A DNA stretch of 44,223 nucleotides from Agathobacter sp. (GTDB lineage Bacteria > Bacillota > Clostridia > Lachnospirales > Lachnospiraceae): NCBI GenBank assembly GCA_017409825.1, contig JAFQRZ010000025.1:1-44223 (forward strand). The letters run 5' to 3'. The stretch's first letter is position 1. The number at the start of each line of letters is the position of its first letter. The notes under the pieces were generated by a model. It did not search any database, was not told where the DNA came from, and saw only the letters and a list, made by a program, of their open reading frames with translations. Shown one piece after another: positions 1-44,223 of this stretch. The translations under genes and the position numbers were made by a program.

Positions 1-215
1 AGGGTGTCTTGTCCCACACGGATATACTTTCGCAGATTGTAAAATTTTTGAAAGACATAATAAATCACAAGAGCCGTAATTGTGTTTCTTAGAAATAAAG
101 CGTTTTTCTTAACTGTGAGGAAATGCATCCACGATACAGAGAAAAATATATTTCGAAATTTAAATATAAGGCGACGGCAAACCAGAATTTGCGAAGCTGT
201 TACTTTGTGAATGGA
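1..215. repeat. Right half of a large hairpin repeat (copy A, truncated by window)
   Basis: This stretch aligns with the right arm of the complete element at 15671-16228. Both share ACACGGATATACTTTCGCAG, then a GAAAGACATAA block, then AATCACAAGAGCC. The terminal part is more diverged (GGCGACGGCAA here against GGGCGTCGCCAA there). The left arm lies outside the window. No reading frame in it looks like a gene. The promoter of the next gene falls just beyond its right end. Confidence 0.75.
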
Positions 216-226
216 AGGTATATAAT
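198..226 (+). promoter_or_regulatory. Candidate promoter of the DUF3794 gene
   Basis: A perfect TATAAT lies at 221-226. The hexamer 17 bp upstream, TGTTAC at 198-203, is only a weak -35 match. The distance to the ATG at 283 leaves a leader of about 50 nt. The assignment rests mainly on the -10 box. Confidence 0.4.
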
Positions 227-282
227 AGTGCTTTGCTGCATAAGTATTTCATAGACATTCTATTGTAGTGAGGGGGATTATT

Positions 283-1806
283 ATGGATTTAAACAGACAT
301 ATATGTACACAGTTGATAGAGAAAGCTAAGAGCTTTTCGCAGATTACCATGGATGATGATTATATTGTAAGGGATAATAAGCCGGATGTGGTGCGAGTTA
401 TTTATTCCAAGGGAAATGTCTTGGTTGAGGAAGTAAAGGCTGGAAATCAGGGGTTATGGATTACCGGAAAACTCCATTTTTCGGTTCTGTATCAAAGTGA
501 TGATGAAAACCATCGTCTGGAAAGCATAAGTGGAGAAGTGCCTTTTCAAGAAAAGGTTGTTATGGATGAGGTTGAAGAGGGCGACGATGTAGTTGTCTAT
601 ATGGAGATTGAAGATTTATCCATTGGAATTATCAACTCCCGAAAGCTGGCGATTCGTGCGGTTGTGAATGTGACGGCAAGAAATTTAGAAGAAGAGGATT
701 TTGGGCTTGTTTGTGGGATTTTAGCTCCGGGGTATGAGCAAAAAGAGGTGGAAGTTCCAATGCTTTGTCTCGTAGAAAATGCGAAAAATCAGCTGCGTAT
801 GCAAAAGGAAATGCTTTTGCCAAATGCGAGGTCGAATATTGGACAACTGACATTTTATCAGGTAGATTTTAGAAATGAAGAAGTTCTCTTACAGGATGAT
901 ACTGCGTTAGTAAAAATGGATGCACAGATTTGGGTTTTATACCGAAGTGAAAGTACGGGAGAGTACGAATGTTATGAGACAACAGTTCCACTTAGCGGTG
1001 AAATCGATGTGGATACATTGCGTGGAGACGAAATTTTTTGGGCCAAAATTGTTCCACTTGAAGTAGAACTAGAACCAAGAGGAGATTACGATGGCGAAAA
1101 TCGTATGCTAGGACTAGATATGATTTTTTCGGTCGAAATACAGATTTACAGAGAAGAGAGCTGTCAGATGTTGCAGGATGCGTATGCGTTGGATAAGGAA
1201 CTTTTGATTGAAAGAGAGCATATTCCAATCAGCCAGCTTTTGATGAAAAACATTTCCAAGATACGCCTCATGGAGCAGGAACAGCTAGAACTAGATCAAC
1301 AGAAGATTTTACAAATCTGTGGGAGTAGCGGGAATGTCACCATCGACCGTGTTCAGAAAAGGGAAAATGGACTCCAGGTGGAAGGTGTTTTAAATGTACA
1401 TATTTTGTATCATACTGCAGAGGATACCATGCCGTATGCACATACCAGCAGTCATATACCTTTTGAACAGTTTATTGAGGTAGAAGGCTTTAAGGAGAAT
1501 TCCCAGTACTGGATGAGTAATAATGTGGAACAACTACAGGTCAATCTTTTGGATAATTCGGAATATGAAGTAAAAGCTTTGATTCAGATTTCGGTATTGG
1601 CATTGAACTACGAATATGTTTCAAATATCGTAGATATCGAAGAAGAACCTCTGGATATGGAAGTGTTGCAAAAGCAGCCGGGAATGATAGGATATGTTCG
1701 TCGCGAAGGAGAGGATTTGTGGGATGTTGCAAAGAAATATCACGCGACAACGGATCATATGATAGAGATTGGAAATAAGGTTTTAGTTGTAAAACAAGTA
1801 CGATAA
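283..1806 (+). CDS. DUF3794 (SPOCS) and LysM-type spore/envelope protein
   Basis: The 507-aa product consists of repeated beta-rich SPOCS/DUF3794-type segments (for example around PFQEKVVMDEVEEGDDVVVY, about 85-105, and a second set near 390-460). It ends in a short LysM-like module (EGEDLWDVAKKYHATTDHMIEIG). This architecture is typical of clostridial proteins associated with the spore coat or cortex and with peptidoglycan binding. I chose the ATG at 283 because AGGGGG at 271-276 sits 6 nt upstream. A frame-extending GTG at 268 would overlap that ribosome-binding site. There is no signal peptide, which fits a mother-cell protein delivered to the forespore surface. Family assignment is good. 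The specific role is inferred. Confidence 0.8.
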   Translation: MDLNRHICTQLIEKAKSFSQITMDDDYIVRDNKPDVVRVIYSKGNVLVEEVKAGNQGLWITGKLHFSVLYQSDDENHRLESISGEVPFQEKVVMDEVEEGDDVVVYMEIEDLSIGIINSRKLAIRAVVNVTARNLEEEDFGLVCGILAPGYEQKEVEVPMLCLVENAKNQLRMQKEMLLPNARSNIGQLTFYQVDFRNEEVLLQDDTALVKMDAQIWVLYRSESTGEYECYETTVPLSGEIDVDTLRGDEIFWAKIVPLEVELEPRGDYDGENRMLGLDMIFSVEIQIYREESCQMLQDAYALDKELLIEREHIPISQLLMKNISKIRLMEQEQLELDQQKILQICGSSGNVTIDRVQKRENGLQVEGVLNVHILYHTAEDTMPYAHTSSHIPFEQFIEVEGFKENSQYWMSNNVEQLQVNLLDNSEYEVKALIQISVLALNYEYVSNIVDIEEEPLDMEVLQKQPGMIGYVRREGEDLWDVAKKYHATTDHMIEIGNKVLVVKQVR

Positions 1807-1814
1807 AAATGAGA

Positions 1815-1866
1815 AGATGAGGTTGTCAACAAATTTGTATTTTGTGACAGCCTCATCTTGCATTTT
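1815..1866 (+). terminator. Rho-independent terminator after the DUF3794 gene
   Basis: A 15-bp stem, AAGATGAGGTTGTCA (1815-1829) with TGACAGCCTCATCTT (1845-1859), has one G-U pair. It is followed by a GCATTTTTG tract. Confidence 0.8.
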
Positions 1867-1926
1867 TGCCCTCTTTATGCCACAATATATAGTAGTATGC
1901 CTAAGTGTATGCAAGTGGAGGTTTTC

Positions 1927-3153
1927 ATGAAATTTAAAAAGATTTTATCCTTGGTTTTGGTAGGTGCGTTCTTGTTGGCAATACCAGTAACAAATGGAAA
2001 TATAGATTGGAAAAACTGGGGCGAGAGCGAGATTTTTGCATCTACCACGGATCGAGATAATGCACAAAATGAGTTGGACAACCTGCAAAATGAAATGGAT
2101 GACATGGAGGATTTGTTTGCCGAATTAGAAAGTCAGATGAGTGATAAAGCGAAAGAGCTCAGTGATTTGTTGGCGGAACAGGAAATTCTCGAAAATGAAA
2201 TATATGCCACACAGGTTGCGATTGACCAGGCGGAAAAAGATTTAGTTGCCGCAAAGAAAAAAGAACAGGAAGAGTATGAGGCAATGAAACTTCGTATTCG
2301 ATATATGTATGAGAATAGCACACAGGATTCGATTATTGATGCAATCCTAAATGCGAATGGAATTGTGGACATGCTCAATCGTGTGGAATATGTTTCACAA
2401 GTACATAAGTCGGACCGAGATCTTATGGAAGAGTATAAGGCTGCGGTAGAAGAAGTAGAGATGATTGCAGCAGAATTAGAAGCACAGATGAATGACTTGG
2501 TTGCTTTGCAGGAAGTGTTCGAGCATCAGGAAGCAGCATTAGAAATCGCATTAGCGGAATTGGAAGAAGAAGCAGGGGATGCACAGGAACAGTTAGCAAA
2601 TGCAGAACGTCGTGCAAGAGAATTGTCGAATTATATCGCGGAGCAGAACCGTTTGATTGCGTTGCAACAGCAGCAACAGCAGCAACAACAGCAGCAGGGC
2701 GGTAATAATAACAATAATAGTAATACAGGTAGTAACAATAGTGGTCCTGTTACCGCAGGAGGATATTTAAACGATCCATCCTATGACCCAGCTTTTACTT
2801 CAAATGTAAGCGGTGAGGAACTGGTAAATTATGCGTTGCAGTTTGTAGGCAATCCATATAAATGGGGCGGCAATAGTCTTACCAATGGTTGTGACTGCTC
2901 TGGCTTTGTGAATTTGATTTATAAGCATTTTGGATTTAAAAATGTACCTAGACAGTCCCTTTTATTTAAATATTATGGACAACCAGTAGCGTTTGCAAAT
3001 CTAAAAGCGGGTGATATTGTGGTATATCCAGGACATGTTGCGATTTATATTGGAAATGGCAAAATCGTAGAGGCGCAGTCTACAAAAGCAGGTATTACCT
3101 GTACGAGAGATGTAACATGTAGCACGATAACTGCGATTCGAAGAGTATTATAG
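1927..3153 (+). CDS. Secreted coiled-coil NlpC/P60 peptidoglycan hydrolase
   Basis: The 408-aa product starts with a signal peptide (MKFKKILSLVLVGAFLLAIP). It continues with a long PcsB/CwlO-like coiled coil (about 35-250), a low-complexity linker of 11 glutamines and an Asn/Ser/Gly stretch, and a C-terminal NlpC/P60 domain. Catalytic Cys324 lies in NGCDCSGFVNLI, and His370 in YPGHVAIYIGNG. The family cleaves the D-Glu to diamino acid bond of stem peptides, and the coiled coil usually controls activation, as with FtsEX. The ATG at 1927 is chosen because GGAGG precedes it and the signal peptide begins there. A longer frame from 1858 lacks both. The next gene starts 10 nt downstream. Confidence 0.9.
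   Translation: MKFKKILSLVLVGAFLLAIPVTNGNIDWKNWGESEIFASTTDRDNAQNELDNLQNEMDDMEDLFAELESQMSDKAKELSDLLAEQEILENEIYATQVAIDQAEKDLVAAKKKEQEEYEAMKLRIRYMYENSTQDSIIDAILNANGIVDMLNRVEYVSQVHKSDRDLMEEYKAAVEEVEMIAAELEAQMNDLVALQEVFEHQEAALEIALAELEEEAGDAQEQLANAERRARELSNYIAEQNRLIALQQQQQQQQQQQGGNNNNNSNTGSNNSGPVTAGGYLNDPSYDPAFTSNVSGEELVNYALQFVGNPYKWGGNSLTNGCDCSGFVNLIYKHFGFKNVPRQSLLFKYYGQPVAFANLKAGDIVVYPGHVAIYIGNGKIVEAQSTKAGITCTRDVTCSTITAIRRVL
2665..2697 (+). repeat. CAG/CAA tract encoding 11 glutamines
   Basis: An in-frame mixture of CAA and CAG codons encodes a polyglutamine run in the linker of the NlpC/P60 hydrolase. AAT/AAC/AGT codons follow. Codon mixing would limit slippage, but length variation between strains is plausible. 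Confidence 0.85.
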
Positions 3154-3163
3154 AGGAAATAAG

Positions 3164-3841
3164 ATGAAGACTTTTTGGGAAAGCATGAAAAAGTTTCGCG
3201 TGTTATGGATTTTAGTGTTGGTGTTTGCAATTTTAGCTTTTGCTGCAAACCAATCACGTCTTAGCCGTCAGGAAATCGTGTATCCAGAATCTTTGGATAT
3301 GGTGGTAGCAACTGTGCAGGGGAAGGATTTTACTTTGCGTGACTTTGCAGTTTATGTTGCACATCAGGAGGATGCGGTACAGGATTTGGCGTTTGCCTAT
3401 GATATGGATGACACAAGAAAGTATTGGAATGTTCGGACCGACATGGGGTTTGTTAATCAGGTAGCAAGAAATGAAGCAATGTCCATGGCAATTCACGATG
3501 AACTTTTTTATCAATTGTATCAAGAACTGGATATGGATTTTTCGGAGGAAGACTTATCTCTCATCCAGAATAATGCAGATGATTTTTGGGCAGATTTGGT
3601 AGACGAGGAAAAGGATACGAGGTTAGGCATTGGAAAAGAAGATGTCTACAACACCATGTACAAAATCGCATGTTCCCAAAAGGCACAGTTGGTTTATGCA
3701 GGGATATTAGCAGTGGATGAGGAAGACTTAGATTATGATTCAGAAGTGTTCTTGGATTTTCTAAGTGATTATGAATATGAAGTAAATGACAAGGTATTGA
3801 ACCGATTGGATTTCGGGGATATTACATTGATACATGAATAA
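3164..3841 (+). CDS. Membrane-anchored protein with a SurA/PrsA-N-like region
   Basis: The 225-aa product has one N-terminal membrane segment (about 12-30, VLWILVLVFAILAFA) and an acidic, helical extracytoplasmic part. The pattern VVATVQGKDFTLRDFAVYVA followed by helices (NEAMSMAIHDELFYQLYQEL) resembles the N-terminal chaperone region of SurA/PrsA-type foldases. No parvulin PPIase domain follows. It starts 10 nt after the NlpC/P60 gene and ends 14 nt before map, so it is probably cotranscribed. A role in folding or anchoring exported proteins is inference only. Confidence 0.5.
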   Translation: MKTFWESMKKFRVLWILVLVFAILAFAANQSRLSRQEIVYPESLDMVVATVQGKDFTLRDFAVYVAHQEDAVQDLAFAYDMDDTRKYWNVRTDMGFVNQVARNEAMSMAIHDELFYQLYQELDMDFSEEDLSLIQNNADDFWADLVDEEKDTRLGIGKEDVYNTMYKIACSQKAQLVYAGILAVDEEDLDYDSEVFLDFLSDYEYEVNDKVLNRLDFGDITLIHE

Positions 3842-3855
3842 AGGTGGTAAAATAT

Positions 3856-4731
3856 ATGGCAGTAAAAATTGGAAGAAATGACCCATGCTGGTGCGGTTGT
3901 GGGAAAAAATATAAGGCTTGTCATGCAGCATTTGATGATAAGATTGCTCGTTTTGCAGCACAGGGACACAAGGTTCCATCGCGTGATATTATCAAAACTC
4001 CAGAGCAGATTGCAAAGATAAAGGAAAGTGCCAAAATCAATATGGCGGTTTTGGATTATATCGGGGAGCATATTCATGCTGGGATGAATACGGCAGAAAT
4101 TGACAAAATCGTATATGACATGACAACAGAGATGGGAGGCATTCCTGCACCACTGAATTATAACGGATATCCTTACAGTGTATGCACATCGGTGAATGAG
4201 CAGGTTTGTCATGGGTTCCCTTCGGAGGATGTCGTGTTAAAAGAAGGCGACATTATTAACGTAGACTGCTCTACCATTTTGGATGGATATTTCAGCGATT
4301 CTTCAAGAATGTTCTGTATTGGAGATGTGAGTCCAGAGAAAAAACGTCTGGTAGAAGTCGTAAAAGAATGTGTTGAGTTAGGTTTGAAAGAGGTCAAACC
4401 TTGGGGCTTTTTAGGAGATATGGGGCAGGCGGTACATGATCATGCTTACGCCAATGGCTACACGGTAGTACGTGAAATTGGCGGGCATGGGGTAGGCCTG
4501 GAATTCCATGAGGAGCCTTGGGTAGGCTACAATACCAAACGTGGTACAGATATGCTGATGGTGCCTGGCATGATTTTTACAATTGAACCAATGGTAAACA
4601 TGGGCGGTGTAGAAATTTATATCGATGAGAAAAACGATTGGGAAGTATATACGGCAGATGGGAAGCCATCGGCACAGTGGGAAATTATGGTATTAGTAAC
4701 AGAGGACGGAGCAGAAGTCCTTTGCTGGTAG
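3856..4731 (+). CDS. map: Methionine aminopeptidase type I with N-terminal SEC-C zinc motif
   Basis: The 291-aa enzyme removes the initiator methionine from nascent proteins. Residues 4-22 (IGRNDPCWCGCGKKYKACH) form a SEC-C zinc-binding motif, a common N-terminal extension in clostridial MetAPs. The catalytic domain shows the metal ligands in VDCS, SSRMFC, GGHGVG, TIEPM and the final QWEIMVLVTEDGAE. The ATG at 3856 is preceded by AAGGTGG at 3841-3847. A GTG four codons upstream overlaps that site and is unlikely. The next gene starts 7 nt downstream, suggesting an operon. Confidence 0.95.
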   Translation: MAVKIGRNDPCWCGCGKKYKACHAAFDDKIARFAAQGHKVPSRDIIKTPEQIAKIKESAKINMAVLDYIGEHIHAGMNTAEIDKIVYDMTTEMGGIPAPLNYNGYPYSVCTSVNEQVCHGFPSEDVVLKEGDIINVDCSTILDGYFSDSSRMFCIGDVSPEKKRLVEVVKECVELGLKEVKPWGFLGDMGQAVHDHAYANGYTVVREIGGHGVGLEFHEEPWVGYNTKRGTDMLMVPGMIFTIEPMVNMGGVEIYIDEKNDWEVYTADGKPSAQWEIMVLVTEDGAEVLCW

Positions 4732-4738
4732 GTGAGAG

Positions 4739-5512
4739 ATGAATAAGGAAAAGAAGACGCTAACCAAGGGCGAAAAAAACGTTATTAAAGTAATGACGGT
4801 GGTTGCGATATGTGCATTAGGTGTTTTTGCATGGCTGATGTATGCAAACGATTACTATCGTGCAGAACCTGTAGCAAGAAAGGCGATGCAAGGAAGTGAT
4901 GTAGTTGAAGTAAAAGACAAAGGTGGATATTATAAGTTTTCCACACCTGTAACATCATCTTACAGAGGACCGGAACATGGAAATGGCATTATCTTTTATC
5001 CGGGTGGAAAAGTAGAAGAAACAGCTTATGCACCGATGTTACTTGAATTAGCTGAGCAGGGCTATGAGATTTATTTGGTGAAGATGCCTGCAAAGCTTGC
5101 AATCTTCGGAATGAATGCGGCTGAGGATATCATGGAGGATGCGACGCATATTAAGGAGTGGACGATGATGGGACATTCTTTGGGCGGAGCGATGGCAGCC
5201 AGCTTTAGTGCAAAGCATGATGCAGAAGTAGACCAGTTGGTACTTTTGGCAGCATATAGTACCGAGGATTTGACGGAGAAAGAAATCGAAGTATTTTCTT
5301 TTTATGGTACAGAGGATAAGGTGCTGAATATGGAGAAATATGAGGAGTATTATAGCAACCTTCCAGAAGATGTCGTAGAAGAAGTCATTGAAGGCGGTAA
5401 TCATGCCAATTATGCGCATTATGGAGCACAGGATGGAGATGGAACTGCCACGATTACAAGGGAAGAACAGCAGGAGTGCGTATTAGATATTTTCCTTAGT
5501 GCACAGGAGTGA
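4739..5512 (+). CDS. Membrane-anchored alpha/beta hydrolase
   Basis: The 257-aa protein has a basic N-terminus and one transmembrane helix (about 17-36), followed by an alpha/beta-hydrolase fold. The nucleophile elbow GHSLGG places Ser147. FYGTEDKVL contains the likely catalytic Asp, and EGGNHANY the likely His. An oxyanion-region FYPGGKVEETAY precedes them. This matches the alpha/beta hydrolase family 5 (dienelactone-hydrolase-like) group. The substrate is unknown. The gene follows map by 7 nt, and the CYTH gene lies 28 nt downstream. Confidence 0.8.
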   Translation: MNKEKKTLTKGEKNVIKVMTVVAICALGVFAWLMYANDYYRAEPVARKAMQGSDVVEVKDKGGYYKFSTPVTSSYRGPEHGNGIIFYPGGKVEETAYAPMLLELAEQGYEIYLVKMPAKLAIFGMNAAEDIMEDATHIKEWTMMGHSLGGAMAASFSAKHDAEVDQLVLLAAYSTEDLTEKEIEVFSFYGTEDKVLNMEKYEEYYSNLPEDVVEEVIEGGNHANYAHYGAQDGDGTATITREEQQECVLDIFLSAQE

Positions 5513-5540
5513 TTTTGATAGAATATAAGGAGAGAGTGGA

Positions 5541-6014
5541 ATGTTAGAAATTGAACGTAAATTTTTGATGGATGGTTTTCCGATTGGACTAGAGATAATT
5601 AGTGAAGTAGATATTGAACAGGGATATGTGAGTTTTGACCCAGAAGTGCGTATTCGTAAAGCTGTGGATAGGCACACAGGAAAAGAAGAGTATCGTATTA
5701 CCATTAAGGGAGATGGTGATTTGACACGAAGTGAAATAGAGACTGAGATCACAAGTGACTTTTATTATGATACGGTGGACTTTTTGGATGCCAATATGAT
5801 TGTAAAGGATTACAAAAAATATAAATTAGGTCCATGGAAACTAGAAGTTGCCTGTGTAGACCCAGGAACCGATTGGTCGTTCTATTATGCGGAAATTGAA
5901 TTTCCAACGGAGCAGGATGCCAAGGATTTTGTGGTTCCGAACTATTTTGGAAGAGAGATTACTTTTAACGAAGATTACAAAATGAAATATTATTGGAAGA
6001 GAACAAGAATGTAG
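5541..6014 (+). CDS. CYTH-domain protein (triphosphate tunnel metalloenzyme)
   Basis: The 157-aa protein opens with the diagnostic ExExK motif (EIERK, residues 3-7). It continues with alternating charged beta strands typical of the CYTH tunnel (VRIRKA, EYRITIKGDG, EIETEI, KYKLGPWKLEVACVD, AEIEFPTEQDAKDF). Bacterial members act on triphosphates such as tripolyphosphate or nucleotides with Mg or Mn. The actual substrate cannot be read here. It starts after a GGAGAG site and lies in the same-strand gene run. Confidence 0.88.
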   Translation: MLEIERKFLMDGFPIGLEIISEVDIEQGYVSFDPEVRIRKAVDRHTGKEEYRITIKGDGDLTRSEIETEITSDFYYDTVDFLDANMIVKDYKKYKLGPWKLEVACVDPGTDWSFYYAEIEFPTEQDAKDFVVPNYFGREITFNEDYKMKYYWKRTRM

Positions 6015-6036
6015 ATTGTTCTAAGAGGATAGAGTT

Positions 6037-7323
6037 TTGAACAAGAAAGAAATATTAGAAATCAAACGTCGCTTCAAAAAGGAAGAGGCAAGCTTTACTC
6101 GTTTGGTAGGCTGTTATGTGGATGGAAACAAAAACAAAATCTGCAAATTTGGCGGTAAGTTTTTGAACCTTGAGGAAGAGGAATATTATAAATATTTGGA
6201 GATTGCGAACAAAGCACTTTCCGGAACTTTGGGGAATAATTTATTAGAGCTTTCTTTCCCATTACAGGAAGAGGAAGTGGGTGGCAGACAGCAGATTCTT
6301 ATGGCACTTCGCGAGAGCAAGTTAGAAGATGAAAATCTTTTGGATGCCTATTATGATTTGATTATTGATACATACGATGAAGTGGGAAATTATTTGATTC
6401 TCCTTTATCATGATAGCTATGATGTCATGACACGTACGAGTGACAATGATGATTTGGATGAGTCAGAAGAAGTATATAACTATTTGATTTGTGCGATTTG
6501 TCCAGTAGCATTATCAAAGCCAGGATTGGGTTATTTAGAATCCGAAGGACGTATTGGTTCACGTATTCGAGACTGGGTGGTAGGCGCACCTGATACGGCG
6601 TTCTTGTTCCCAGCGTTTACGGATAGAAGTACTGATATTCATGCGACACTTTTCTACACCAAGAATACTAAGGAGCCACATTCTGAATTTATGGCGAATG
6701 GACTTGGCTGTGGCGTAGAACGTACGGCGACGGAGCAGAAGATGGCATTCCACTCCATCGTACGAAATGTCTTGGGGGCAGAAGATGAGCATACCGAAGA
6801 TATCCTGATGGATATCCAGCAGAATCTGGCTGACATGATTGATGAATACGAAGAAACACATGATGAAGATGCGGATGCATTTGTGCTAGACAAGGATACT
6901 TTAGGTAAGCTTTTGGAAGAAAGCAATGTGCCAGAGGAAAAAGCGAACCGAATCGAGAAATCGATGGATGAAGCATTTGGGGATAAAGTTCCTGTTGCTG
7001 AAAATGTAATCGATGCAAAGGCACTCGTGCAGAATGAAATCCGCCTCGAGAAAAAAGAGATGGAGAGTCAGATTGTGACACTCAATAAGCAGTTAGAAGA
7101 TAAAAATGTAGAACTAGAGGAACGAACCGTTCAGCTAAAAGAGAAAGAAGAAGAAATCGAAACCTACATGGCGGAAACACGCAACTATGATGTTGTGCTT
7201 CATGTGAAGCCAGAGAAGGCAAGTAAGATTCATTCTTCTGTGATTGACGGCAAGAAATGTATCGTGATTCCAATGGAGGAAAACGAACAGGCAACGATTA
7301 ATGGAGTAAATACGACCCTGTAG
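6037..7323 (+). CDS. DUF4317 protein, TTG start
   Basis: The 428-aa protein starts MNKKEILEIKRRFKKEEASF and has the conserved GCYVDGNKNKI and NGLGCGVERTATEQK segments of the DUF4317 family, widespread in Lachnospiraceae. An acidic region (about 255-350) and a charged coiled coil (about 335-390, KKEMESQIVTLNKQLEDKN) precede the C-terminus. The start codon is TTG at 6037, supported by AAGAGGA about 8 nt upstream. Function is unknown. It sits between the CYTH and HAD genes with short gaps. Confidence 0.85.
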   Translation: MNKKEILEIKRRFKKEEASFTRLVGCYVDGNKNKICKFGGKFLNLEEEEYYKYLEIANKALSGTLGNNLLELSFPLQEEEVGGRQQILMALRESKLEDENLLDAYYDLIIDTYDEVGNYLILLYHDSYDVMTRTSDNDDLDESEEVYNYLICAICPVALSKPGLGYLESEGRIGSRIRDWVVGAPDTAFLFPAFTDRSTDIHATLFYTKNTKEPHSEFMANGLGCGVERTATEQKMAFHSIVRNVLGAEDEHTEDILMDIQQNLADMIDEYEETHDEDADAFVLDKDTLGKLLEESNVPEEKANRIEKSMDEAFGDKVPVAENVIDAKALVQNEIRLEKKEMESQIVTLNKQLEDKNVELEERTVQLKEKEEEIETYMAETRNYDVVLHVKPEKASKIHSSVIDGKKCIVIPMEENEQATINGVNTTL

Positions 7324-7334
7324 GAGGTCTGAAA

Positions 7335-7940
7335 ATGATTAAGACAGTTATCTTTGATATTGGAAATGTGTTGGTAGATTTTTGTTGGCAGAAGATGTTT
7401 CATGGCTTCGGATTAGAGGGAGAAGCGTTTGAGAAAATTGCAGATGCTACGGTGCGTCATCAGGCTTGGCAGGATTTGGATCAGGGTATCATTACCACAG
7501 AAGAAGCAATCGAAGCCTTTGCAAAGGAAGCACCTGAATACCGCGAGTATATAGAACGCATTTATCAGGATATGACCAAAATGCTCGAGCAATATGAGTA
7601 TTCGATTCCTTGGATAAAAGAATTAAAAGAACGTGGCTATTGCATTTATATTTTATCGAACTGGTCAAAGCCGGCATACGATTCTTGTCAGCATAATGTG
7701 CTGAATTTCTTGCCACTTGTGGATGGTGTCGTATTCTCTTTTGAAGAGCTTGTGATTAAGCCAGATAAAAAGATATATGATATTATTTGCAGTCGTTATG
7801 ACATCAATCCAAGTGAAGCTGTGTTCTTAGATGATAGTGAGAAGAATATTATCAGTGCACGTGAATTTGGATTACATGCGATACATTTTAAAAACTATGA
7901 GCAGGGTAGAGCAGAGCTCGAAACATTGTTAGCGAAATAG
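7335..7940 (+). CDS. HAD-superfamily phosphatase (YihX-like)
   Basis: The 201-aa protein carries HAD motif I FDIGNVLVDF with nucleophile Asp8, motif II ILSNWS, motif III Lys in VIKPDKKIY, and motif IV FLDDSEKNI. The GNV pattern after the nucleophile resembles the YihX (alpha-glucose-1-phosphate phosphatase) branch of subfamily IA. The substrate is therefore probably a small phosphorylated metabolite. A GGAGGT site lies just upstream of the start, 11 nt after the DUF4317 gene. Confidence 0.85.
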   Translation: MIKTVIFDIGNVLVDFCWQKMFHGFGLEGEAFEKIADATVRHQAWQDLDQGIITTEEAIEAFAKEAPEYREYIERIYQDMTKMLEQYEYSIPWIKELKERGYCIYILSNWSKPAYDSCQHNVLNFLPLVDGVVFSFEELVIKPDKKIYDIICSRYDINPSEAVFLDDSEKNIISAREFGLHAIHFKNYEQGRAELETLLAK

Positions 7941-7956
7941 AAGGATAGAATTAGAG

Positions 7957-7986
7957 TGCCACTCTCAGTTGAGGGTGGCATTATTT
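7957..7986 (+). terminator. Short hairpin between the HAD and EF-G/Rae1 genes
   Basis: TGCCACTCTC (7957-7966) pairs with GAGGGTGGCA (7971-7980) around an AGTT loop, followed by TTATTT. The T tract is weak, and the GGAGG site of the next gene begins a few bases later. It could be a partial terminator or an attenuator. Confidence 0.5.
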
Positions 7987-7995
7987 GGAGGAAAC

Positions 7996-10707
7996 ATGGT
8001 ACTAGGGATTTTAGCGCACGTAGATGCAGGAAAGACAACTTTATCAGAAGCCTTGTTATATGAGACAGGGAAAATCCGTGCGTTAGGACGCGTAGACCAT
8101 CAGGACGCATATCTGGATACGGATTCCCAAGAAAGGGAACGCGGAATTACGATTTTCTCGAAACAGGCACAGCTTAGCTTTGAGGGTGTTAAGCTTACGC
8201 TCTTGGATACTCCGGGGCATGTGGATTTCTCGGCAGAGATGGAGCGTACTTTGCAGGTGCTAGACTATGCAATTTTAGTTATTAGTGGAACAGATGGGGT
8301 GCAAGGGCATACCAAGACACTCTGGAGACTTTTGAATCATTACCAGATTCCAACGTTTCTTTTTGTGAATAAGATGGATTTGGATGAAGCGGATAAGGAG
8401 AAGATTCAAAAACAGCTAAAGGCACAGCTATCCGATGGATGTGTAGATTTTTCAGGGGTGAGTTGTGGAGCGTGCGTTGCAGGGGCTGTGAGAGAAGAAG
8501 TCTACGAAGAAATTGCAATGTGTAGTGATGCGTTGCTGGATTCGTATATGGAACAGGGGACGTTGTCGGAAGAGGAAATTCGTGGTGCGATTGATGCACG
8601 TTCTCTTTATCCATGCTTTTATGGTTCTGCACTCAAATTAGAAGGCGTAAAAGAGCTTTTGGATGGAATCAAGACTTTTGCACGAGGCGAATACGAAAGA
8701 GCAAATGGGACTAGTATGGAAGACTCCGGTGCGCGAGGAAGGCAGGAGCTCTCCAAAGGAGAATTTGGTGCTCTCGTGTACAAAATCGGCCGTGATGCAA
8801 GAGGAGCCAGACTTACGCATTTGAAGGTAACGAGTGGTAGTTTACATGTAAAAGATAAAATTATCTATAACGGCTTGGAAGAAAAGATTGACCAGATTCG
8901 CATTTATTCAGGTGATAAATTCGAGACCGTGGAGGTAGTGCAGACAGGAGAAATCTGTGCAGTAACGGGTTTGGACCGGACCTATGCAGGTATGGGGCTT
9001 GGTGCAAATACGACGCAGACTATGCCGATTTTGGAGCCAGTTTTGAATTATCAGATTATTGTCCCACAGGGCGTAAATCCAGTGGAGCTGATGCGTAATT
9101 TAAAGCAGCTAGAGGAAGAAGATCCACAGCTCAATATTCTTTGGAATGAGCAGCTACAGGAGATTCATGCACAGCTCATGGGCCAGGTGCAGATGGAAGT
9201 ACTTGGGCGAGTGATTTTGGATCGCTTTGGTGTGCGTGTGACTTTTGGACCGGGAAATATCGTGTACAAGGAAACCATTGCAAGGCCAGTGGAAGGTGTA
9301 GGACATTTTGAGCCGCTGCGTCATTATGCGGAAGCTCATCTTTGGATGGAGCCAGGAGAGCCAGGCAGTGGTATCAGTGTGTTCTCAAACTGCAGTGAAG
9401 ATATATTAGATTTAAATTGGCAGAGACTAATTACGACTCACATTTTGGAACGTGAGCATCCAGGGGTGCTGACAGGTTCTGCGATTACAGATATCAAGTT
9501 TACGATTGTGACGGGACGAGCACATTTGAAGCATACGGAAGGCGGAGATTTCCGCCAAGCGACCTATCGTGCGATTCGTCAGGGATTGAAATCGACAGAG
9601 AGTGTATTGTTAGAGCCATACTATGCGTTTGTGTTGGAAGTACCAGTGGATAGCATCGGTCGTGCGATGACAGACATTCGTAGTCGTTTCGGGAAGCATG
9701 AGGCACCAGAATATGTGACACGTGAAGATGGCGATGTAGCTATTTTGACAGGGACTGCACCAGTAGCTACGATGCAGGATTATGTGACCGAGGTGCATGC
9801 CTATACCAAAGGTCAGGGACAGTTGACTTTGGAATTAAAAGGCTATGATGTTTGTCACAACAGTGCAGAGGTAGTGGAACGTATCGGCTATGACAGTGAG
9901 GAGGATACAGCAAATCCAACGGGAAGTGTGTTTTGTGCACATGGAGCAGGATTTGTGGTGCCTTGGAATGAAGTACCTGACTATATGCATTTGGAATATG
10001 CTTGTGATGCCGAAGGCCATGTGAAGCAAATGGGTGGACTGGCTTATGAATTGGAGCAGCAGGCAGAAGAATTGCGTGAGTTGGCAGAACGTCGGGAAGC
10101 GGCTCGCTTAGCCAAAACAGCTAGTGCATCTTCATGGGAATTGGATCAGGAATTGCAACAGATTTATGCCCGTGAATTTGGTATGAACAAGGACGATATG
10201 CTGGATTACGAGCGCCGAAAGTGGGCGAAGAAGTCAGAGAAAAAGGAAAGTACACCACATCAAAAGTTTGACAAAAAAGGAAATCCAATCTATCCAAAGA
10301 AACCGATTTTGGAAGAACTTTTGATTGTGGATGGATATAATATTATTTTTGCGATACCAGAACTTAAAGAATTATCAAAGGTGAATATTGATTCAGCCAA
10401 AGATGCGTTAAAGGATATGCTGGCAAATTATCAGGGCTATAAAGGATGTCGTCTAATAGTTGTTTTCGATGGATACCGGAAAAAAGGGAATCCGGGTTCC
10501 GCAGAAAAGTATTTTGATTTGGAAGTTGTTCACACGAAGCAGGATGAAACGGCGGATGCATACATAGAGCGAACCGTACATGAACTAGTAAGCAAATACA
10601 AAATCACAGTTGCAACCAATGATAATTTGGAGCAGCTGACAATTCTAAGTCAGGGAGCACTACGAATGTCTGCAAGGATGCTACAGGAAGAAATAAAGAG
10701 ATTCTAA
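7996..10707 (+). CDS. Tet(M)/EF-G-like ribosomal GTPase fused to a Rae1/YacP-like NYN nuclease
   Basis: The 903-aa protein begins with a translational GTPase: G1 AHVDAGKTT (7-15), G3 DTPGH (from Asp71), G4 NKMD (125-128). EF-G domains II-V follow, as in ribosomal protection proteins. After a charged linker (about 690-775), residues 775-903 form a NYN/PIN domain. It carries VDGYNII, VVFDGY, ETADAYIE, VATNDNLEQ and QGALRMSAR, the pattern of Rae1 (YacP), an endoribonuclease that cleaves mRNA in the ribosomal A site. The ATG at 7996 follows GGAGG at 7988-7992. The inference is that the GTPase delivers a nuclease to ribosomes, perhaps stalled ones. Annotation simply as tetracycline resistance would be unsafe. 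Confidence 0.88.
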   Translation: MVLGILAHVDAGKTTLSEALLYETGKIRALGRVDHQDAYLDTDSQERERGITIFSKQAQLSFEGVKLTLLDTPGHVDFSAEMERTLQVLDYAILVISGTDGVQGHTKTLWRLLNHYQIPTFLFVNKMDLDEADKEKIQKQLKAQLSDGCVDFSGVSCGACVAGAVREEVYEEIAMCSDALLDSYMEQGTLSEEEIRGAIDARSLYPCFYGSALKLEGVKELLDGIKTFARGEYERANGTSMEDSGARGRQELSKGEFGALVYKIGRDARGARLTHLKVTSGSLHVKDKIIYNGLEEKIDQIRIYSGDKFETVEVVQTGEICAVTGLDRTYAGMGLGANTTQTMPILEPVLNYQIIVPQGVNPVELMRNLKQLEEEDPQLNILWNEQLQEIHAQLMGQVQMEVLGRVILDRFGVRVTFGPGNIVYKETIARPVEGVGHFEPLRHYAEAHLWMEPGEPGSGISVFSNCSEDILDLNWQRLITTHILEREHPGVLTGSAITDIKFTIVTGRAHLKHTEGGDFRQATYRAIRQGLKSTESVLLEPYYAFVLEVPVDSIGRAMTDIRSRFGKHEAPEYVTREDGDVAILTGTAPVATMQDYVTEVHAYTKGQGQLTLELKGYDVCHNSAEVVERIGYDSEEDTANPTGSVFCAHGAGFVVPWNEVPDYMHLEYACDAEGHVKQMGGLAYELEQQAEELRELAERREAARLAKTASASSWELDQELQQIYAREFGMNKDDMLDYERRKWAKKSEKKESTPHQKFDKKGNPIYPKKPILEELLIVDGYNIIFAIPELKELSKVNIDSAKDALKDMLANYQGYKGCRLIVVFDGYRKKGNPGSAEKYFDLEVVHTKQDETADAYIERTVHELVSKYKITVATNDNLEQLTILSQGALRMSARMLQEEIKRF

Positions 10708-10846
10708 TTAACGAATGTGGAAAATTATGTTTTGTATAAAGAAAATTCATGTTTAGAATGATTGATTTTGCGAAATAAGAGTGCTACCATAAATACATAT
10801 ATACATACAAAATATATCGTGTATATACCAATTTGGAGGTAATACT

Positions 10847-12040
10847 ATGATTTACAACAAACAAGCGTATGAACTTGGAAGCAAGCGTTCGGCTATCCGA
10901 GAATTATTTGAATATGGAAAACAAAGAGCAGCAATTGTTGGGGCGGAAAATGTCTATGATTTCTCTCTTGGCAATCCAACCGTGCCAGCACCGGATTGTG
11001 TAGATGAAACGATTCGTCGTTTAACGGAGGAATTGGACTGTATCAAATTACACGGTTACACTTCTGCACAGGGAGATGTTGAAACAAGAGCAGCGATTGC
11101 AGATTTTTTGAATCAAACACATGGTACTCATTTTGAGGCAAATGATTTCTATATTACGATGGGAGCTGCGGCGTCTTTGTCGATTGCGTTCCATGCACTT
11201 ACGACATCTGAGGCGGATGAGTATATCGCGATTGCACCATATTTTCCAGAATATAAGATATTTGTGGAGGTAACAGGGGCATCTTTAAAGGTGGTGCCAG
11301 CGGATACAAAAGACTTCCAGATTCGATTTGAAGAATTAGAGAAAATGATAAATAAAAATACGAAAGGTATTATCATCAATTCTCCAAACAATCCATCGGG
11401 TGCGGTATATTCTCGCGAGACGATTGAAAGATTGGCAGAGCTGCTTGGCAAAAAAGAAGCAGAATATGGTCATCCAATTTTTATCATTGCAGATGAGCCA
11501 TATCGTGAAATCGCATACGATGGTGTAGAGGTACCTTTTGTCACCCAATATTATGCCAATACGTTAGTATGCTATTCTTACAGTAAATCCTTATCGTTGC
11601 CAGGCGAGCGAATCGGTTACATTCTGGTTCCACAGGAGGCTTATGAAAGCAAGGAGCTTTATGCAGCCGTAGCTGGTGCTGGCCGTTCATTAGGATATGT
11701 ATGTGCACCAAGCATGATGCAAAAAGTCATTACCTTGTGTCAGGGGCAGACGGGAGATATCGAGCTTTACAAGAAGAATCGAGACCTCTTATACGAAGGT
11801 TTGACGAAAATTGGCTATGAATGTTTCAAGCCACAGGGCGCTTTTTATATGTTTGTAAAAGCCTTGGAAGAGGATGCGAACGCGTTTTGTGAAAGAGCGA
11901 AAACAGAAGATTTGCTTATCGTAGCGGGAGATGGATTTGGCTGTCCTGGATATGTGAGAATTTCTTATTGTGTGGATAAAGAAATGATTCAGAGAAGCTT
12001 TGGGGCATTTGAGAAATTGTATCAGAGTTATCAAAAATAA
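10847..12040 (+). CDS. PLP-dependent class I/II aminotransferase
   Basis: The 397-aa fold-type I aminotransferase has GxP-type substrate-region FSLGNPTVPAPD, the NSPNNPSGA motif, IIADEPYREI (Asp binding the PLP nitrogen), and the Schiff-base Lys247 in YSYSKSLSLPGERIG. It most resembles the aspartate aminotransferase-like pyridoxal enzymes. The amino-acid substrate cannot be assigned. AGGTAATACT precedes the ATG. It is a stand-alone gene with 139 bp of AT-rich upstream sequence in which I see no convincing promoter. Confidence 0.88.
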   Translation: MIYNKQAYELGSKRSAIRELFEYGKQRAAIVGAENVYDFSLGNPTVPAPDCVDETIRRLTEELDCIKLHGYTSAQGDVETRAAIADFLNQTHGTHFEANDFYITMGAAASLSIAFHALTTSEADEYIAIAPYFPEYKIFVEVTGASLKVVPADTKDFQIRFEELEKMINKNTKGIIINSPNNPSGAVYSRETIERLAELLGKKEAEYGHPIFIIADEPYREIAYDGVEVPFVTQYYANTLVCYSYSKSLSLPGERIGYILVPQEAYESKELYAAVAGAGRSLGYVCAPSMMQKVITLCQGQTGDIELYKKNRDLLYEGLTKIGYECFKPQGAFYMFVKALEEDANAFCERAKTEDLLIVAGDGFGCPGYVRISYCVDKEMIQRSFGAFEKLYQSYQK

Positions 12041-12067
12041 GTTTGTTTATTTTTTAACAAGATAGTG

Positions 12068-12109
12068 TTGACTTTCTATTTATGAATGGGATAAAATGAA
12101 CGTGTTCAT
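12068..12109 (+). promoter_or_regulatory. Promoter with overlapping palindromic operator upstream of the SDR gene
   Basis: TTGACT (12068-12073) and TAAAAT (12092-12097) are 18 bp apart. An inverted repeat ATGAAC-GT-GTTCAT (12096-12109) overlaps the -10 and start region, a placement typical of a repressor operator (TetR-like regulators use dyads of this kind). No regulator gene is adjacent. Confidence 0.6.
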
Positions 12110-12131
12110 AAAATGTTTAGGAGGAAATCCC

Positions 12132-12932
12132 ATGAAATCAGTTGTTATTACAGGAAGTGGACGCGGTCTTGGATTTGAAATGGCAAAGGTGTTCCACAGA
12201 AATCATTATAATGTAGTGCTTAATGACATCAATGAGCAGCGTCTCGCAGATGCACAGAAAGAACTTTCTGCTATGCCAGGAGATGGAAAAGTGTTCACAT
12301 GTGCTGGAAATATTGCAAAAACAGAAGACTTAGAAAAGCTTTGGAAGGTTGCAGCAGATGCTTGTGGCACAGTAGATATCTGGATCAACAATGCCGGTGT
12401 CAATCAGCCAATGCGTGCAATTTGGGAATTAGAAGAAAACGAAATTGATGCAGTATTAAATATCGACCTTCGTGGTGCAATTATGGGTTCCAAGGTTGCT
12501 ATGCTTCACATGAAAGAGCAGGGTAAGGGTGCAATTTATAATGTAGAAGGTTATGGAAGTAACGATGCGAAGATGCTTGGACTTAACCTTTATGGCACAT
12601 CCAAACGTGCAGTAACTCATTTTACGCAGGCACTTGCACAGGAGAGCGCAGAACGTGAAACAGGTGTGCTCGTAGGTCTTATCAGCCCAGGTATCATGAT
12701 TACAGACTTCACAGTAAAAGCTCTTGGTGACAAAGAAGCTATCGAGCTTCCGGAAAAGACCAAAAAGGTTTACAATATCTTAGGTGATTATCCAGATGTT
12801 GTAGCGGAATTCCTCGTAGCTGGAATGATGAAAAATGACAAGAATAATGCCAAAATTGAATGGCTTACCAATGGAAAAGCAGCATGGAGATTTATGACTG
12901 CTGGATTTAATAAACGTAATTTTTTTGATTAA
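12132..12932 (+). CDS. Short-chain dehydrogenase/reductase
   Basis: The 266-aa classical SDR has the cofactor motif TGSGRGLG (7-14), NNAG in WINNAGVNQ, and the catalytic YxxxK at Tyr154/Lys158 (YGTSK). The usual catalytic Ser position lies in the YGSNDAK region just before it. It oxidises or reduces a hydroxyl/carbonyl with NAD(P). The substrate is unknown. AGGAGGAAATCCC places the start at 12132. An upstream ATG at 12096 lies inside the operator region and has no ribosome-binding site. A strong terminator follows, so the gene is monocistronic. Confidence 0.88.
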   Translation: MKSVVITGSGRGLGFEMAKVFHRNHYNVVLNDINEQRLADAQKELSAMPGDGKVFTCAGNIAKTEDLEKLWKVAADACGTVDIWINNAGVNQPMRAIWELEENEIDAVLNIDLRGAIMGSKVAMLHMKEQGKGAIYNVEGYGSNDAKMLGLNLYGTSKRAVTHFTQALAQESAERETGVLVGLISPGIMITDFTVKALGDKEAIELPEKTKKVYNILGDYPDVVAEFLVAGMMKNDKNNAKIEWLTNGKAAWRFMTAGFNKRNFFD

Positions 12933-12936
12933 GATT

Positions 12937-12967
12937 TATGCCTCGGTTTAAGGCCGAGGCATATTTT
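12937..12967 (+). terminator. Terminator after the SDR gene
   Basis: TATGCCTCGG and CCGAGGCATA form a 10-bp GC-rich stem with a short loop, followed by TTTTAG. Confidence 0.8.
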
Positions 12968-12985
12968 AGTGGAAAATTATTTGAG

Positions 12986-13016
12986 TTGACAGATGCCCAT
13001 AAGAATATAGTATGAT
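12986..13016 (+). promoter_or_regulatory. Candidate copA promoter
   Basis: A consensus TTGACA (12986-12991) is followed by TATGAT (13011-13016) with a 19-bp spacer. A better TATAAT at 13016-13021 gives 24 bp. Long spacers occur at MerR-type metal promoters, but I see no clear CueR or CopY operator. Confidence 0.45.
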
Positions 13017-13051
13017 ATAATAAGTGTTAAGTTTAGAAACGAGGAAATAGA

Positions 13052-15649
13052 ATGAAACAATACAACATAACAGGTATGAGCTGTGCAGCCTGTAGTGCTC
13101 GTGTGGAAAAGGCGGTAAATGCTGTGCCGGGAGTAACCTCCTGCTCGGTAAGCTTGCTTACCAATTCTATGGGAGTGGAAGGTGATGTAGCAGAACGTGA
13201 AATTATAAAAGCAGTGGAAGATGCGGGATACGGGGCGAGTGCGAAAGGTGGAAATGGAACAGGAGCAAATGGCGTGAATGGCGCAAACCAGCCAAGTACT
13301 TCTGCCAACCACATCGATTACTCCGCAGCTCGCGAAGCCTTGGAAGATCATGAAACTCCAATACTGAAAAAACGATTATTCACATCCTTGGGATTTTTAA
13401 TCATACTTATGTACTTTTCCATGGGACATATGATGTGGGGCTGGCCAGTGCCAGAGTTCTTTGCCCATAATATGCTTGCACAGGGACTTTTACAGTTGAT
13501 TTTATCTGCCATCATTATGGTGATTAACCAGAAGTTTTTTATCAGCGGTTTTAAGAGTCTGATGCATAAGGCTCCAAATATGGACACGCTTGTGGCGATG
13601 GGCTCAGGCGCATCCTTTGTGTATAGTACCTATGCACTATTTGCAATGTCAGATGCAGTGACAAAGGGCGATATGACTTTGGCACACGAATATATGCATG
13701 AATTTTATTTTGAGTCAGCGGCGATGATTTTGACCTTGATTACAGTGGGCAAAATGCTGGAGGCTCGTTCCAAAGGAAAGACGACAGATGCACTAAAAAG
13801 TCTGATGGAATTGGCACCAAAAACAGCTACTGTTTTGCGAGAGGGCGAAGAAGTTATGGTTCCGATTGAAGAGGTGCAAATCGGAGATGAATTCGTGGTT
13901 CGCCCAGGAGAACATATCCCAGTGGATGGGTTTGTGCTAGAAGGAAGTGGAGCGGTCAATGAAGCTGCCTTGACAGGCGAGAGTCTTCCAGTAGATAAAG
14001 AACCAGGGCATAAGGTAAGTGCTGCGACGGTGAATCAGTCTGGCTTTCTTCGTTGCAAGGCGACACGTGTCGGCGAAGATACGACACTGAGTCAAATCAT
14101 TCAAATGGTTAGTGATGCAGCCGCAACCAAGGCACCAATTGCGAAGATTGCAGATAAAGTATCTGGTGTTTTTGTGCCAGTTGTAATTTCAATAGCAGTC
14201 GTTACATTTATCGTATGGATGTTGGCAGGTGAGACCTTTGGATTTGCTATTGCAAGAGCGATTTCTGTGCTTGTCATCAGTTGTCCATGTGCACTTGGGC
14301 TTGCTACTCCAGTAGCGATTATGGTAGGCAGCGGGATGGGAGCAAAGCATGGTGTGCTTTTCAAAACTGCAGTGTCTTTGGAAGAAACAGGAAAGACACA
14401 AATCATTGCTTTGGATAAAACGGGTACGATTACGAGTGGAAAACCACAGGTGACAGATATTTATCCAATGAATGGATTAGAAGAAAAAGAATTACTTTCC
14501 TACGCATATTCTTTGGAAATTAAGAGCGAGCACCCATTGGCACATGCTATCGTAGAAAAAGCAAAAGAAGAAAAAGTATTTGCAAAGAAAATAACCGAAT
14601 TTACAATTCTACCAGGAAATGGACTTCAGGCGAAAATTGGTGAGGCAGAGGTCTATGGTGGAAATCGAAAGTTTGTAGAAGAAAAGCTAGAGCCTCTGCG
14701 CTGGGTGAGCCCAGACATCTACGTGGGACCAGCCTTAGATGATGATACAATCGCAGTTGCAGAGCAGTTTGCGGCGGAAGGAAAAACACCACTGTTTTTT
14801 GCAAAGGGGATGGAGCTTCTCGGTATCATTGCAGTTGCAGATACCATCAAAGAGGACAGTCCTGAGGCAATTCGTCAGTTACAAAACATGGGTATCCATG
14901 TGGTGATGTTGACAGGTGACAATGAAATGACTGCAAGAGCTATCGGCAAACAGGCAGGTGTGGATGAGGTTATTGCAGGCGTTTTACCAGAAGGCAAAGA
15001 GGCAGTGATTCGTAAGCTAAAGGCAAAAGGAAAAGTTGCTATGGTAGGAGATGGTATCAATGATGCCCCAGCCCTTACCAGAGCAGATATCGGAATTGCG
15101 ATTGGTGCAGGAACCGATGTTGCGATTGATGCGGCAGATGTCGTTTTGATGAAGAGTAGATTGACTGACGTAGATGCAGCGATTCGACTTTCGCGTGCGA
15201 CACTTACGAATATTCATCAGAACTTATTCTGGGCATTTTTCTACAATGCCATCGGAATTCCACTGGCAGCAGGACTTTGGATTCCAGTATTTGGCTGGGA
15301 ACTAAATCCGATGTTTGGTGCAGCGGCGATGAGTTTGTCCAGTTTTTGTGTCGTAACGAATGCATTACGTTTAAACCTGTTCCAAGTTTACAGAACAGAT
15401 AGAGATAAAAAAATCAAACATAGAAAAGAGGAAACAATCATGGAAAAAACATTAACAATCGAAGGTATGATGTGTCCACATTGCAGTGGCAGAGTAAAGG
15501 AAGCATTGGAAGCAAACGAAGCAATTGCAGACGCAGTCGTAAGTCATGAAACAGGTACAGCAGTTGTAACACTTGCTGCAGAAATTTCGGATGAAGCATT
15601 GGCACAGATTGTTGTGGATGCTGGTTACAAAGTAACTGGAGTGAAATAA
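13052..15649 (+). CDS. copA: Copper-exporting P1B-ATPase CopA fused at its C-terminus to a CopZ-like chaperone
   Basis: The 865-aa protein has an N-terminal HMA domain (GMSCAACS, Cys11/Cys14) and a Gly/Asn-rich linker (about 70-90). The ATPase core carries LTGESLPV, the CPC metal motif (Cys411-Pro-Cys413), phosphorylated Asp455 in DKTGT, SEHPLAHA and GDGINDAPA (666 onward). It exports Cu(I). The last 69 residues form a second complete HMA domain (GMMCPHCS) after a basic linker, DRDKKIKHRKEE. That linker looks like a normal CopA tail, so the downstream copZ appears joined in frame by loss of a stop codon. An internal ribosome-binding site remains (see 15440-15649). Confidence 0.93.
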   Translation: MKQYNITGMSCAACSARVEKAVNAVPGVTSCSVSLLTNSMGVEGDVAEREIIKAVEDAGYGASAKGGNGTGANGVNGANQPSTSANHIDYSAAREALEDHETPILKKRLFTSLGFLIILMYFSMGHMMWGWPVPEFFAHNMLAQGLLQLILSAIIMVINQKFFISGFKSLMHKAPNMDTLVAMGSGASFVYSTYALFAMSDAVTKGDMTLAHEYMHEFYFESAAMILTLITVGKMLEARSKGKTTDALKSLMELAPKTATVLREGEEVMVPIEEVQIGDEFVVRPGEHIPVDGFVLEGSGAVNEAALTGESLPVDKEPGHKVSAATVNQSGFLRCKATRVGEDTTLSQIIQMVSDAAATKAPIAKIADKVSGVFVPVVISIAVVTFIVWMLAGETFGFAIARAISVLVISCPCALGLATPVAIMVGSGMGAKHGVLFKTAVSLEETGKTQIIALDKTGTITSGKPQVTDIYPMNGLEEKELLSYAYSLEIKSEHPLAHAIVEKAKEEKVFAKKITEFTILPGNGLQAKIGEAEVYGGNRKFVEEKLEPLRWVSPDIYVGPALDDDTIAVAEQFAAEGKTPLFFAKGMELLGIIAVADTIKEDSPEAIRQLQNMGIHVVMLTGDNEMTARAIGKQAGVDEVIAGVLPEGKEAVIRKLKAKGKVAMVGDGINDAPALTRADIGIAIGAGTDVAIDAADVVLMKSRLTDVDAAIRLSRATLTNIHQNLFWAFFYNAIGIPLAAGLWIPVFGWELNPMFGAAAMSLSSFCVVTNALRLNLFQVYRTDRDKKIKHRKEETIMEKTLTIEGMMCPHCSGRVKEALEANEAIADAVVSHETGTAVVTLAAEISDEALAQIVVDAGYKVTGVK
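15440..15649 (+). CDS. copZ: Probable internal start yielding free CopZ-like copper chaperone
   Basis: An ATG at 15440, in frame with copA, is preceded by AGAGGA (15427-15432) with standard spacing. It would yield a complete 69-aa HMA domain (MEKTLTIEGMMCPHCSGRV to the shared stop) of CopZ size. CopZ hands Cu(I) to CopA. In many Firmicutes copZ is a separate gene after copA. Two products, fused and free, are therefore plausible. That both are made is inference. Confidence 0.6.
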   Translation: MEKTLTIEGMMCPHCSGRVKEALEANEAIADAVVSHETGTAVVTLAAEISDEALAQIVVDAGYKVTGVK

Positions 15650-15670
15650 TGAAGCAGAAATAATAGAAAA

Positions 15671-16228
15671 GGGCTGTCGCACAAATATCCATTTGTCGAC
15701 GCCCTTTCTTCATGCTTAGAAATACATATACCGCTATATATCATATCCGTTTTCGAACATTTAAGGGAAATGCTATATTTTCTTGAAACGCCCTTCTAGC
15801 TTAAGTTTTGTGTCTTTCAACCATTTTACTATCTGCGAAGTATGCTCCGTTGTGAGAAAGACATCGACACATCCTTTCCTAGTTTCTTTAAGTACGGCGT
15901 CTTTCTATCGTTGATATTACATGTGCATGCTTGAAACTCGGAGCAAAAGTGGCTCCTCAAACAGTCAAGCATGCACATGACATGATAAAAATCCGCCGTA
16001 CTAAGAGAAACACGAAAAGTCTGTAATGATGTCTTTCATCACACGGATATACTTTCGCAGATTGTAAAATTCTTGAAAGACATAAAAAATCACAAGAGCC
16101 AGAAGGGCGTTTCATAGAAAATAAGCATTTGTCTTAACCGAGAGAAAACGCATATGATATATAGCGGTATATGTATTTCAAAATATAAAAATAAGGGCGT
16201 CGCCAAATTGATATTTGTGCGACAGCCC
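15671..16228. repeat. Complete 558-bp hairpin repeat element (copy B), possible structured RNA
   Basis: The element fills the gap between the convergent copA and udk genes. Its ends are a perfect 18-bp inverted repeat, GGGCTGTCGCACAAATAT (15671-15688) with its complement at 16211-16228. Next is a perfect 28-bp pair (15719-15746 with 16152-16179), then further imperfect arms all the way in. The centre is a 15-bp stem, CATGTGCATGCTTGA (15920-15934) with 15965-15979, capped by a smaller stem. The whole sequence can fold into one long hairpin. Each end also resembles a terminator. No protein frame in it looks real. Related partial copies lie at 1-215 and 43906-44223. Confidence 0.88.
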
Positions 16229-16239
16229 CTTTGTTATTT

Positions 16240-16851
16240 TTATTCTTTTAAAAGTAATTCAATCTTTGCACGCATGATATCAAATGCGACATCATTCATG
16301 CCACTGTTGATGATAATATCGGCGGTGGTTTTGGTTGGTTCTACATAGAGATAATGCATTGGTTTTACCGTGGTAAGATACTGTTCCATGATGTTATCGA
16401 TGTCACGGCCACGTTCCTTCACATCGCGCACCACTCTTCGTAAGATACGTTCGTCTGCATCTGCCTCTACGAATATCTTAATATCGAAAAGGTCACGAAG
16501 CTGTTCATCCGAGAAAATAAGAATGCCTTCAATCAAGAAAATCTTACTTGGATGGATGGTGTAGGTTTGGTTTGAGCGATTGTGCTGTGTAAAGTCGTAG
16601 ATTGGACATTCTACGGATTTCCCTTCTTTTAGCATTTTCAAATGCTCGATGAGAAGCTCTGTTTCCAAAGCAGATGGATGATCATAATTTACTTTGGTAC
16701 GTTCTTCATAAGTCATGTCATCGCGTCTTCTATAGTAGTTATCATGGTAAATGACCGTAACATCATCTCCAAAATATTCTTTTAGCCTATTGGTAAAAGT
16801 CGATTTTCCAGAACCGGTTCCACCAGCAATTCCAATCATAATACAGTCCAT
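16240..16851 (-). CDS. udk: Uridine kinase
   Basis: The 203-aa P-loop kinase has GGTGSGKST (10-18), HDNYYRRRDDMTYEERTKVNYDHPSA (substrate and Mg region), PIYDFTQHNRS, and FLIEGILIF (Walker B-like). This is the uridine/cytidine kinase pattern, phosphorylating uridine to UMP in pyrimidine salvage. Length is normal. GGAGGAAATTTT before the ATG supports the start at 16851. The gene is divergent from spoIIID, and its 3' end meets hairpin element copy B. Confidence 0.9.
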   Translation of the reverse strand: MDCIMIGIAGGTGSGKSTFTNRLKEYFGDDVTVIYHDNYYRRRDDMTYEERTKVNYDHPSALETELLIEHLKMLKEGKSVECPIYDFTQHNRSNQTYTIHPSKIFLIEGILIFSDEQLRDLFDIKIFVEADADERILRRVVRDVKERGRDIDNIMEQYLTTVKPMHYLYVEPTKTTADIIINSGMNDVAFDIMRAKIELLLKE

Positions 16852-16898
16852 AAAATTTCCTCCGATGTATCCTTACATATCATATAGTATAACATAAA

Positions 16899-16927
16899 TC
16901 ATAATGTTTCGTCCACCTGCATAGAAT
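16899..16927 (+). promoter_or_regulatory. Sigma-E-type promoter of spoIIID
   Basis: TCATAAT (16899-16905), a 14-bp spacer and CATAGAAT (16920-16927) fit the mother-cell sigma-E consensus (KMATATT, 14-15 bp, CATACAMT) at 6/7 and 7/8 positions. The promoter lies 29 bp before the spoIIID ATG. In Bacillus subtilis spoIIID is a sigma-E gene. Confidence 0.65.
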
Positions 16928-16956
16928 GTAAAAAAACGTGTTGCAGGGGTTTTCTC

Positions 16957-17088
16957 ATGAAAAAATATATCGAAGAAAGAGCTGTGGAAGTAGCCAATTA
17001 CATTATCGAGAACAACGCTACCGTAAGACAGGCAGCGAAGCAATTTGGTATCTCTAAGAGTACCGTACATATGGTTGTAACAGTATAG
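16957..17088 (+). pseudogene. spoIIID: spoIIID 5' part, interrupted by the mobile element
   Basis: The frame MKKYIEERAVEVANYIIENN, then ATVRQAAKQFGISKSTVH, is the N-terminal helix-turn-helix half of SpoIIID, the mother-cell regulator acting with sigma-E and sigma-K. After residue 38 it runs into element sequence and adds only MVVTV before a stop, giving 43 aa instead of about 84-93. The missing C-terminal half is found intact at 33982-34122. AGGGG at 16945-16949 is the ribosome-binding site. In the integrated state the product lacks the C-terminal basic region needed for DNA binding. Confidence 0.92.
17061..17078 (+). other. attL junction
   Basis: spoIIID sequence TACCGTA meets the CA core (17068-17069) and then the element arm TATGGTTGT (17070-17078). 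This arm is the exact inverted complement of the arm at the right end. Confidence 0.85.
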
Positions 17089-17140
17089 AGCGATTTGTGT
17101 GGGTGGTGGAATAATAGAAAAATTAAATATAGAATAGGAT

Positions 17141-17184
17141 AAAACCTCTTTAGATATGTTCTTAGATGTATCTAAAGAAGTTTT
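17141..17184. terminator. Bidirectional terminator at left end of element
   Basis: AAAACCTCTTTAGATA (17141-17156) pairs with TATCTAAAGAAGTTTT (17169-17184), giving A/T flanks in both directions. It ends the leftward XRE transcript and would also stop read-through from spoIIID into the element. Confidence 0.75.
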
Positions 17185-17197
17185 GTTTTACATGAAT

Positions 17198-17533
17198 TTA
17201 GTTGTGTTTGTATTTGATAATGTTTTTTAAAAGAGTATAAAGTTCTTCTTGTTCTTCAAGTGGCTGATTAAGAATGAGGTCATAGCATTTTTGAGCAGTA
17301 TTATATTGTGGATTTGTAGTAATGATTTTATTAAATAAATCTTCCAGAGGTAAATCTAAAGCGATGCATATTTTTTCTATGCTTTCGATAGTAGCATTCT
17401 TTTCACCACGTTCAACTTGACCTATATAAGTAGGATGTAAGCCTGCTTTTTCAGAAGTCAGTTCTTGACTATATCCTAATTCTTGTCGTCTTAGACGAAG
17501 TCGTTGTCCGACAATGGTTGTGATTTCGCTCAT
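17198..17533 (-). CDS. XRE-family helix-turn-helix regulator
   Basis: The 111-aa protein has a Cro/CI-type HTH (about 8-65: RLRLRRQELGYSQELTSEKA, then YIGQVERGEKNATIESIEKI) and a short C-terminal helical tail that may dimerise. AGAGGAG lies 8 nt before the ATG. It is transcribed divergently from the acyltransferase operon, and repeated sites in the 212-bp gap are candidate operators. It probably represses itself and the operon. It may also control excision, which cannot be judged here. Confidence 0.88.
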   Translation of the reverse strand: MSEITTIVGQRLRLRRQELGYSQELTSEKAGLHPTYIGQVERGEKNATIESIEKICIALDLPLEDLFNKIITTNPQYNTAQKCYDLILNQPLEEQEELYTLLKNIIKYKHN

Positions 17534-17620
17534 TTTTGTCTGCTCCTCTTAGAATGGTTTGGTTTTGCAAGTGTGGTTTAATAAGTGAATAGATAATGTC
17601 ATTCATATTATGTTAGTTAT

Positions 17621-17723
17621 ATACTACAAATATTATCTATGATAAAAAATAGACTATTGATATTTATTTTGTTTGCTTTTATACTATAAATATTAAAGCG
17701 TATACAATGTATATTTATAGTAT
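17621..17723. promoter_or_regulatory. Three operator-like repeats between XRE and the acyltransferase operon
   Basis: ATACTACAAATATTA (17621-17635) and ATACTATAAATATTA (17681-17695) are direct copies exactly 60 bp apart. ATATTTATAGTAT (17711-17723) is the same motif inverted. Their position between divergent genes suggests XRE binding sites. Confidence 0.6.
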
Positions 17724-17799
17724 TTGCAGAAGATAAATTTCGAAATTGTTAATCTTAAATCGAAAAACGTTTTTGTATTGTGATGGAGATAAAAGAACT

Positions 17800-18816
17800 A
17801 TGAAAAGAGCTAATCAAGAGATTCCAAATTGGATACTTTCAAGTAAGGAAGAAAGCAAATTATCGCTAGAAGAAAAGGAAGCCTATTATGCAAAATTGCA
17901 AGAATTTTGTAGTAACAGAAAATTATGTACGACAACACTAGGAGCATTAACTATAGCACCTAAGTTAAAAGGAATTACAGAAAAAATTGCTAAAAAGGTG
18001 TCCTCAATTTTGGCTGGTGGAGAAATAGAAGTAGTTGCAGATGGACAGGAAAATATTCCAGATGGTGGAGTAATATTTGCAGTAACTCATCAGGGAATTA
18101 TGGATAATTTTATTTGGATACCAGAAAATCCGAGGCATAGTATATTGCTCCATCATGGTGATGTAAATAAACTACTGATATTAGCACAGTTGAATACAGG
18201 TTTAGTTCTAGTAAGCAAAAAGCCAGAAAATGCTAACAGTAGAGTTAATAATAAATTAGATATGATCAAAATTTTATTAAAAGGACATGCAATAACTTGG
18301 TGGCCAGAAGGTGCATGGAATTTATCACCAAGCAAATTACATTTAACTATGAGCTATGGATTTTTGGAGGTGGCACAAAAAGCAGAAGTCCCAGTAATTC
18401 CAATGATTATAGAGTATACATATGATACGACACTATCGAAGGAAAGAATAACAAAGGCTCATATCCGATATGAAAAACCGATTACAGTAAAAATAAATGA
18501 TAATTTAAAAGAAAAGTTACATGAATATCAGGAAGCAATCTCCACTGCTAGGTGGGAAATGATTGAAGAAAAAGGACTATACAAGAGAAAAGAAGTAACT
18601 AATGTGGATTATATAAATTATATGAAAGGTAATTTAGCAACATTAAATCTTGGAAAAGTGAGTTTAGAAGCTGAGAGGAGAGCTTTAAGAGATGCGAATG
18701 ATGAATTTTATATATTCCATCATATTAATGATGTGTCTTGGGATGCGTGGGGTGAATTGCGTCAAACAGAGGAAGTAGAACGATTAAAGCAGATTAATAG
18801 GGTACATGGGATATAG
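17800..18816 (+). CDS. PlsC-like acyltransferase 1 of the element cluster
   Basis: The 338-aa protein has the LPLAT/PlsC catalytic HX4D at His97-Asp102 (THQGIMD) and a second motif WPEGAWN (Pro169-Glu170-Gly171), where ordinary PlsC has FPEGTRS. The family moves acyl chains to lysophosphatidate or related acceptors. No transmembrane helix is obvious. N-terminal (about 1-75) and C-terminal (about 250-338, ending WDAWGELRQTEEVERLKQIN) extensions are shared only with the next gene. The ATG at 17800 is preferred over an upstream ATG at 17746 because it aligns with the paralogue and follows GGAG. Acceptor and donor are unknown. Confidence 0.82.
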   Translation: MKRANQEIPNWILSSKEESKLSLEEKEAYYAKLQEFCSNRKLCTTTLGALTIAPKLKGITEKIAKKVSSILAGGEIEVVADGQENIPDGGVIFAVTHQGIMDNFIWIPENPRHSILLHHGDVNKLLILAQLNTGLVLVSKKPENANSRVNNKLDMIKILLKGHAITWWPEGAWNLSPSKLHLTMSYGFLEVAQKAEVPVIPMIIEYTYDTTLSKERITKAHIRYEKPITVKINDNLKEKLHEYQEAISTARWEMIEEKGLYKRKEVTNVDYINYMKGNLATLNLGKVSLEAERRALRDANDEFYIFHHINDVSWDAWGELRQTEEVERLKQINRVHGI

Positions 18817-18826
18817 TGAGGATAAA

Positions 18827-19843
18827 ATGAAAAAAGAGGATATAACGGATAAAAATTTTAAAGTACTATCACTTAAAGAAGAACAAAAACTTTCCTTAGA
18901 GGAAAAAAGTATCTATTATGAAAATTTAAGAAAATACATTTTAAAAAGAAAACTTACCAACACAACAATTGGAGCAACAACGATTGCTCCAAAATGTAAG
19001 AAGTTTGCTACAAAGATAGCCTCATCATTAGTAAAAGTGTTTTCAAATAAAAATGCTGCCTGGGTTTGTGAAGGCCAGAGTAATATTCCAGCAGGAGCAG
19101 TTATTTTTGCACATACACACCAAGGAGTATTAGATAATTTTGTATGGATGCCAGAGGTGGAGAAACATTGTTTAATATTACATGGACAAGGCGTTAGCAA
19201 ATTATTACTGCTAAGTCAGACTATTGATGGGCTGATTTTAGTAAAAAAAGGAGATAAAAAGAATAATAATAATGCAAAATTAGATATGATAAAGGTTCTT
19301 TTAGAAGGACATTCAGTAACATATTTTCCAGAATCTACATGGAACTTATCTCCTAATAAATTACATTTGCCATTAAGTTTTGGAGTTATTGACACAGCAA
19401 AAAAGGCAAAAGTTCCTATAGTACCAGTTGTTCATGAATTTACATATGACACTTCGACAGAAAAAGAAAATGTAACAAAAATTCATAGCAGATTTGGCAA
19501 GCCAATATATGTAGATGATAATGATGATTTGTTGGAAAAATTACATGAGTATGAAGAAAGTATATCTACAATGAGATATGAAATGATAGAAGCTAAAGGT
19601 TTGTTTAAGAGAAGTGAATTAACAAATTTTGATTATATCAATTATTTGAAAGGAAATTATAAAAATATAAAGTTTGCAGGTTTAGATATAAACGATGAGC
19701 GTAAGTATATTTACACAGCAGACAGTGAGTTTTATCAGTTCCATCATGTTAATGATTTACCATGGGATGCATGGGGTGAATTACTTCAAACAGAGGAAGT
19801 GGAGCGATTAAAGAGGATTAATAGAGTACATGGTTATGTGTAG
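18827..19843 (+). CDS. PlsC-like acyltransferase 2, paralogue of the preceding gene
   Basis: The 338-aa protein has exactly the length of acyltransferase 1 and aligns throughout, including the C-terminal FHHVNDLPWDAWGELLQTEE segment. HX4D is His98-Asp103 (THQGVLD). The second motif reads FPESTWN, so the usual glycine is serine. This may alter phosphate binding. The start at 18827 follows GTGAGGA, 10 nt after the previous stop, and matches the paralogue's N-terminus. The pair is a recent tandem duplication relative to the other three acyltransferases, and may form a heterodimer or use different substrates. Confidence 0.82.
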   Translation: MKKEDITDKNFKVLSLKEEQKLSLEEKSIYYENLRKYILKRKLTNTTIGATTIAPKCKKFATKIASSLVKVFSNKNAAWVCEGQSNIPAGAVIFAHTHQGVLDNFVWMPEVEKHCLILHGQGVSKLLLLSQTIDGLILVKKGDKKNNNNAKLDMIKVLLEGHSVTYFPESTWNLSPNKLHLPLSFGVIDTAKKAKVPIVPVVHEFTYDTSTEKENVTKIHSRFGKPIYVDDNDDLLEKLHEYEESISTMRYEMIEAKGLFKRSELTNFDYINYLKGNYKNIKFAGLDINDERKYIYTADSEFYQFHHVNDLPWDAWGELLQTEEVERLKRINRVHGYV

Positions 19844-19857
19844 AAGAGGTAATTCAA

Positions 19858-20748
19858 ATGAGAAGTGCGTTAATTGATAACTGGACAATAGAAAGAATAA
19901 TTGATAATTTCTCGAATAATACAAATATGATTTCAAAAGAAGTAGAGACACTTATGATAGCAATGGTTCTTTGGGAAGATGTATATTATTTCGATAATGG
20001 ATACTCAAGTTGGTGGAGATATATAGTTGAAAATATGGAAGAATATAGTTTCCTAAAACAACTAAAACCAGTTGATGCAACTTGTGATTCTACATTTTTG
20101 AAAGATGCCAAAGGTGATTATCTTAGGCTTTACTCTCAGCAATATACTTCTGTAGTTGCGCAAGGTGCATTAGAATATCTTTATTTTGCTAATGAAAAGA
20201 AACTAAGTTATATGCCATTGGGGAATAGAGCAACATTTATTCAAGAAAATGATTTATATAGACATTTCAATATTTTTTATAATCGAATTGATGCAATTGA
20301 ACGTGTAGACGTAGAAATATTAAGATATTATGAAGAACTAAATCAAATTCTAACAAAAACAAAAATGGTATTTCATCCAAATTGTTTATTAGATTATATA
20401 AGTAAATCGGCAGATTCAGTAACAGATATGTTTAAAAATGTCAATGAATTAAGGAACCTAAAAATGGTAAAAGATTTTAGAAGGTGGGTAAGCGATTTAG
20501 AAGATGACATAAAAGAGGGAAGAACCATAAAAATAATGCAATATAAAAGAGATTTAGAATCTATTGAAAAAACATATCAGCAAATGTCGTTTGATGTATC
20601 GTTAGGAATACCAGCTGGAATAGGTATTAATTTATCAGTTCCATTTGAAAAAATTAATCAACCAAATTTGGTTTTCCCGTTTTTTTTATATGGAGAGTCT
20701 ATAGGAGCGTCAAGTAATTGTTTGCACAAGAAAAAACTCCGCACATAG
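19858..20748 (+). CDS. Unknown 296-aa protein in the acyltransferase operon
   Basis: I do not recognise this family. The protein is soluble-looking and rich in aromatic residues, with WEDVYYFDNGYSSWWRYIVEN near 39-59 and a mostly helical middle. Near 245-275 it has a Gly/Pro segment (SLGIPAGIGINLSVPF). No signal peptide is evident. AGAGGT precedes the ATG, and the gene begins 14 nt after acyltransferase 2, so it is very probably cotranscribed. By position it could be a substrate-binding, carrier or sensor partner of the acyltransferases, but nothing in the sequence proves this. Confidence 0.7.
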   Translation: MRSALIDNWTIERIIDNFSNNTNMISKEVETLMIAMVLWEDVYYFDNGYSSWWRYIVENMEEYSFLKQLKPVDATCDSTFLKDAKGDYLRLYSQQYTSVVAQGALEYLYFANEKKLSYMPLGNRATFIQENDLYRHFNIFYNRIDAIERVDVEILRYYEELNQILTKTKMVFHPNCLLDYISKSADSVTDMFKNVNELRNLKMVKDFRRWVSDLEDDIKEGRTIKIMQYKRDLESIEKTYQQMSFDVSLGIPAGIGINLSVPFEKINQPNLVFPFFLYGESIGASSNCLHKKKLRT

Positions 20749-20819
20749 TTGATTGCAGAACATTTCAAAAGTAAATTGAGAATATTTTAAAGTTATAACG
20801 ATAAATAGAAGGAAATTAA

Positions 20820-21695
20820 ATGTATAACAAATTCTTAGAAAAATATTTAGATTATGCCCCAGAGAGAGTTATTTCAAAAAAGGGCATTATTATAAGAAAA
20901 ATAATAAGTCCGGTGTTAAGATTTGTAGTCCCTTTCGTTACCCCGAATTCCAAATTAACAGTAGTGAGAAGGGCCAAACTACCAAAACAACCAGTTATTT
21001 TTGCAGCAACACATGGGTTTAGAGAGGATGTTGAGCATACGGTTGTTATGGCTGGTAGACAAGCCTATATGTTAAATGGTGTTCCTAAACAGTTGTTTCA
21101 TTCATTTGATGGAATCACCGCATGGCTCGCGGGGATGGTAATTATAGACAGAACAGACAAAGAAAGTAGGGCTTCATCTATTGATAAGTTAGTAAGAGTT
21201 TTAAAACTTGGTTCTAGCGTAATAATGTATCCGGAAGGTACATGGAATAAATCGCCTAATGAACTAGTGAGTGGACTCTTTCCTGGAATATATGATGTGG
21301 CACAGAAAAGTGGTGCTCTGGTTGCGCCCATTGCAACTTATCGTAATGGGAAGAAGGCATACGGCATAACGGAGGAAGCATTTGATATTTGCCAATATAG
21401 CAGAGAAGAGGGAATACAGATACTTCGTGACAAAATGGCAACTATGCAATATGAGTTAATTGAGAAATATGGAGTGGCTAACAGAGATGATTTTCCGTAT
21501 GGTGAAGTGGCGGATAAATATTGGAATGATTTCATTGATGGATTGATGGCAGAGGTTGAGTTTTATGATTATGAAGTAGAGCTTCATACTAAATATCGTC
21601 CGAAAGGAATTACAAGTCCGAAGGATGCATTTGCATTTATGGAAGAACTAGTGCCGAATAAGAATAATTTGTTTTTGTTCAAAAAGCATTTTTAG
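20820..21695 (+). CDS. PlsC-like acyltransferase 3
   Basis: The 291-aa protein has HX4D at His65-Asp70 (THGFRED) and YPEGTWN at 138-144. It also has a hydrophobic, basic N-terminal segment (KGIIIRKIISPVLRFVVPFV, 21-40) that could lie on the membrane. The later signature MATMQYELIEKYG is echoed in the other family members. AGAAGGAAATTAA precedes the ATG. It probably acylates a lyso-lipid or lipid-like alcohol. The substrate cannot be inferred. It is separated by 71 bp from the unknown gene, with no terminator seen. Confidence 0.82.
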   Translation: MYNKFLEKYLDYAPERVISKKGIIIRKIISPVLRFVVPFVTPNSKLTVVRRAKLPKQPVIFAATHGFREDVEHTVVMAGRQAYMLNGVPKQLFHSFDGITAWLAGMVIIDRTDKESRASSIDKLVRVLKLGSSVIMYPEGTWNKSPNELVSGLFPGIYDVAQKSGALVAPIATYRNGKKAYGITEEAFDICQYSREEGIQILRDKMATMQYELIEKYGVANRDDFPYGEVADKYWNDFIDGLMAEVEFYDYEVELHTKYRPKGITSPKDAFAFMEELVPNKNNLFLFKKHF

Positions 21696-21747
21696 AAGTA
21701 AACACAAGTAAAAATGGAATGTGTATGGTTTTACAGGGGGATAAGGT

Positions 21748-22287
21748 GTGAAAGTTATTATTACATTAATAATTGTACTGTTTGGAATTAGTTTTCTTAT
21801 TGCAATTCTATATGCTTTGTATATGGGGTCGAAAAGAGAACAGTATCCAAAAGTTGATTTTACTAGATTTGAGAAAGAAAATAATAATGTTAAAGAAGTT
21901 GAGACGCTTATCAATAAAGCAATTAAAGGGGTAAATGGTTGGATGTGGCTAGCAACTGCTTTTATGGCACTACACTATTTTATGAATTTTTGGTCTATTG
22001 TTTTTATGTTGTTAAATATTATTGTAGTTGCATATCAAGTAGAGAATAATAAAGAAATTTTGTTGTTTCTTGTATCAGGTTCGTTGCTGTTTACGTGTAT
22101 AGATTTATGGATAAATACAAAAGAGAAAAGCAATATGTTTCATAGACACTGGTTTAAGACCTCTGCGAAAACAAAAGAATATATAGTAGCGTTTGCAAAG
22201 GCGGAAACTTTTGATGAAATATGTAAATTAGCGAAGAATTATAATGAATTGATTTATGAGGAAAATAAGAATGTAAAGTTTCTTTAA
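21748..22287 (+). CDS. Small membrane protein, GTG start
   Basis: The 179-aa protein has an N-terminal hydrophobic segment (VIITLIIVLFGISFLIAILY) and two or three more around 65-125 (WLATAFMALHYFMNFWSIVF, IVVAYQV, LFLVSGSLLFTCIDLW). A short helical cytoplasmic tail ends in YNELIYEENKNVKFL. The GTG at 21748 follows AGGGGG at 21735-21740. It resembles small uncharacterised integral membrane proteins and could tether the operon's enzymes. I recognise no family. Confidence 0.7.
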   Translation: MKVIITLIIVLFGISFLIAILYALYMGSKREQYPKVDFTRFEKENNNVKEVETLINKAIKGVNGWMWLATAFMALHYFMNFWSIVFMLLNIIVVAYQVENNKEILLFLVSGSLLFTCIDLWINTKEKSNMFHRHWFKTSAKTKEYIVAFAKAETFDEICKLAKNYNELIYEENKNVKFL

Positions 22288-22335
22288 AGGGGGTGCTATA
22301 TTAAATAGATGTAACTTATAGGTGGTGAAGGAAAA

Positions 22336-23040
22336 ATGATTTTCAAAAAATTACATGAGTTATTATTCCCTTTTGTGAAAAATATAAGTAAAAAATACAT
22401 ACATGGTGAGTTGATAATTGAGAACAACTTGTCTTATAAAGGACCAGTGATATATGCAGTAAACCATACGAATGTATCAGATACGCCTGTTGTATTTCAT
22501 ACATTAAATAAACAAGCCTACATATTAGCCGGAACCAAGTCGCAAAAATTGATTGACAGCATTGGGTTTAATCTGAATGGTGTCGTATGGGTGAATAGGC
22601 ATTCTGCTAAGAGTAGGAAAAAATCAACAGACAAATTATATAAAATATTAAGTTCTGCTGGTAGTGTGATGTGGTTTCCGGAGGGGACATGGAACCTGTC
22701 GGATAATCTACTAATGTTACCAATGAGATATGGAATTGTAAAAATGGCCGCAAAAGTAAATGTACCCATTGTTCCCATATCAATTTATTATGCTGGAATT
22801 AAAATATATTCAACAGTGGGCGATCCTATAACAATAGGAATTAATGAAGATGCAATAACTGCCATCACACAACTTCGCGATATTATGGCAACTATGAAAT
22901 ATGAGCAAATGGAAACTTGTGGTGTATATAAGAGATGTGATGTTGATAAGGAAGATTTTGATGCACTAATAAAGGCGTCATTAGATGAATATCCGACATT
23001 TAACCGTGAGTATGAGGAAAAGTGTGTATTTAAACATTAA
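22336..23040 (+). CDS. PlsC-like acyltransferase 4
   Basis: The 234-aa protein is the most compact of the set and close to normal PlsC length. HX4D is His44-Asp49 (NHTNVSD), and FPEGTWN lies at 114-120. NLNGVVWVNRHSAKSRKKS corresponds to the family block between the two motifs. MATMKYEQMETCGVYKR matches the C-terminal signature of the other cluster members. GAAGG precedes the ATG. Because it lacks extra domains, it probably shows the minimal catalytic unit of the group. Confidence 0.85.
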   Translation: MIFKKLHELLFPFVKNISKKYIHGELIIENNLSYKGPVIYAVNHTNVSDTPVVFHTLNKQAYILAGTKSQKLIDSIGFNLNGVVWVNRHSAKSRKKSTDKLYKILSSAGSVMWFPEGTWNLSDNLLMLPMRYGIVKMAAKVNVPIVPISIYYAGIKIYSTVGDPITIGINEDAITAITQLRDIMATMKYEQMETCGVYKRCDVDKEDFDALIKASLDEYPTFNREYEEKCVFKH

Positions 23041-23078
23041 TAAAGATAAAGGATTTATTTTAGGAGAAAGAACATATT

Positions 23079-24056
23079 ATGGGGACGATAAAATATATAG
23101 TAAAGGATATAGTAAATAGAACTAGCTATAGTGTAAGTTTTCTTCTAGACAATAGTGTTTCCAAAACTATTTCAAAGAAAGGCATATTTTTCCGTAAAAT
23201 ATTTGCAGGTCTTTTGAGAGCAATTTATTTAACGCAAACCGACTATAAACTTGTTATCCATAAAAGAGAAAAGATAACAAGAACTAAGAAAGGGAAAATA
23301 TTTGCAATAAATCATAGACAGGCAGATGATATAGTTCTTGGTGCAAATGCAGTAGGGGAAAGTGCCTATATTGTATTTGGAAATAAATATTTGGCACTTG
23401 AGACGACCAATGGTATTGGGTTGTGGGCATATGGAATGATTCTAATGGAAAGAGACAATGACATTAGTAGAAAAGCCACCTATGAGAAGATGAAATATGT
23501 GATTGAACATGGTGGAAACATTATAATTTATCCTGAGGGATATTGGAATCTTGCAGATGACGGACAGGCTGATGAACACCATTTAGCAGATGGACATAAC
23601 TCAGAAAATTGGTTAATACAAGATATCAATATTGGAATTCTGCGTTTAGCAAAAGAGACACGTTGTGAGATAGTGCCAACAATATTGCATTATGATGAGG
23701 TCGGTGCTAAACGTTGTTATATACATAGAGGTAAAGGGGTTCGAGTTGAAGAACAGGATGACATATTTGTAAAAAAAGATGAACTCGTACATGTTATGAC
23801 CAATATGTATTGGGGATTGATGGAAAAATACTCTCAATATTGTAGGGTAGATTTAGAAAAAGATGGGAAAAGTCTTAAACAAAATTGGAAAGAATTGAAA
23901 GAACAGTTGCGAAGAGCTTGCGATATTGAACGAATTGGTTATCAATTAGATTTGACAGATGAGAAAAGGATAGGAAAGGCGAAAGTTGTGCACCTAGTTG
24001 TTACTCCAGATGAGGTGTTTCATTCAACTAAGGAGGAGAGGGGGAATATAGGATGA
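23079..24056 (+). CDS. PlsC-like acyltransferase 5
   Basis: The 325-aa protein has HX4D at His79-Asp84 (NHRQADD) and YPEGYWN at 151-157. An Asp/His-rich insertion follows (DGQADEHHLADGHNSENW), absent from the others, then NIGILRLAKETRCEIVPT. The hydrophobic segment FFRKIFAGLLRAIYL (37-51) may contact membrane. It is the most diverged member. Its stop overlaps the start of the hexapeptide transferase by 4 bp (ATGA), so the two are translationally coupled and probably act in one pathway. Confidence 0.82.
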   Translation: MGTIKYIVKDIVNRTSYSVSFLLDNSVSKTISKKGIFFRKIFAGLLRAIYLTQTDYKLVIHKREKITRTKKGKIFAINHRQADDIVLGANAVGESAYIVFGNKYLALETTNGIGLWAYGMILMERDNDISRKATYEKMKYVIEHGGNIIIYPEGYWNLADDGQADEHHLADGHNSENWLIQDINIGILRLAKETRCEIVPTILHYDEVGAKRCYIHRGKGVRVEEQDDIFVKKDELVHVMTNMYWGLMEKYSQYCRVDLEKDGKSLKQNWKELKEQLRRACDIERIGYQLDLTDEKRIGKAKVVHLVVTPDEVFHSTKEERGNIG

Positions 24057-24634
24057 AAGGAACATATTTCCAAGCATCTGGTAAATCTGAGTTTCGAAAA
24101 ATGTTAAAATCGGAATGGATTCAATGGTCTTTAAATAGAACTCCATTATGGAATATTCCAAAAAGAAATTGGTTATTACGAAAGTTGTTTGGAACAATGG
24201 ATGGTAATCCGTATTTGGTTCAAATTCCATTACATGTTAACTATGGATGTAACATATATGTTGGAAAGAATTTTTTTGCCAATTATAATTGCATTATGAT
24301 GGATTATGCACAAATAACGATTGGAGATAATGTTTGGCTTGGTCCTAATGTGTCCTTGCTGACGGCGAATCATCCACTTGAGCCAAAGAAGCGTCAAGTT
24401 TTTCATACAGATGACAGTTTTCATCCAGAGAAAAAGGGAAATTGGGAGATAATTGCACCGATTGAAATTGGTGATGATGTTTGGATTGGTGCAGGTGTAA
24501 CAGTTTTACCAGGAGTTAGTATTGGTGCAGGAACAACAATAGGAGCAGGAAGTGTGGTAACACATGATGTTCCACCCAATGTACTTGCATGTGGGAATCC
24601 TTGTAGAGTAATTCGTTCTATTGATATATCATAA
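24053..24634 (+). CDS. Hexapeptide-repeat O-acetyltransferase (maltose/galactoside acetyltransferase type)
   Basis: The 193-aa left-handed beta-helix protein has repeats NIYVGKNFFANYNCIMMD, ITIGDNVWLGPNVSLLTANH (catalytic His), IEIGDDVWIGAGVTVLPG and ISIGAGTTIGAGSVV. The tail VLACGNPCRVIR is typical of the Maa/LacA/NodL group. These enzymes acetylate sugar hydroxyls with acetyl-CoA. Overlap with acyltransferase 5 suggests the final product carries both long-chain acyl and acetyl groups, perhaps on a sugar. That product is inference. Confidence 0.88.
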   Translation: MKGTYFQASGKSEFRKMLKSEWIQWSLNRTPLWNIPKRNWLLRKLFGTMDGNPYLVQIPLHVNYGCNIYVGKNFFANYNCIMMDYAQITIGDNVWLGPNVSLLTANHPLEPKKRQVFHTDDSFHPEKKGNWEIIAPIEIGDDVWIGAGVTVLPGVSIGAGTTIGAGSVVTHDVPPNVLACGNPCRVIRSIDIS

Positions 24635-25029
24635 AATCAATTATTGGAAAGTTATAATACTAATACAAGAAGTTGTATTCTTGAAATTATAAGATAATAA
24701 TTCATCGGTTTTGTGGATATTGTGTGTAGAAAATTTTTAATTGGGGTATTAGGTATCCCTAAAGTGAATGCTATAGGCATGAAGTTTTGCGTAAAGTTTA
24801 CAACTTTGTGCGTATCCTGCCATACATTATTGCTAGCGTCGCAGCGTTGCGGCAAGAAAATAAAGAAACAATATTATAAGATTTTAAGAGAGTGACTCTG
24901 AATAAGGGTCGCTCTTTTTTGTATACAAAAAGCATAGAAAAAACAAAGTAATTTCAAATAATTGTATTCGTTTTCAAAAAACGTTACCACATAGGATATG
25001 TAGAGGAAAACGAAAGGAGAGAAGAGAAA
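24635..25029. other. 395-bp gap after the acyltransferase operon
   Basis: I see no convincing gene. A 60-codon frame (24713-24895) lacks a good ribosome-binding site and family resemblance. The stretch around 24780-24860 is richer in GC (GCTAGCGTCGCAGCGTTGCGG) than its surroundings and may be a remnant of another element. A terminator occupies 24889-24920. The remainder is AT-rich leader for the next gene. Confidence 0.5.
24889..24920 (+). terminator. Terminator after the acyltransferase operon
   Basis: AGAGTGAC (24889-24896) pairs with GTCGCTCT (24908-24915), with one G-U pair, followed by TTTTT. Confidence 0.75.
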
Positions 25030-26043
25030 ATGAATCTACAAAATGTATTTAAGCACATGTCACAGTACTGGGAAGTATATGAGTATGTGCGAGGTGGTGT
25101 TGTAACACTAGATGAGGTAAAAGAGCATCTAATGAAGGAATGTAAGAAAGCAGAATCTACAGCGAGAGCACATGTATCTGCAATACAGGAGAGTGAACTG
25201 CTGGAGGTCTACGGAAACAAGGTATGTTTGAGAGAGGAGTCGCTAGAAGAATTTTATGAAAGTGTGGATAAACTTTTAAACATACGACAATTCGAAAAAG
25301 GTGTACGAGGTTTAAGAGAAACGGAAGAAGAATTGTATAAGGTTCAAAGACGTGTGGAAGCAGACAAGAATCATTATACACATGAACTTATGGAACTGGA
25401 GAAAAAGATTTATATTTTGCAGGAGGAGGTTGATAAGTATTATCAAGAGAAAAAAGAAAATTACAAGAAATATGTAGAGCTACAAAAGGAGTATAAATCA
25501 TTAGAGGAGAAGGTCGAGCTGTTGAATGAGAGAGATGAAATTTTACAAAAGCAGATTCAGTGGTATAAAAGCACGAATATATTACTAAAGGATCAAGTTA
25601 CACTTGCAAGGCTTTGCCCCGATGTAATGTTAATTACAAGATTTCATGTTACACGGGCAAAAAAGGAAGAGAAGAAGGAGAATAGAAATATTCTTTGCTA
25701 TGATTTTTTATCACCATTTGGAAAATTTAAGTATAAGTTACGAGAATTCATAAAAAAGATAATGAAAGTTATAAAAATGGTAGGACAAACCATTCGTACG
25801 ATAGCGGACTTCTTTACATATCCACTTCGCTATGTGTATACACAGCAGTTACTTGAAGGTAAATGGGATGTGAAAATCGAACGGAGAACAGGTGGAAAAG
25901 CTTTGTGTAGATTATACCCTATAGATACGCTAGACGTGTATAAGGATACGCTAGAACGTAGAATAGATTTTTTCCAGAGCTGGATATTGAATCATAGTTT
26001 GCCATATATACCGGAGGAACTATATATCGAAAAGGCTGAATAA
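25030..26043 (+). CDS. Winged-helix and coiled-coil protein of unknown function
   Basis: The 337-aa protein starts with a region that looks like a small helix-turn-helix (about 20-65: VVTLDEVKEHLMKECKKAES, then TARAHVSAIQESELLEV). A long coiled coil (about 95-190) and a basic C-terminal part follow, with hydrophobic patches (about 235-275) and a final SLPYIPEELYIEKAE. GAAAGGAGAG precedes the ATG. It could be a DNA-binding structural or regulatory protein of the element. I do not recognise the family. It stands between the metabolic and defence-like cargo. Confidence 0.6.
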   Translation: MNLQNVFKHMSQYWEVYEYVRGGVVTLDEVKEHLMKECKKAESTARAHVSAIQESELLEVYGNKVCLREESLEEFYESVDKLLNIRQFEKGVRGLRETEEELYKVQRRVEADKNHYTHELMELEKKIYILQEEVDKYYQEKKENYKKYVELQKEYKSLEEKVELLNERDEILQKQIQWYKSTNILLKDQVTLARLCPDVMLITRFHVTRAKKEEKKENRNILCYDFLSPFGKFKYKLREFIKKIMKVIKMVGQTIRTIADFFTYPLRYVYTQQLLEGKWDVKIERRTGGKALCRLYPIDTLDVYKDTLERRIDFFQSWILNHSLPYIPEELYIEKAE

Positions 26044-26142
26044 AAACTTAAGCAAGAAGATGAAATTCTTAGGTCTATATTAAGAACTATTCTCATAGTA
26101 TTAAAAAGAAAGACAAGCAAGAGAAGGAGGTGGAGATTCCGC

Positions 26143-26367
26143 TTGAAACAGAGAAAATTGAATTATCGATTTCATAATCCGAATTCGGCGGATGATACCG
26201 CTGACTTCTTGTGTAAGCTTTTGATTGAAGCAAACACTGGGAAAGTGGAACGTGCGATTGAAGAAGCTGCATCAAGGTGTGCAGAAGGAAGTGAGTACAT
26301 AGCAGTGACAGAGGATAAAGAAGTGGTGGAAGAATCGGTGAATATAAGACGGAGAAGAGCAAGGTAG
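26143..26367 (+). CDS. Small basic-tailed protein, TTG start
   Basis: The 74-aa protein begins MKQRKLNYRFHNPNSADDTA and ends in an arginine-rich IRRRRAR tail. The YRFHNPN-type N-terminus resembles small hypothetical proteins that I associate with clostridial mobile elements, though I cannot name a family. GAAGGAGGTGG lies about 12 nt before the TTG. By size, charge and location it could be an accessory or directionality factor for the recombinase, which is speculation. Confidence 0.55.
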   Translation: MKQRKLNYRFHNPNSADDTADFLCKLLIEANTGKVERAIEEAASRCAEGSEYIAVTEDKEVVEESVNIRRRRAR

Positions 26368-26383
26368 AGATGCCTTGCTTTTT
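26358..26383 (+). terminator. Terminator overlapping the end of the 74-aa gene
   Basis: AGCAAGG (26358-26364) pairs with CCTTGCT (26373-26379), followed by TTTT. A near copy (AAGCAAGG/CCTTGCTT) follows the membrane-protein genes at 27535. Confidence 0.65.
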
Positions 26384-26451
26384 GCATTATGAAACACTAA
26401 ATACATTTTGAGAAAATGCCGATACTATTGAAAAGAATTTTGGAGGTAAAA

Positions 26452-27342
26452 ATGTATAAAGTTTTTTGGCTATGTTTTCATTCAATTATGTGCGTAATAA
26501 TGGCAGTTGTATGGATGTTTACAGAAATTGCAGATGGTGGAAAAGTGGTTGTTGAGGATTTCAAAAATAAAGATAAGCGCTTTAATGGAGAAACAATTGT
26601 ATTAATGGGCATCTTGGGAGTATTTGTTATTGTGTTTTATATATTTGTTTATTATTCGCTTATGGAGAATACAATATTCTCAAAAGGTTTTGTTTTAATA
26701 TACTTTCTAGTATTAGGCTACATAGCAATTAGACAGATTGTTAAAATGCTTTTTGTTCATGAAAAAAGAGCTTTTTCGATTTCTGATATTCGAGGGTTTG
26801 CGTTTACTTATTTATTTTGGTGGATAATTATATCAATAATGAGCTCTCCACAAGCGGAAGTAAACCTATTAGATAAGAGCACATCTGATTATGGGGAAAT
26901 TATAAAGGTAGTGCTATTGTGGTTGTGTAATTATTTTAATATTCTCTTGGCATTGGGCGGCGTGTATATCCTACTTTATTATTTGGGTGGAATTAGAAAT
27001 ATTCTGAAAAAAATATGTGGGTGCATTAAGAAAGCGAAGCCAAAACATAAAATGGGGATACTTGAGTGGAGTAAAACGGGCAAAAAGTTTTCCGGTTTGA
27101 AATGTTTTAGGATATGGAATGAAAATAAAAAAAGAATTATTTCGAAAATAATTATAACAATTCCATTATTCTTATTAGACGTATGTAATATATTTTTGTT
27201 TTTTGTTGTAGTTTTTGTTAAAGCATTGGTAAATGGAATTATTGATGAAATACTAGAACCTATACGAGGACTATACAGATTAGTAAAAGAAGTGTGGAAT
27301 AGGTATGAAAATACTGAGGGATGTATGTGTTTGCACAAATAG
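26452..27342 (+). CDS. Multi-pass membrane protein of unknown function
   Basis: The 296-aa protein has about five or six hydrophobic segments: about 3-20, 49-70, 78-98, 122-137, 159-182 and, after a basic loop rich in Lys, 241-266. A cytoplasmic, basic loop (about 185-235, KPKHKMGILEWSKTGKKFSG) separates the first group from the last. The start at 26452 follows TTGGAGGT. An upstream ATG at 26416 has no ribosome-binding site. I recognise no family. A membrane effector for neighbouring defence genes is possible but unproven. Confidence 0.6.
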   Translation: MYKVFWLCFHSIMCVIMAVVWMFTEIADGGKVVVEDFKNKDKRFNGETIVLMGILGVFVIVFYIFVYYSLMENTIFSKGFVLIYFLVLGYIAIRQIVKMLFVHEKRAFSISDIRGFAFTYLFWWIIISIMSSPQAEVNLLDKSTSDYGEIIKVVLLWLCNYFNILLALGGVYILLYYLGGIRNILKKICGCIKKAKPKHKMGILEWSKTGKKFSGLKCFRIWNENKKRIISKIIITIPLFLLDVCNIFLFFVVVFVKALVNGIIDEILEPIRGLYRLVKEVWNRYENTEGCMCLHK

Positions 27343-27506
27343 CAGGATTAGGTAGTTATTGTATTGTGTTCGTGATTGTTCAATATGAAGGTTTTGGTGA
27401 TGAAGTAAAAAGTGTATATGAGTTTGTTGGGACTGTAATATTGATTCCGTATTTTCTGGACAAAATTAATAAGCACAAAGAGAAGAAGATAGAGAAAACT
27501 GAGTGA
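27321..27506 (+). CDS. Possible small membrane protein overlapping the preceding gene
   Basis: A 61-codon frame encodes two hydrophobic stretches (AGLGSYCIVFVIVQY, FVGTVILIPYFLD) and a lysine-rich tail. The ATG at 27321 directly abuts GAGGG. A GTG at 27327 would have better spacing. It overlaps the end of the membrane-protein gene by up to 22 bp, suggesting coupling. It is too short for a firm call. Confidence 0.4.
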   Translation: MYVFAQIAGLGSYCIVFVIVQYEGFGDEVKSVYEFVGTVILIPYFLDKINKHKEKKIEKTE

Positions 27507-27534
27507 TTAATGAAATAAAATACAAAAAGATTGG

Positions 27535-27563
27535 AAGCAAGGTATATTGATGCCTTGCTTTTT
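27535..27563 (+). terminator. Terminator before the AbiL-like pair
   Basis: AAGCAAGG (27535-27542) pairs with CCTTGCTT (27553-27560), followed by TTT. Confidence 0.7.
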
Positions 27564-27688
27564 CTATGAAATAGTAATAGAACTTAATGAAATGCTAATC
27601 ACGAGATGATATATGAGAAAAAATCTCATATATATGTTGCAAAATAAGAAAAATGGAATATAATAAAGATAGAATGGAGGTAAAAGAT

Positions 27689-28912
27689 ATGTTATGTCAA
27701 TTTACTGTTAAAAATTACAAAAGTATAAGAGATGAAGTAACGTTTGATATGCAGGCGGCAGCAATCTCAGAGCATGAAGATAGAATAATTAAAGACATGG
27801 ATGGAGAAATGTATTTACCAGTATCTTCTATTTATGGTCCTAATGGTGGAGGTAAATCTAATGTTTTAGCAGCGTTACACACATTAGTTGCAAAGATATT
27901 ACGTCCATTGTATGCGACAGAAGATAATGAAGAGAGAGCATTTCTTCAGAAGAGAATTATTGTGGAACCATTTGCCTTTTCTGATAGCAAGAATGAACCA
28001 ACGGAATTTGAATTATTCTTCCGTACAGATTCAGCAGAGTACAGATATATCTTGCATGTAAAACGTGATGTAGTTATGTATGAAAGCTTGGATAGGGTTA
28101 AACTTGAAACAGGAAGACGTTCAGGCTTATTTACAAGAGATGAAAAAGGTGTTGAATTAAAGGGTGCATTTGCTAAATTGAAGGTTAGTGAAGATTTATC
28201 TAAGACTCTTACATTACTTTCTTATTTAGGTATTGCCTATAAGGGAAATGCAGTGGTTAAAGATGTACTCAACTGGTTTGAATATGGTGTTGATTTCTTG
28301 AATTATGGTAATCCAATTCAAGAACTTAGAATGGCTATTTCTACATCAGAAGATGTAAAGCATTTGATGTTGGATATGATTCAGGAAATGGATTTAGACA
28401 TCGTTGATTTTAGGGTAGAAGAAAAAGAGAACGACAGAATAGAAGTGTATACAAAGCATCTTGTAGATGATGTGGAAACAGAGCTTAGTTTATCAGATGA
28501 ATCAAGTGGAACAAAGAAATTATTTGGCCTGCTTCCATTTATAGCAGCAAGTTTACTTGATGGAACTGTACTCGTAATCGACGAATTGGATGCGAAGATT
28601 CATCCGGTGTTGTTGCGTCATATCATAATGATGTTTAACGATATGGAAATCAATAAGCACAAAGCTCAGCTAATCTTTACATCTCATGATTTATCAACTA
28701 TGAACAGTGAAGTGTTCCGTAGAGATGAAATCTGGTTTGTGGCAAAAGGGAATGCACAGAATTCTAAGCTGTATTCACTTGTGGAGTTCAAGAATGAAAA
28801 GGGTGAGTCTGTTAGAAAAGATGCTAAATTTGATAAGCAGTATCTTGAAGGTAAGTATGGTGCTGATCCATACCTCAGAAGAATTATAGATTGGGGGAAA
28901 GTCAATGCCTAA
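27689..28912 (+). CDS. AAA-family (OLD/RloA-like) ATPase, AbiL-type first component
   Basis: The 407-aa protein begins MLCQFTVKNYKSIRDEVTF, the usual start of AAA_15/AAA_21 ATPases. Walker A is GPNGGGKSN (50-58), Walker B LVIDELD with Asp298/Glu299, and a switch His333 in FTSHD. Residues SLSDESSGTKKLF form the ABC-like signature. The start at 27689 follows TGGAGG. The next gene overlaps by 8 bp and encodes RloB. ATPase plus RloB pairs are the architecture of the AbiL abortive-infection system of lactococci. Phage defence by this pair is inferred from family and context. Confidence 0.85.
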   Translation: MLCQFTVKNYKSIRDEVTFDMQAAAISEHEDRIIKDMDGEMYLPVSSIYGPNGGGKSNVLAALHTLVAKILRPLYATEDNEERAFLQKRIIVEPFAFSDSKNEPTEFELFFRTDSAEYRYILHVKRDVVMYESLDRVKLETGRRSGLFTRDEKGVELKGAFAKLKVSEDLSKTLTLLSYLGIAYKGNAVVKDVLNWFEYGVDFLNYGNPIQELRMAISTSEDVKHLMLDMIQEMDLDIVDFRVEEKENDRIEVYTKHLVDDVETELSLSDESSGTKKLFGLLPFIAASLLDGTVLVIDELDAKIHPVLLRHIIMMFNDMEINKHKAQLIFTSHDLSTMNSEVFRRDEIWFVAKGNAQNSKLYSLVEFKNEKGESVRKDAKFDKQYLEGKYGADPYLRRIIDWGKVNA

Positions 28913-29624
28913 AAAAGCCGGAATGGAGAAGTGGAAGAAAAAACGTCGCCAAGAATACTTGGAGATGAAGCAATACAGATATTATATCTTCTGCGAAGGA
29001 CAGCAGACTGAACCTTTATACTTTGCTGCATTCAAAAAGCTGATAGAGGAAAATCCTGTTTATAAGGATATGGTACTGATTGAGATCGAACCGTGTCAGG
29101 CTGAAACCATGCGAGTTATTGGTATGGCAGAGGAATATGTAAAGAAGAACAAAATCAAAAAGGGGCAAATCTGGTGTGTCTATGATAAAGATAGTTTTCC
29201 ACCAGAACGCTTCAATGGTGTGGTAGAGCGTGCGGAGAGTTTGAATAAAGAAAATCCGGAATTGCAATATCATACTGCATGGAGTAATGAGTGCATAGAG
29301 TTTTGGTTTTTACTTCATTTTGCATATTACACTGCCAACAATCATAGGGCAGAGTATATCACATTTTTAAATGACAAGTTCAAGGAGCTTGGAATTGGAA
29401 AGTATCAGAAAAATATGCAGGACATCTTTGGAATTCTTTTAGAGCATGGAAATCCGAAATTGGCGATTCGTTATGCAAAGAGAATTATAAAGGATGGAGC
29501 AGGTAAGACACCAACGGAGATTGCACCGGGAACAAAGGTGTATGAGTTGGTAGAGGAACTGGCGAAGTATTTGCCGGAGGAGTTTAAACATAAGTTTAGA
29601 GATAATGTGAAAAATTACTTATAG
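28905..29624 (+). CDS. RloB-like protein, AbiL-type second component
   Basis: The 239-aa protein has a basic N-terminus, then CEGQQTEPLYF (30-40), VYDKDSF with Asp94/Asp96, and SNECIEFWFLLHF (127-139). These are the conserved blocks of RloB, which resembles TOPRIM-type nucleases by its acidic residues. The start codon lies inside the ATPase gene (8-bp overlap), so the two are translationally coupled. It is the likely effector nuclease controlled by the upstream ATPase. Confidence 0.85.
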   Translation: MPKKAGMEKWKKKRRQEYLEMKQYRYYIFCEGQQTEPLYFAAFKKLIEENPVYKDMVLIEIEPCQAETMRVIGMAEEYVKKNKIKKGQIWCVYDKDSFPPERFNGVVERAESLNKENPELQYHTAWSNECIEFWFLLHFAYYTANNHRAEYITFLNDKFKELGIGKYQKNMQDIFGILLEHGNPKLAIRYAKRIIKDGAGKTPTEIAPGTKVYELVEELAKYLPEEFKHKFRDNVKNYL

Positions 29625-29683
29625 TTTTGACGATTTCAAATAGATGCATATTATGGTTTCAATTACGAAGGAGGCGAATCAAT

Positions 29684-32311
29684 ATGGGTGATTATAAAGA
29701 TACGATTACTTGGAATAAAATATATGGAAATACTACAGATAATAAAGAAGAATGTGATTTTTTAAGGGTTGAATATGAGAAGTTTAGAGATAATGCTAGA
29801 TTATTGGCCGGTGAGATTGCATCAATTTTGCCGGAATACACGGTGCATGATATTACACATATAGATGCATTATGGGATATGACAGACATATTTCTTCCTA
29901 GAGACTATTCCTTGTCACCAATTGAATGTTTTGTTTTAGGTGGGGCATTTATTTTACATGATTTAGGCATGTTGCTTGCAGCATATCCAGAAGGTCGAAA
30001 AGGTATCCAAAAGCAAGAAATTTGGAAAGATACAGTTGCAAATTTATGTAAACAGAGAGGGCTACCTTATAACTTTGAAGAATTAGATAACATAGATAAA
30101 GATGTAGATAAGATTGCTACTGAAAAAACCTTAAGGCTGTTACATGGTCAAAAAGCAAAAGAATTGGCAATAGTTTCATGGAAAGATAGTAATGGTAAGG
30201 ATATATATTTGATTGATGACAAGAAGTTAAGAGATGCTTATGGCACGATAATCGGGAAAATAGCTCAAAGTCATTGGTTCTATTGTGAAGAGTTGCCTCA
30301 AGAATTTCCGACTGTTCTAGGAGCACTTTCTATATTTCCGGAAACATGGACTGTTGATCCATTAAAATTGGCGTGTATTCTTAGAATAGCTGACGCTATG
30401 CATATTGATGATAGAAGAGCTCCGTCAATGTTAAAAGCAGTAAGAGAAATTAACAGAGAATCGGAATTACATTGGATATTTCAAGAAAAACTTTATAAAC
30501 CAAGAACCGAAAATAATAGAGTTGTATATACCTCTAAATCTGCATTCGGCTTATCAGAGATAGATGCTTGGTGGCTATGTTATGACACGTTAAGAATGAT
30601 TGATACAGAATTAAAGAATGTTGATTCGCTTTTGTTTGAACAGCGACGAGAGGGCTTTGGAGTCATTAGCGTATACGGAATTGATAGTTTGGAACAAATT
30701 CAAAAATTTATAGCGGTTGATGGTTGGAAGCCGGTAGATACATGTATTAGAGTTAATAATGTTGCAAAATTAGTTAATACCTTGGGTGGAGTGCAATTAT
30801 ATGGAGATAATAACTGGGTACCACTTAGAGAACTAATACAAAATGCGGCAGATGCAATAAGAGCAAGAAGATGTATAGATGAAGAGCCAGATGATTATGG
30901 TGATATAAACTTAAGCTGGGGAGAAGAAGACGGAAAGGAATTTGTCCAGATAGAAGATAATGGAATAGGAATGTCTCCAAATGTAATGGTTAATGTATTA
31001 TTAGATTTCGGACAATCATTTTGGAGCACGCCTCAGATGCATAACGAATTTCCTGGATTAGAACAGAAATCGTTTAAATCTACAGGAAAATTTGGAATAG
31101 GATTTTTCTCTGTGTTTATGTGGGGGGAAAACGTAAAAGTAATTAGTAATCGATATGATAAAGCCAGAGATAATACAATGGTATTGGAGTTTGTAAATGG
31201 GGTAAATAGTAGACCAATATTACGAAAAGCAAATGCTGAGGAAGTAATAAGAAATGGTGGAACTCGTATTAAAATCTATTTATCTAAAAAAAGTATTAGG
31301 GCGATATTCGAACCTGATTTTTATTCAACGATGGATGTAGAAGAGATGCTTGCCAAAATGTGCTTTTCGTTAGATTGTAATTTATATATCAATAATGATA
31401 ATAAAAAGTTACTCGTGAAAGCAAATGATTGGTTGTCTATGGGAACGAATGAGTTTTTGCAAAGGTTGATAGGTCAAAAAGGTATAGAACAATTAGTCAA
31501 AGAAAAGTCTGATGTTTATCAATTGTTGTGTAATAATATAACGATTATAAAAGAGGAAGATGAGACCATTGTTGGTAGAGCATGTCTTTTATTAGATGAG
31601 AAGTTGCAAAGAAGAAGTGCTATTATGGGAACGGTTACGGTTGATGGATTCGGAACAACAGAATTAAGAGGAATAATTGGCGTTCTAAAAGGTAATACCC
31701 AAAAGGCATCTAGAGATATTGCAATACCAATTTTGTCGCAGATGGCTTTGGACAGATGGATAGAAGAACAAGCAAAACTAATGGTCTCAACAAATTTGTC
31801 TGATGAAGAACAAATAGAGGTTGCATCATTTGCATGTGCTCTTTCTTCGAAAATAACAGAATTAAAAATTGCAAGGTGGAAAGACACATATGTAAATTAT
31901 AGTCAAATAGTTGAAATTGTAAGAAAACAGAAATATGAGCAATATTATTTGGTACATGATGCAGCCGTTCATATTTGGGAGCGTGACGAGAAAAAGCAAC
32001 TTGAATTAGCGGACAATGTATTTGCATGTGCAATGGGATGCCCTGGAATTTTACAAACGGGAAATGTGCATGCGTATGTAGAGTGGCCAAGCTTTAGAAC
32101 AGAAAGAGCGAGAAAATTTGGTTGTGCTGTAGTAGAAAAGCAGGTAGCGGAGGCTATCGCTGAAGCTTGTAATAGCTCACTTGATTCCATGCTAGAAGCA
32201 ATACAATTTTCAGATGATGACACGGAGTATAGTGGAATTGTTGGTCAATCTGATGATAACAATATTGAGATGCGTGTTGATATTATGAATATAAATAGTA
32301 AAGAGGGATAA
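29684..32311 (+). CDS. HD-domain and GHKL (Hsp90-like) ATPase protein
   Basis: The 875-aa protein joins two catalytic modules. Residues about 50-250 look like an HD phosphohydrolase: His55 or His59, His92-Asp93 in LHDLG, and a later Asp in ILRIADAMHIDD. Residues about 375-600 form a GHKL ATPase with N-box LRELIQNAAD, G1 IEDNGIGM (Asp425) and G2 GKFGIGFFSVF. The C-terminal 270 residues are unassigned. AAGGAGG supports the ATG at 29684. A possible upstream TTG/ATG extension is not supported. It lies 59 bp after rloB on the same strand. A nucleotide- or phage-sensing defence role is inference. Confidence 0.75.
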   Translation: MGDYKDTITWNKIYGNTTDNKEECDFLRVEYEKFRDNARLLAGEIASILPEYTVHDITHIDALWDMTDIFLPRDYSLSPIECFVLGGAFILHDLGMLLAAYPEGRKGIQKQEIWKDTVANLCKQRGLPYNFEELDNIDKDVDKIATEKTLRLLHGQKAKELAIVSWKDSNGKDIYLIDDKKLRDAYGTIIGKIAQSHWFYCEELPQEFPTVLGALSIFPETWTVDPLKLACILRIADAMHIDDRRAPSMLKAVREINRESELHWIFQEKLYKPRTENNRVVYTSKSAFGLSEIDAWWLCYDTLRMIDTELKNVDSLLFEQRREGFGVISVYGIDSLEQIQKFIAVDGWKPVDTCIRVNNVAKLVNTLGGVQLYGDNNWVPLRELIQNAADAIRARRCIDEEPDDYGDINLSWGEEDGKEFVQIEDNGIGMSPNVMVNVLLDFGQSFWSTPQMHNEFPGLEQKSFKSTGKFGIGFFSVFMWGENVKVISNRYDKARDNTMVLEFVNGVNSRPILRKANAEEVIRNGGTRIKIYLSKKSIRAIFEPDFYSTMDVEEMLAKMCFSLDCNLYINNDNKKLLVKANDWLSMGTNEFLQRLIGQKGIEQLVKEKSDVYQLLCNNITIIKEEDETIVGRACLLLDEKLQRRSAIMGTVTVDGFGTTELRGIIGVLKGNTQKASRDIAIPILSQMALDRWIEEQAKLMVSTNLSDEEQIEVASFACALSSKITELKIARWKDTYVNYSQIVEIVRKQKYEQYYLVHDAAVHIWERDEKKQLELADNVFACAMGCPGILQTGNVHAYVEWPSFRTERARKFGCAVVEKQVAEAIAEACNSSLDSMLEAIQFSDDDTEYSGIVGQSDDNNIEMRVDIMNINSKEG

Positions 32312-32350
32312 AGAGTGAAAGTATAGATTTAGATTCTTTTCAGAAGTCCT

Positions 32351-32383
32351 AAAAGGCGAGAGAGAAATCTCTTGCCTTTTTCT
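32351..32383 (+). terminator. Terminator after the HD-GHKL gene
   Basis: AAAAGGCGAGAG (32351-32362) pairs with CTCTTGCCTTTT (32369-32380) with one G-U pair, followed by TCT. Confidence 0.8.
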
Positions 32384-32404
32384 ATTCTATACAATAAAAT
32401 AATA

Positions 32405-32425
32405 GTTGTAACAGAACGCAACAAC
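32405..32425 (+). promoter_or_regulatory. att-arm-like repeat upstream of the recombinase gene
   Basis: GTTGTAACAG (32405-32414) is identical to attL positions 17074-17083. Together with ACAAC at 32421-32425 it forms a GTTGT/ACAAC dyad about 20 bp before the recombinase start. It could be a recombinase half-site used for autoregulation. Confidence 0.4.
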
Positions 32426-32447
32426 TCTAACAGAAAGGTTGATAAAT

Positions 32448-33983
32448 ATGAACATAGCAGCATACTGCCGAGTTTCCACAGATAAAGAAGACCAGCTCAA
32501 CAGTTTAGAGACTCAAAAAGAGTTTTTCTTAGAATATACCAAGCGAACAGGGGACAACCTTATTAAATTATATGCAGACGAAGGTATTTCCGGAACCAAA
32601 ATCAAGAACCGTAAAGAATTCCAGCGTATGCTTGCAGATGCTGAGAAAGGCTTATTTGATATGGTTGTGGTAAAGGATATTTCTCGTTTTGCCAGAAATA
32701 CAGTTGATTTATTACAGAGTGTCCGTAAGCTGAAAGCACTTGGTATCGAGACGCAGTTCCTTACTGCCAATATGACAAGTATGGGTAATTCGGAATTCGT
32801 ATTGACTATCTTCGGGGCATTGGCGCAGGAAGAAAGTGCGAACACATCTAAGCGTATCAAATTCGGTAAGAAGATGAATGCAGAAAAAGGTCGAGTTCCA
32901 AACATTGTTTACGGATACGATAAAACCATCGGTGATTATTTCAATCTATCCATCAATGAAGAGGAAGCAAAGGTTATTCGTCAGATGTACAAGTGGTACA
33001 CAGAAGAAGGCTTTGGTGGTGCAAAGATTGCAAACATGCTTAATGAACGTGGTGTGAAAACCAAGAGAGGAAATAATTGGAGTCAGAATTCCGTATGTCG
33101 TATTCTAACTAACGAGATATACACCGGAAAGATTATCAATGGCAAAGAGGAAGTAGCAGATTTTTTAACCGGACAGAGAAAAGAAAAAGATGAATCGGAA
33201 TGGTTAGTAACGATTCGCCCGGAACTTCGTATCATTGATGATGAAATCTTTGATAAGGTACAAGAGATTTTGAAAGGTCGACACGATTCGTTTAAGATGA
33301 CACATGAACGTCAGAGCAACAAGCATTTATTCTCTACATTGATTAAGTGTAAGGATTGTGGTTGGTCTTTCCGTAGAACGGTTCGCCAGTACAAGAATAC
33401 TTATGTCCGTTGGGTATGCTCAGGTCACAATGGTCGTGGTGCAGATAGTTGCCCAAATGCAATTACAGTGGATGAAGAAGAATTGATTCAGGTATTGCAG
33501 GAGTACTTCCAAGATGTGCTTAGCAAAAAGAAAAAAGTAATCGATTATGTAATCAAAGAATTCCAACGTGCCTACAAAGCGAAAGATGAGAATGTAGAGT
33601 ATGAAAAAGAATTAACAACAGAGCTAAACAGACTTCGCAGATCACGTGAGAAATATATGGATATGTACACTGATGATTTGATTTCCAGAGAGGAATTGAA
33701 TGAGAAAATTGGTGGCATGAGAAAAGAGATTGATAGATTAGAAAATGAACTGAAAATGGTATCGTATAATCTAACAAAGGGTGAGCAGTTGGAAGCAATT
33801 CTAAACAGCACTTTTAAAGAGATGGAAGATATTACAGATGTTCATGAAATGACAAATACACAGTTAAAACGTCTTATCAATAAAATCGAAGTGGACAAGG
33901 ATGGTAACGTTGATATTTACCTGCGCATTATTGGTGACTTAGGATTAGATGAAACCGTTCTAATTGACGACAACCATACATAA
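32448..33983 (+). CDS. Large serine recombinase of the spoIIID element
   Basis: The 511-aa protein has an N-terminal resolvase domain with catalytic Ser10 (AAYCRVSTDKEDQ), the Arg-rich VVVKDISRFARN, and ADEGISGT. A Recombinase domain (about 150-270), a zinc ribbon (IKCKDCGW then VCSGHNGRGADSCPN) and a coiled coil (about 385-455) follow. This is the architecture of phage-type integrases such as SpoIVCA, which excises skin. The ATG at 32448 follows AAAGG. Its TAA stop spans attR, with the last two bases belonging to spoIIID. In the excised circle the frame would continue 14 codons (YGCNSIERFVWVVE) before a stop. Confidence 0.93.
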   Translation: MNIAAYCRVSTDKEDQLNSLETQKEFFLEYTKRTGDNLIKLYADEGISGTKIKNRKEFQRMLADAEKGLFDMVVVKDISRFARNTVDLLQSVRKLKALGIETQFLTANMTSMGNSEFVLTIFGALAQEESANTSKRIKFGKKMNAEKGRVPNIVYGYDKTIGDYFNLSINEEEAKVIRQMYKWYTEEGFGGAKIANMLNERGVKTKRGNNWSQNSVCRILTNEIYTGKIINGKEEVADFLTGQRKEKDESEWLVTIRPELRIIDDEIFDKVQEILKGRHDSFKMTHERQSNKHLFSTLIKCKDCGWSFRRTVRQYKNTYVRWVCSGHNGRGADSCPNAITVDEEELIQVLQEYFQDVLSKKKKVIDYVIKEFQRAYKAKDENVEYEKELTTELNRLRRSREKYMDMYTDDLISREELNEKIGGMRKEIDRLENELKMVSYNLTKGEQLEAILNSTFKEMEDITDVHEMTNTQLKRLINKIEVDKDGNVDIYLRIIGDLGLDETVLIDDNHT

Positions 33984-33988
33984 GGACT
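33970..33988 (+). other. attR junction
   Basis: Element arm ACAACCATA (33970-33978), core CA (33979-33980), then spoIIID sequence TAAGGACT. With attL this reconstructs attP as ACAACCATA-CA-TATGGTTGT and attB as GTACCGTA-CA-TAAGGACTG. Confidence 0.85.
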
Positions 33989-34122
33989 GCGCAGAACGAT
34001 TGGCGCAGGTCAATCCAAGTCTTGCGAACGAGGTAAGAAAGGTACTGGATGTAAACAAAGCAGAGCGACACATCCGCGGAGGATTAGCGACGAAGGAAAA
34101 ATATTTGGGACATGGCGAGTAA
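33982..34122 (+). pseudogene. spoIIID: spoIIID 3' part, detached from its start by the mobile element
   Basis: In frame with the 5' part, this encodes KDCAERLAQVNPSLANEVRK followed by VLDVNKAERHIRGGLATKEK and YLGHGE, then TAA. The NKAERHIRGGxATKxKY block is the hallmark C-terminus of SpoIIID. No start codon or ribosome-binding site precedes it here. Both halves lack any other frameshift or stop, which suggests selection for restoration rather than decay. A terminator follows at 34139-34165. Confidence 0.93.
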
Positions 34123-34138
34123 CGAAAAAAGATAGGTT

Positions 34139-34165
34139 AAAAACGCTAATTTCTTTAGCGTTTTT
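34139..34165 (+). terminator. spoIIID terminator
   Basis: AAAAACGCTAA (34139-34149) pairs perfectly with TTAGCGTTTTT (34155-34165). Confidence 0.85.
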
Positions 34166-34226
34166 GACCATGATGTGATAAAATTGTAAACAAGGAAATA
34201 CAAAGGAAAGAAGGAGTACTGTCGTT

Positions 34227-35111
34227 ATGTCAATGATGAGTTTTATGATGCGTATGGGATGCAAGAGAAGTGATGCAAAACGAGATGCAGGACTTGTGTA
34301 TCCAGAGAATGTAATTCGCAGCGAAAATATATCCTATGGCCCGCACAAAATGAATGTGTTGGATGTATATCGTCCGGTAGGAGCGGCACCAAAGCTTCCA
34401 GTTATCGTGAGCGTGCATGGTGGAGGCTGGGTGTATGGAGACAAAGAACTCTATAGCCACTATTGTTTGAGCCTAGCACAGAGAGGCTTTGTGGTGGTGA
34501 ATTTTTCCTATCGTCTTTCTCCAGAAAATAAATTCCCATGCCATTTGGAAGATACCGTTAAGGTGTTTGATTGGGTAAAAAAGAATGCGACTCGTTATGG
34601 CATGGACCGTGAACATATATTTGCGGTAGGTGATTCTGCAGGGGGACATATTTTGGCACTATATTGTGCGATGTGTACCAATCCAGAATTTGCTGCGAAA
34701 TTCGATTTTAAGCCAACCGAAAATGTGATTCCAAAAGCAATCGCCTTAAACTGTGCAGTGCTTGATATTGACGTAGCAAAGGAAGGGATGGCAGGTTCTA
34801 CGATGAAACTGATGAAGGATGTTCTTCCAAATAAAGGAACTGCCGAAGAACTTGCATTGGTAAATCCAATTGCTTACGTGAATGAAAAATTTCCACCATG
34901 TTATATCATGACTGCGAACGAAGATTTTTTGCGTGCACAGCCAGAGACTTTTACGAAAAAGTTGGATGAATATAAAATTCCGTACACCTATAAGATGTAC
35001 GGAAGTGAATTTGATAAGTTAGGACATGTATTCCATTTGGATATGAGAAATGAAACAGGAAAATTGTGTAATGATGCACAGTGTGATTATTTCAAATCGT
35101 TTGTAGAATAA
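34227..35111 (+). CDS. Alpha/beta hydrolase, HSL-type esterase/lipase
   Basis: The 294-aa protein has the oxyanion motif HGGGW (from His64) and nucleophile GDSAGG with Ser137. The probable acid lies in TANEDFLRAQ and the His in GHVFHLD. This is the hormone-sensitive-lipase-like carboxylesterase pattern. It is cytoplasmic, with no signal peptide. AAGGAG lies about 10 nt before the ATG. Its 3' end overlaps the 3' end of the convergent symporter gene by 25 bp. The natural ester is unknown. Confidence 0.85.
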   Translation: MSMMSFMMRMGCKRSDAKRDAGLVYPENVIRSENISYGPHKMNVLDVYRPVGAAPKLPVIVSVHGGGWVYGDKELYSHYCLSLAQRGFVVVNFSYRLSPENKFPCHLEDTVKVFDWVKKNATRYGMDREHIFAVGDSAGGHILALYCAMCTNPEFAAKFDFKPTENVIPKAIALNCAVLDIDVAKEGMAGSTMKLMKDVLPNKGTAEELALVNPIAYVNEKFPPCYIMTANEDFLRAQPETFTKKLDEYKIPYTYKMYGSEFDKLGHVFHLDMRNETGKLCNDAQCDYFKSFVE

Positions 35112-36361
35112 AACACTTCTTTATCCACCATGTCTGCCTGATGTGCGACAACGGTAGTGCAGACGGCATCGCCAGTGACATTGACTGCGGTTCGAAGCAT
35201 ATCTATGATTCGGTCGATACCCATGATAAGTGCGATGCCTTCGGTTGGAAGTCCCACAGAGGTTAGCACCATTGCGAGGGTGATAAGACCGACACCAGGG
35301 ACGCCAGCAGTACCGATGGATGCCAAAGTCGCCGTTGCGATTACGGTTGCTAGCATTCCGCCCGTCAATTCGATGCCATAAGCATCTGCGATAAATACGA
35401 CGGCAACGCCTTGCATGATAGCTGTTCCATCCATGTTAATGGTCGCACCCAATGGAACAGTAAAGGAAGATATTTTGCTGGAAACGCCCAGTTTTTCCTT
35501 TAAGGTTTCAATGGATATTGGAATGGTTGTATTGGAAGAAGACGTCGAAAATGCAAATTCCATGACCGGGAAATATTTTTTTATAAAGGTAAATGGATTC
35601 AACCTTGTAAAAGCAAATAACAAAAGCAGATATATCCCAAAGCACTGCAATGCTAGTGCAAAAATCACACCGCCCACATATTTTAACATTGGTACAAATG
35701 CATCGAAACCAATGCTTGCAATCGTGCGGGCAATCATACAGAATACGCCGATTGGTGCGGCCTTCATAACGGTGATGGTCATTTCCATCATCACGTCATT
35801 CAATTCTGCAAAAAATCTAGAAATGGTAGCTGTTTTACTACCAAGCTTCGCTAACAGAATTCCCACGAAAACAGAAAAAAAGATAATTGGGAGCATATCT
35901 CCCTCTGCCATAGAAGCGATTACATTTTTCGGAATGATATTCAAAATGGTGTCCGCCATGCTGACACTTTCGTTCACTGTGACATCTTCTATTTCTACAG
36001 ATGTAATCTTTAGTCCCATGCCAGGACGTATAAGCATGCCAAGTGCAAGTGCGATGGTAATTGCCAATGCAGTAGTGATGGTATAAAACACCAAGGTTTT
36101 TATACCGACCTGACCGAGTGTCTTTGTGTCACCAATGGACATGGTGCCACAGATAAGACTAGAAATAACCAAAGGAATTACCAGCATCTGCATCAGACGG
36201 ATGAAGCCATTTCCGATTACGTATAAAATACCATGAATCAAAATCGTATCTTTTAACAGTCCTGTTGGTAAGAAGAAATTAATGAGTAGTCCAAAGACTG
36301 CACCTGCAATCAGTGCGATAAAAATCTTGGTTGAAAGGCTCATGTGTTTATTTTTTTTCAT
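35087..36361 (-). CDS. Dicarboxylate/amino acid:cation symporter (DAACS family)
   Basis: The 424-aa membrane protein has about eight hydrophobic helices and the family hairpins. Serine-rich HP1 reads FAFSTSSSNTTIPISIETL, TM7 NMDGTAIMQG contains the sodium/substrate NMDGT motif, and HP2 lies around ASIGTAGVPGVGLI. The family (GltP, GltT) imports glutamate, aspartate, C4-dicarboxylates or neutral amino acids with Na or H. AGGAGGCAAACAA supports the start at 36361. An upstream ATG at 36406 has no ribosome-binding site. It is divergent from the amidohydrolase gene. Confidence 0.9.
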   Translation of the reverse strand: MKKNKHMSLSTKIFIALIAGAVFGLLINFFLPTGLLKDTILIHGILYVIGNGFIRLMQMLVIPLVISSLICGTMSIGDTKTLGQVGIKTLVFYTITTALAITIALALGMLIRPGMGLKITSVEIEDVTVNESVSMADTILNIIPKNVIASMAEGDMLPIIFFSVFVGILLAKLGSKTATISRFFAELNDVMMEMTITVMKAAPIGVFCMIARTIASIGFDAFVPMLKYVGGVIFALALQCFGIYLLLLFAFTRLNPFTFIKKYFPVMEFAFSTSSSNTTIPISIETLKEKLGVSSKISSFTVPLGATINMDGTAIMQGVAVVFIADAYGIELTGGMLATVIATATLASIGTAGVPGVGLITLAMVLTSVGLPTEGIALIMGIDRIIDMLRTAVNVTGDAVCTTVVAHQADMVDKEVFYSTNDLK

Positions 36362-36468
36362 TTGTTTGCCTCCTAAGAATTTCTTATAGTATGCGGACAA
36401 ACACAATGGAATATTCTGCCGTCTTTTAGAAATACTAATTAGGAATTTTTAGAAAGGCAGCAGAAGAA

Positions 36469-37674
36469 ATGTTAATCATAAATGGGAAGATTTTTACGAT
36501 GGAGGAAAACGAGTGTTTCAAAAAGGCAGGGGCAAAAAATATCAATATAATTGAAAGGGGCTACATTCGAATCAAAGGAAAATACATTGAAGAGGTGGGG
36601 GAAATGTCGCAGCTTCGTCCCAAGACATACCAGGAAGACATTCTGGATGTCGGTGGTGCATGGGTGCTTCCGGGTATCATAGAGTCTCATTGCCACATCG
36701 GAATCTCGGAGGAAAAGATAGGGATTATTGGGGATGATTGCAACGAGGGTACGACACCGGTTACACCAGCACTTCGAGCACTTGACGCGGTCAATCCAAT
36801 GGATGCAGCATTTCACGATGCCATTGAAGCAGGCATTACATCGGTTATGGTAGGGCCAGGCAGTGCGAATGTTGTGGGAGGACAGTTCCTTTTTATGAAG
36901 ACGCATGGAAGATGTATCGACGAAATGGTGGTGAAAACACCCGCTGCCATGAAGGTAGCTTTTGGGGAAAATCCAAAGACCTGTTACGGGGATAAGGATG
37001 AATATCCAGCGACTCGAATGGGAGTGGCAGCACTCCTTCGAAAGACCTTATTCGAGGCAGTGCAGTATAAAAACGAAAAAGAAAATGGTTCTCTGCAAAA
37101 AGAGGATTGGGAGCTGGAACCTTGGCTTCCAGTATTAAAGAAAGAGATTCCTTTAAAGGCACATGCGCATCGTGCCGATGATATTCTAACTGCGATTCGT
37201 ATTGCGAAGGAATTTGATTTGGATATGACCTTAGATCATGGGACGGAAAGTCATCTGATTGCGGAGCAGGTAAAGCAGTCGGGATTTCCTGTTATCGTCG
37301 GTCCAGACCTTACCTCTCGCTCCAAACTAGAAGTCAAAAATATGAATTTTAAAACCAACAAGGTTTTGCAGGAACACGATATCCTTTTCTCGATTACCAC
37401 GGACCATCCGGTATCCATGATTCAATATCTGCCACTTTGTGCAGGATTGGCAGTAAAACGAGGACTTCCAATGGAAGAAGGCTTAAAAGCTATCACAATA
37501 AATGCAGCTCAAATTTGTGGGGTTGCAGATATAGTGGGTAGCTTGAAAAAAGGGAAGCATGCAGACATTGCAATTTTTACAGGGAATCCGATGGAGGTAT
37601 TTACCAAGACTTTGTACACGATTATCAATGGGGAAGTTGTGTTTGATTATAGGAAAGATAAGGAAGAAGGATAA
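36469..37674 (+). CDS. Metal-dependent amidohydrolase
   Basis: The 401-aa protein carries the amidohydrolase HxH motif in GIIESHCHIG and later metal/catalytic His residues (LKAHAHRADD, LDHGTESH). The catalytic Asp is in ITTDHPVS, and a C-terminal KKGKHADIAIFTGNP closes the beta sandwich. It resembles imidazolonepropionase-like or dihydroorotase-like members. The substrate, probably a cyclic amide, is unknown. The ribosome-binding site is modest (AAAGG well upstream). The divergent amino-acid symporter suggests a link to amino-acid use. Confidence 0.87.
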   Translation: MLIINGKIFTMEENECFKKAGAKNINIIERGYIRIKGKYIEEVGEMSQLRPKTYQEDILDVGGAWVLPGIIESHCHIGISEEKIGIIGDDCNEGTTPVTPALRALDAVNPMDAAFHDAIEAGITSVMVGPGSANVVGGQFLFMKTHGRCIDEMVVKTPAAMKVAFGENPKTCYGDKDEYPATRMGVAALLRKTLFEAVQYKNEKENGSLQKEDWELEPWLPVLKKEIPLKAHAHRADDILTAIRIAKEFDLDMTLDHGTESHLIAEQVKQSGFPVIVGPDLTSRSKLEVKNMNFKTNKVLQEHDILFSITTDHPVSMIQYLPLCAGLAVKRGLPMEEGLKAITINAAQICGVADIVGSLKKGKHADIAIFTGNPMEVFTKTLYTIINGEVVFDYRKDKEEG

Positions 37675-37707
37675 AAGAATAGGATCTTGTAGCTTGTGTG
37701 TGAGATT

Positions 37708-37736
37708 TTGCGTATTTATCGAATTCGTGATATAAT
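37708..37736 (+). promoter_or_regulatory. Promoter of the K+ channel gene
   Basis: TTGCGT (37708-37713), a 17-bp spacer and TATAAT (37731-37736) lie 29 bp before the ATG. Confidence 0.7.
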
Positions 37737-37764
37737 TTTTTAAAATATTTCGAAGGAGAATACC

Positions 37765-38970
37765 ATGGGAAAGAAATGGGACAAAAGACGAAAACTCTTG
37801 TTTGATATTATCGAAGTTGGCAGTGATTATGATGTATATAGTCGTGCGTATGACTTTATTAACGCTGGTGCCATTTTGTTAAATATTATTGCAAGTATTA
37901 TGTATACTTTTGACGAGTGCAGGGTGCAGTATGGCTTAGTTTTAGTGATTGTAATACAGGTCACGATTGCCTTTTTTGCAGTGGATTATTTCCTTCGGAT
38001 TTGGACCGCGAAATTTCAGTTTAAGGGAGAAAAAGAAATTCATGCAATAAGGAAATATGTTTTTTCTACAGCAGGAATTATAGATTTGTTGTCCTTTTTG
38101 CCTGAGTATTTGCCATTTTTCTTTCCAGCAGGGGCGGTGGCATTTCGTATGGTGCGAATCATACGTATTTTTCGATTGTTCCGCATCAACCGATATTATG
38201 ATGCGTTAAACGTCATTTCTGAGGTTTTGAAATCCAGAAAGCAGCAACTAATATCATCTGTTTTCATTATCGTAATGTTAATGATTGCATCTAGTTTATG
38301 TATGTATAGCTTGGAGCATGAGGCACAGCCAGAAGTATTCTCTAACGCATTTTCTGGAATCTGGTGGGCGGCATCTACCTTGCTTACCGTAGGGTATGGC
38401 GATATTTATCCGGTCACCATGCTCGGAAAAATTTTTGGTATATTTATTGCATTTTTGGGCGTAGGAATGGTTGCGATTCCTACTGGTATTATCAGTGCAG
38501 GATTTGTGGAACAGTATTCAGAAATTAAGAAGAGAAGTCGAATTGGATATGAAGAGGATATGCATTTTATTTGTGTGCCAGTTCAGCCAAATGATCTATG
38601 GGTAGGTAAGAGAATTGCAGATTTGGATATGCCGGTAGGTGTCATTATTACGATTTTAAAGCGAAAGGAACAAATCCTAATTCCAAGAGGTGATATTGTG
38701 CTGCAGATAGGGGATAGTGTCATTCTTGGTGCGGAGCCATTTAAAGCACATGAACACATTCATTTAAAAGAAATTGTGCTACGAGCAGAGCATCCATGGG
38801 TAGGAAAAAGTATCGAGGAATTGGATATATCGAGACACTCTATTGTGGTGTTAGTGAAGAGAAAGAATAAAGCACATATTCCGAATGGAAATATGGTATT
38901 GAAAGAATGGGATCGTTTGTTTGTATATACAGATAAATATTTAACAGATGCAATGGACATAGAGATATAA
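37765..38970 (+). CDS. Six-TM voltage-gated-type K+ channel with two TrkA-C domains
   Basis: The 401-aa protein has S1-S4 (about 28-145) with an arginine-bearing S4 (FRMVRIIRIFRLFRINRYY, 128-145). S5 is about 160-182, and the pore helix and filter TLLTVGYGD (205-213) are followed by S6. Two TrkA-C-like domains follow directly (about 265-330 and 335-395), each with the W-V-G-K-x-I and P-x-G-x-x-L-x-x-x-D pattern. The usual NAD-binding TrkA-N domain is missing. It probably passes K+, gated by voltage and a small ligand. GAAGGAG precedes the ATG. Confidence 0.87.
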   Translation: MGKKWDKRRKLLFDIIEVGSDYDVYSRAYDFINAGAILLNIIASIMYTFDECRVQYGLVLVIVIQVTIAFFAVDYFLRIWTAKFQFKGEKEIHAIRKYVFSTAGIIDLLSFLPEYLPFFFPAGAVAFRMVRIIRIFRLFRINRYYDALNVISEVLKSRKQQLISSVFIIVMLMIASSLCMYSLEHEAQPEVFSNAFSGIWWAASTLLTVGYGDIYPVTMLGKIFGIFIAFLGVGMVAIPTGIISAGFVEQYSEIKKRSRIGYEEDMHFICVPVQPNDLWVGKRIADLDMPVGVIITILKRKEQILIPRGDIVLQIGDSVILGAEPFKAHEHIHLKEIVLRAEHPWVGKSIEELDISRHSIVVLVKRKNKAHIPNGNMVLKEWDRLFVYTDKYLTDAMDIEI

Positions 38971-38973
38971 AAA

Positions 38974-38998
38974 AAGGGGTGCTTGTGCACCCCTTAAA
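38974..38998. terminator. Bidirectional terminator between the channel gene and glnA
   Basis: AAGGGGTGC (38974-38982) pairs perfectly with GCACCCCTT (38987-38995), flanked by A-rich sequence on the left and TTAAATAATT on the right, between convergent genes. Confidence 0.8.
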
Positions 38999-39001
38999 TA
39001 A

Positions 39002-40426
39002 TTATAAATTGAAATATTTATCAAACTCGGCTGGATGTGGAATCTTCGCCATCTCAGCACATTCTTTACGTTTCATCGCGATGAAGTTCTTGATGAGCTG
39101 TTCTGGGAATACGCCGCCAGCAGTCAGGTAATCGTGGTCTGCTTCCAAGGCATCCAAAGCATCATCCAAACGTGTAGGCAAAGAAGAGAGCTTTGCTTTT
39201 TCTTCTTCTGGTAAATGGTAGAGGTTCATATCATAAGGTCCCCAGCCATTTGCGTGTGGGTCGATTTTGTTCTTTACACCATCAAGACCTGCCATAAGAA
39301 GTGCTGCGTAGCAAAGGTATGGGTTACAGGTCGCATCTGGGTTACGAATTTCGAAACGACGTAAGTTTGGTGTTTTTGCGTAAGCAGGAATACGGATAAC
39401 TGCACTACGGTTTGAGGTAGCATAACCTACGGTAACAGGTGCTTCAAAGCCAGGTACAAGTCTCTTGAAAGAGTTGGTGCTTGGGTTTGTGATTGCACAA
39501 AGGGAAGCGATATGTTTCAAAAGTCCACCCATGAAGTAATGTGCGGTTTCACTTAAGTGTGAGTAACCATTGTCATCAGAGAAAACTGGTTCGCCATCTT
39601 TTAATAAAAGCATGTGTACGTGCATACCATTTCCAGCTTCGCCGTAAACAGGTTTTGGCATGAAAGTAGCTACCTGCCCATACTGAGCTGCGGTATTGTG
39701 AACGACATATTTAATCATCATAGAAGCATCTGCCATTTTAGACATCTGTCCAAGCATAGGTTCGATTTCAAACTGTCCAGCAGCACCTACTTCTGGATGA
39801 TGGTATTTGATTGCAATGCCCATTTTTTCTAATTCCAAACACATTTCAGAACGAGCTTCATACGTGCGGTCGAACGGTTTTGCGATGTGGTAGTTTTTCT
39901 GATGAGGTACTACACAGCCTAAGCCTTCGGTATCACTGTTCCAGTATGCCTGTTCTGTATCAATCTCTACCCCGATAGAGTCTGGACGAACTGCCCAGCC
40001 TACCTGGTCAAACATGTGGAATTCAAATTCCGGAAGGATAAGCATGGTATCTGCAATACCGGTATCTTTCATATACTGTTCTGCAGCCGCTACGATATTT
40101 CTAGGATACTGGTCAAGTGGACGGTTGTTTGGATAGTCGATAACCATCGCATTTCCTGTGATAGAAAGAGTAGGGATATCACAGTATGGGTCGATAATTG
40201 CGGTGTCCAAATCAGGGATAAATACCATATCACTCTTTTCTACAACGGCATAGCCGTAGTTAGAAGCATCAAAGCCGATACCATCTTTCATCGTATCTTC
40301 GTTAAACTGGGAAGCAGGAATCGTCACATGACGGAACTGACCGTTGATATCAACGATTTTGAAGTCTACCATCTGGATTCCTTCGTCCTGGATAAATTTC
40401 ATAATGTCTTTTGCTGTTTTAGCCAT
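39002..40426 (-). CDS. glnA: Glutamine synthetase, type I
   Basis: The 474-aa enzyme makes glutamine from glutamate, ammonia and ATP. Visible blocks are GFDASNYGYAVVEKSDM, EFEFHMF, the AGNGMHVHMLL metal/glutamate site, NPSTNSFKRLVPG, ATSNRSAVIRIP and RRFEIRNPDATCNPY. The MNLYHLPEEE segment retains the tyrosine position used for adenylylation in long GSI-beta enzymes, and the length also fits that class. AAGGAGAATGTAAG supports the start. A TATAAT lies upstream at about 40482-40487 (minus strand) without a clear -35. Confidence 0.95.
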   Translation of the reverse strand: MAKTAKDIMKFIQDEGIQMVDFKIVDINGQFRHVTIPASQFNEDTMKDGIGFDASNYGYAVVEKSDMVFIPDLDTAIIDPYCDIPTLSITGNAMVIDYPNNRPLDQYPRNIVAAAEQYMKDTGIADTMLILPEFEFHMFDQVGWAVRPDSIGVEIDTEQAYWNSDTEGLGCVVPHQKNYHIAKPFDRTYEARSEMCLELEKMGIAIKYHHPEVGAAGQFEIEPMLGQMSKMADASMMIKYVVHNTAAQYGQVATFMPKPVYGEAGNGMHVHMLLLKDGEPVFSDDNGYSHLSETAHYFMGGLLKHIASLCAITNPSTNSFKRLVPGFEAPVTVGYATSNRSAVIRIPAYAKTPNLRRFEIRNPDATCNPYLCYAALLMAGLDGVKNKIDPHANGWGPYDMNLYHLPEEEKAKLSSLPTRLDDALDALEADHDYLTAGGVFPEQLIKNFIAMKRKECAEMAKIPHPAEFDKYFNL

Positions 40427-40559
40427 TCTTACATTCTCCTTTTCTTATTCATGAATTATTTTCCGATATTCATAGTAAAAATATTATATCATAGACAAGT
40501 ATAGTTTTTCCACTAATTGCAAATACTTCCATTGTAAAAATTTTCAGGAGGTATCCATT

Positions 40560-40745
40560 ATGGCACAGTTATCAGAAAAAGAGCTTGCTTCGATTCAGGA
40601 GCTTCTCGCAGACGAAGACCTTTTGGTGAAAAAATTCAAAATGCTTGCAGAGCATGCCACTGACGAAAAGGTAAAAAATAAAATGCTTGAAATTTCAGAC
40701 AAGCATCAGAAACATGTAAATGAGCTTTATTCCCATTTATCATAG
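40560..40745 (+). CDS. Small CotF-like coat-associated protein
   Basis: The 61-aa helical protein (KELASIQELLADEDLLVKKF, then DKHQKHVNELYSHL) resembles the short two-helix, ferritin-like proteins paired with CotF in Clostridia. AGGAGGT precedes the ATG. The next gene, also CotF-like, starts 12 nt after its stop, so the pair is cotranscribed, presumably late in sporulation in the mother cell. No sigma-K promoter was identified with confidence. Confidence 0.7.
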   Translation: MAQLSEKELASIQELLADEDLLVKKFKMLAEHATDEKVKNKMLEISDKHQKHVNELYSHLS

Positions 40746-40757
40746 GAGGTCAGGAAA

Positions 40758-41018
40758 ATGTCAGTTTATACAGAAAAAGAAGTTTTAAGCGATGCTTTAT
40801 CCGCACAGAAAGCATGTACCGAATTATTTAACAAGGCGTCCAACGAATGTGTGCACGAAAACGTACGTGAATCCCTTCTTGACATTTTAGAAGAGGAGCA
40901 TGAAATCCAGCAGGATGTATTCTGCATGATGCATGAAAAAGGAATGTATCCAACACCAGAAGCAGATGAGAAAAAAGTGCAGCAGTTGAAACAGATGTAT
41001 AGTGAATGTGTAAAATAA
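40758..41018 (+). CDS. CotF-family spore coat protein
   Basis: The 86-aa helical protein (MSVYTEKEVLSDALSAQKAC, then LLDILEEEHEIQQDVFCMMH and KGMYPTPEADEKKVQQLKQ) matches CotF-type coat proteins. The GMY-P-ADEKKVQQ tail is characteristic. AGGAGGTCAGGAAA lies upstream. Together with spoIIID and the DUF3794 protein it indicates a spore-forming host. Confidence 0.8.
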   Translation: MSVYTEKEVLSDALSAQKACTELFNKASNECVHENVRESLLDILEEEHEIQQDVFCMMHEKGMYPTPEADEKKVQQLKQMYSECVK

Positions 41019-41022
41019 TTGG

Positions 41023-41057
41023 AAGAGGTTATCGTCTTTGACGATAGCCTCTTTTGT
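41023..41057 (+). terminator. Terminator after the coat genes, overlapping the next promoter
   Basis: AAGAGGTTATCGT (41023-41035) pairs with ACGATAGCCTCTT (41041-41053), followed by TT. Confidence 0.8.
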
Positions 41058-41065
41058 GGTATAAT
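41038..41065 (+). promoter_or_regulatory. Promoter of the GPH transporter operon
   Basis: TTGACG (41038-41043), a 16-bp spacer and TATAAT (41060-41065). The -35 lies in the loop and right arm of the preceding terminator. Confidence 0.7.
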
Positions 41066-41100
41066 GAATGAAATAAAGATAGCGACAAAAGGAGCATACT

Positions 41101-42495
41101 ATGAGCGAGAAAAAGGGATTCGTAACAAGTAAAAAAGAACGTTTCGCATACTGTTTATTTTTCCTAGGACAAAACATTCTCTGGGGATATGCAGGATATG
41201 TAGAGACATTTTTAACGGATATTGGAATTGCAGCAGGGACTGCCGCAGTGATTCTATTGGTGCCAAAGCTTTGGGATGCCATCAACGATATGTTGTTTGG
41301 ATATCTCATCGATAGAACCAAATTTAAAAACGGACAGAAATTTATTCCATGGGTTAAAATTGGTGTTACAGCAATAGGGCTTACGACGATTGCACTATTT
41401 GCGATTCCAGAGTCCATGAATGAGACTATCAAAATTGTTTGGTTCTTGATTGCGTACATATTGTTTGATATCAGCTATACGATTTTGGATGCACCAGCGT
41501 ATGCAGTAACGACGGTTATGACTTCGGATGTGCAGGAGCGTACTTCTATTATTGCAGGCGGTAAGCTCTGGGCAATGGTAGGTGGTGTTGTGGCAACCTT
41601 GCTCGTACCAATGCTTCGTCCTCGATTGGGCTGGTTTATGGGATGTGTCGTATTCGTAGTGGTGTCGGTGATTATGATGATTCCGATGCTGTTTTCCGTA
41701 AAGGAACGTCACAGCGAAACCGCGACTGCAGAAGTAAATCCTGGATTAAAAGAAATCCTTCACTATTTGCGATACAATAAATATTTAATCGTTACCTTGG
41801 TAGCGATGCTGCTTTTGGGGATTGCAAGCTTAGAACAGAAGATGGCCATCTATATGGGACGCATTTGTCTCGGTCAGGAAAATACCGCAACACTCGTAGC
41901 AGCAGGTGCGGCGGTTTCGGTTATCATCGTGTCGGCAGTTGTGCCAAAGCTGTCGCGAAAATGGGACAAATTCTACGTGCTTTGTGCAGGACTTGCATTT
42001 ACAGTAGTTATGAATTTGATTGCGTATTTCGTAGGCTATGACAGCCTCATCGTCACGATTGTGATGACTATGTTCAAGTGTGCAGGCTTAGGATTCTGGT
42101 CTGTTGTTATTTATATGCTGATTGCAGATACGGTAGAGTATGGAACCTATAAAACGGGCACGCGTGCAGCAGGAATTTCATTTAGCTTGCAGACCTTTGT
42201 TGCGAAATTAAAGAATGGTTTGATTGGGACAGTAGTATTGTTTAGCTTGTCTGCGGTTGGTTTCGTAGAAGGGGAAAATGCCGTGCAGCCAGCAGGCGTA
42301 GCCGATGGCGTGTGGGCACTGTTTTGTTTACTCCCAGCAGCAGGTTTTGCAATCGCACTAGTGATTTTATTGGTATTCTACAAGCTTCGTTCGGATGAAG
42401 TACAGGTAATGTCTTTGTACAACAATGGTGAGATTTCACGCGAAGAGGCGGAAGGCAAATTGGCAGATAAATATGGTCGTGCAGGAGAAAAATAA
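41101..42495 (+). CDS. GPH-family (glycoside-pentoside-hexuronide) cation symporter
   Basis: The 464-aa membrane protein has about 12 helices. Typical GPH/MFS_2 blocks are KLWDAINDMLFGYLIDRT (the conserved D-x-x-x-D-P-like site after TM2), DISYTILDAPAYA, and TVEYGTYKTGTRAAGISFS in TM9-10. The family imports glycosides or sugar acids with H or Na. AAAAGGAG precedes the ATG. The stop overlaps the next start (TAATG), so transporter and downstream protein are translationally coupled and probably handle the same substrate. Confidence 0.88.
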   Translation: MSEKKGFVTSKKERFAYCLFFLGQNILWGYAGYVETFLTDIGIAAGTAAVILLVPKLWDAINDMLFGYLIDRTKFKNGQKFIPWVKIGVTAIGLTTIALFAIPESMNETIKIVWFLIAYILFDISYTILDAPAYAVTTVMTSDVQERTSIIAGGKLWAMVGGVVATLLVPMLRPRLGWFMGCVVFVVVSVIMMIPMLFSVKERHSETATAEVNPGLKEILHYLRYNKYLIVTLVAMLLLGIASLEQKMAIYMGRICLGQENTATLVAAGAAVSVIIVSAVVPKLSRKWDKFYVLCAGLAFTVVMNLIAYFVGYDSLIVTIVMTMFKCAGLGFWSVVIYMLIADTVEYGTYKTGTRAAGISFSLQTFVAKLKNGLIGTVVLFSLSAVGFVEGENAVQPAGVADGVWALFCLLPAAGFAIALVILLVFYKLRSDEVQVMSLYNNGEISREEAEGKLADKYGRAGEK

Positions 42496-43898
42496 TGAAG
42501 TCGGAAGTGAAGGTTTACGATAGGGGAAACGGGGAATTTCAAAGAATACAGGTGGTACGCCTGGATGATTGGGCACAGTTTGAATTTCTAAATTTAGAAC
42601 AGGAAACGGTGGAGCAGCAAATAAAAGCACTCGATTGTTTTCGTGATGTTTATAGCAATTACCTTGTGCCAGCTTTTCCATGGATTTTTCCACAGATGGT
42701 ACTATTTTGCCTGCCAGAAGAGGATGAAATGTATGATGTTCTGGTGGGATGTGCAAAAGCTCGGATGCGAATCGATGAGCATGTCTGCTATGTAAGTGAA
42801 ACGTATGGCGACGTAACAGACCCACTTACCATCGCAACGATTATTCTGCAGGAGGGCGTGAAGCTTAAGAAGGGTAAGCCCGTGTTTACAAATAAAGAAG
42901 CGGAGCAGCTTTTTCTAGAGCTGGAAAAACGTGGCTGTGTACGCATTGTCTGTGGCAAATTTCCACAGACCAAAATCATTCCGATTGGCCGTACGACAGG
43001 ATATATGTCACAGGTCGAAACGACTGCGAAGTTAAAAGCAAATGCCCATTTCTTTATCATGGACCCGTTTGATTGTGCCACTGTTTATGATCAGGTTGGT
43101 ATGCCATTTGGACTGAGTGTAAAAGACGGCGTAGTAGAGAATCCACCACTATTTCAGAGAGAAGCACTTCTAATCGAGCAGGAAGGTGCTTCCTATATTT
43201 CGAAAAAGGACATCAGTGAGCTTATCGTTGGCATAAATGGAAAAACCTATATTCCAGGAAAAAATGGAACGATTTATACACGACCAAAGCATGCGAAAAC
43301 ACCAGAGGATAATAAGACGAAAATCGTTATCATAGGGCGACGTGTAGTGGCAGTAAAGCATGGCGGAAGTGTGCCAGTTCCTGGTGCGGGATTGGTTTTG
43401 TCGATTAGTGGTGGAAGCATTTTACCAGGAGATGAAGTTTCTTATCATGGCTTAAAAGATGTAAAATTCGGGATTCAGGTCGGCAATAGTATTATCCGAA
43501 AAGGTGTGAAAACAGACCAATTTATTTCTCGCTTTTATGATATTTACAAATTACAAAGAGTGCCATATCCACCATGTCTCTTCCCAATGGACTTCGAAAA
43601 TGCACGTGCCGCCCGCATGGCAATCGGTGCAGACAGCAAGGGCAATCCAGTGCTTTTCTGGGCAGAAGGAGCAGGCAAACTCGGCTATGAGCCTGGCGTA
43701 GACAGCAAGGGTGCTACCCTTGTCGATATGGCAGAAATCGCAGAAGATTTAGGACTACGCAATGCAGTCAATTTGGACGGCGGTGGCTCGGCACAGATTT
43801 TGCTGAATGGGGTGCGAGCATTGCGTATCTCAGACCGAAACAAAGCAGACAACAGCGATGCGGAACGATTGGTGCCGCTAGGACTGATTATAAGGTAA
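42495..43898 (+). CDS. Protein with C-terminal phosphodiester glycosidase (NAGPA) domain
   Basis: The 467-aa protein ends in an NAGPA-type domain (about 300-467) with FPMDFENARAARMAIGAD and the diagnostic NLDGGGSAQILLNG. This domain family includes the enzyme that uncovers mannose-6-phosphate by removing GlcNAc-1-phosphodiester caps. The N-terminal 300 residues are unassigned. No signal peptide is seen, so it should be cytoplasmic, unlike many bacterial NAGPA proteins. It overlaps the GPH transporter by one base, suggesting it cleaves an imported glycoside or phosphodiester. The substrate is inference. Confidence 0.83.
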   Translation: MKSEVKVYDRGNGEFQRIQVVRLDDWAQFEFLNLEQETVEQQIKALDCFRDVYSNYLVPAFPWIFPQMVLFCLPEEDEMYDVLVGCAKARMRIDEHVCYVSETYGDVTDPLTIATIILQEGVKLKKGKPVFTNKEAEQLFLELEKRGCVRIVCGKFPQTKIIPIGRTTGYMSQVETTAKLKANAHFFIMDPFDCATVYDQVGMPFGLSVKDGVVENPPLFQREALLIEQEGASYISKKDISELIVGINGKTYIPGKNGTIYTRPKHAKTPEDNKTKIVIIGRRVVAVKHGGSVPVPGAGLVLSISGGSILPGDEVSYHGLKDVKFGIQVGNSIIRKGVKTDQFISRFYDIYKLQRVPYPPCLFPMDFENARAARMAIGADSKGNPVLFWAEGAGKLGYEPGVDSKGATLVDMAEIAEDLGLRNAVNLDGGGSAQILLNGVRALRISDRNKADNSDAERLVPLGLIIR

Positions 43899-43905
43899 AA
43901 ATAGA

Positions 43906-44223
43906 GGGTGTCGCAAATATCCATTTGTCGATGCCCTTTCTTCATGCTTGGAAATATATATGTCTCTATCTCGCAGTTGCATTTTCGAACCTTTAAGGAA
44001 AACGCTTGAATTTCTCGAAGCACACTTTCTGCTTACGTTTTGTGTCTGTCATAGCTTTTACTCTCTGCACCACTTTGTACGATGTGCAACAGACACCGTT
44101 CTCAAATTTCTGTTTCTCTAATGTGGGCAGTCTTATAAAGGTGATATTACATGAGCCATGCAAAAACTCCGCACAAGAACGGTGCGTCAAACAGTTTGCA
44201 TGGCTCATGACATTTTATAATCC
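43906..44223. repeat. Left half and centre of the hairpin repeat (copy C, truncated by window)
   Basis: It begins AGGGTGTCGCAAATATCC just after the NAGPA gene and follows copy B block by block (CCATTTGTCGA, CCCTTTCTTCATGCTT, TTTTGTGTCT). The centre is a perfect 15-bp stem, CATGAGCCATGCAAA (44150-44164) with 44195-44209. Inside it is a smaller stem, CGCAC (44170-44174) with GTGCG (44182-44186). Stem sequences differ from copy B, but pairing and spacing are the same. No gene is seen in this 325-bp stretch. Confidence 0.85.

Follow-up and report, generated by a model that had tools for sequence, protein, structure and literature searches.

The window (a contig of 44,223 nucleotides from Agathobacter sp.) contains a 16,911-bp element (17071-33981) inserted after codon 38 of spoIIID, the gene for a sporulation regulator. 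We consider it probable (roughly 0.78) that this is a developmental intervening element, by which spoIIID would be held as a removable DNA switch with excision linked to sporulation. The switch function in this host is what we infer from the site, its arms and core, the in-frame empty site, the recurrence of the insertion and the retained sporulation genes, all of which were read directly from the DNA.

The split gene and its attachment sites

Both halves of spoIIID were located at the positions first given in an earlier note on this DNA. The features of the split gene are listed below.

16901..16929, + strand: spoIIID promoter, ATA-N16-CATAGAATG, sigma-E type
16957..17070, + strand: spoIIID 5' part, codons 1-38, ATG at 16957, last codon CAT, ending in the helix-turn-helix (..SKSTVH)
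17071..17100, + strand: attL element arm, ATGGTTGTAACAGTATAGAGCG.., half of attP
33953..33981, + strand: attR element arm, AACCGTTCTAATTGACGACAACCATACAT, core dinucleotide CA at 33979-33980
33982..34122, + strand: spoIIID 3' part, codon 39 (from 33982) to stop, KDCAERL..

The left half matches the Pfam SpoIIID family (5.1e-18). When joined, the halves give 84 codons without an internal stop, and matches in the host genome (2.80 Mb, 96.9% complete) consist of these two pieces alone, which bears out the earlier note on the integrity and frame of the halves and leaves no other spoIIID in that genome. Comparison with uninterrupted relatives, which had been proposed as a check, gave the expected result: all of the 10 fetched congeners with an intact spoIIID (L172-L181) cross the join in a single nucleotide alignment. 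The locus shares several features with skin-like elements, namely insertion in a sporulation gene, a site-specific recombinase of its own, a frame restored by precise removal and an empty site in relatives. We also infer that spoIIID is necessary for sporulation in the host species.

The 5' part retains its start codon and a sigma-E-type promoter (ATA-N16-CATA was found in 30/50 spoIIID upstream regions), as would suit an arrangement in which each part is expressed on its own, excision plays no role and the short 5' product (38 codons + 5) has a separate function. However, the helix-turn-helix is interrupted by the split, and what follows codon 38 differs among elements in both the sequence and the number of residues. 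We give this explanation almost no credence.

In window-type junctions inspected by eye, inverted arms flank the non-palindromic dinucleotide CA of TACATA, in support of the 2-bp core proposed earlier. A natural intact attP is present in viral contigs L163-L165, and that of L163 is palindromic with the same layout of arms around a core. When viral contigs were searched with an attP pattern, 0 matches were obtained; the pattern was too strict, because L163 carries another palindrome. An assembly artefact was ruled out by the same junction type across many independent assemblies, and chance origin is excluded because many genomes have an insertion at this very codon.

Recombinase, small ORF and cargo

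The genes of the element and the sequences attached to them are as follows.

17067..17114, + strand: the recombinase's would-be last 15 codons in an excised circle, TYGCNSIERFVWVVE, then stop; predicted from phage attP
17198..17533, - strand: XRE-type repressor-like protein, cargo or element regulator
17746..24634, + strand: five PlsC-type acyltransferase genes, one hexapeptide transferase and two family-less genes (19858-20748, 21748-22287), cargo
25030..26043, + strand: coiled-coil-like protein, cargo, weak matches only
26075..26103, + strand: small-ORF promoter, CTA-N16-CATAGTATTA, sigma-E type, weak by strict matrix
26143..26367, + strand: 74-aa ORF, TTG start, RBS AAGGAGGTGG, conserved partner of the recombinase and candidate recombination directionality factor
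26416..27342, + strand: membrane protein (by eye), cargo, no family match
27653..29624, + strand: AAA ATPase and RloB pair, cargo, best PADLOC models AbiLi / AbiLii (phage defence)
29627..32311, + strand: HD-CE domain and HSP90-type ATPase protein, cargo
32439..33983, + strand: large serine recombinase (Resolvase, Recombinase, zinc ribbon), ATG at 32448, TAA stop spanning the junction

The recombinase lies at the right edge of the element, as the earlier note had stated, and all three large-serine-recombinase domains were detected. Purifying selection on it is strong (e.g. dN 0.007 and dS 0.72 for the window versus L055). Its stop codon lies within the junction in 44/58 loci, and integration would therefore replace its C-terminal tail. 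A Pfam scan of the 15 longer element proteins other than the recombinase returned no phage structural or packaging families and no relaxase or transfer families. Larger relatives carry phage genes, the 75-kb element of G106 having a terminase match, and a Mob_Pre gene is present in the relative L045.

No family match for the 74-aa ORF was obtained in Pfam, NCBIfam or PHROGs. Its candidacy as a recombination directionality factor therefore draws on its linkage to the recombinase and on its promoter. The motif [AC]TA-N16-CATA was found ahead of the small ORF in 31/36 relatives (mean of 0.45 for shuffled sequences, ≤3 for other spacings), as compared with 1/70 recombinase genes and 25/888 other ORFs. 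With a matrix trained on spoIIID promoters, only 8/36 small-ORF promoters reached p<0.05, and the one in the window gave p 0.40; scores are low because the -35 is mostly CTA, not ATA. The sigma-G and sigma-K alternatives were weighed by eye against their consensus sequences. The predicted sigma-E-type promoter of this small ORF supports developmental excision. Note that a coding reading of the sequence block ahead of the small ORF was rejected by eye, since several relatives have stops and shifts in it while the bases are kept.

In the mechanism that we propose, vegetative cells would carry split spoIIID. The large serine recombinase would recognize attB in the helix-turn-helix codons of spoIIID and pair it with the near-palindromic attP; together with its factor it would later excise the element as a circle and so rejoin spoIIID. 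SpoIIID from the rejoined gene would act with sigma-E and later with sigma-K. The forespore would keep the element, which would therefore be inherited. The trigger cannot require SpoIIID, because the switch itself would make SpoIIID.

Recurrence, host sporulation genes and inheritance

A spoIIID match is present in 240 genomes of the family, and in at least 28 of them, counting the window, the gene occurs only as halves. Ends of the window type were found in 23 of these, and a second type with three recombinases in 4; the remaining genome (G353) has one half only and was assigned to neither type. Carriers include the commensals Schaedlerella arabinosiphila DSM 106076 (L092), with both halves, and Blautia glucerasea MSK.21.93 (L086), in which the right half was seen. 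All 26 joined half pairs are open. The junction pattern failed in 11/92 right-half entries (some loci being entered twice, second-type elements included), and these were left unjoined. Within the 80 relatives listed, recombinases of at least 47% identity adjoin a spoIIID half in 50/57 loci, whereas those below 47% do so in 0/23. The recombinase of the second type is distant and targets nearly the same spoIIID codon; when two elements of this type were compared, no common small ORF with the same promoter was found. The window element belongs to a large family of mobile elements.

Several apparent cases were rejected. Genera g344 and g362 had weak single matches that proved to be full-length divergent copies, as did spoIIID of G044. 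In G115 the assembly breaks off where a contig ends, and in G672 the two pieces overlap at one place and do not represent an insertion; G044, G115 and G672 are left out of the counts. An apparent second full-length copy in G393 arises because the match to the right half runs on into the arm by chance.

The earlier note had named another intact spoIIID and an asporogenous strain with decayed sporulation genes as findings that would refute it, and neither was borne out. In a related alternative, a dead insertion has made the host asporogenous and the halves are fresh remnants. This gains from the apparent youth of most insertions relative to host divergence (see below) and from the congener G292, which has neither a spoIIID match nor SpoIVA, an example of the loss of sporulation genes within the genus. 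However, the recombinase and both halves are open, the att arms are present, and the host retains Spo0A, SpoIIGA, SpoIVA and SpoVAD with all frames open. A sigma-E-like gene adjoins SpoIIGA, and a sigma-K-like gene is unsplit. We regard a dead insertion as very improbable.

A stronger alternative, although still an unlikely one, is that spoIIID is merely a convenient conserved attachment site, with excision serving transfer or phage induction and carriers blocked in sporulation until cured. Phage-like members (viral contig L163 with its intact attP, and G106 by its terminase match), Mob_Pre in L045 and the movement of recombinases between hosts are all consistent with it, and in at least 5 cases the split-site element lies in phage-like DNA, where the site would be needed for integration alone too. 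Against this, the sigma-E-type promoter ahead of the small ORF would be useless for such a life style. Sporulation genes are also retained in the split genomes (SpoIVA in 28/28, SpoIIGA in 27/28), whereas in a hand-picked set of 12 genomes that lack a spoIIID match SpoIVA is missing in 10, being present, like SpoIIGA, in 2/12.

Divergence of the recombinase is weakly coupled to that of spoIIID (r 0.30, 1653 pairs). Recombinase dS was lower than the dS of flanking host genes in all 9 pairs for which such genes could be compared (there were none in a tenth pair), and most insertions therefore seem to have arrived by lateral transfer after host divergence. L124/L128 comes closest to vertical inheritance (recombinase dS 0.57, flank 0.67-1.37) and is the sole pair close enough. 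By nucleotide identity, a comparison biased by constraint on the recombinase, 8/14 pairs had a recombinase more similar than the flank, and the other 6 gave no flank match. Open halves could be due in part to youth and not to selection while split; such selection was not demonstrated among vertically inherited pairs sought by identity and dS.

We extend the switch reading only tentatively to gut Clostridia as a whole. A dedicated, horizontally moving module of recombinase and small protein, in phages and defence-carrying elements alike, may repeatedly have made spoIIID mother-cell-only. As part of this extension, the module would be self-timing: with the recombinase gene extending across attP, integration would swap a conserved recombinase tail of 15-19 residues for a stop borrowed from spoIIID, giving chromosomal and circle forms of the enzyme that could make excision one-way.

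Comparison with known intervening elements

The earlier note named no described intervening element at spoIIID, and our search of open-licence full-text literature also found none. Targets described in the papers cited here are sigK, spsM, spoVFB, spoVR, gerE and yabG, to which spoIIID would add a regulator between sigma-E and sigma-K. Species with split spoIIID may be scored spoIIID-negative in surveys, and spoIIID pieces on phage contigs may represent attachment-site halves of the host gene. The elements provide a new set of recombinase, attB and candidate directionality factor, and they tie sporulation of gut commensals to mobile cargo for phage defence. Since insertion in spoIIID is common and involves two distant recombinase types, it offers a practicable way to ask why DNA elements in developmental genes are tolerated, or used, by spore formers.

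In mycobacteriophage BPs, attP reportedly lies inside a coding sequence, so that integration alters the C terminus of the protein; the proteins involved are a tyrosine integrase and a repressor. The spoIIID element would also have attP in coding sequence but, unlike BPs, uses a serine recombinase and a host developmental gene. Integration-dependent immunity is described for BPs (PMC4557955).

The skin element in sigK of C. difficile has the recombinase CD1231 and the directionality factor CD1234, and CD1234 requires SpoIIID as well as sigma-E (PMC5025042). By analogy, the window element would likewise be a serine-recombinase element that interrupts a mother-cell regulator and is precisely rejoined, with a recombinase lacking a sigma-E promoter and a small partner protein having one. 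Unlike skin, its target is spoIIID, one step earlier, and the SpoIIID-dependent factor expression described there is impossible at split spoIIID before excision.

SP-beta in spsM of B. subtilis uses SprA/SprB, and upstream of sprB the promoter is described as perfect for sigma-E/K at -10 and imperfect at -35 (PMC4191935, PMC6957869). The spoIIID elements resemble it in phage relatedness, in the pairing of recombinase and small factor, and in the imperfect -35 of the small ORF. In contrast, spsM is a spore polysaccharide gene and not a regulator, and SP-beta is a full phage, which the window element is not. Other intervening elements in sporulation genes, with other targets, are vfbin in spoVFB and vrin in spoVR (PMC4191935), and yin in yabG of C. 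botulinum, called unique to one strain (PMC10747680). The gin element in gerE of B. cereus is described with three recombinases and without phage genes (PMC5595907). It lies in another gene of another organism; nevertheless, it offers a plausible parallel as a phage-gene-free element in a very short gene for a mother-cell transcription factor, and in its number of recombinases it resembles the second type of spoIIID element.

The split gene and its element

The earlier note had placed a 16.9-kb recombinase element inside spoIIID, and this was confirmed. The features are as follows, from left to right in the window:

16957-17070: first part of spoIIID (match to Pfam SpoIIID, E 5.1e-18)
17071-33981: element of 16,911 bp
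leftmost in element: XRE regulator (family match)
right of XRE regulator: five PlsC-type acyltransferases and a hexapeptide transferase
26143-26367 (+): 74-aa ORF, between the acyltransferase block and the AAA/RloB pair
right of 74-aa ORF: AAA/RloB pair (best PADLOC models AbiLi, 5.4e-85, and AbiLii, 8.6e-31)
between AAA/RloB pair and recombinase: HD-CE/HSP90-like ATPase protein
rightmost in element: large serine recombinase, ending inside the right junction
33982-34122: second part of spoIIID, following the right junction

Joining both parts gives 84 codons with no stop, and the recombinase stands at the right edge, both as previously described. A second intact spoIIID, which the earlier note had held to count against its reading, was not found in a six-frame search of the whole genome assembly (2.80 Mb, 96.9% complete, with the window as contig C18). 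Uninterrupted relatives exist as well: spoIIID is unsplit in the closest congeners, G403 (protein 98% identical) and G420, and in nucleotide alignments the joined window flanks align across the junction in all ten fetched congeners (L172-L181). Within the genus, spoIIID is matched in 52/60 genomes, counting the window's own; six have two half-matches (G000, with junction read, G406, G415, G416, G444 and G454) and four more (G438, G442, G421 and G418), judged from matches, have a 5′ piece alone.

Apart from the recombinase, 15 element proteins were scanned; none matched phage structural or conjugation families, and several cargo proteins had no match in family searches. The five acyltransferase genes are distinct and clustered on the mobile element (17746-24056).

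Recurrence and movement of the element

SpoIIID was matched in 240 of 397 genomes drawn from the family, counting the window's. Following up weak or double matches left half-matches only in at least 28 genomes, the window's and 27 others; this is a lower bound, since the follow-up covered neither G183 nor G024 and G345, which have three matches each. Two candidates were rejected and are not counted, G115 as an assembly break and G044 as divergent but full-length. Attachment arms like those of the window element (“window-type”) were found in 22 of the 27; those of G055 and G269 are divergent, with recombinases 49% and 46% identical. Four (G076, G132, G171, and G347 from its arms alone) have a second arm type, accompanied in G171, G076 and G132 by three tandem recombinases ∼25% identical to the window's; the core of these elements seems to lie in codon 40. 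G353 was assigned to neither type. Where one contig holds both ends, the smallest element is 3.5 kb (G055) and the largest 75 kb (G106, with a terminase match of 2.6e-14). Joined genes of 82-93 codons are stop-free in 26/26 cases with both window-type halves readable.

In a draw from the order, 213/295 genomes matched SpoIIID. Forty-five of these were searched again, and two half-matches, known from matches alone, occur in families f1, f5, f11, f16, f17, f19 and f23. G662 (contig C1) and G516 (contig C11) have spoIIID matches in opposite orientations, separated by 2 and 23 kb respectively, a layout reminiscent of an inversion; one of those in G662 is nearly full length. The halves in G496 (contig C1) are separated by 120 kb, which may mark a very large element, or a prophage.

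Eleven aligned recombinases served as the query against 84,980 species genomes, and the best 80 of at least 574 relatives were examined. At ≥47% identity, a spoIIID half adjoins the recombinase in 50 of 57 loci (the 57 include L110, by its length the contig of G106), the exceptions being L085, L108, L121, L135, L136, L145 and L147; the right half lies within 200 bases in 44 of the 57. Below 47%, no half adjoins in any of the other 23 loci. Record titles include Lachnospiraceae, Oscillospiraceae, Blautia glucerasea, Schaedlerella arabinosiphila and Pseudoflavonifractor, and two recombinase-bearing MAGs are labelled Selenomonadales and Pelosinus.

The recombinases are under strong constraint (dN 0.007, dS 0.72 for window versus L055; dN 0.007, dS 0.64 for L118 versus L119). 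Between the window and L055, the spoIIID right halves have diverged much further (dN 0.33), and the two dN values correlate at 0.30 over 1653 pairs. Recombinase dS is below flanking-gene dS in all nine pairs with comparable flanking genes, and therefore the module moves horizontally between hosts; L124/L128 is the sole pair that may be vertical. The L048 and L086 elements have 6.5 kb in common at 96.8% upstream of the recombinase, and their host flanks (1.4 and 9 kb compared) do not align; a recent transfer likely links these two elements.

Three IMG/VR contigs (L163-L165, 50-119 kb) show no differences from one another in 4.7 kb of comparison. Each has the small ORF, a 73% recombinase and an attP still in one piece, ACTCCTGTA-CA-TACAGGAGT, plus outer arms. 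No spoIIID was found within the 17.5 kb examined, and by eye nearby ORFs resemble anaerobic ribonucleotide reductase and a PhoH-like protein. These contigs look like a temperate phage with the same attachment site. In a 6.4-kb phage record, MT838016.1 (L171), a spoIIID right half comes after a 57% recombinase (2113-3772), so the record resembles one edge of an element that has integrated. Passages of one review count spoIIID among phage-encoded sporulation genes (PMC12713726); a number of these annotations may really be halves of an attachment site and deserve checking.

Junctions, recombinase tail and small-ORF promoter

By eye, the element arms are inverted repeats flanking CA in TACATA. The recombinase stop codon falls at the same place in 44/58 loci, its T being supplied by the core and its AA by spoIIID codon 39. 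At the natural attP of the phage, this frame runs on to ..TYRSNKIERLIWRIK. In the same frame, attL arms would encode a TYGxNxIERxxWxIE-like tail, of 15 residues in 13/38 left arms and 19 in 4/38; lengths differ in the other 21, which include second-type arms and one assembly break. Mismatches by codon position past the arm are 0.41, 0.27 and 0.50 (14 sequences with the 15-residue tail), as expected for coding DNA. This coding-like frame suggests that the recombinase probably has its C-terminal tail only while the element is free. The window attL arm contains TGTAACAGT (17076-17084), agreeing with the C. difficile SpoIIID box KRTAACARK given in part of PMC5025042; it is possibly a chance product of the recombinase arm, or possibly reflects SpoIIID feedback on attP.

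When the ORFs of 21 whole or partial elements were compared all against all, two genes proved common to most window-type elements: the recombinase and the 74-aa ORF. The ORF, a candidate directionality factor, has matches in 13 others. In several loci it is immediately upstream of the recombinase, and ahead of two distant recombinases that have no spoIIID (L166, L167) there are weak matches (E 1e-4, 0.009). Of 40 relatives, 36 are non-redundant, and in 31 of these the motif [AC]TA-N16-CATA lies upstream of the ORF, versus a mean of 0.45 and a maximum of 3 in 300 dinucleotide shuffles; other spacings give at most 3. The motif precedes 1/70 recombinases and 25/888 other long ORFs, and ATA-N16-CATA precedes spoIIID in 30/50 regions. 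Against a sigma-E-type reading, a matrix trained on spoIIID promoters accepts only 8/36 small-ORF promoters at p<0.05, and the window's fails it (p 0.40). A canonical ATA −35 is present in only 7/36. TGGACAA, which agrees with the SpoIIID consensus WWRRACAR, is conserved soon 3′ of the −10 box in 14/36 regions (shuffles 0.46; e.g. L052 6100-6180); WWRRACAR itself occurs in 21/36 versus 5 in shuffles.

Sporulation genes of the hosts and known intervening elements

SpoIVA is present in all 28 split genomes and SpoIIGA in 27, the exception being G170 (79% complete). Each occurs in 2 (G012, G051) of 12 genomes hand-picked among 20 listed of 157 without a spoIIID match. The decay of sporulation genes considered in the earlier note was not found in the window's host: Spo0A and SpoVAD are encoded alongside SpoIVA, with an unsplit sigma-K-like frame (218 codons, under the model's cut-off). 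A SipL-like gene lies at 268-1806. G292, of the same genus and 99% complete, has no match for spoIIID, SpoIVA or SpoIIGA; sporulation was probably lost there. According to part of PMC12888040, two Anaerostipes hadrus strains with unlike sporulation outcomes differ in spoIIID and other genes, and this difference could be an insertion of the window-element kind.

A skin-like developmental switch, with putative excision, is the best explanation for the split spoIIID (probability roughly 0.8). What makes it of interest is which gene is targeted, how widely this occurs, the use of one codon region by two recombinase types, and the exchange of the recombinase tail. Passages of earlier papers describe intervening elements in sigK (PMC5025042), gerE (PMC5595907), yabG (PMC10747680), and spsM, spoVFB and spoVR (PMC4191935; spsM also PMC6957869). 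None at spoIIID was found among the papers listed from open-licence full texts, which mostly exclude subscription journals and preprints, with supplements outside the scope; large recombinase surveys may include the site without comment.

In C. difficile skin, as parts of PMC5025042 describe, sigma-A drives the recombinase gene, whereas the directionality factor is under sigma-E. Window-type elements are similar in that the small partner ORF, and not the recombinase, has a candidate sigma-E-type promoter. The C. difficile factor also depends on SpoIIID (same source, in part); here, by contrast, spoIIID is itself split, and therefore the candidate factor cannot need SpoIIID before excision. The candidate small-ORF promoter also pairs a good −10 with a poor −35, as does that of SP-beta sprB according to passages of PMC4191935.
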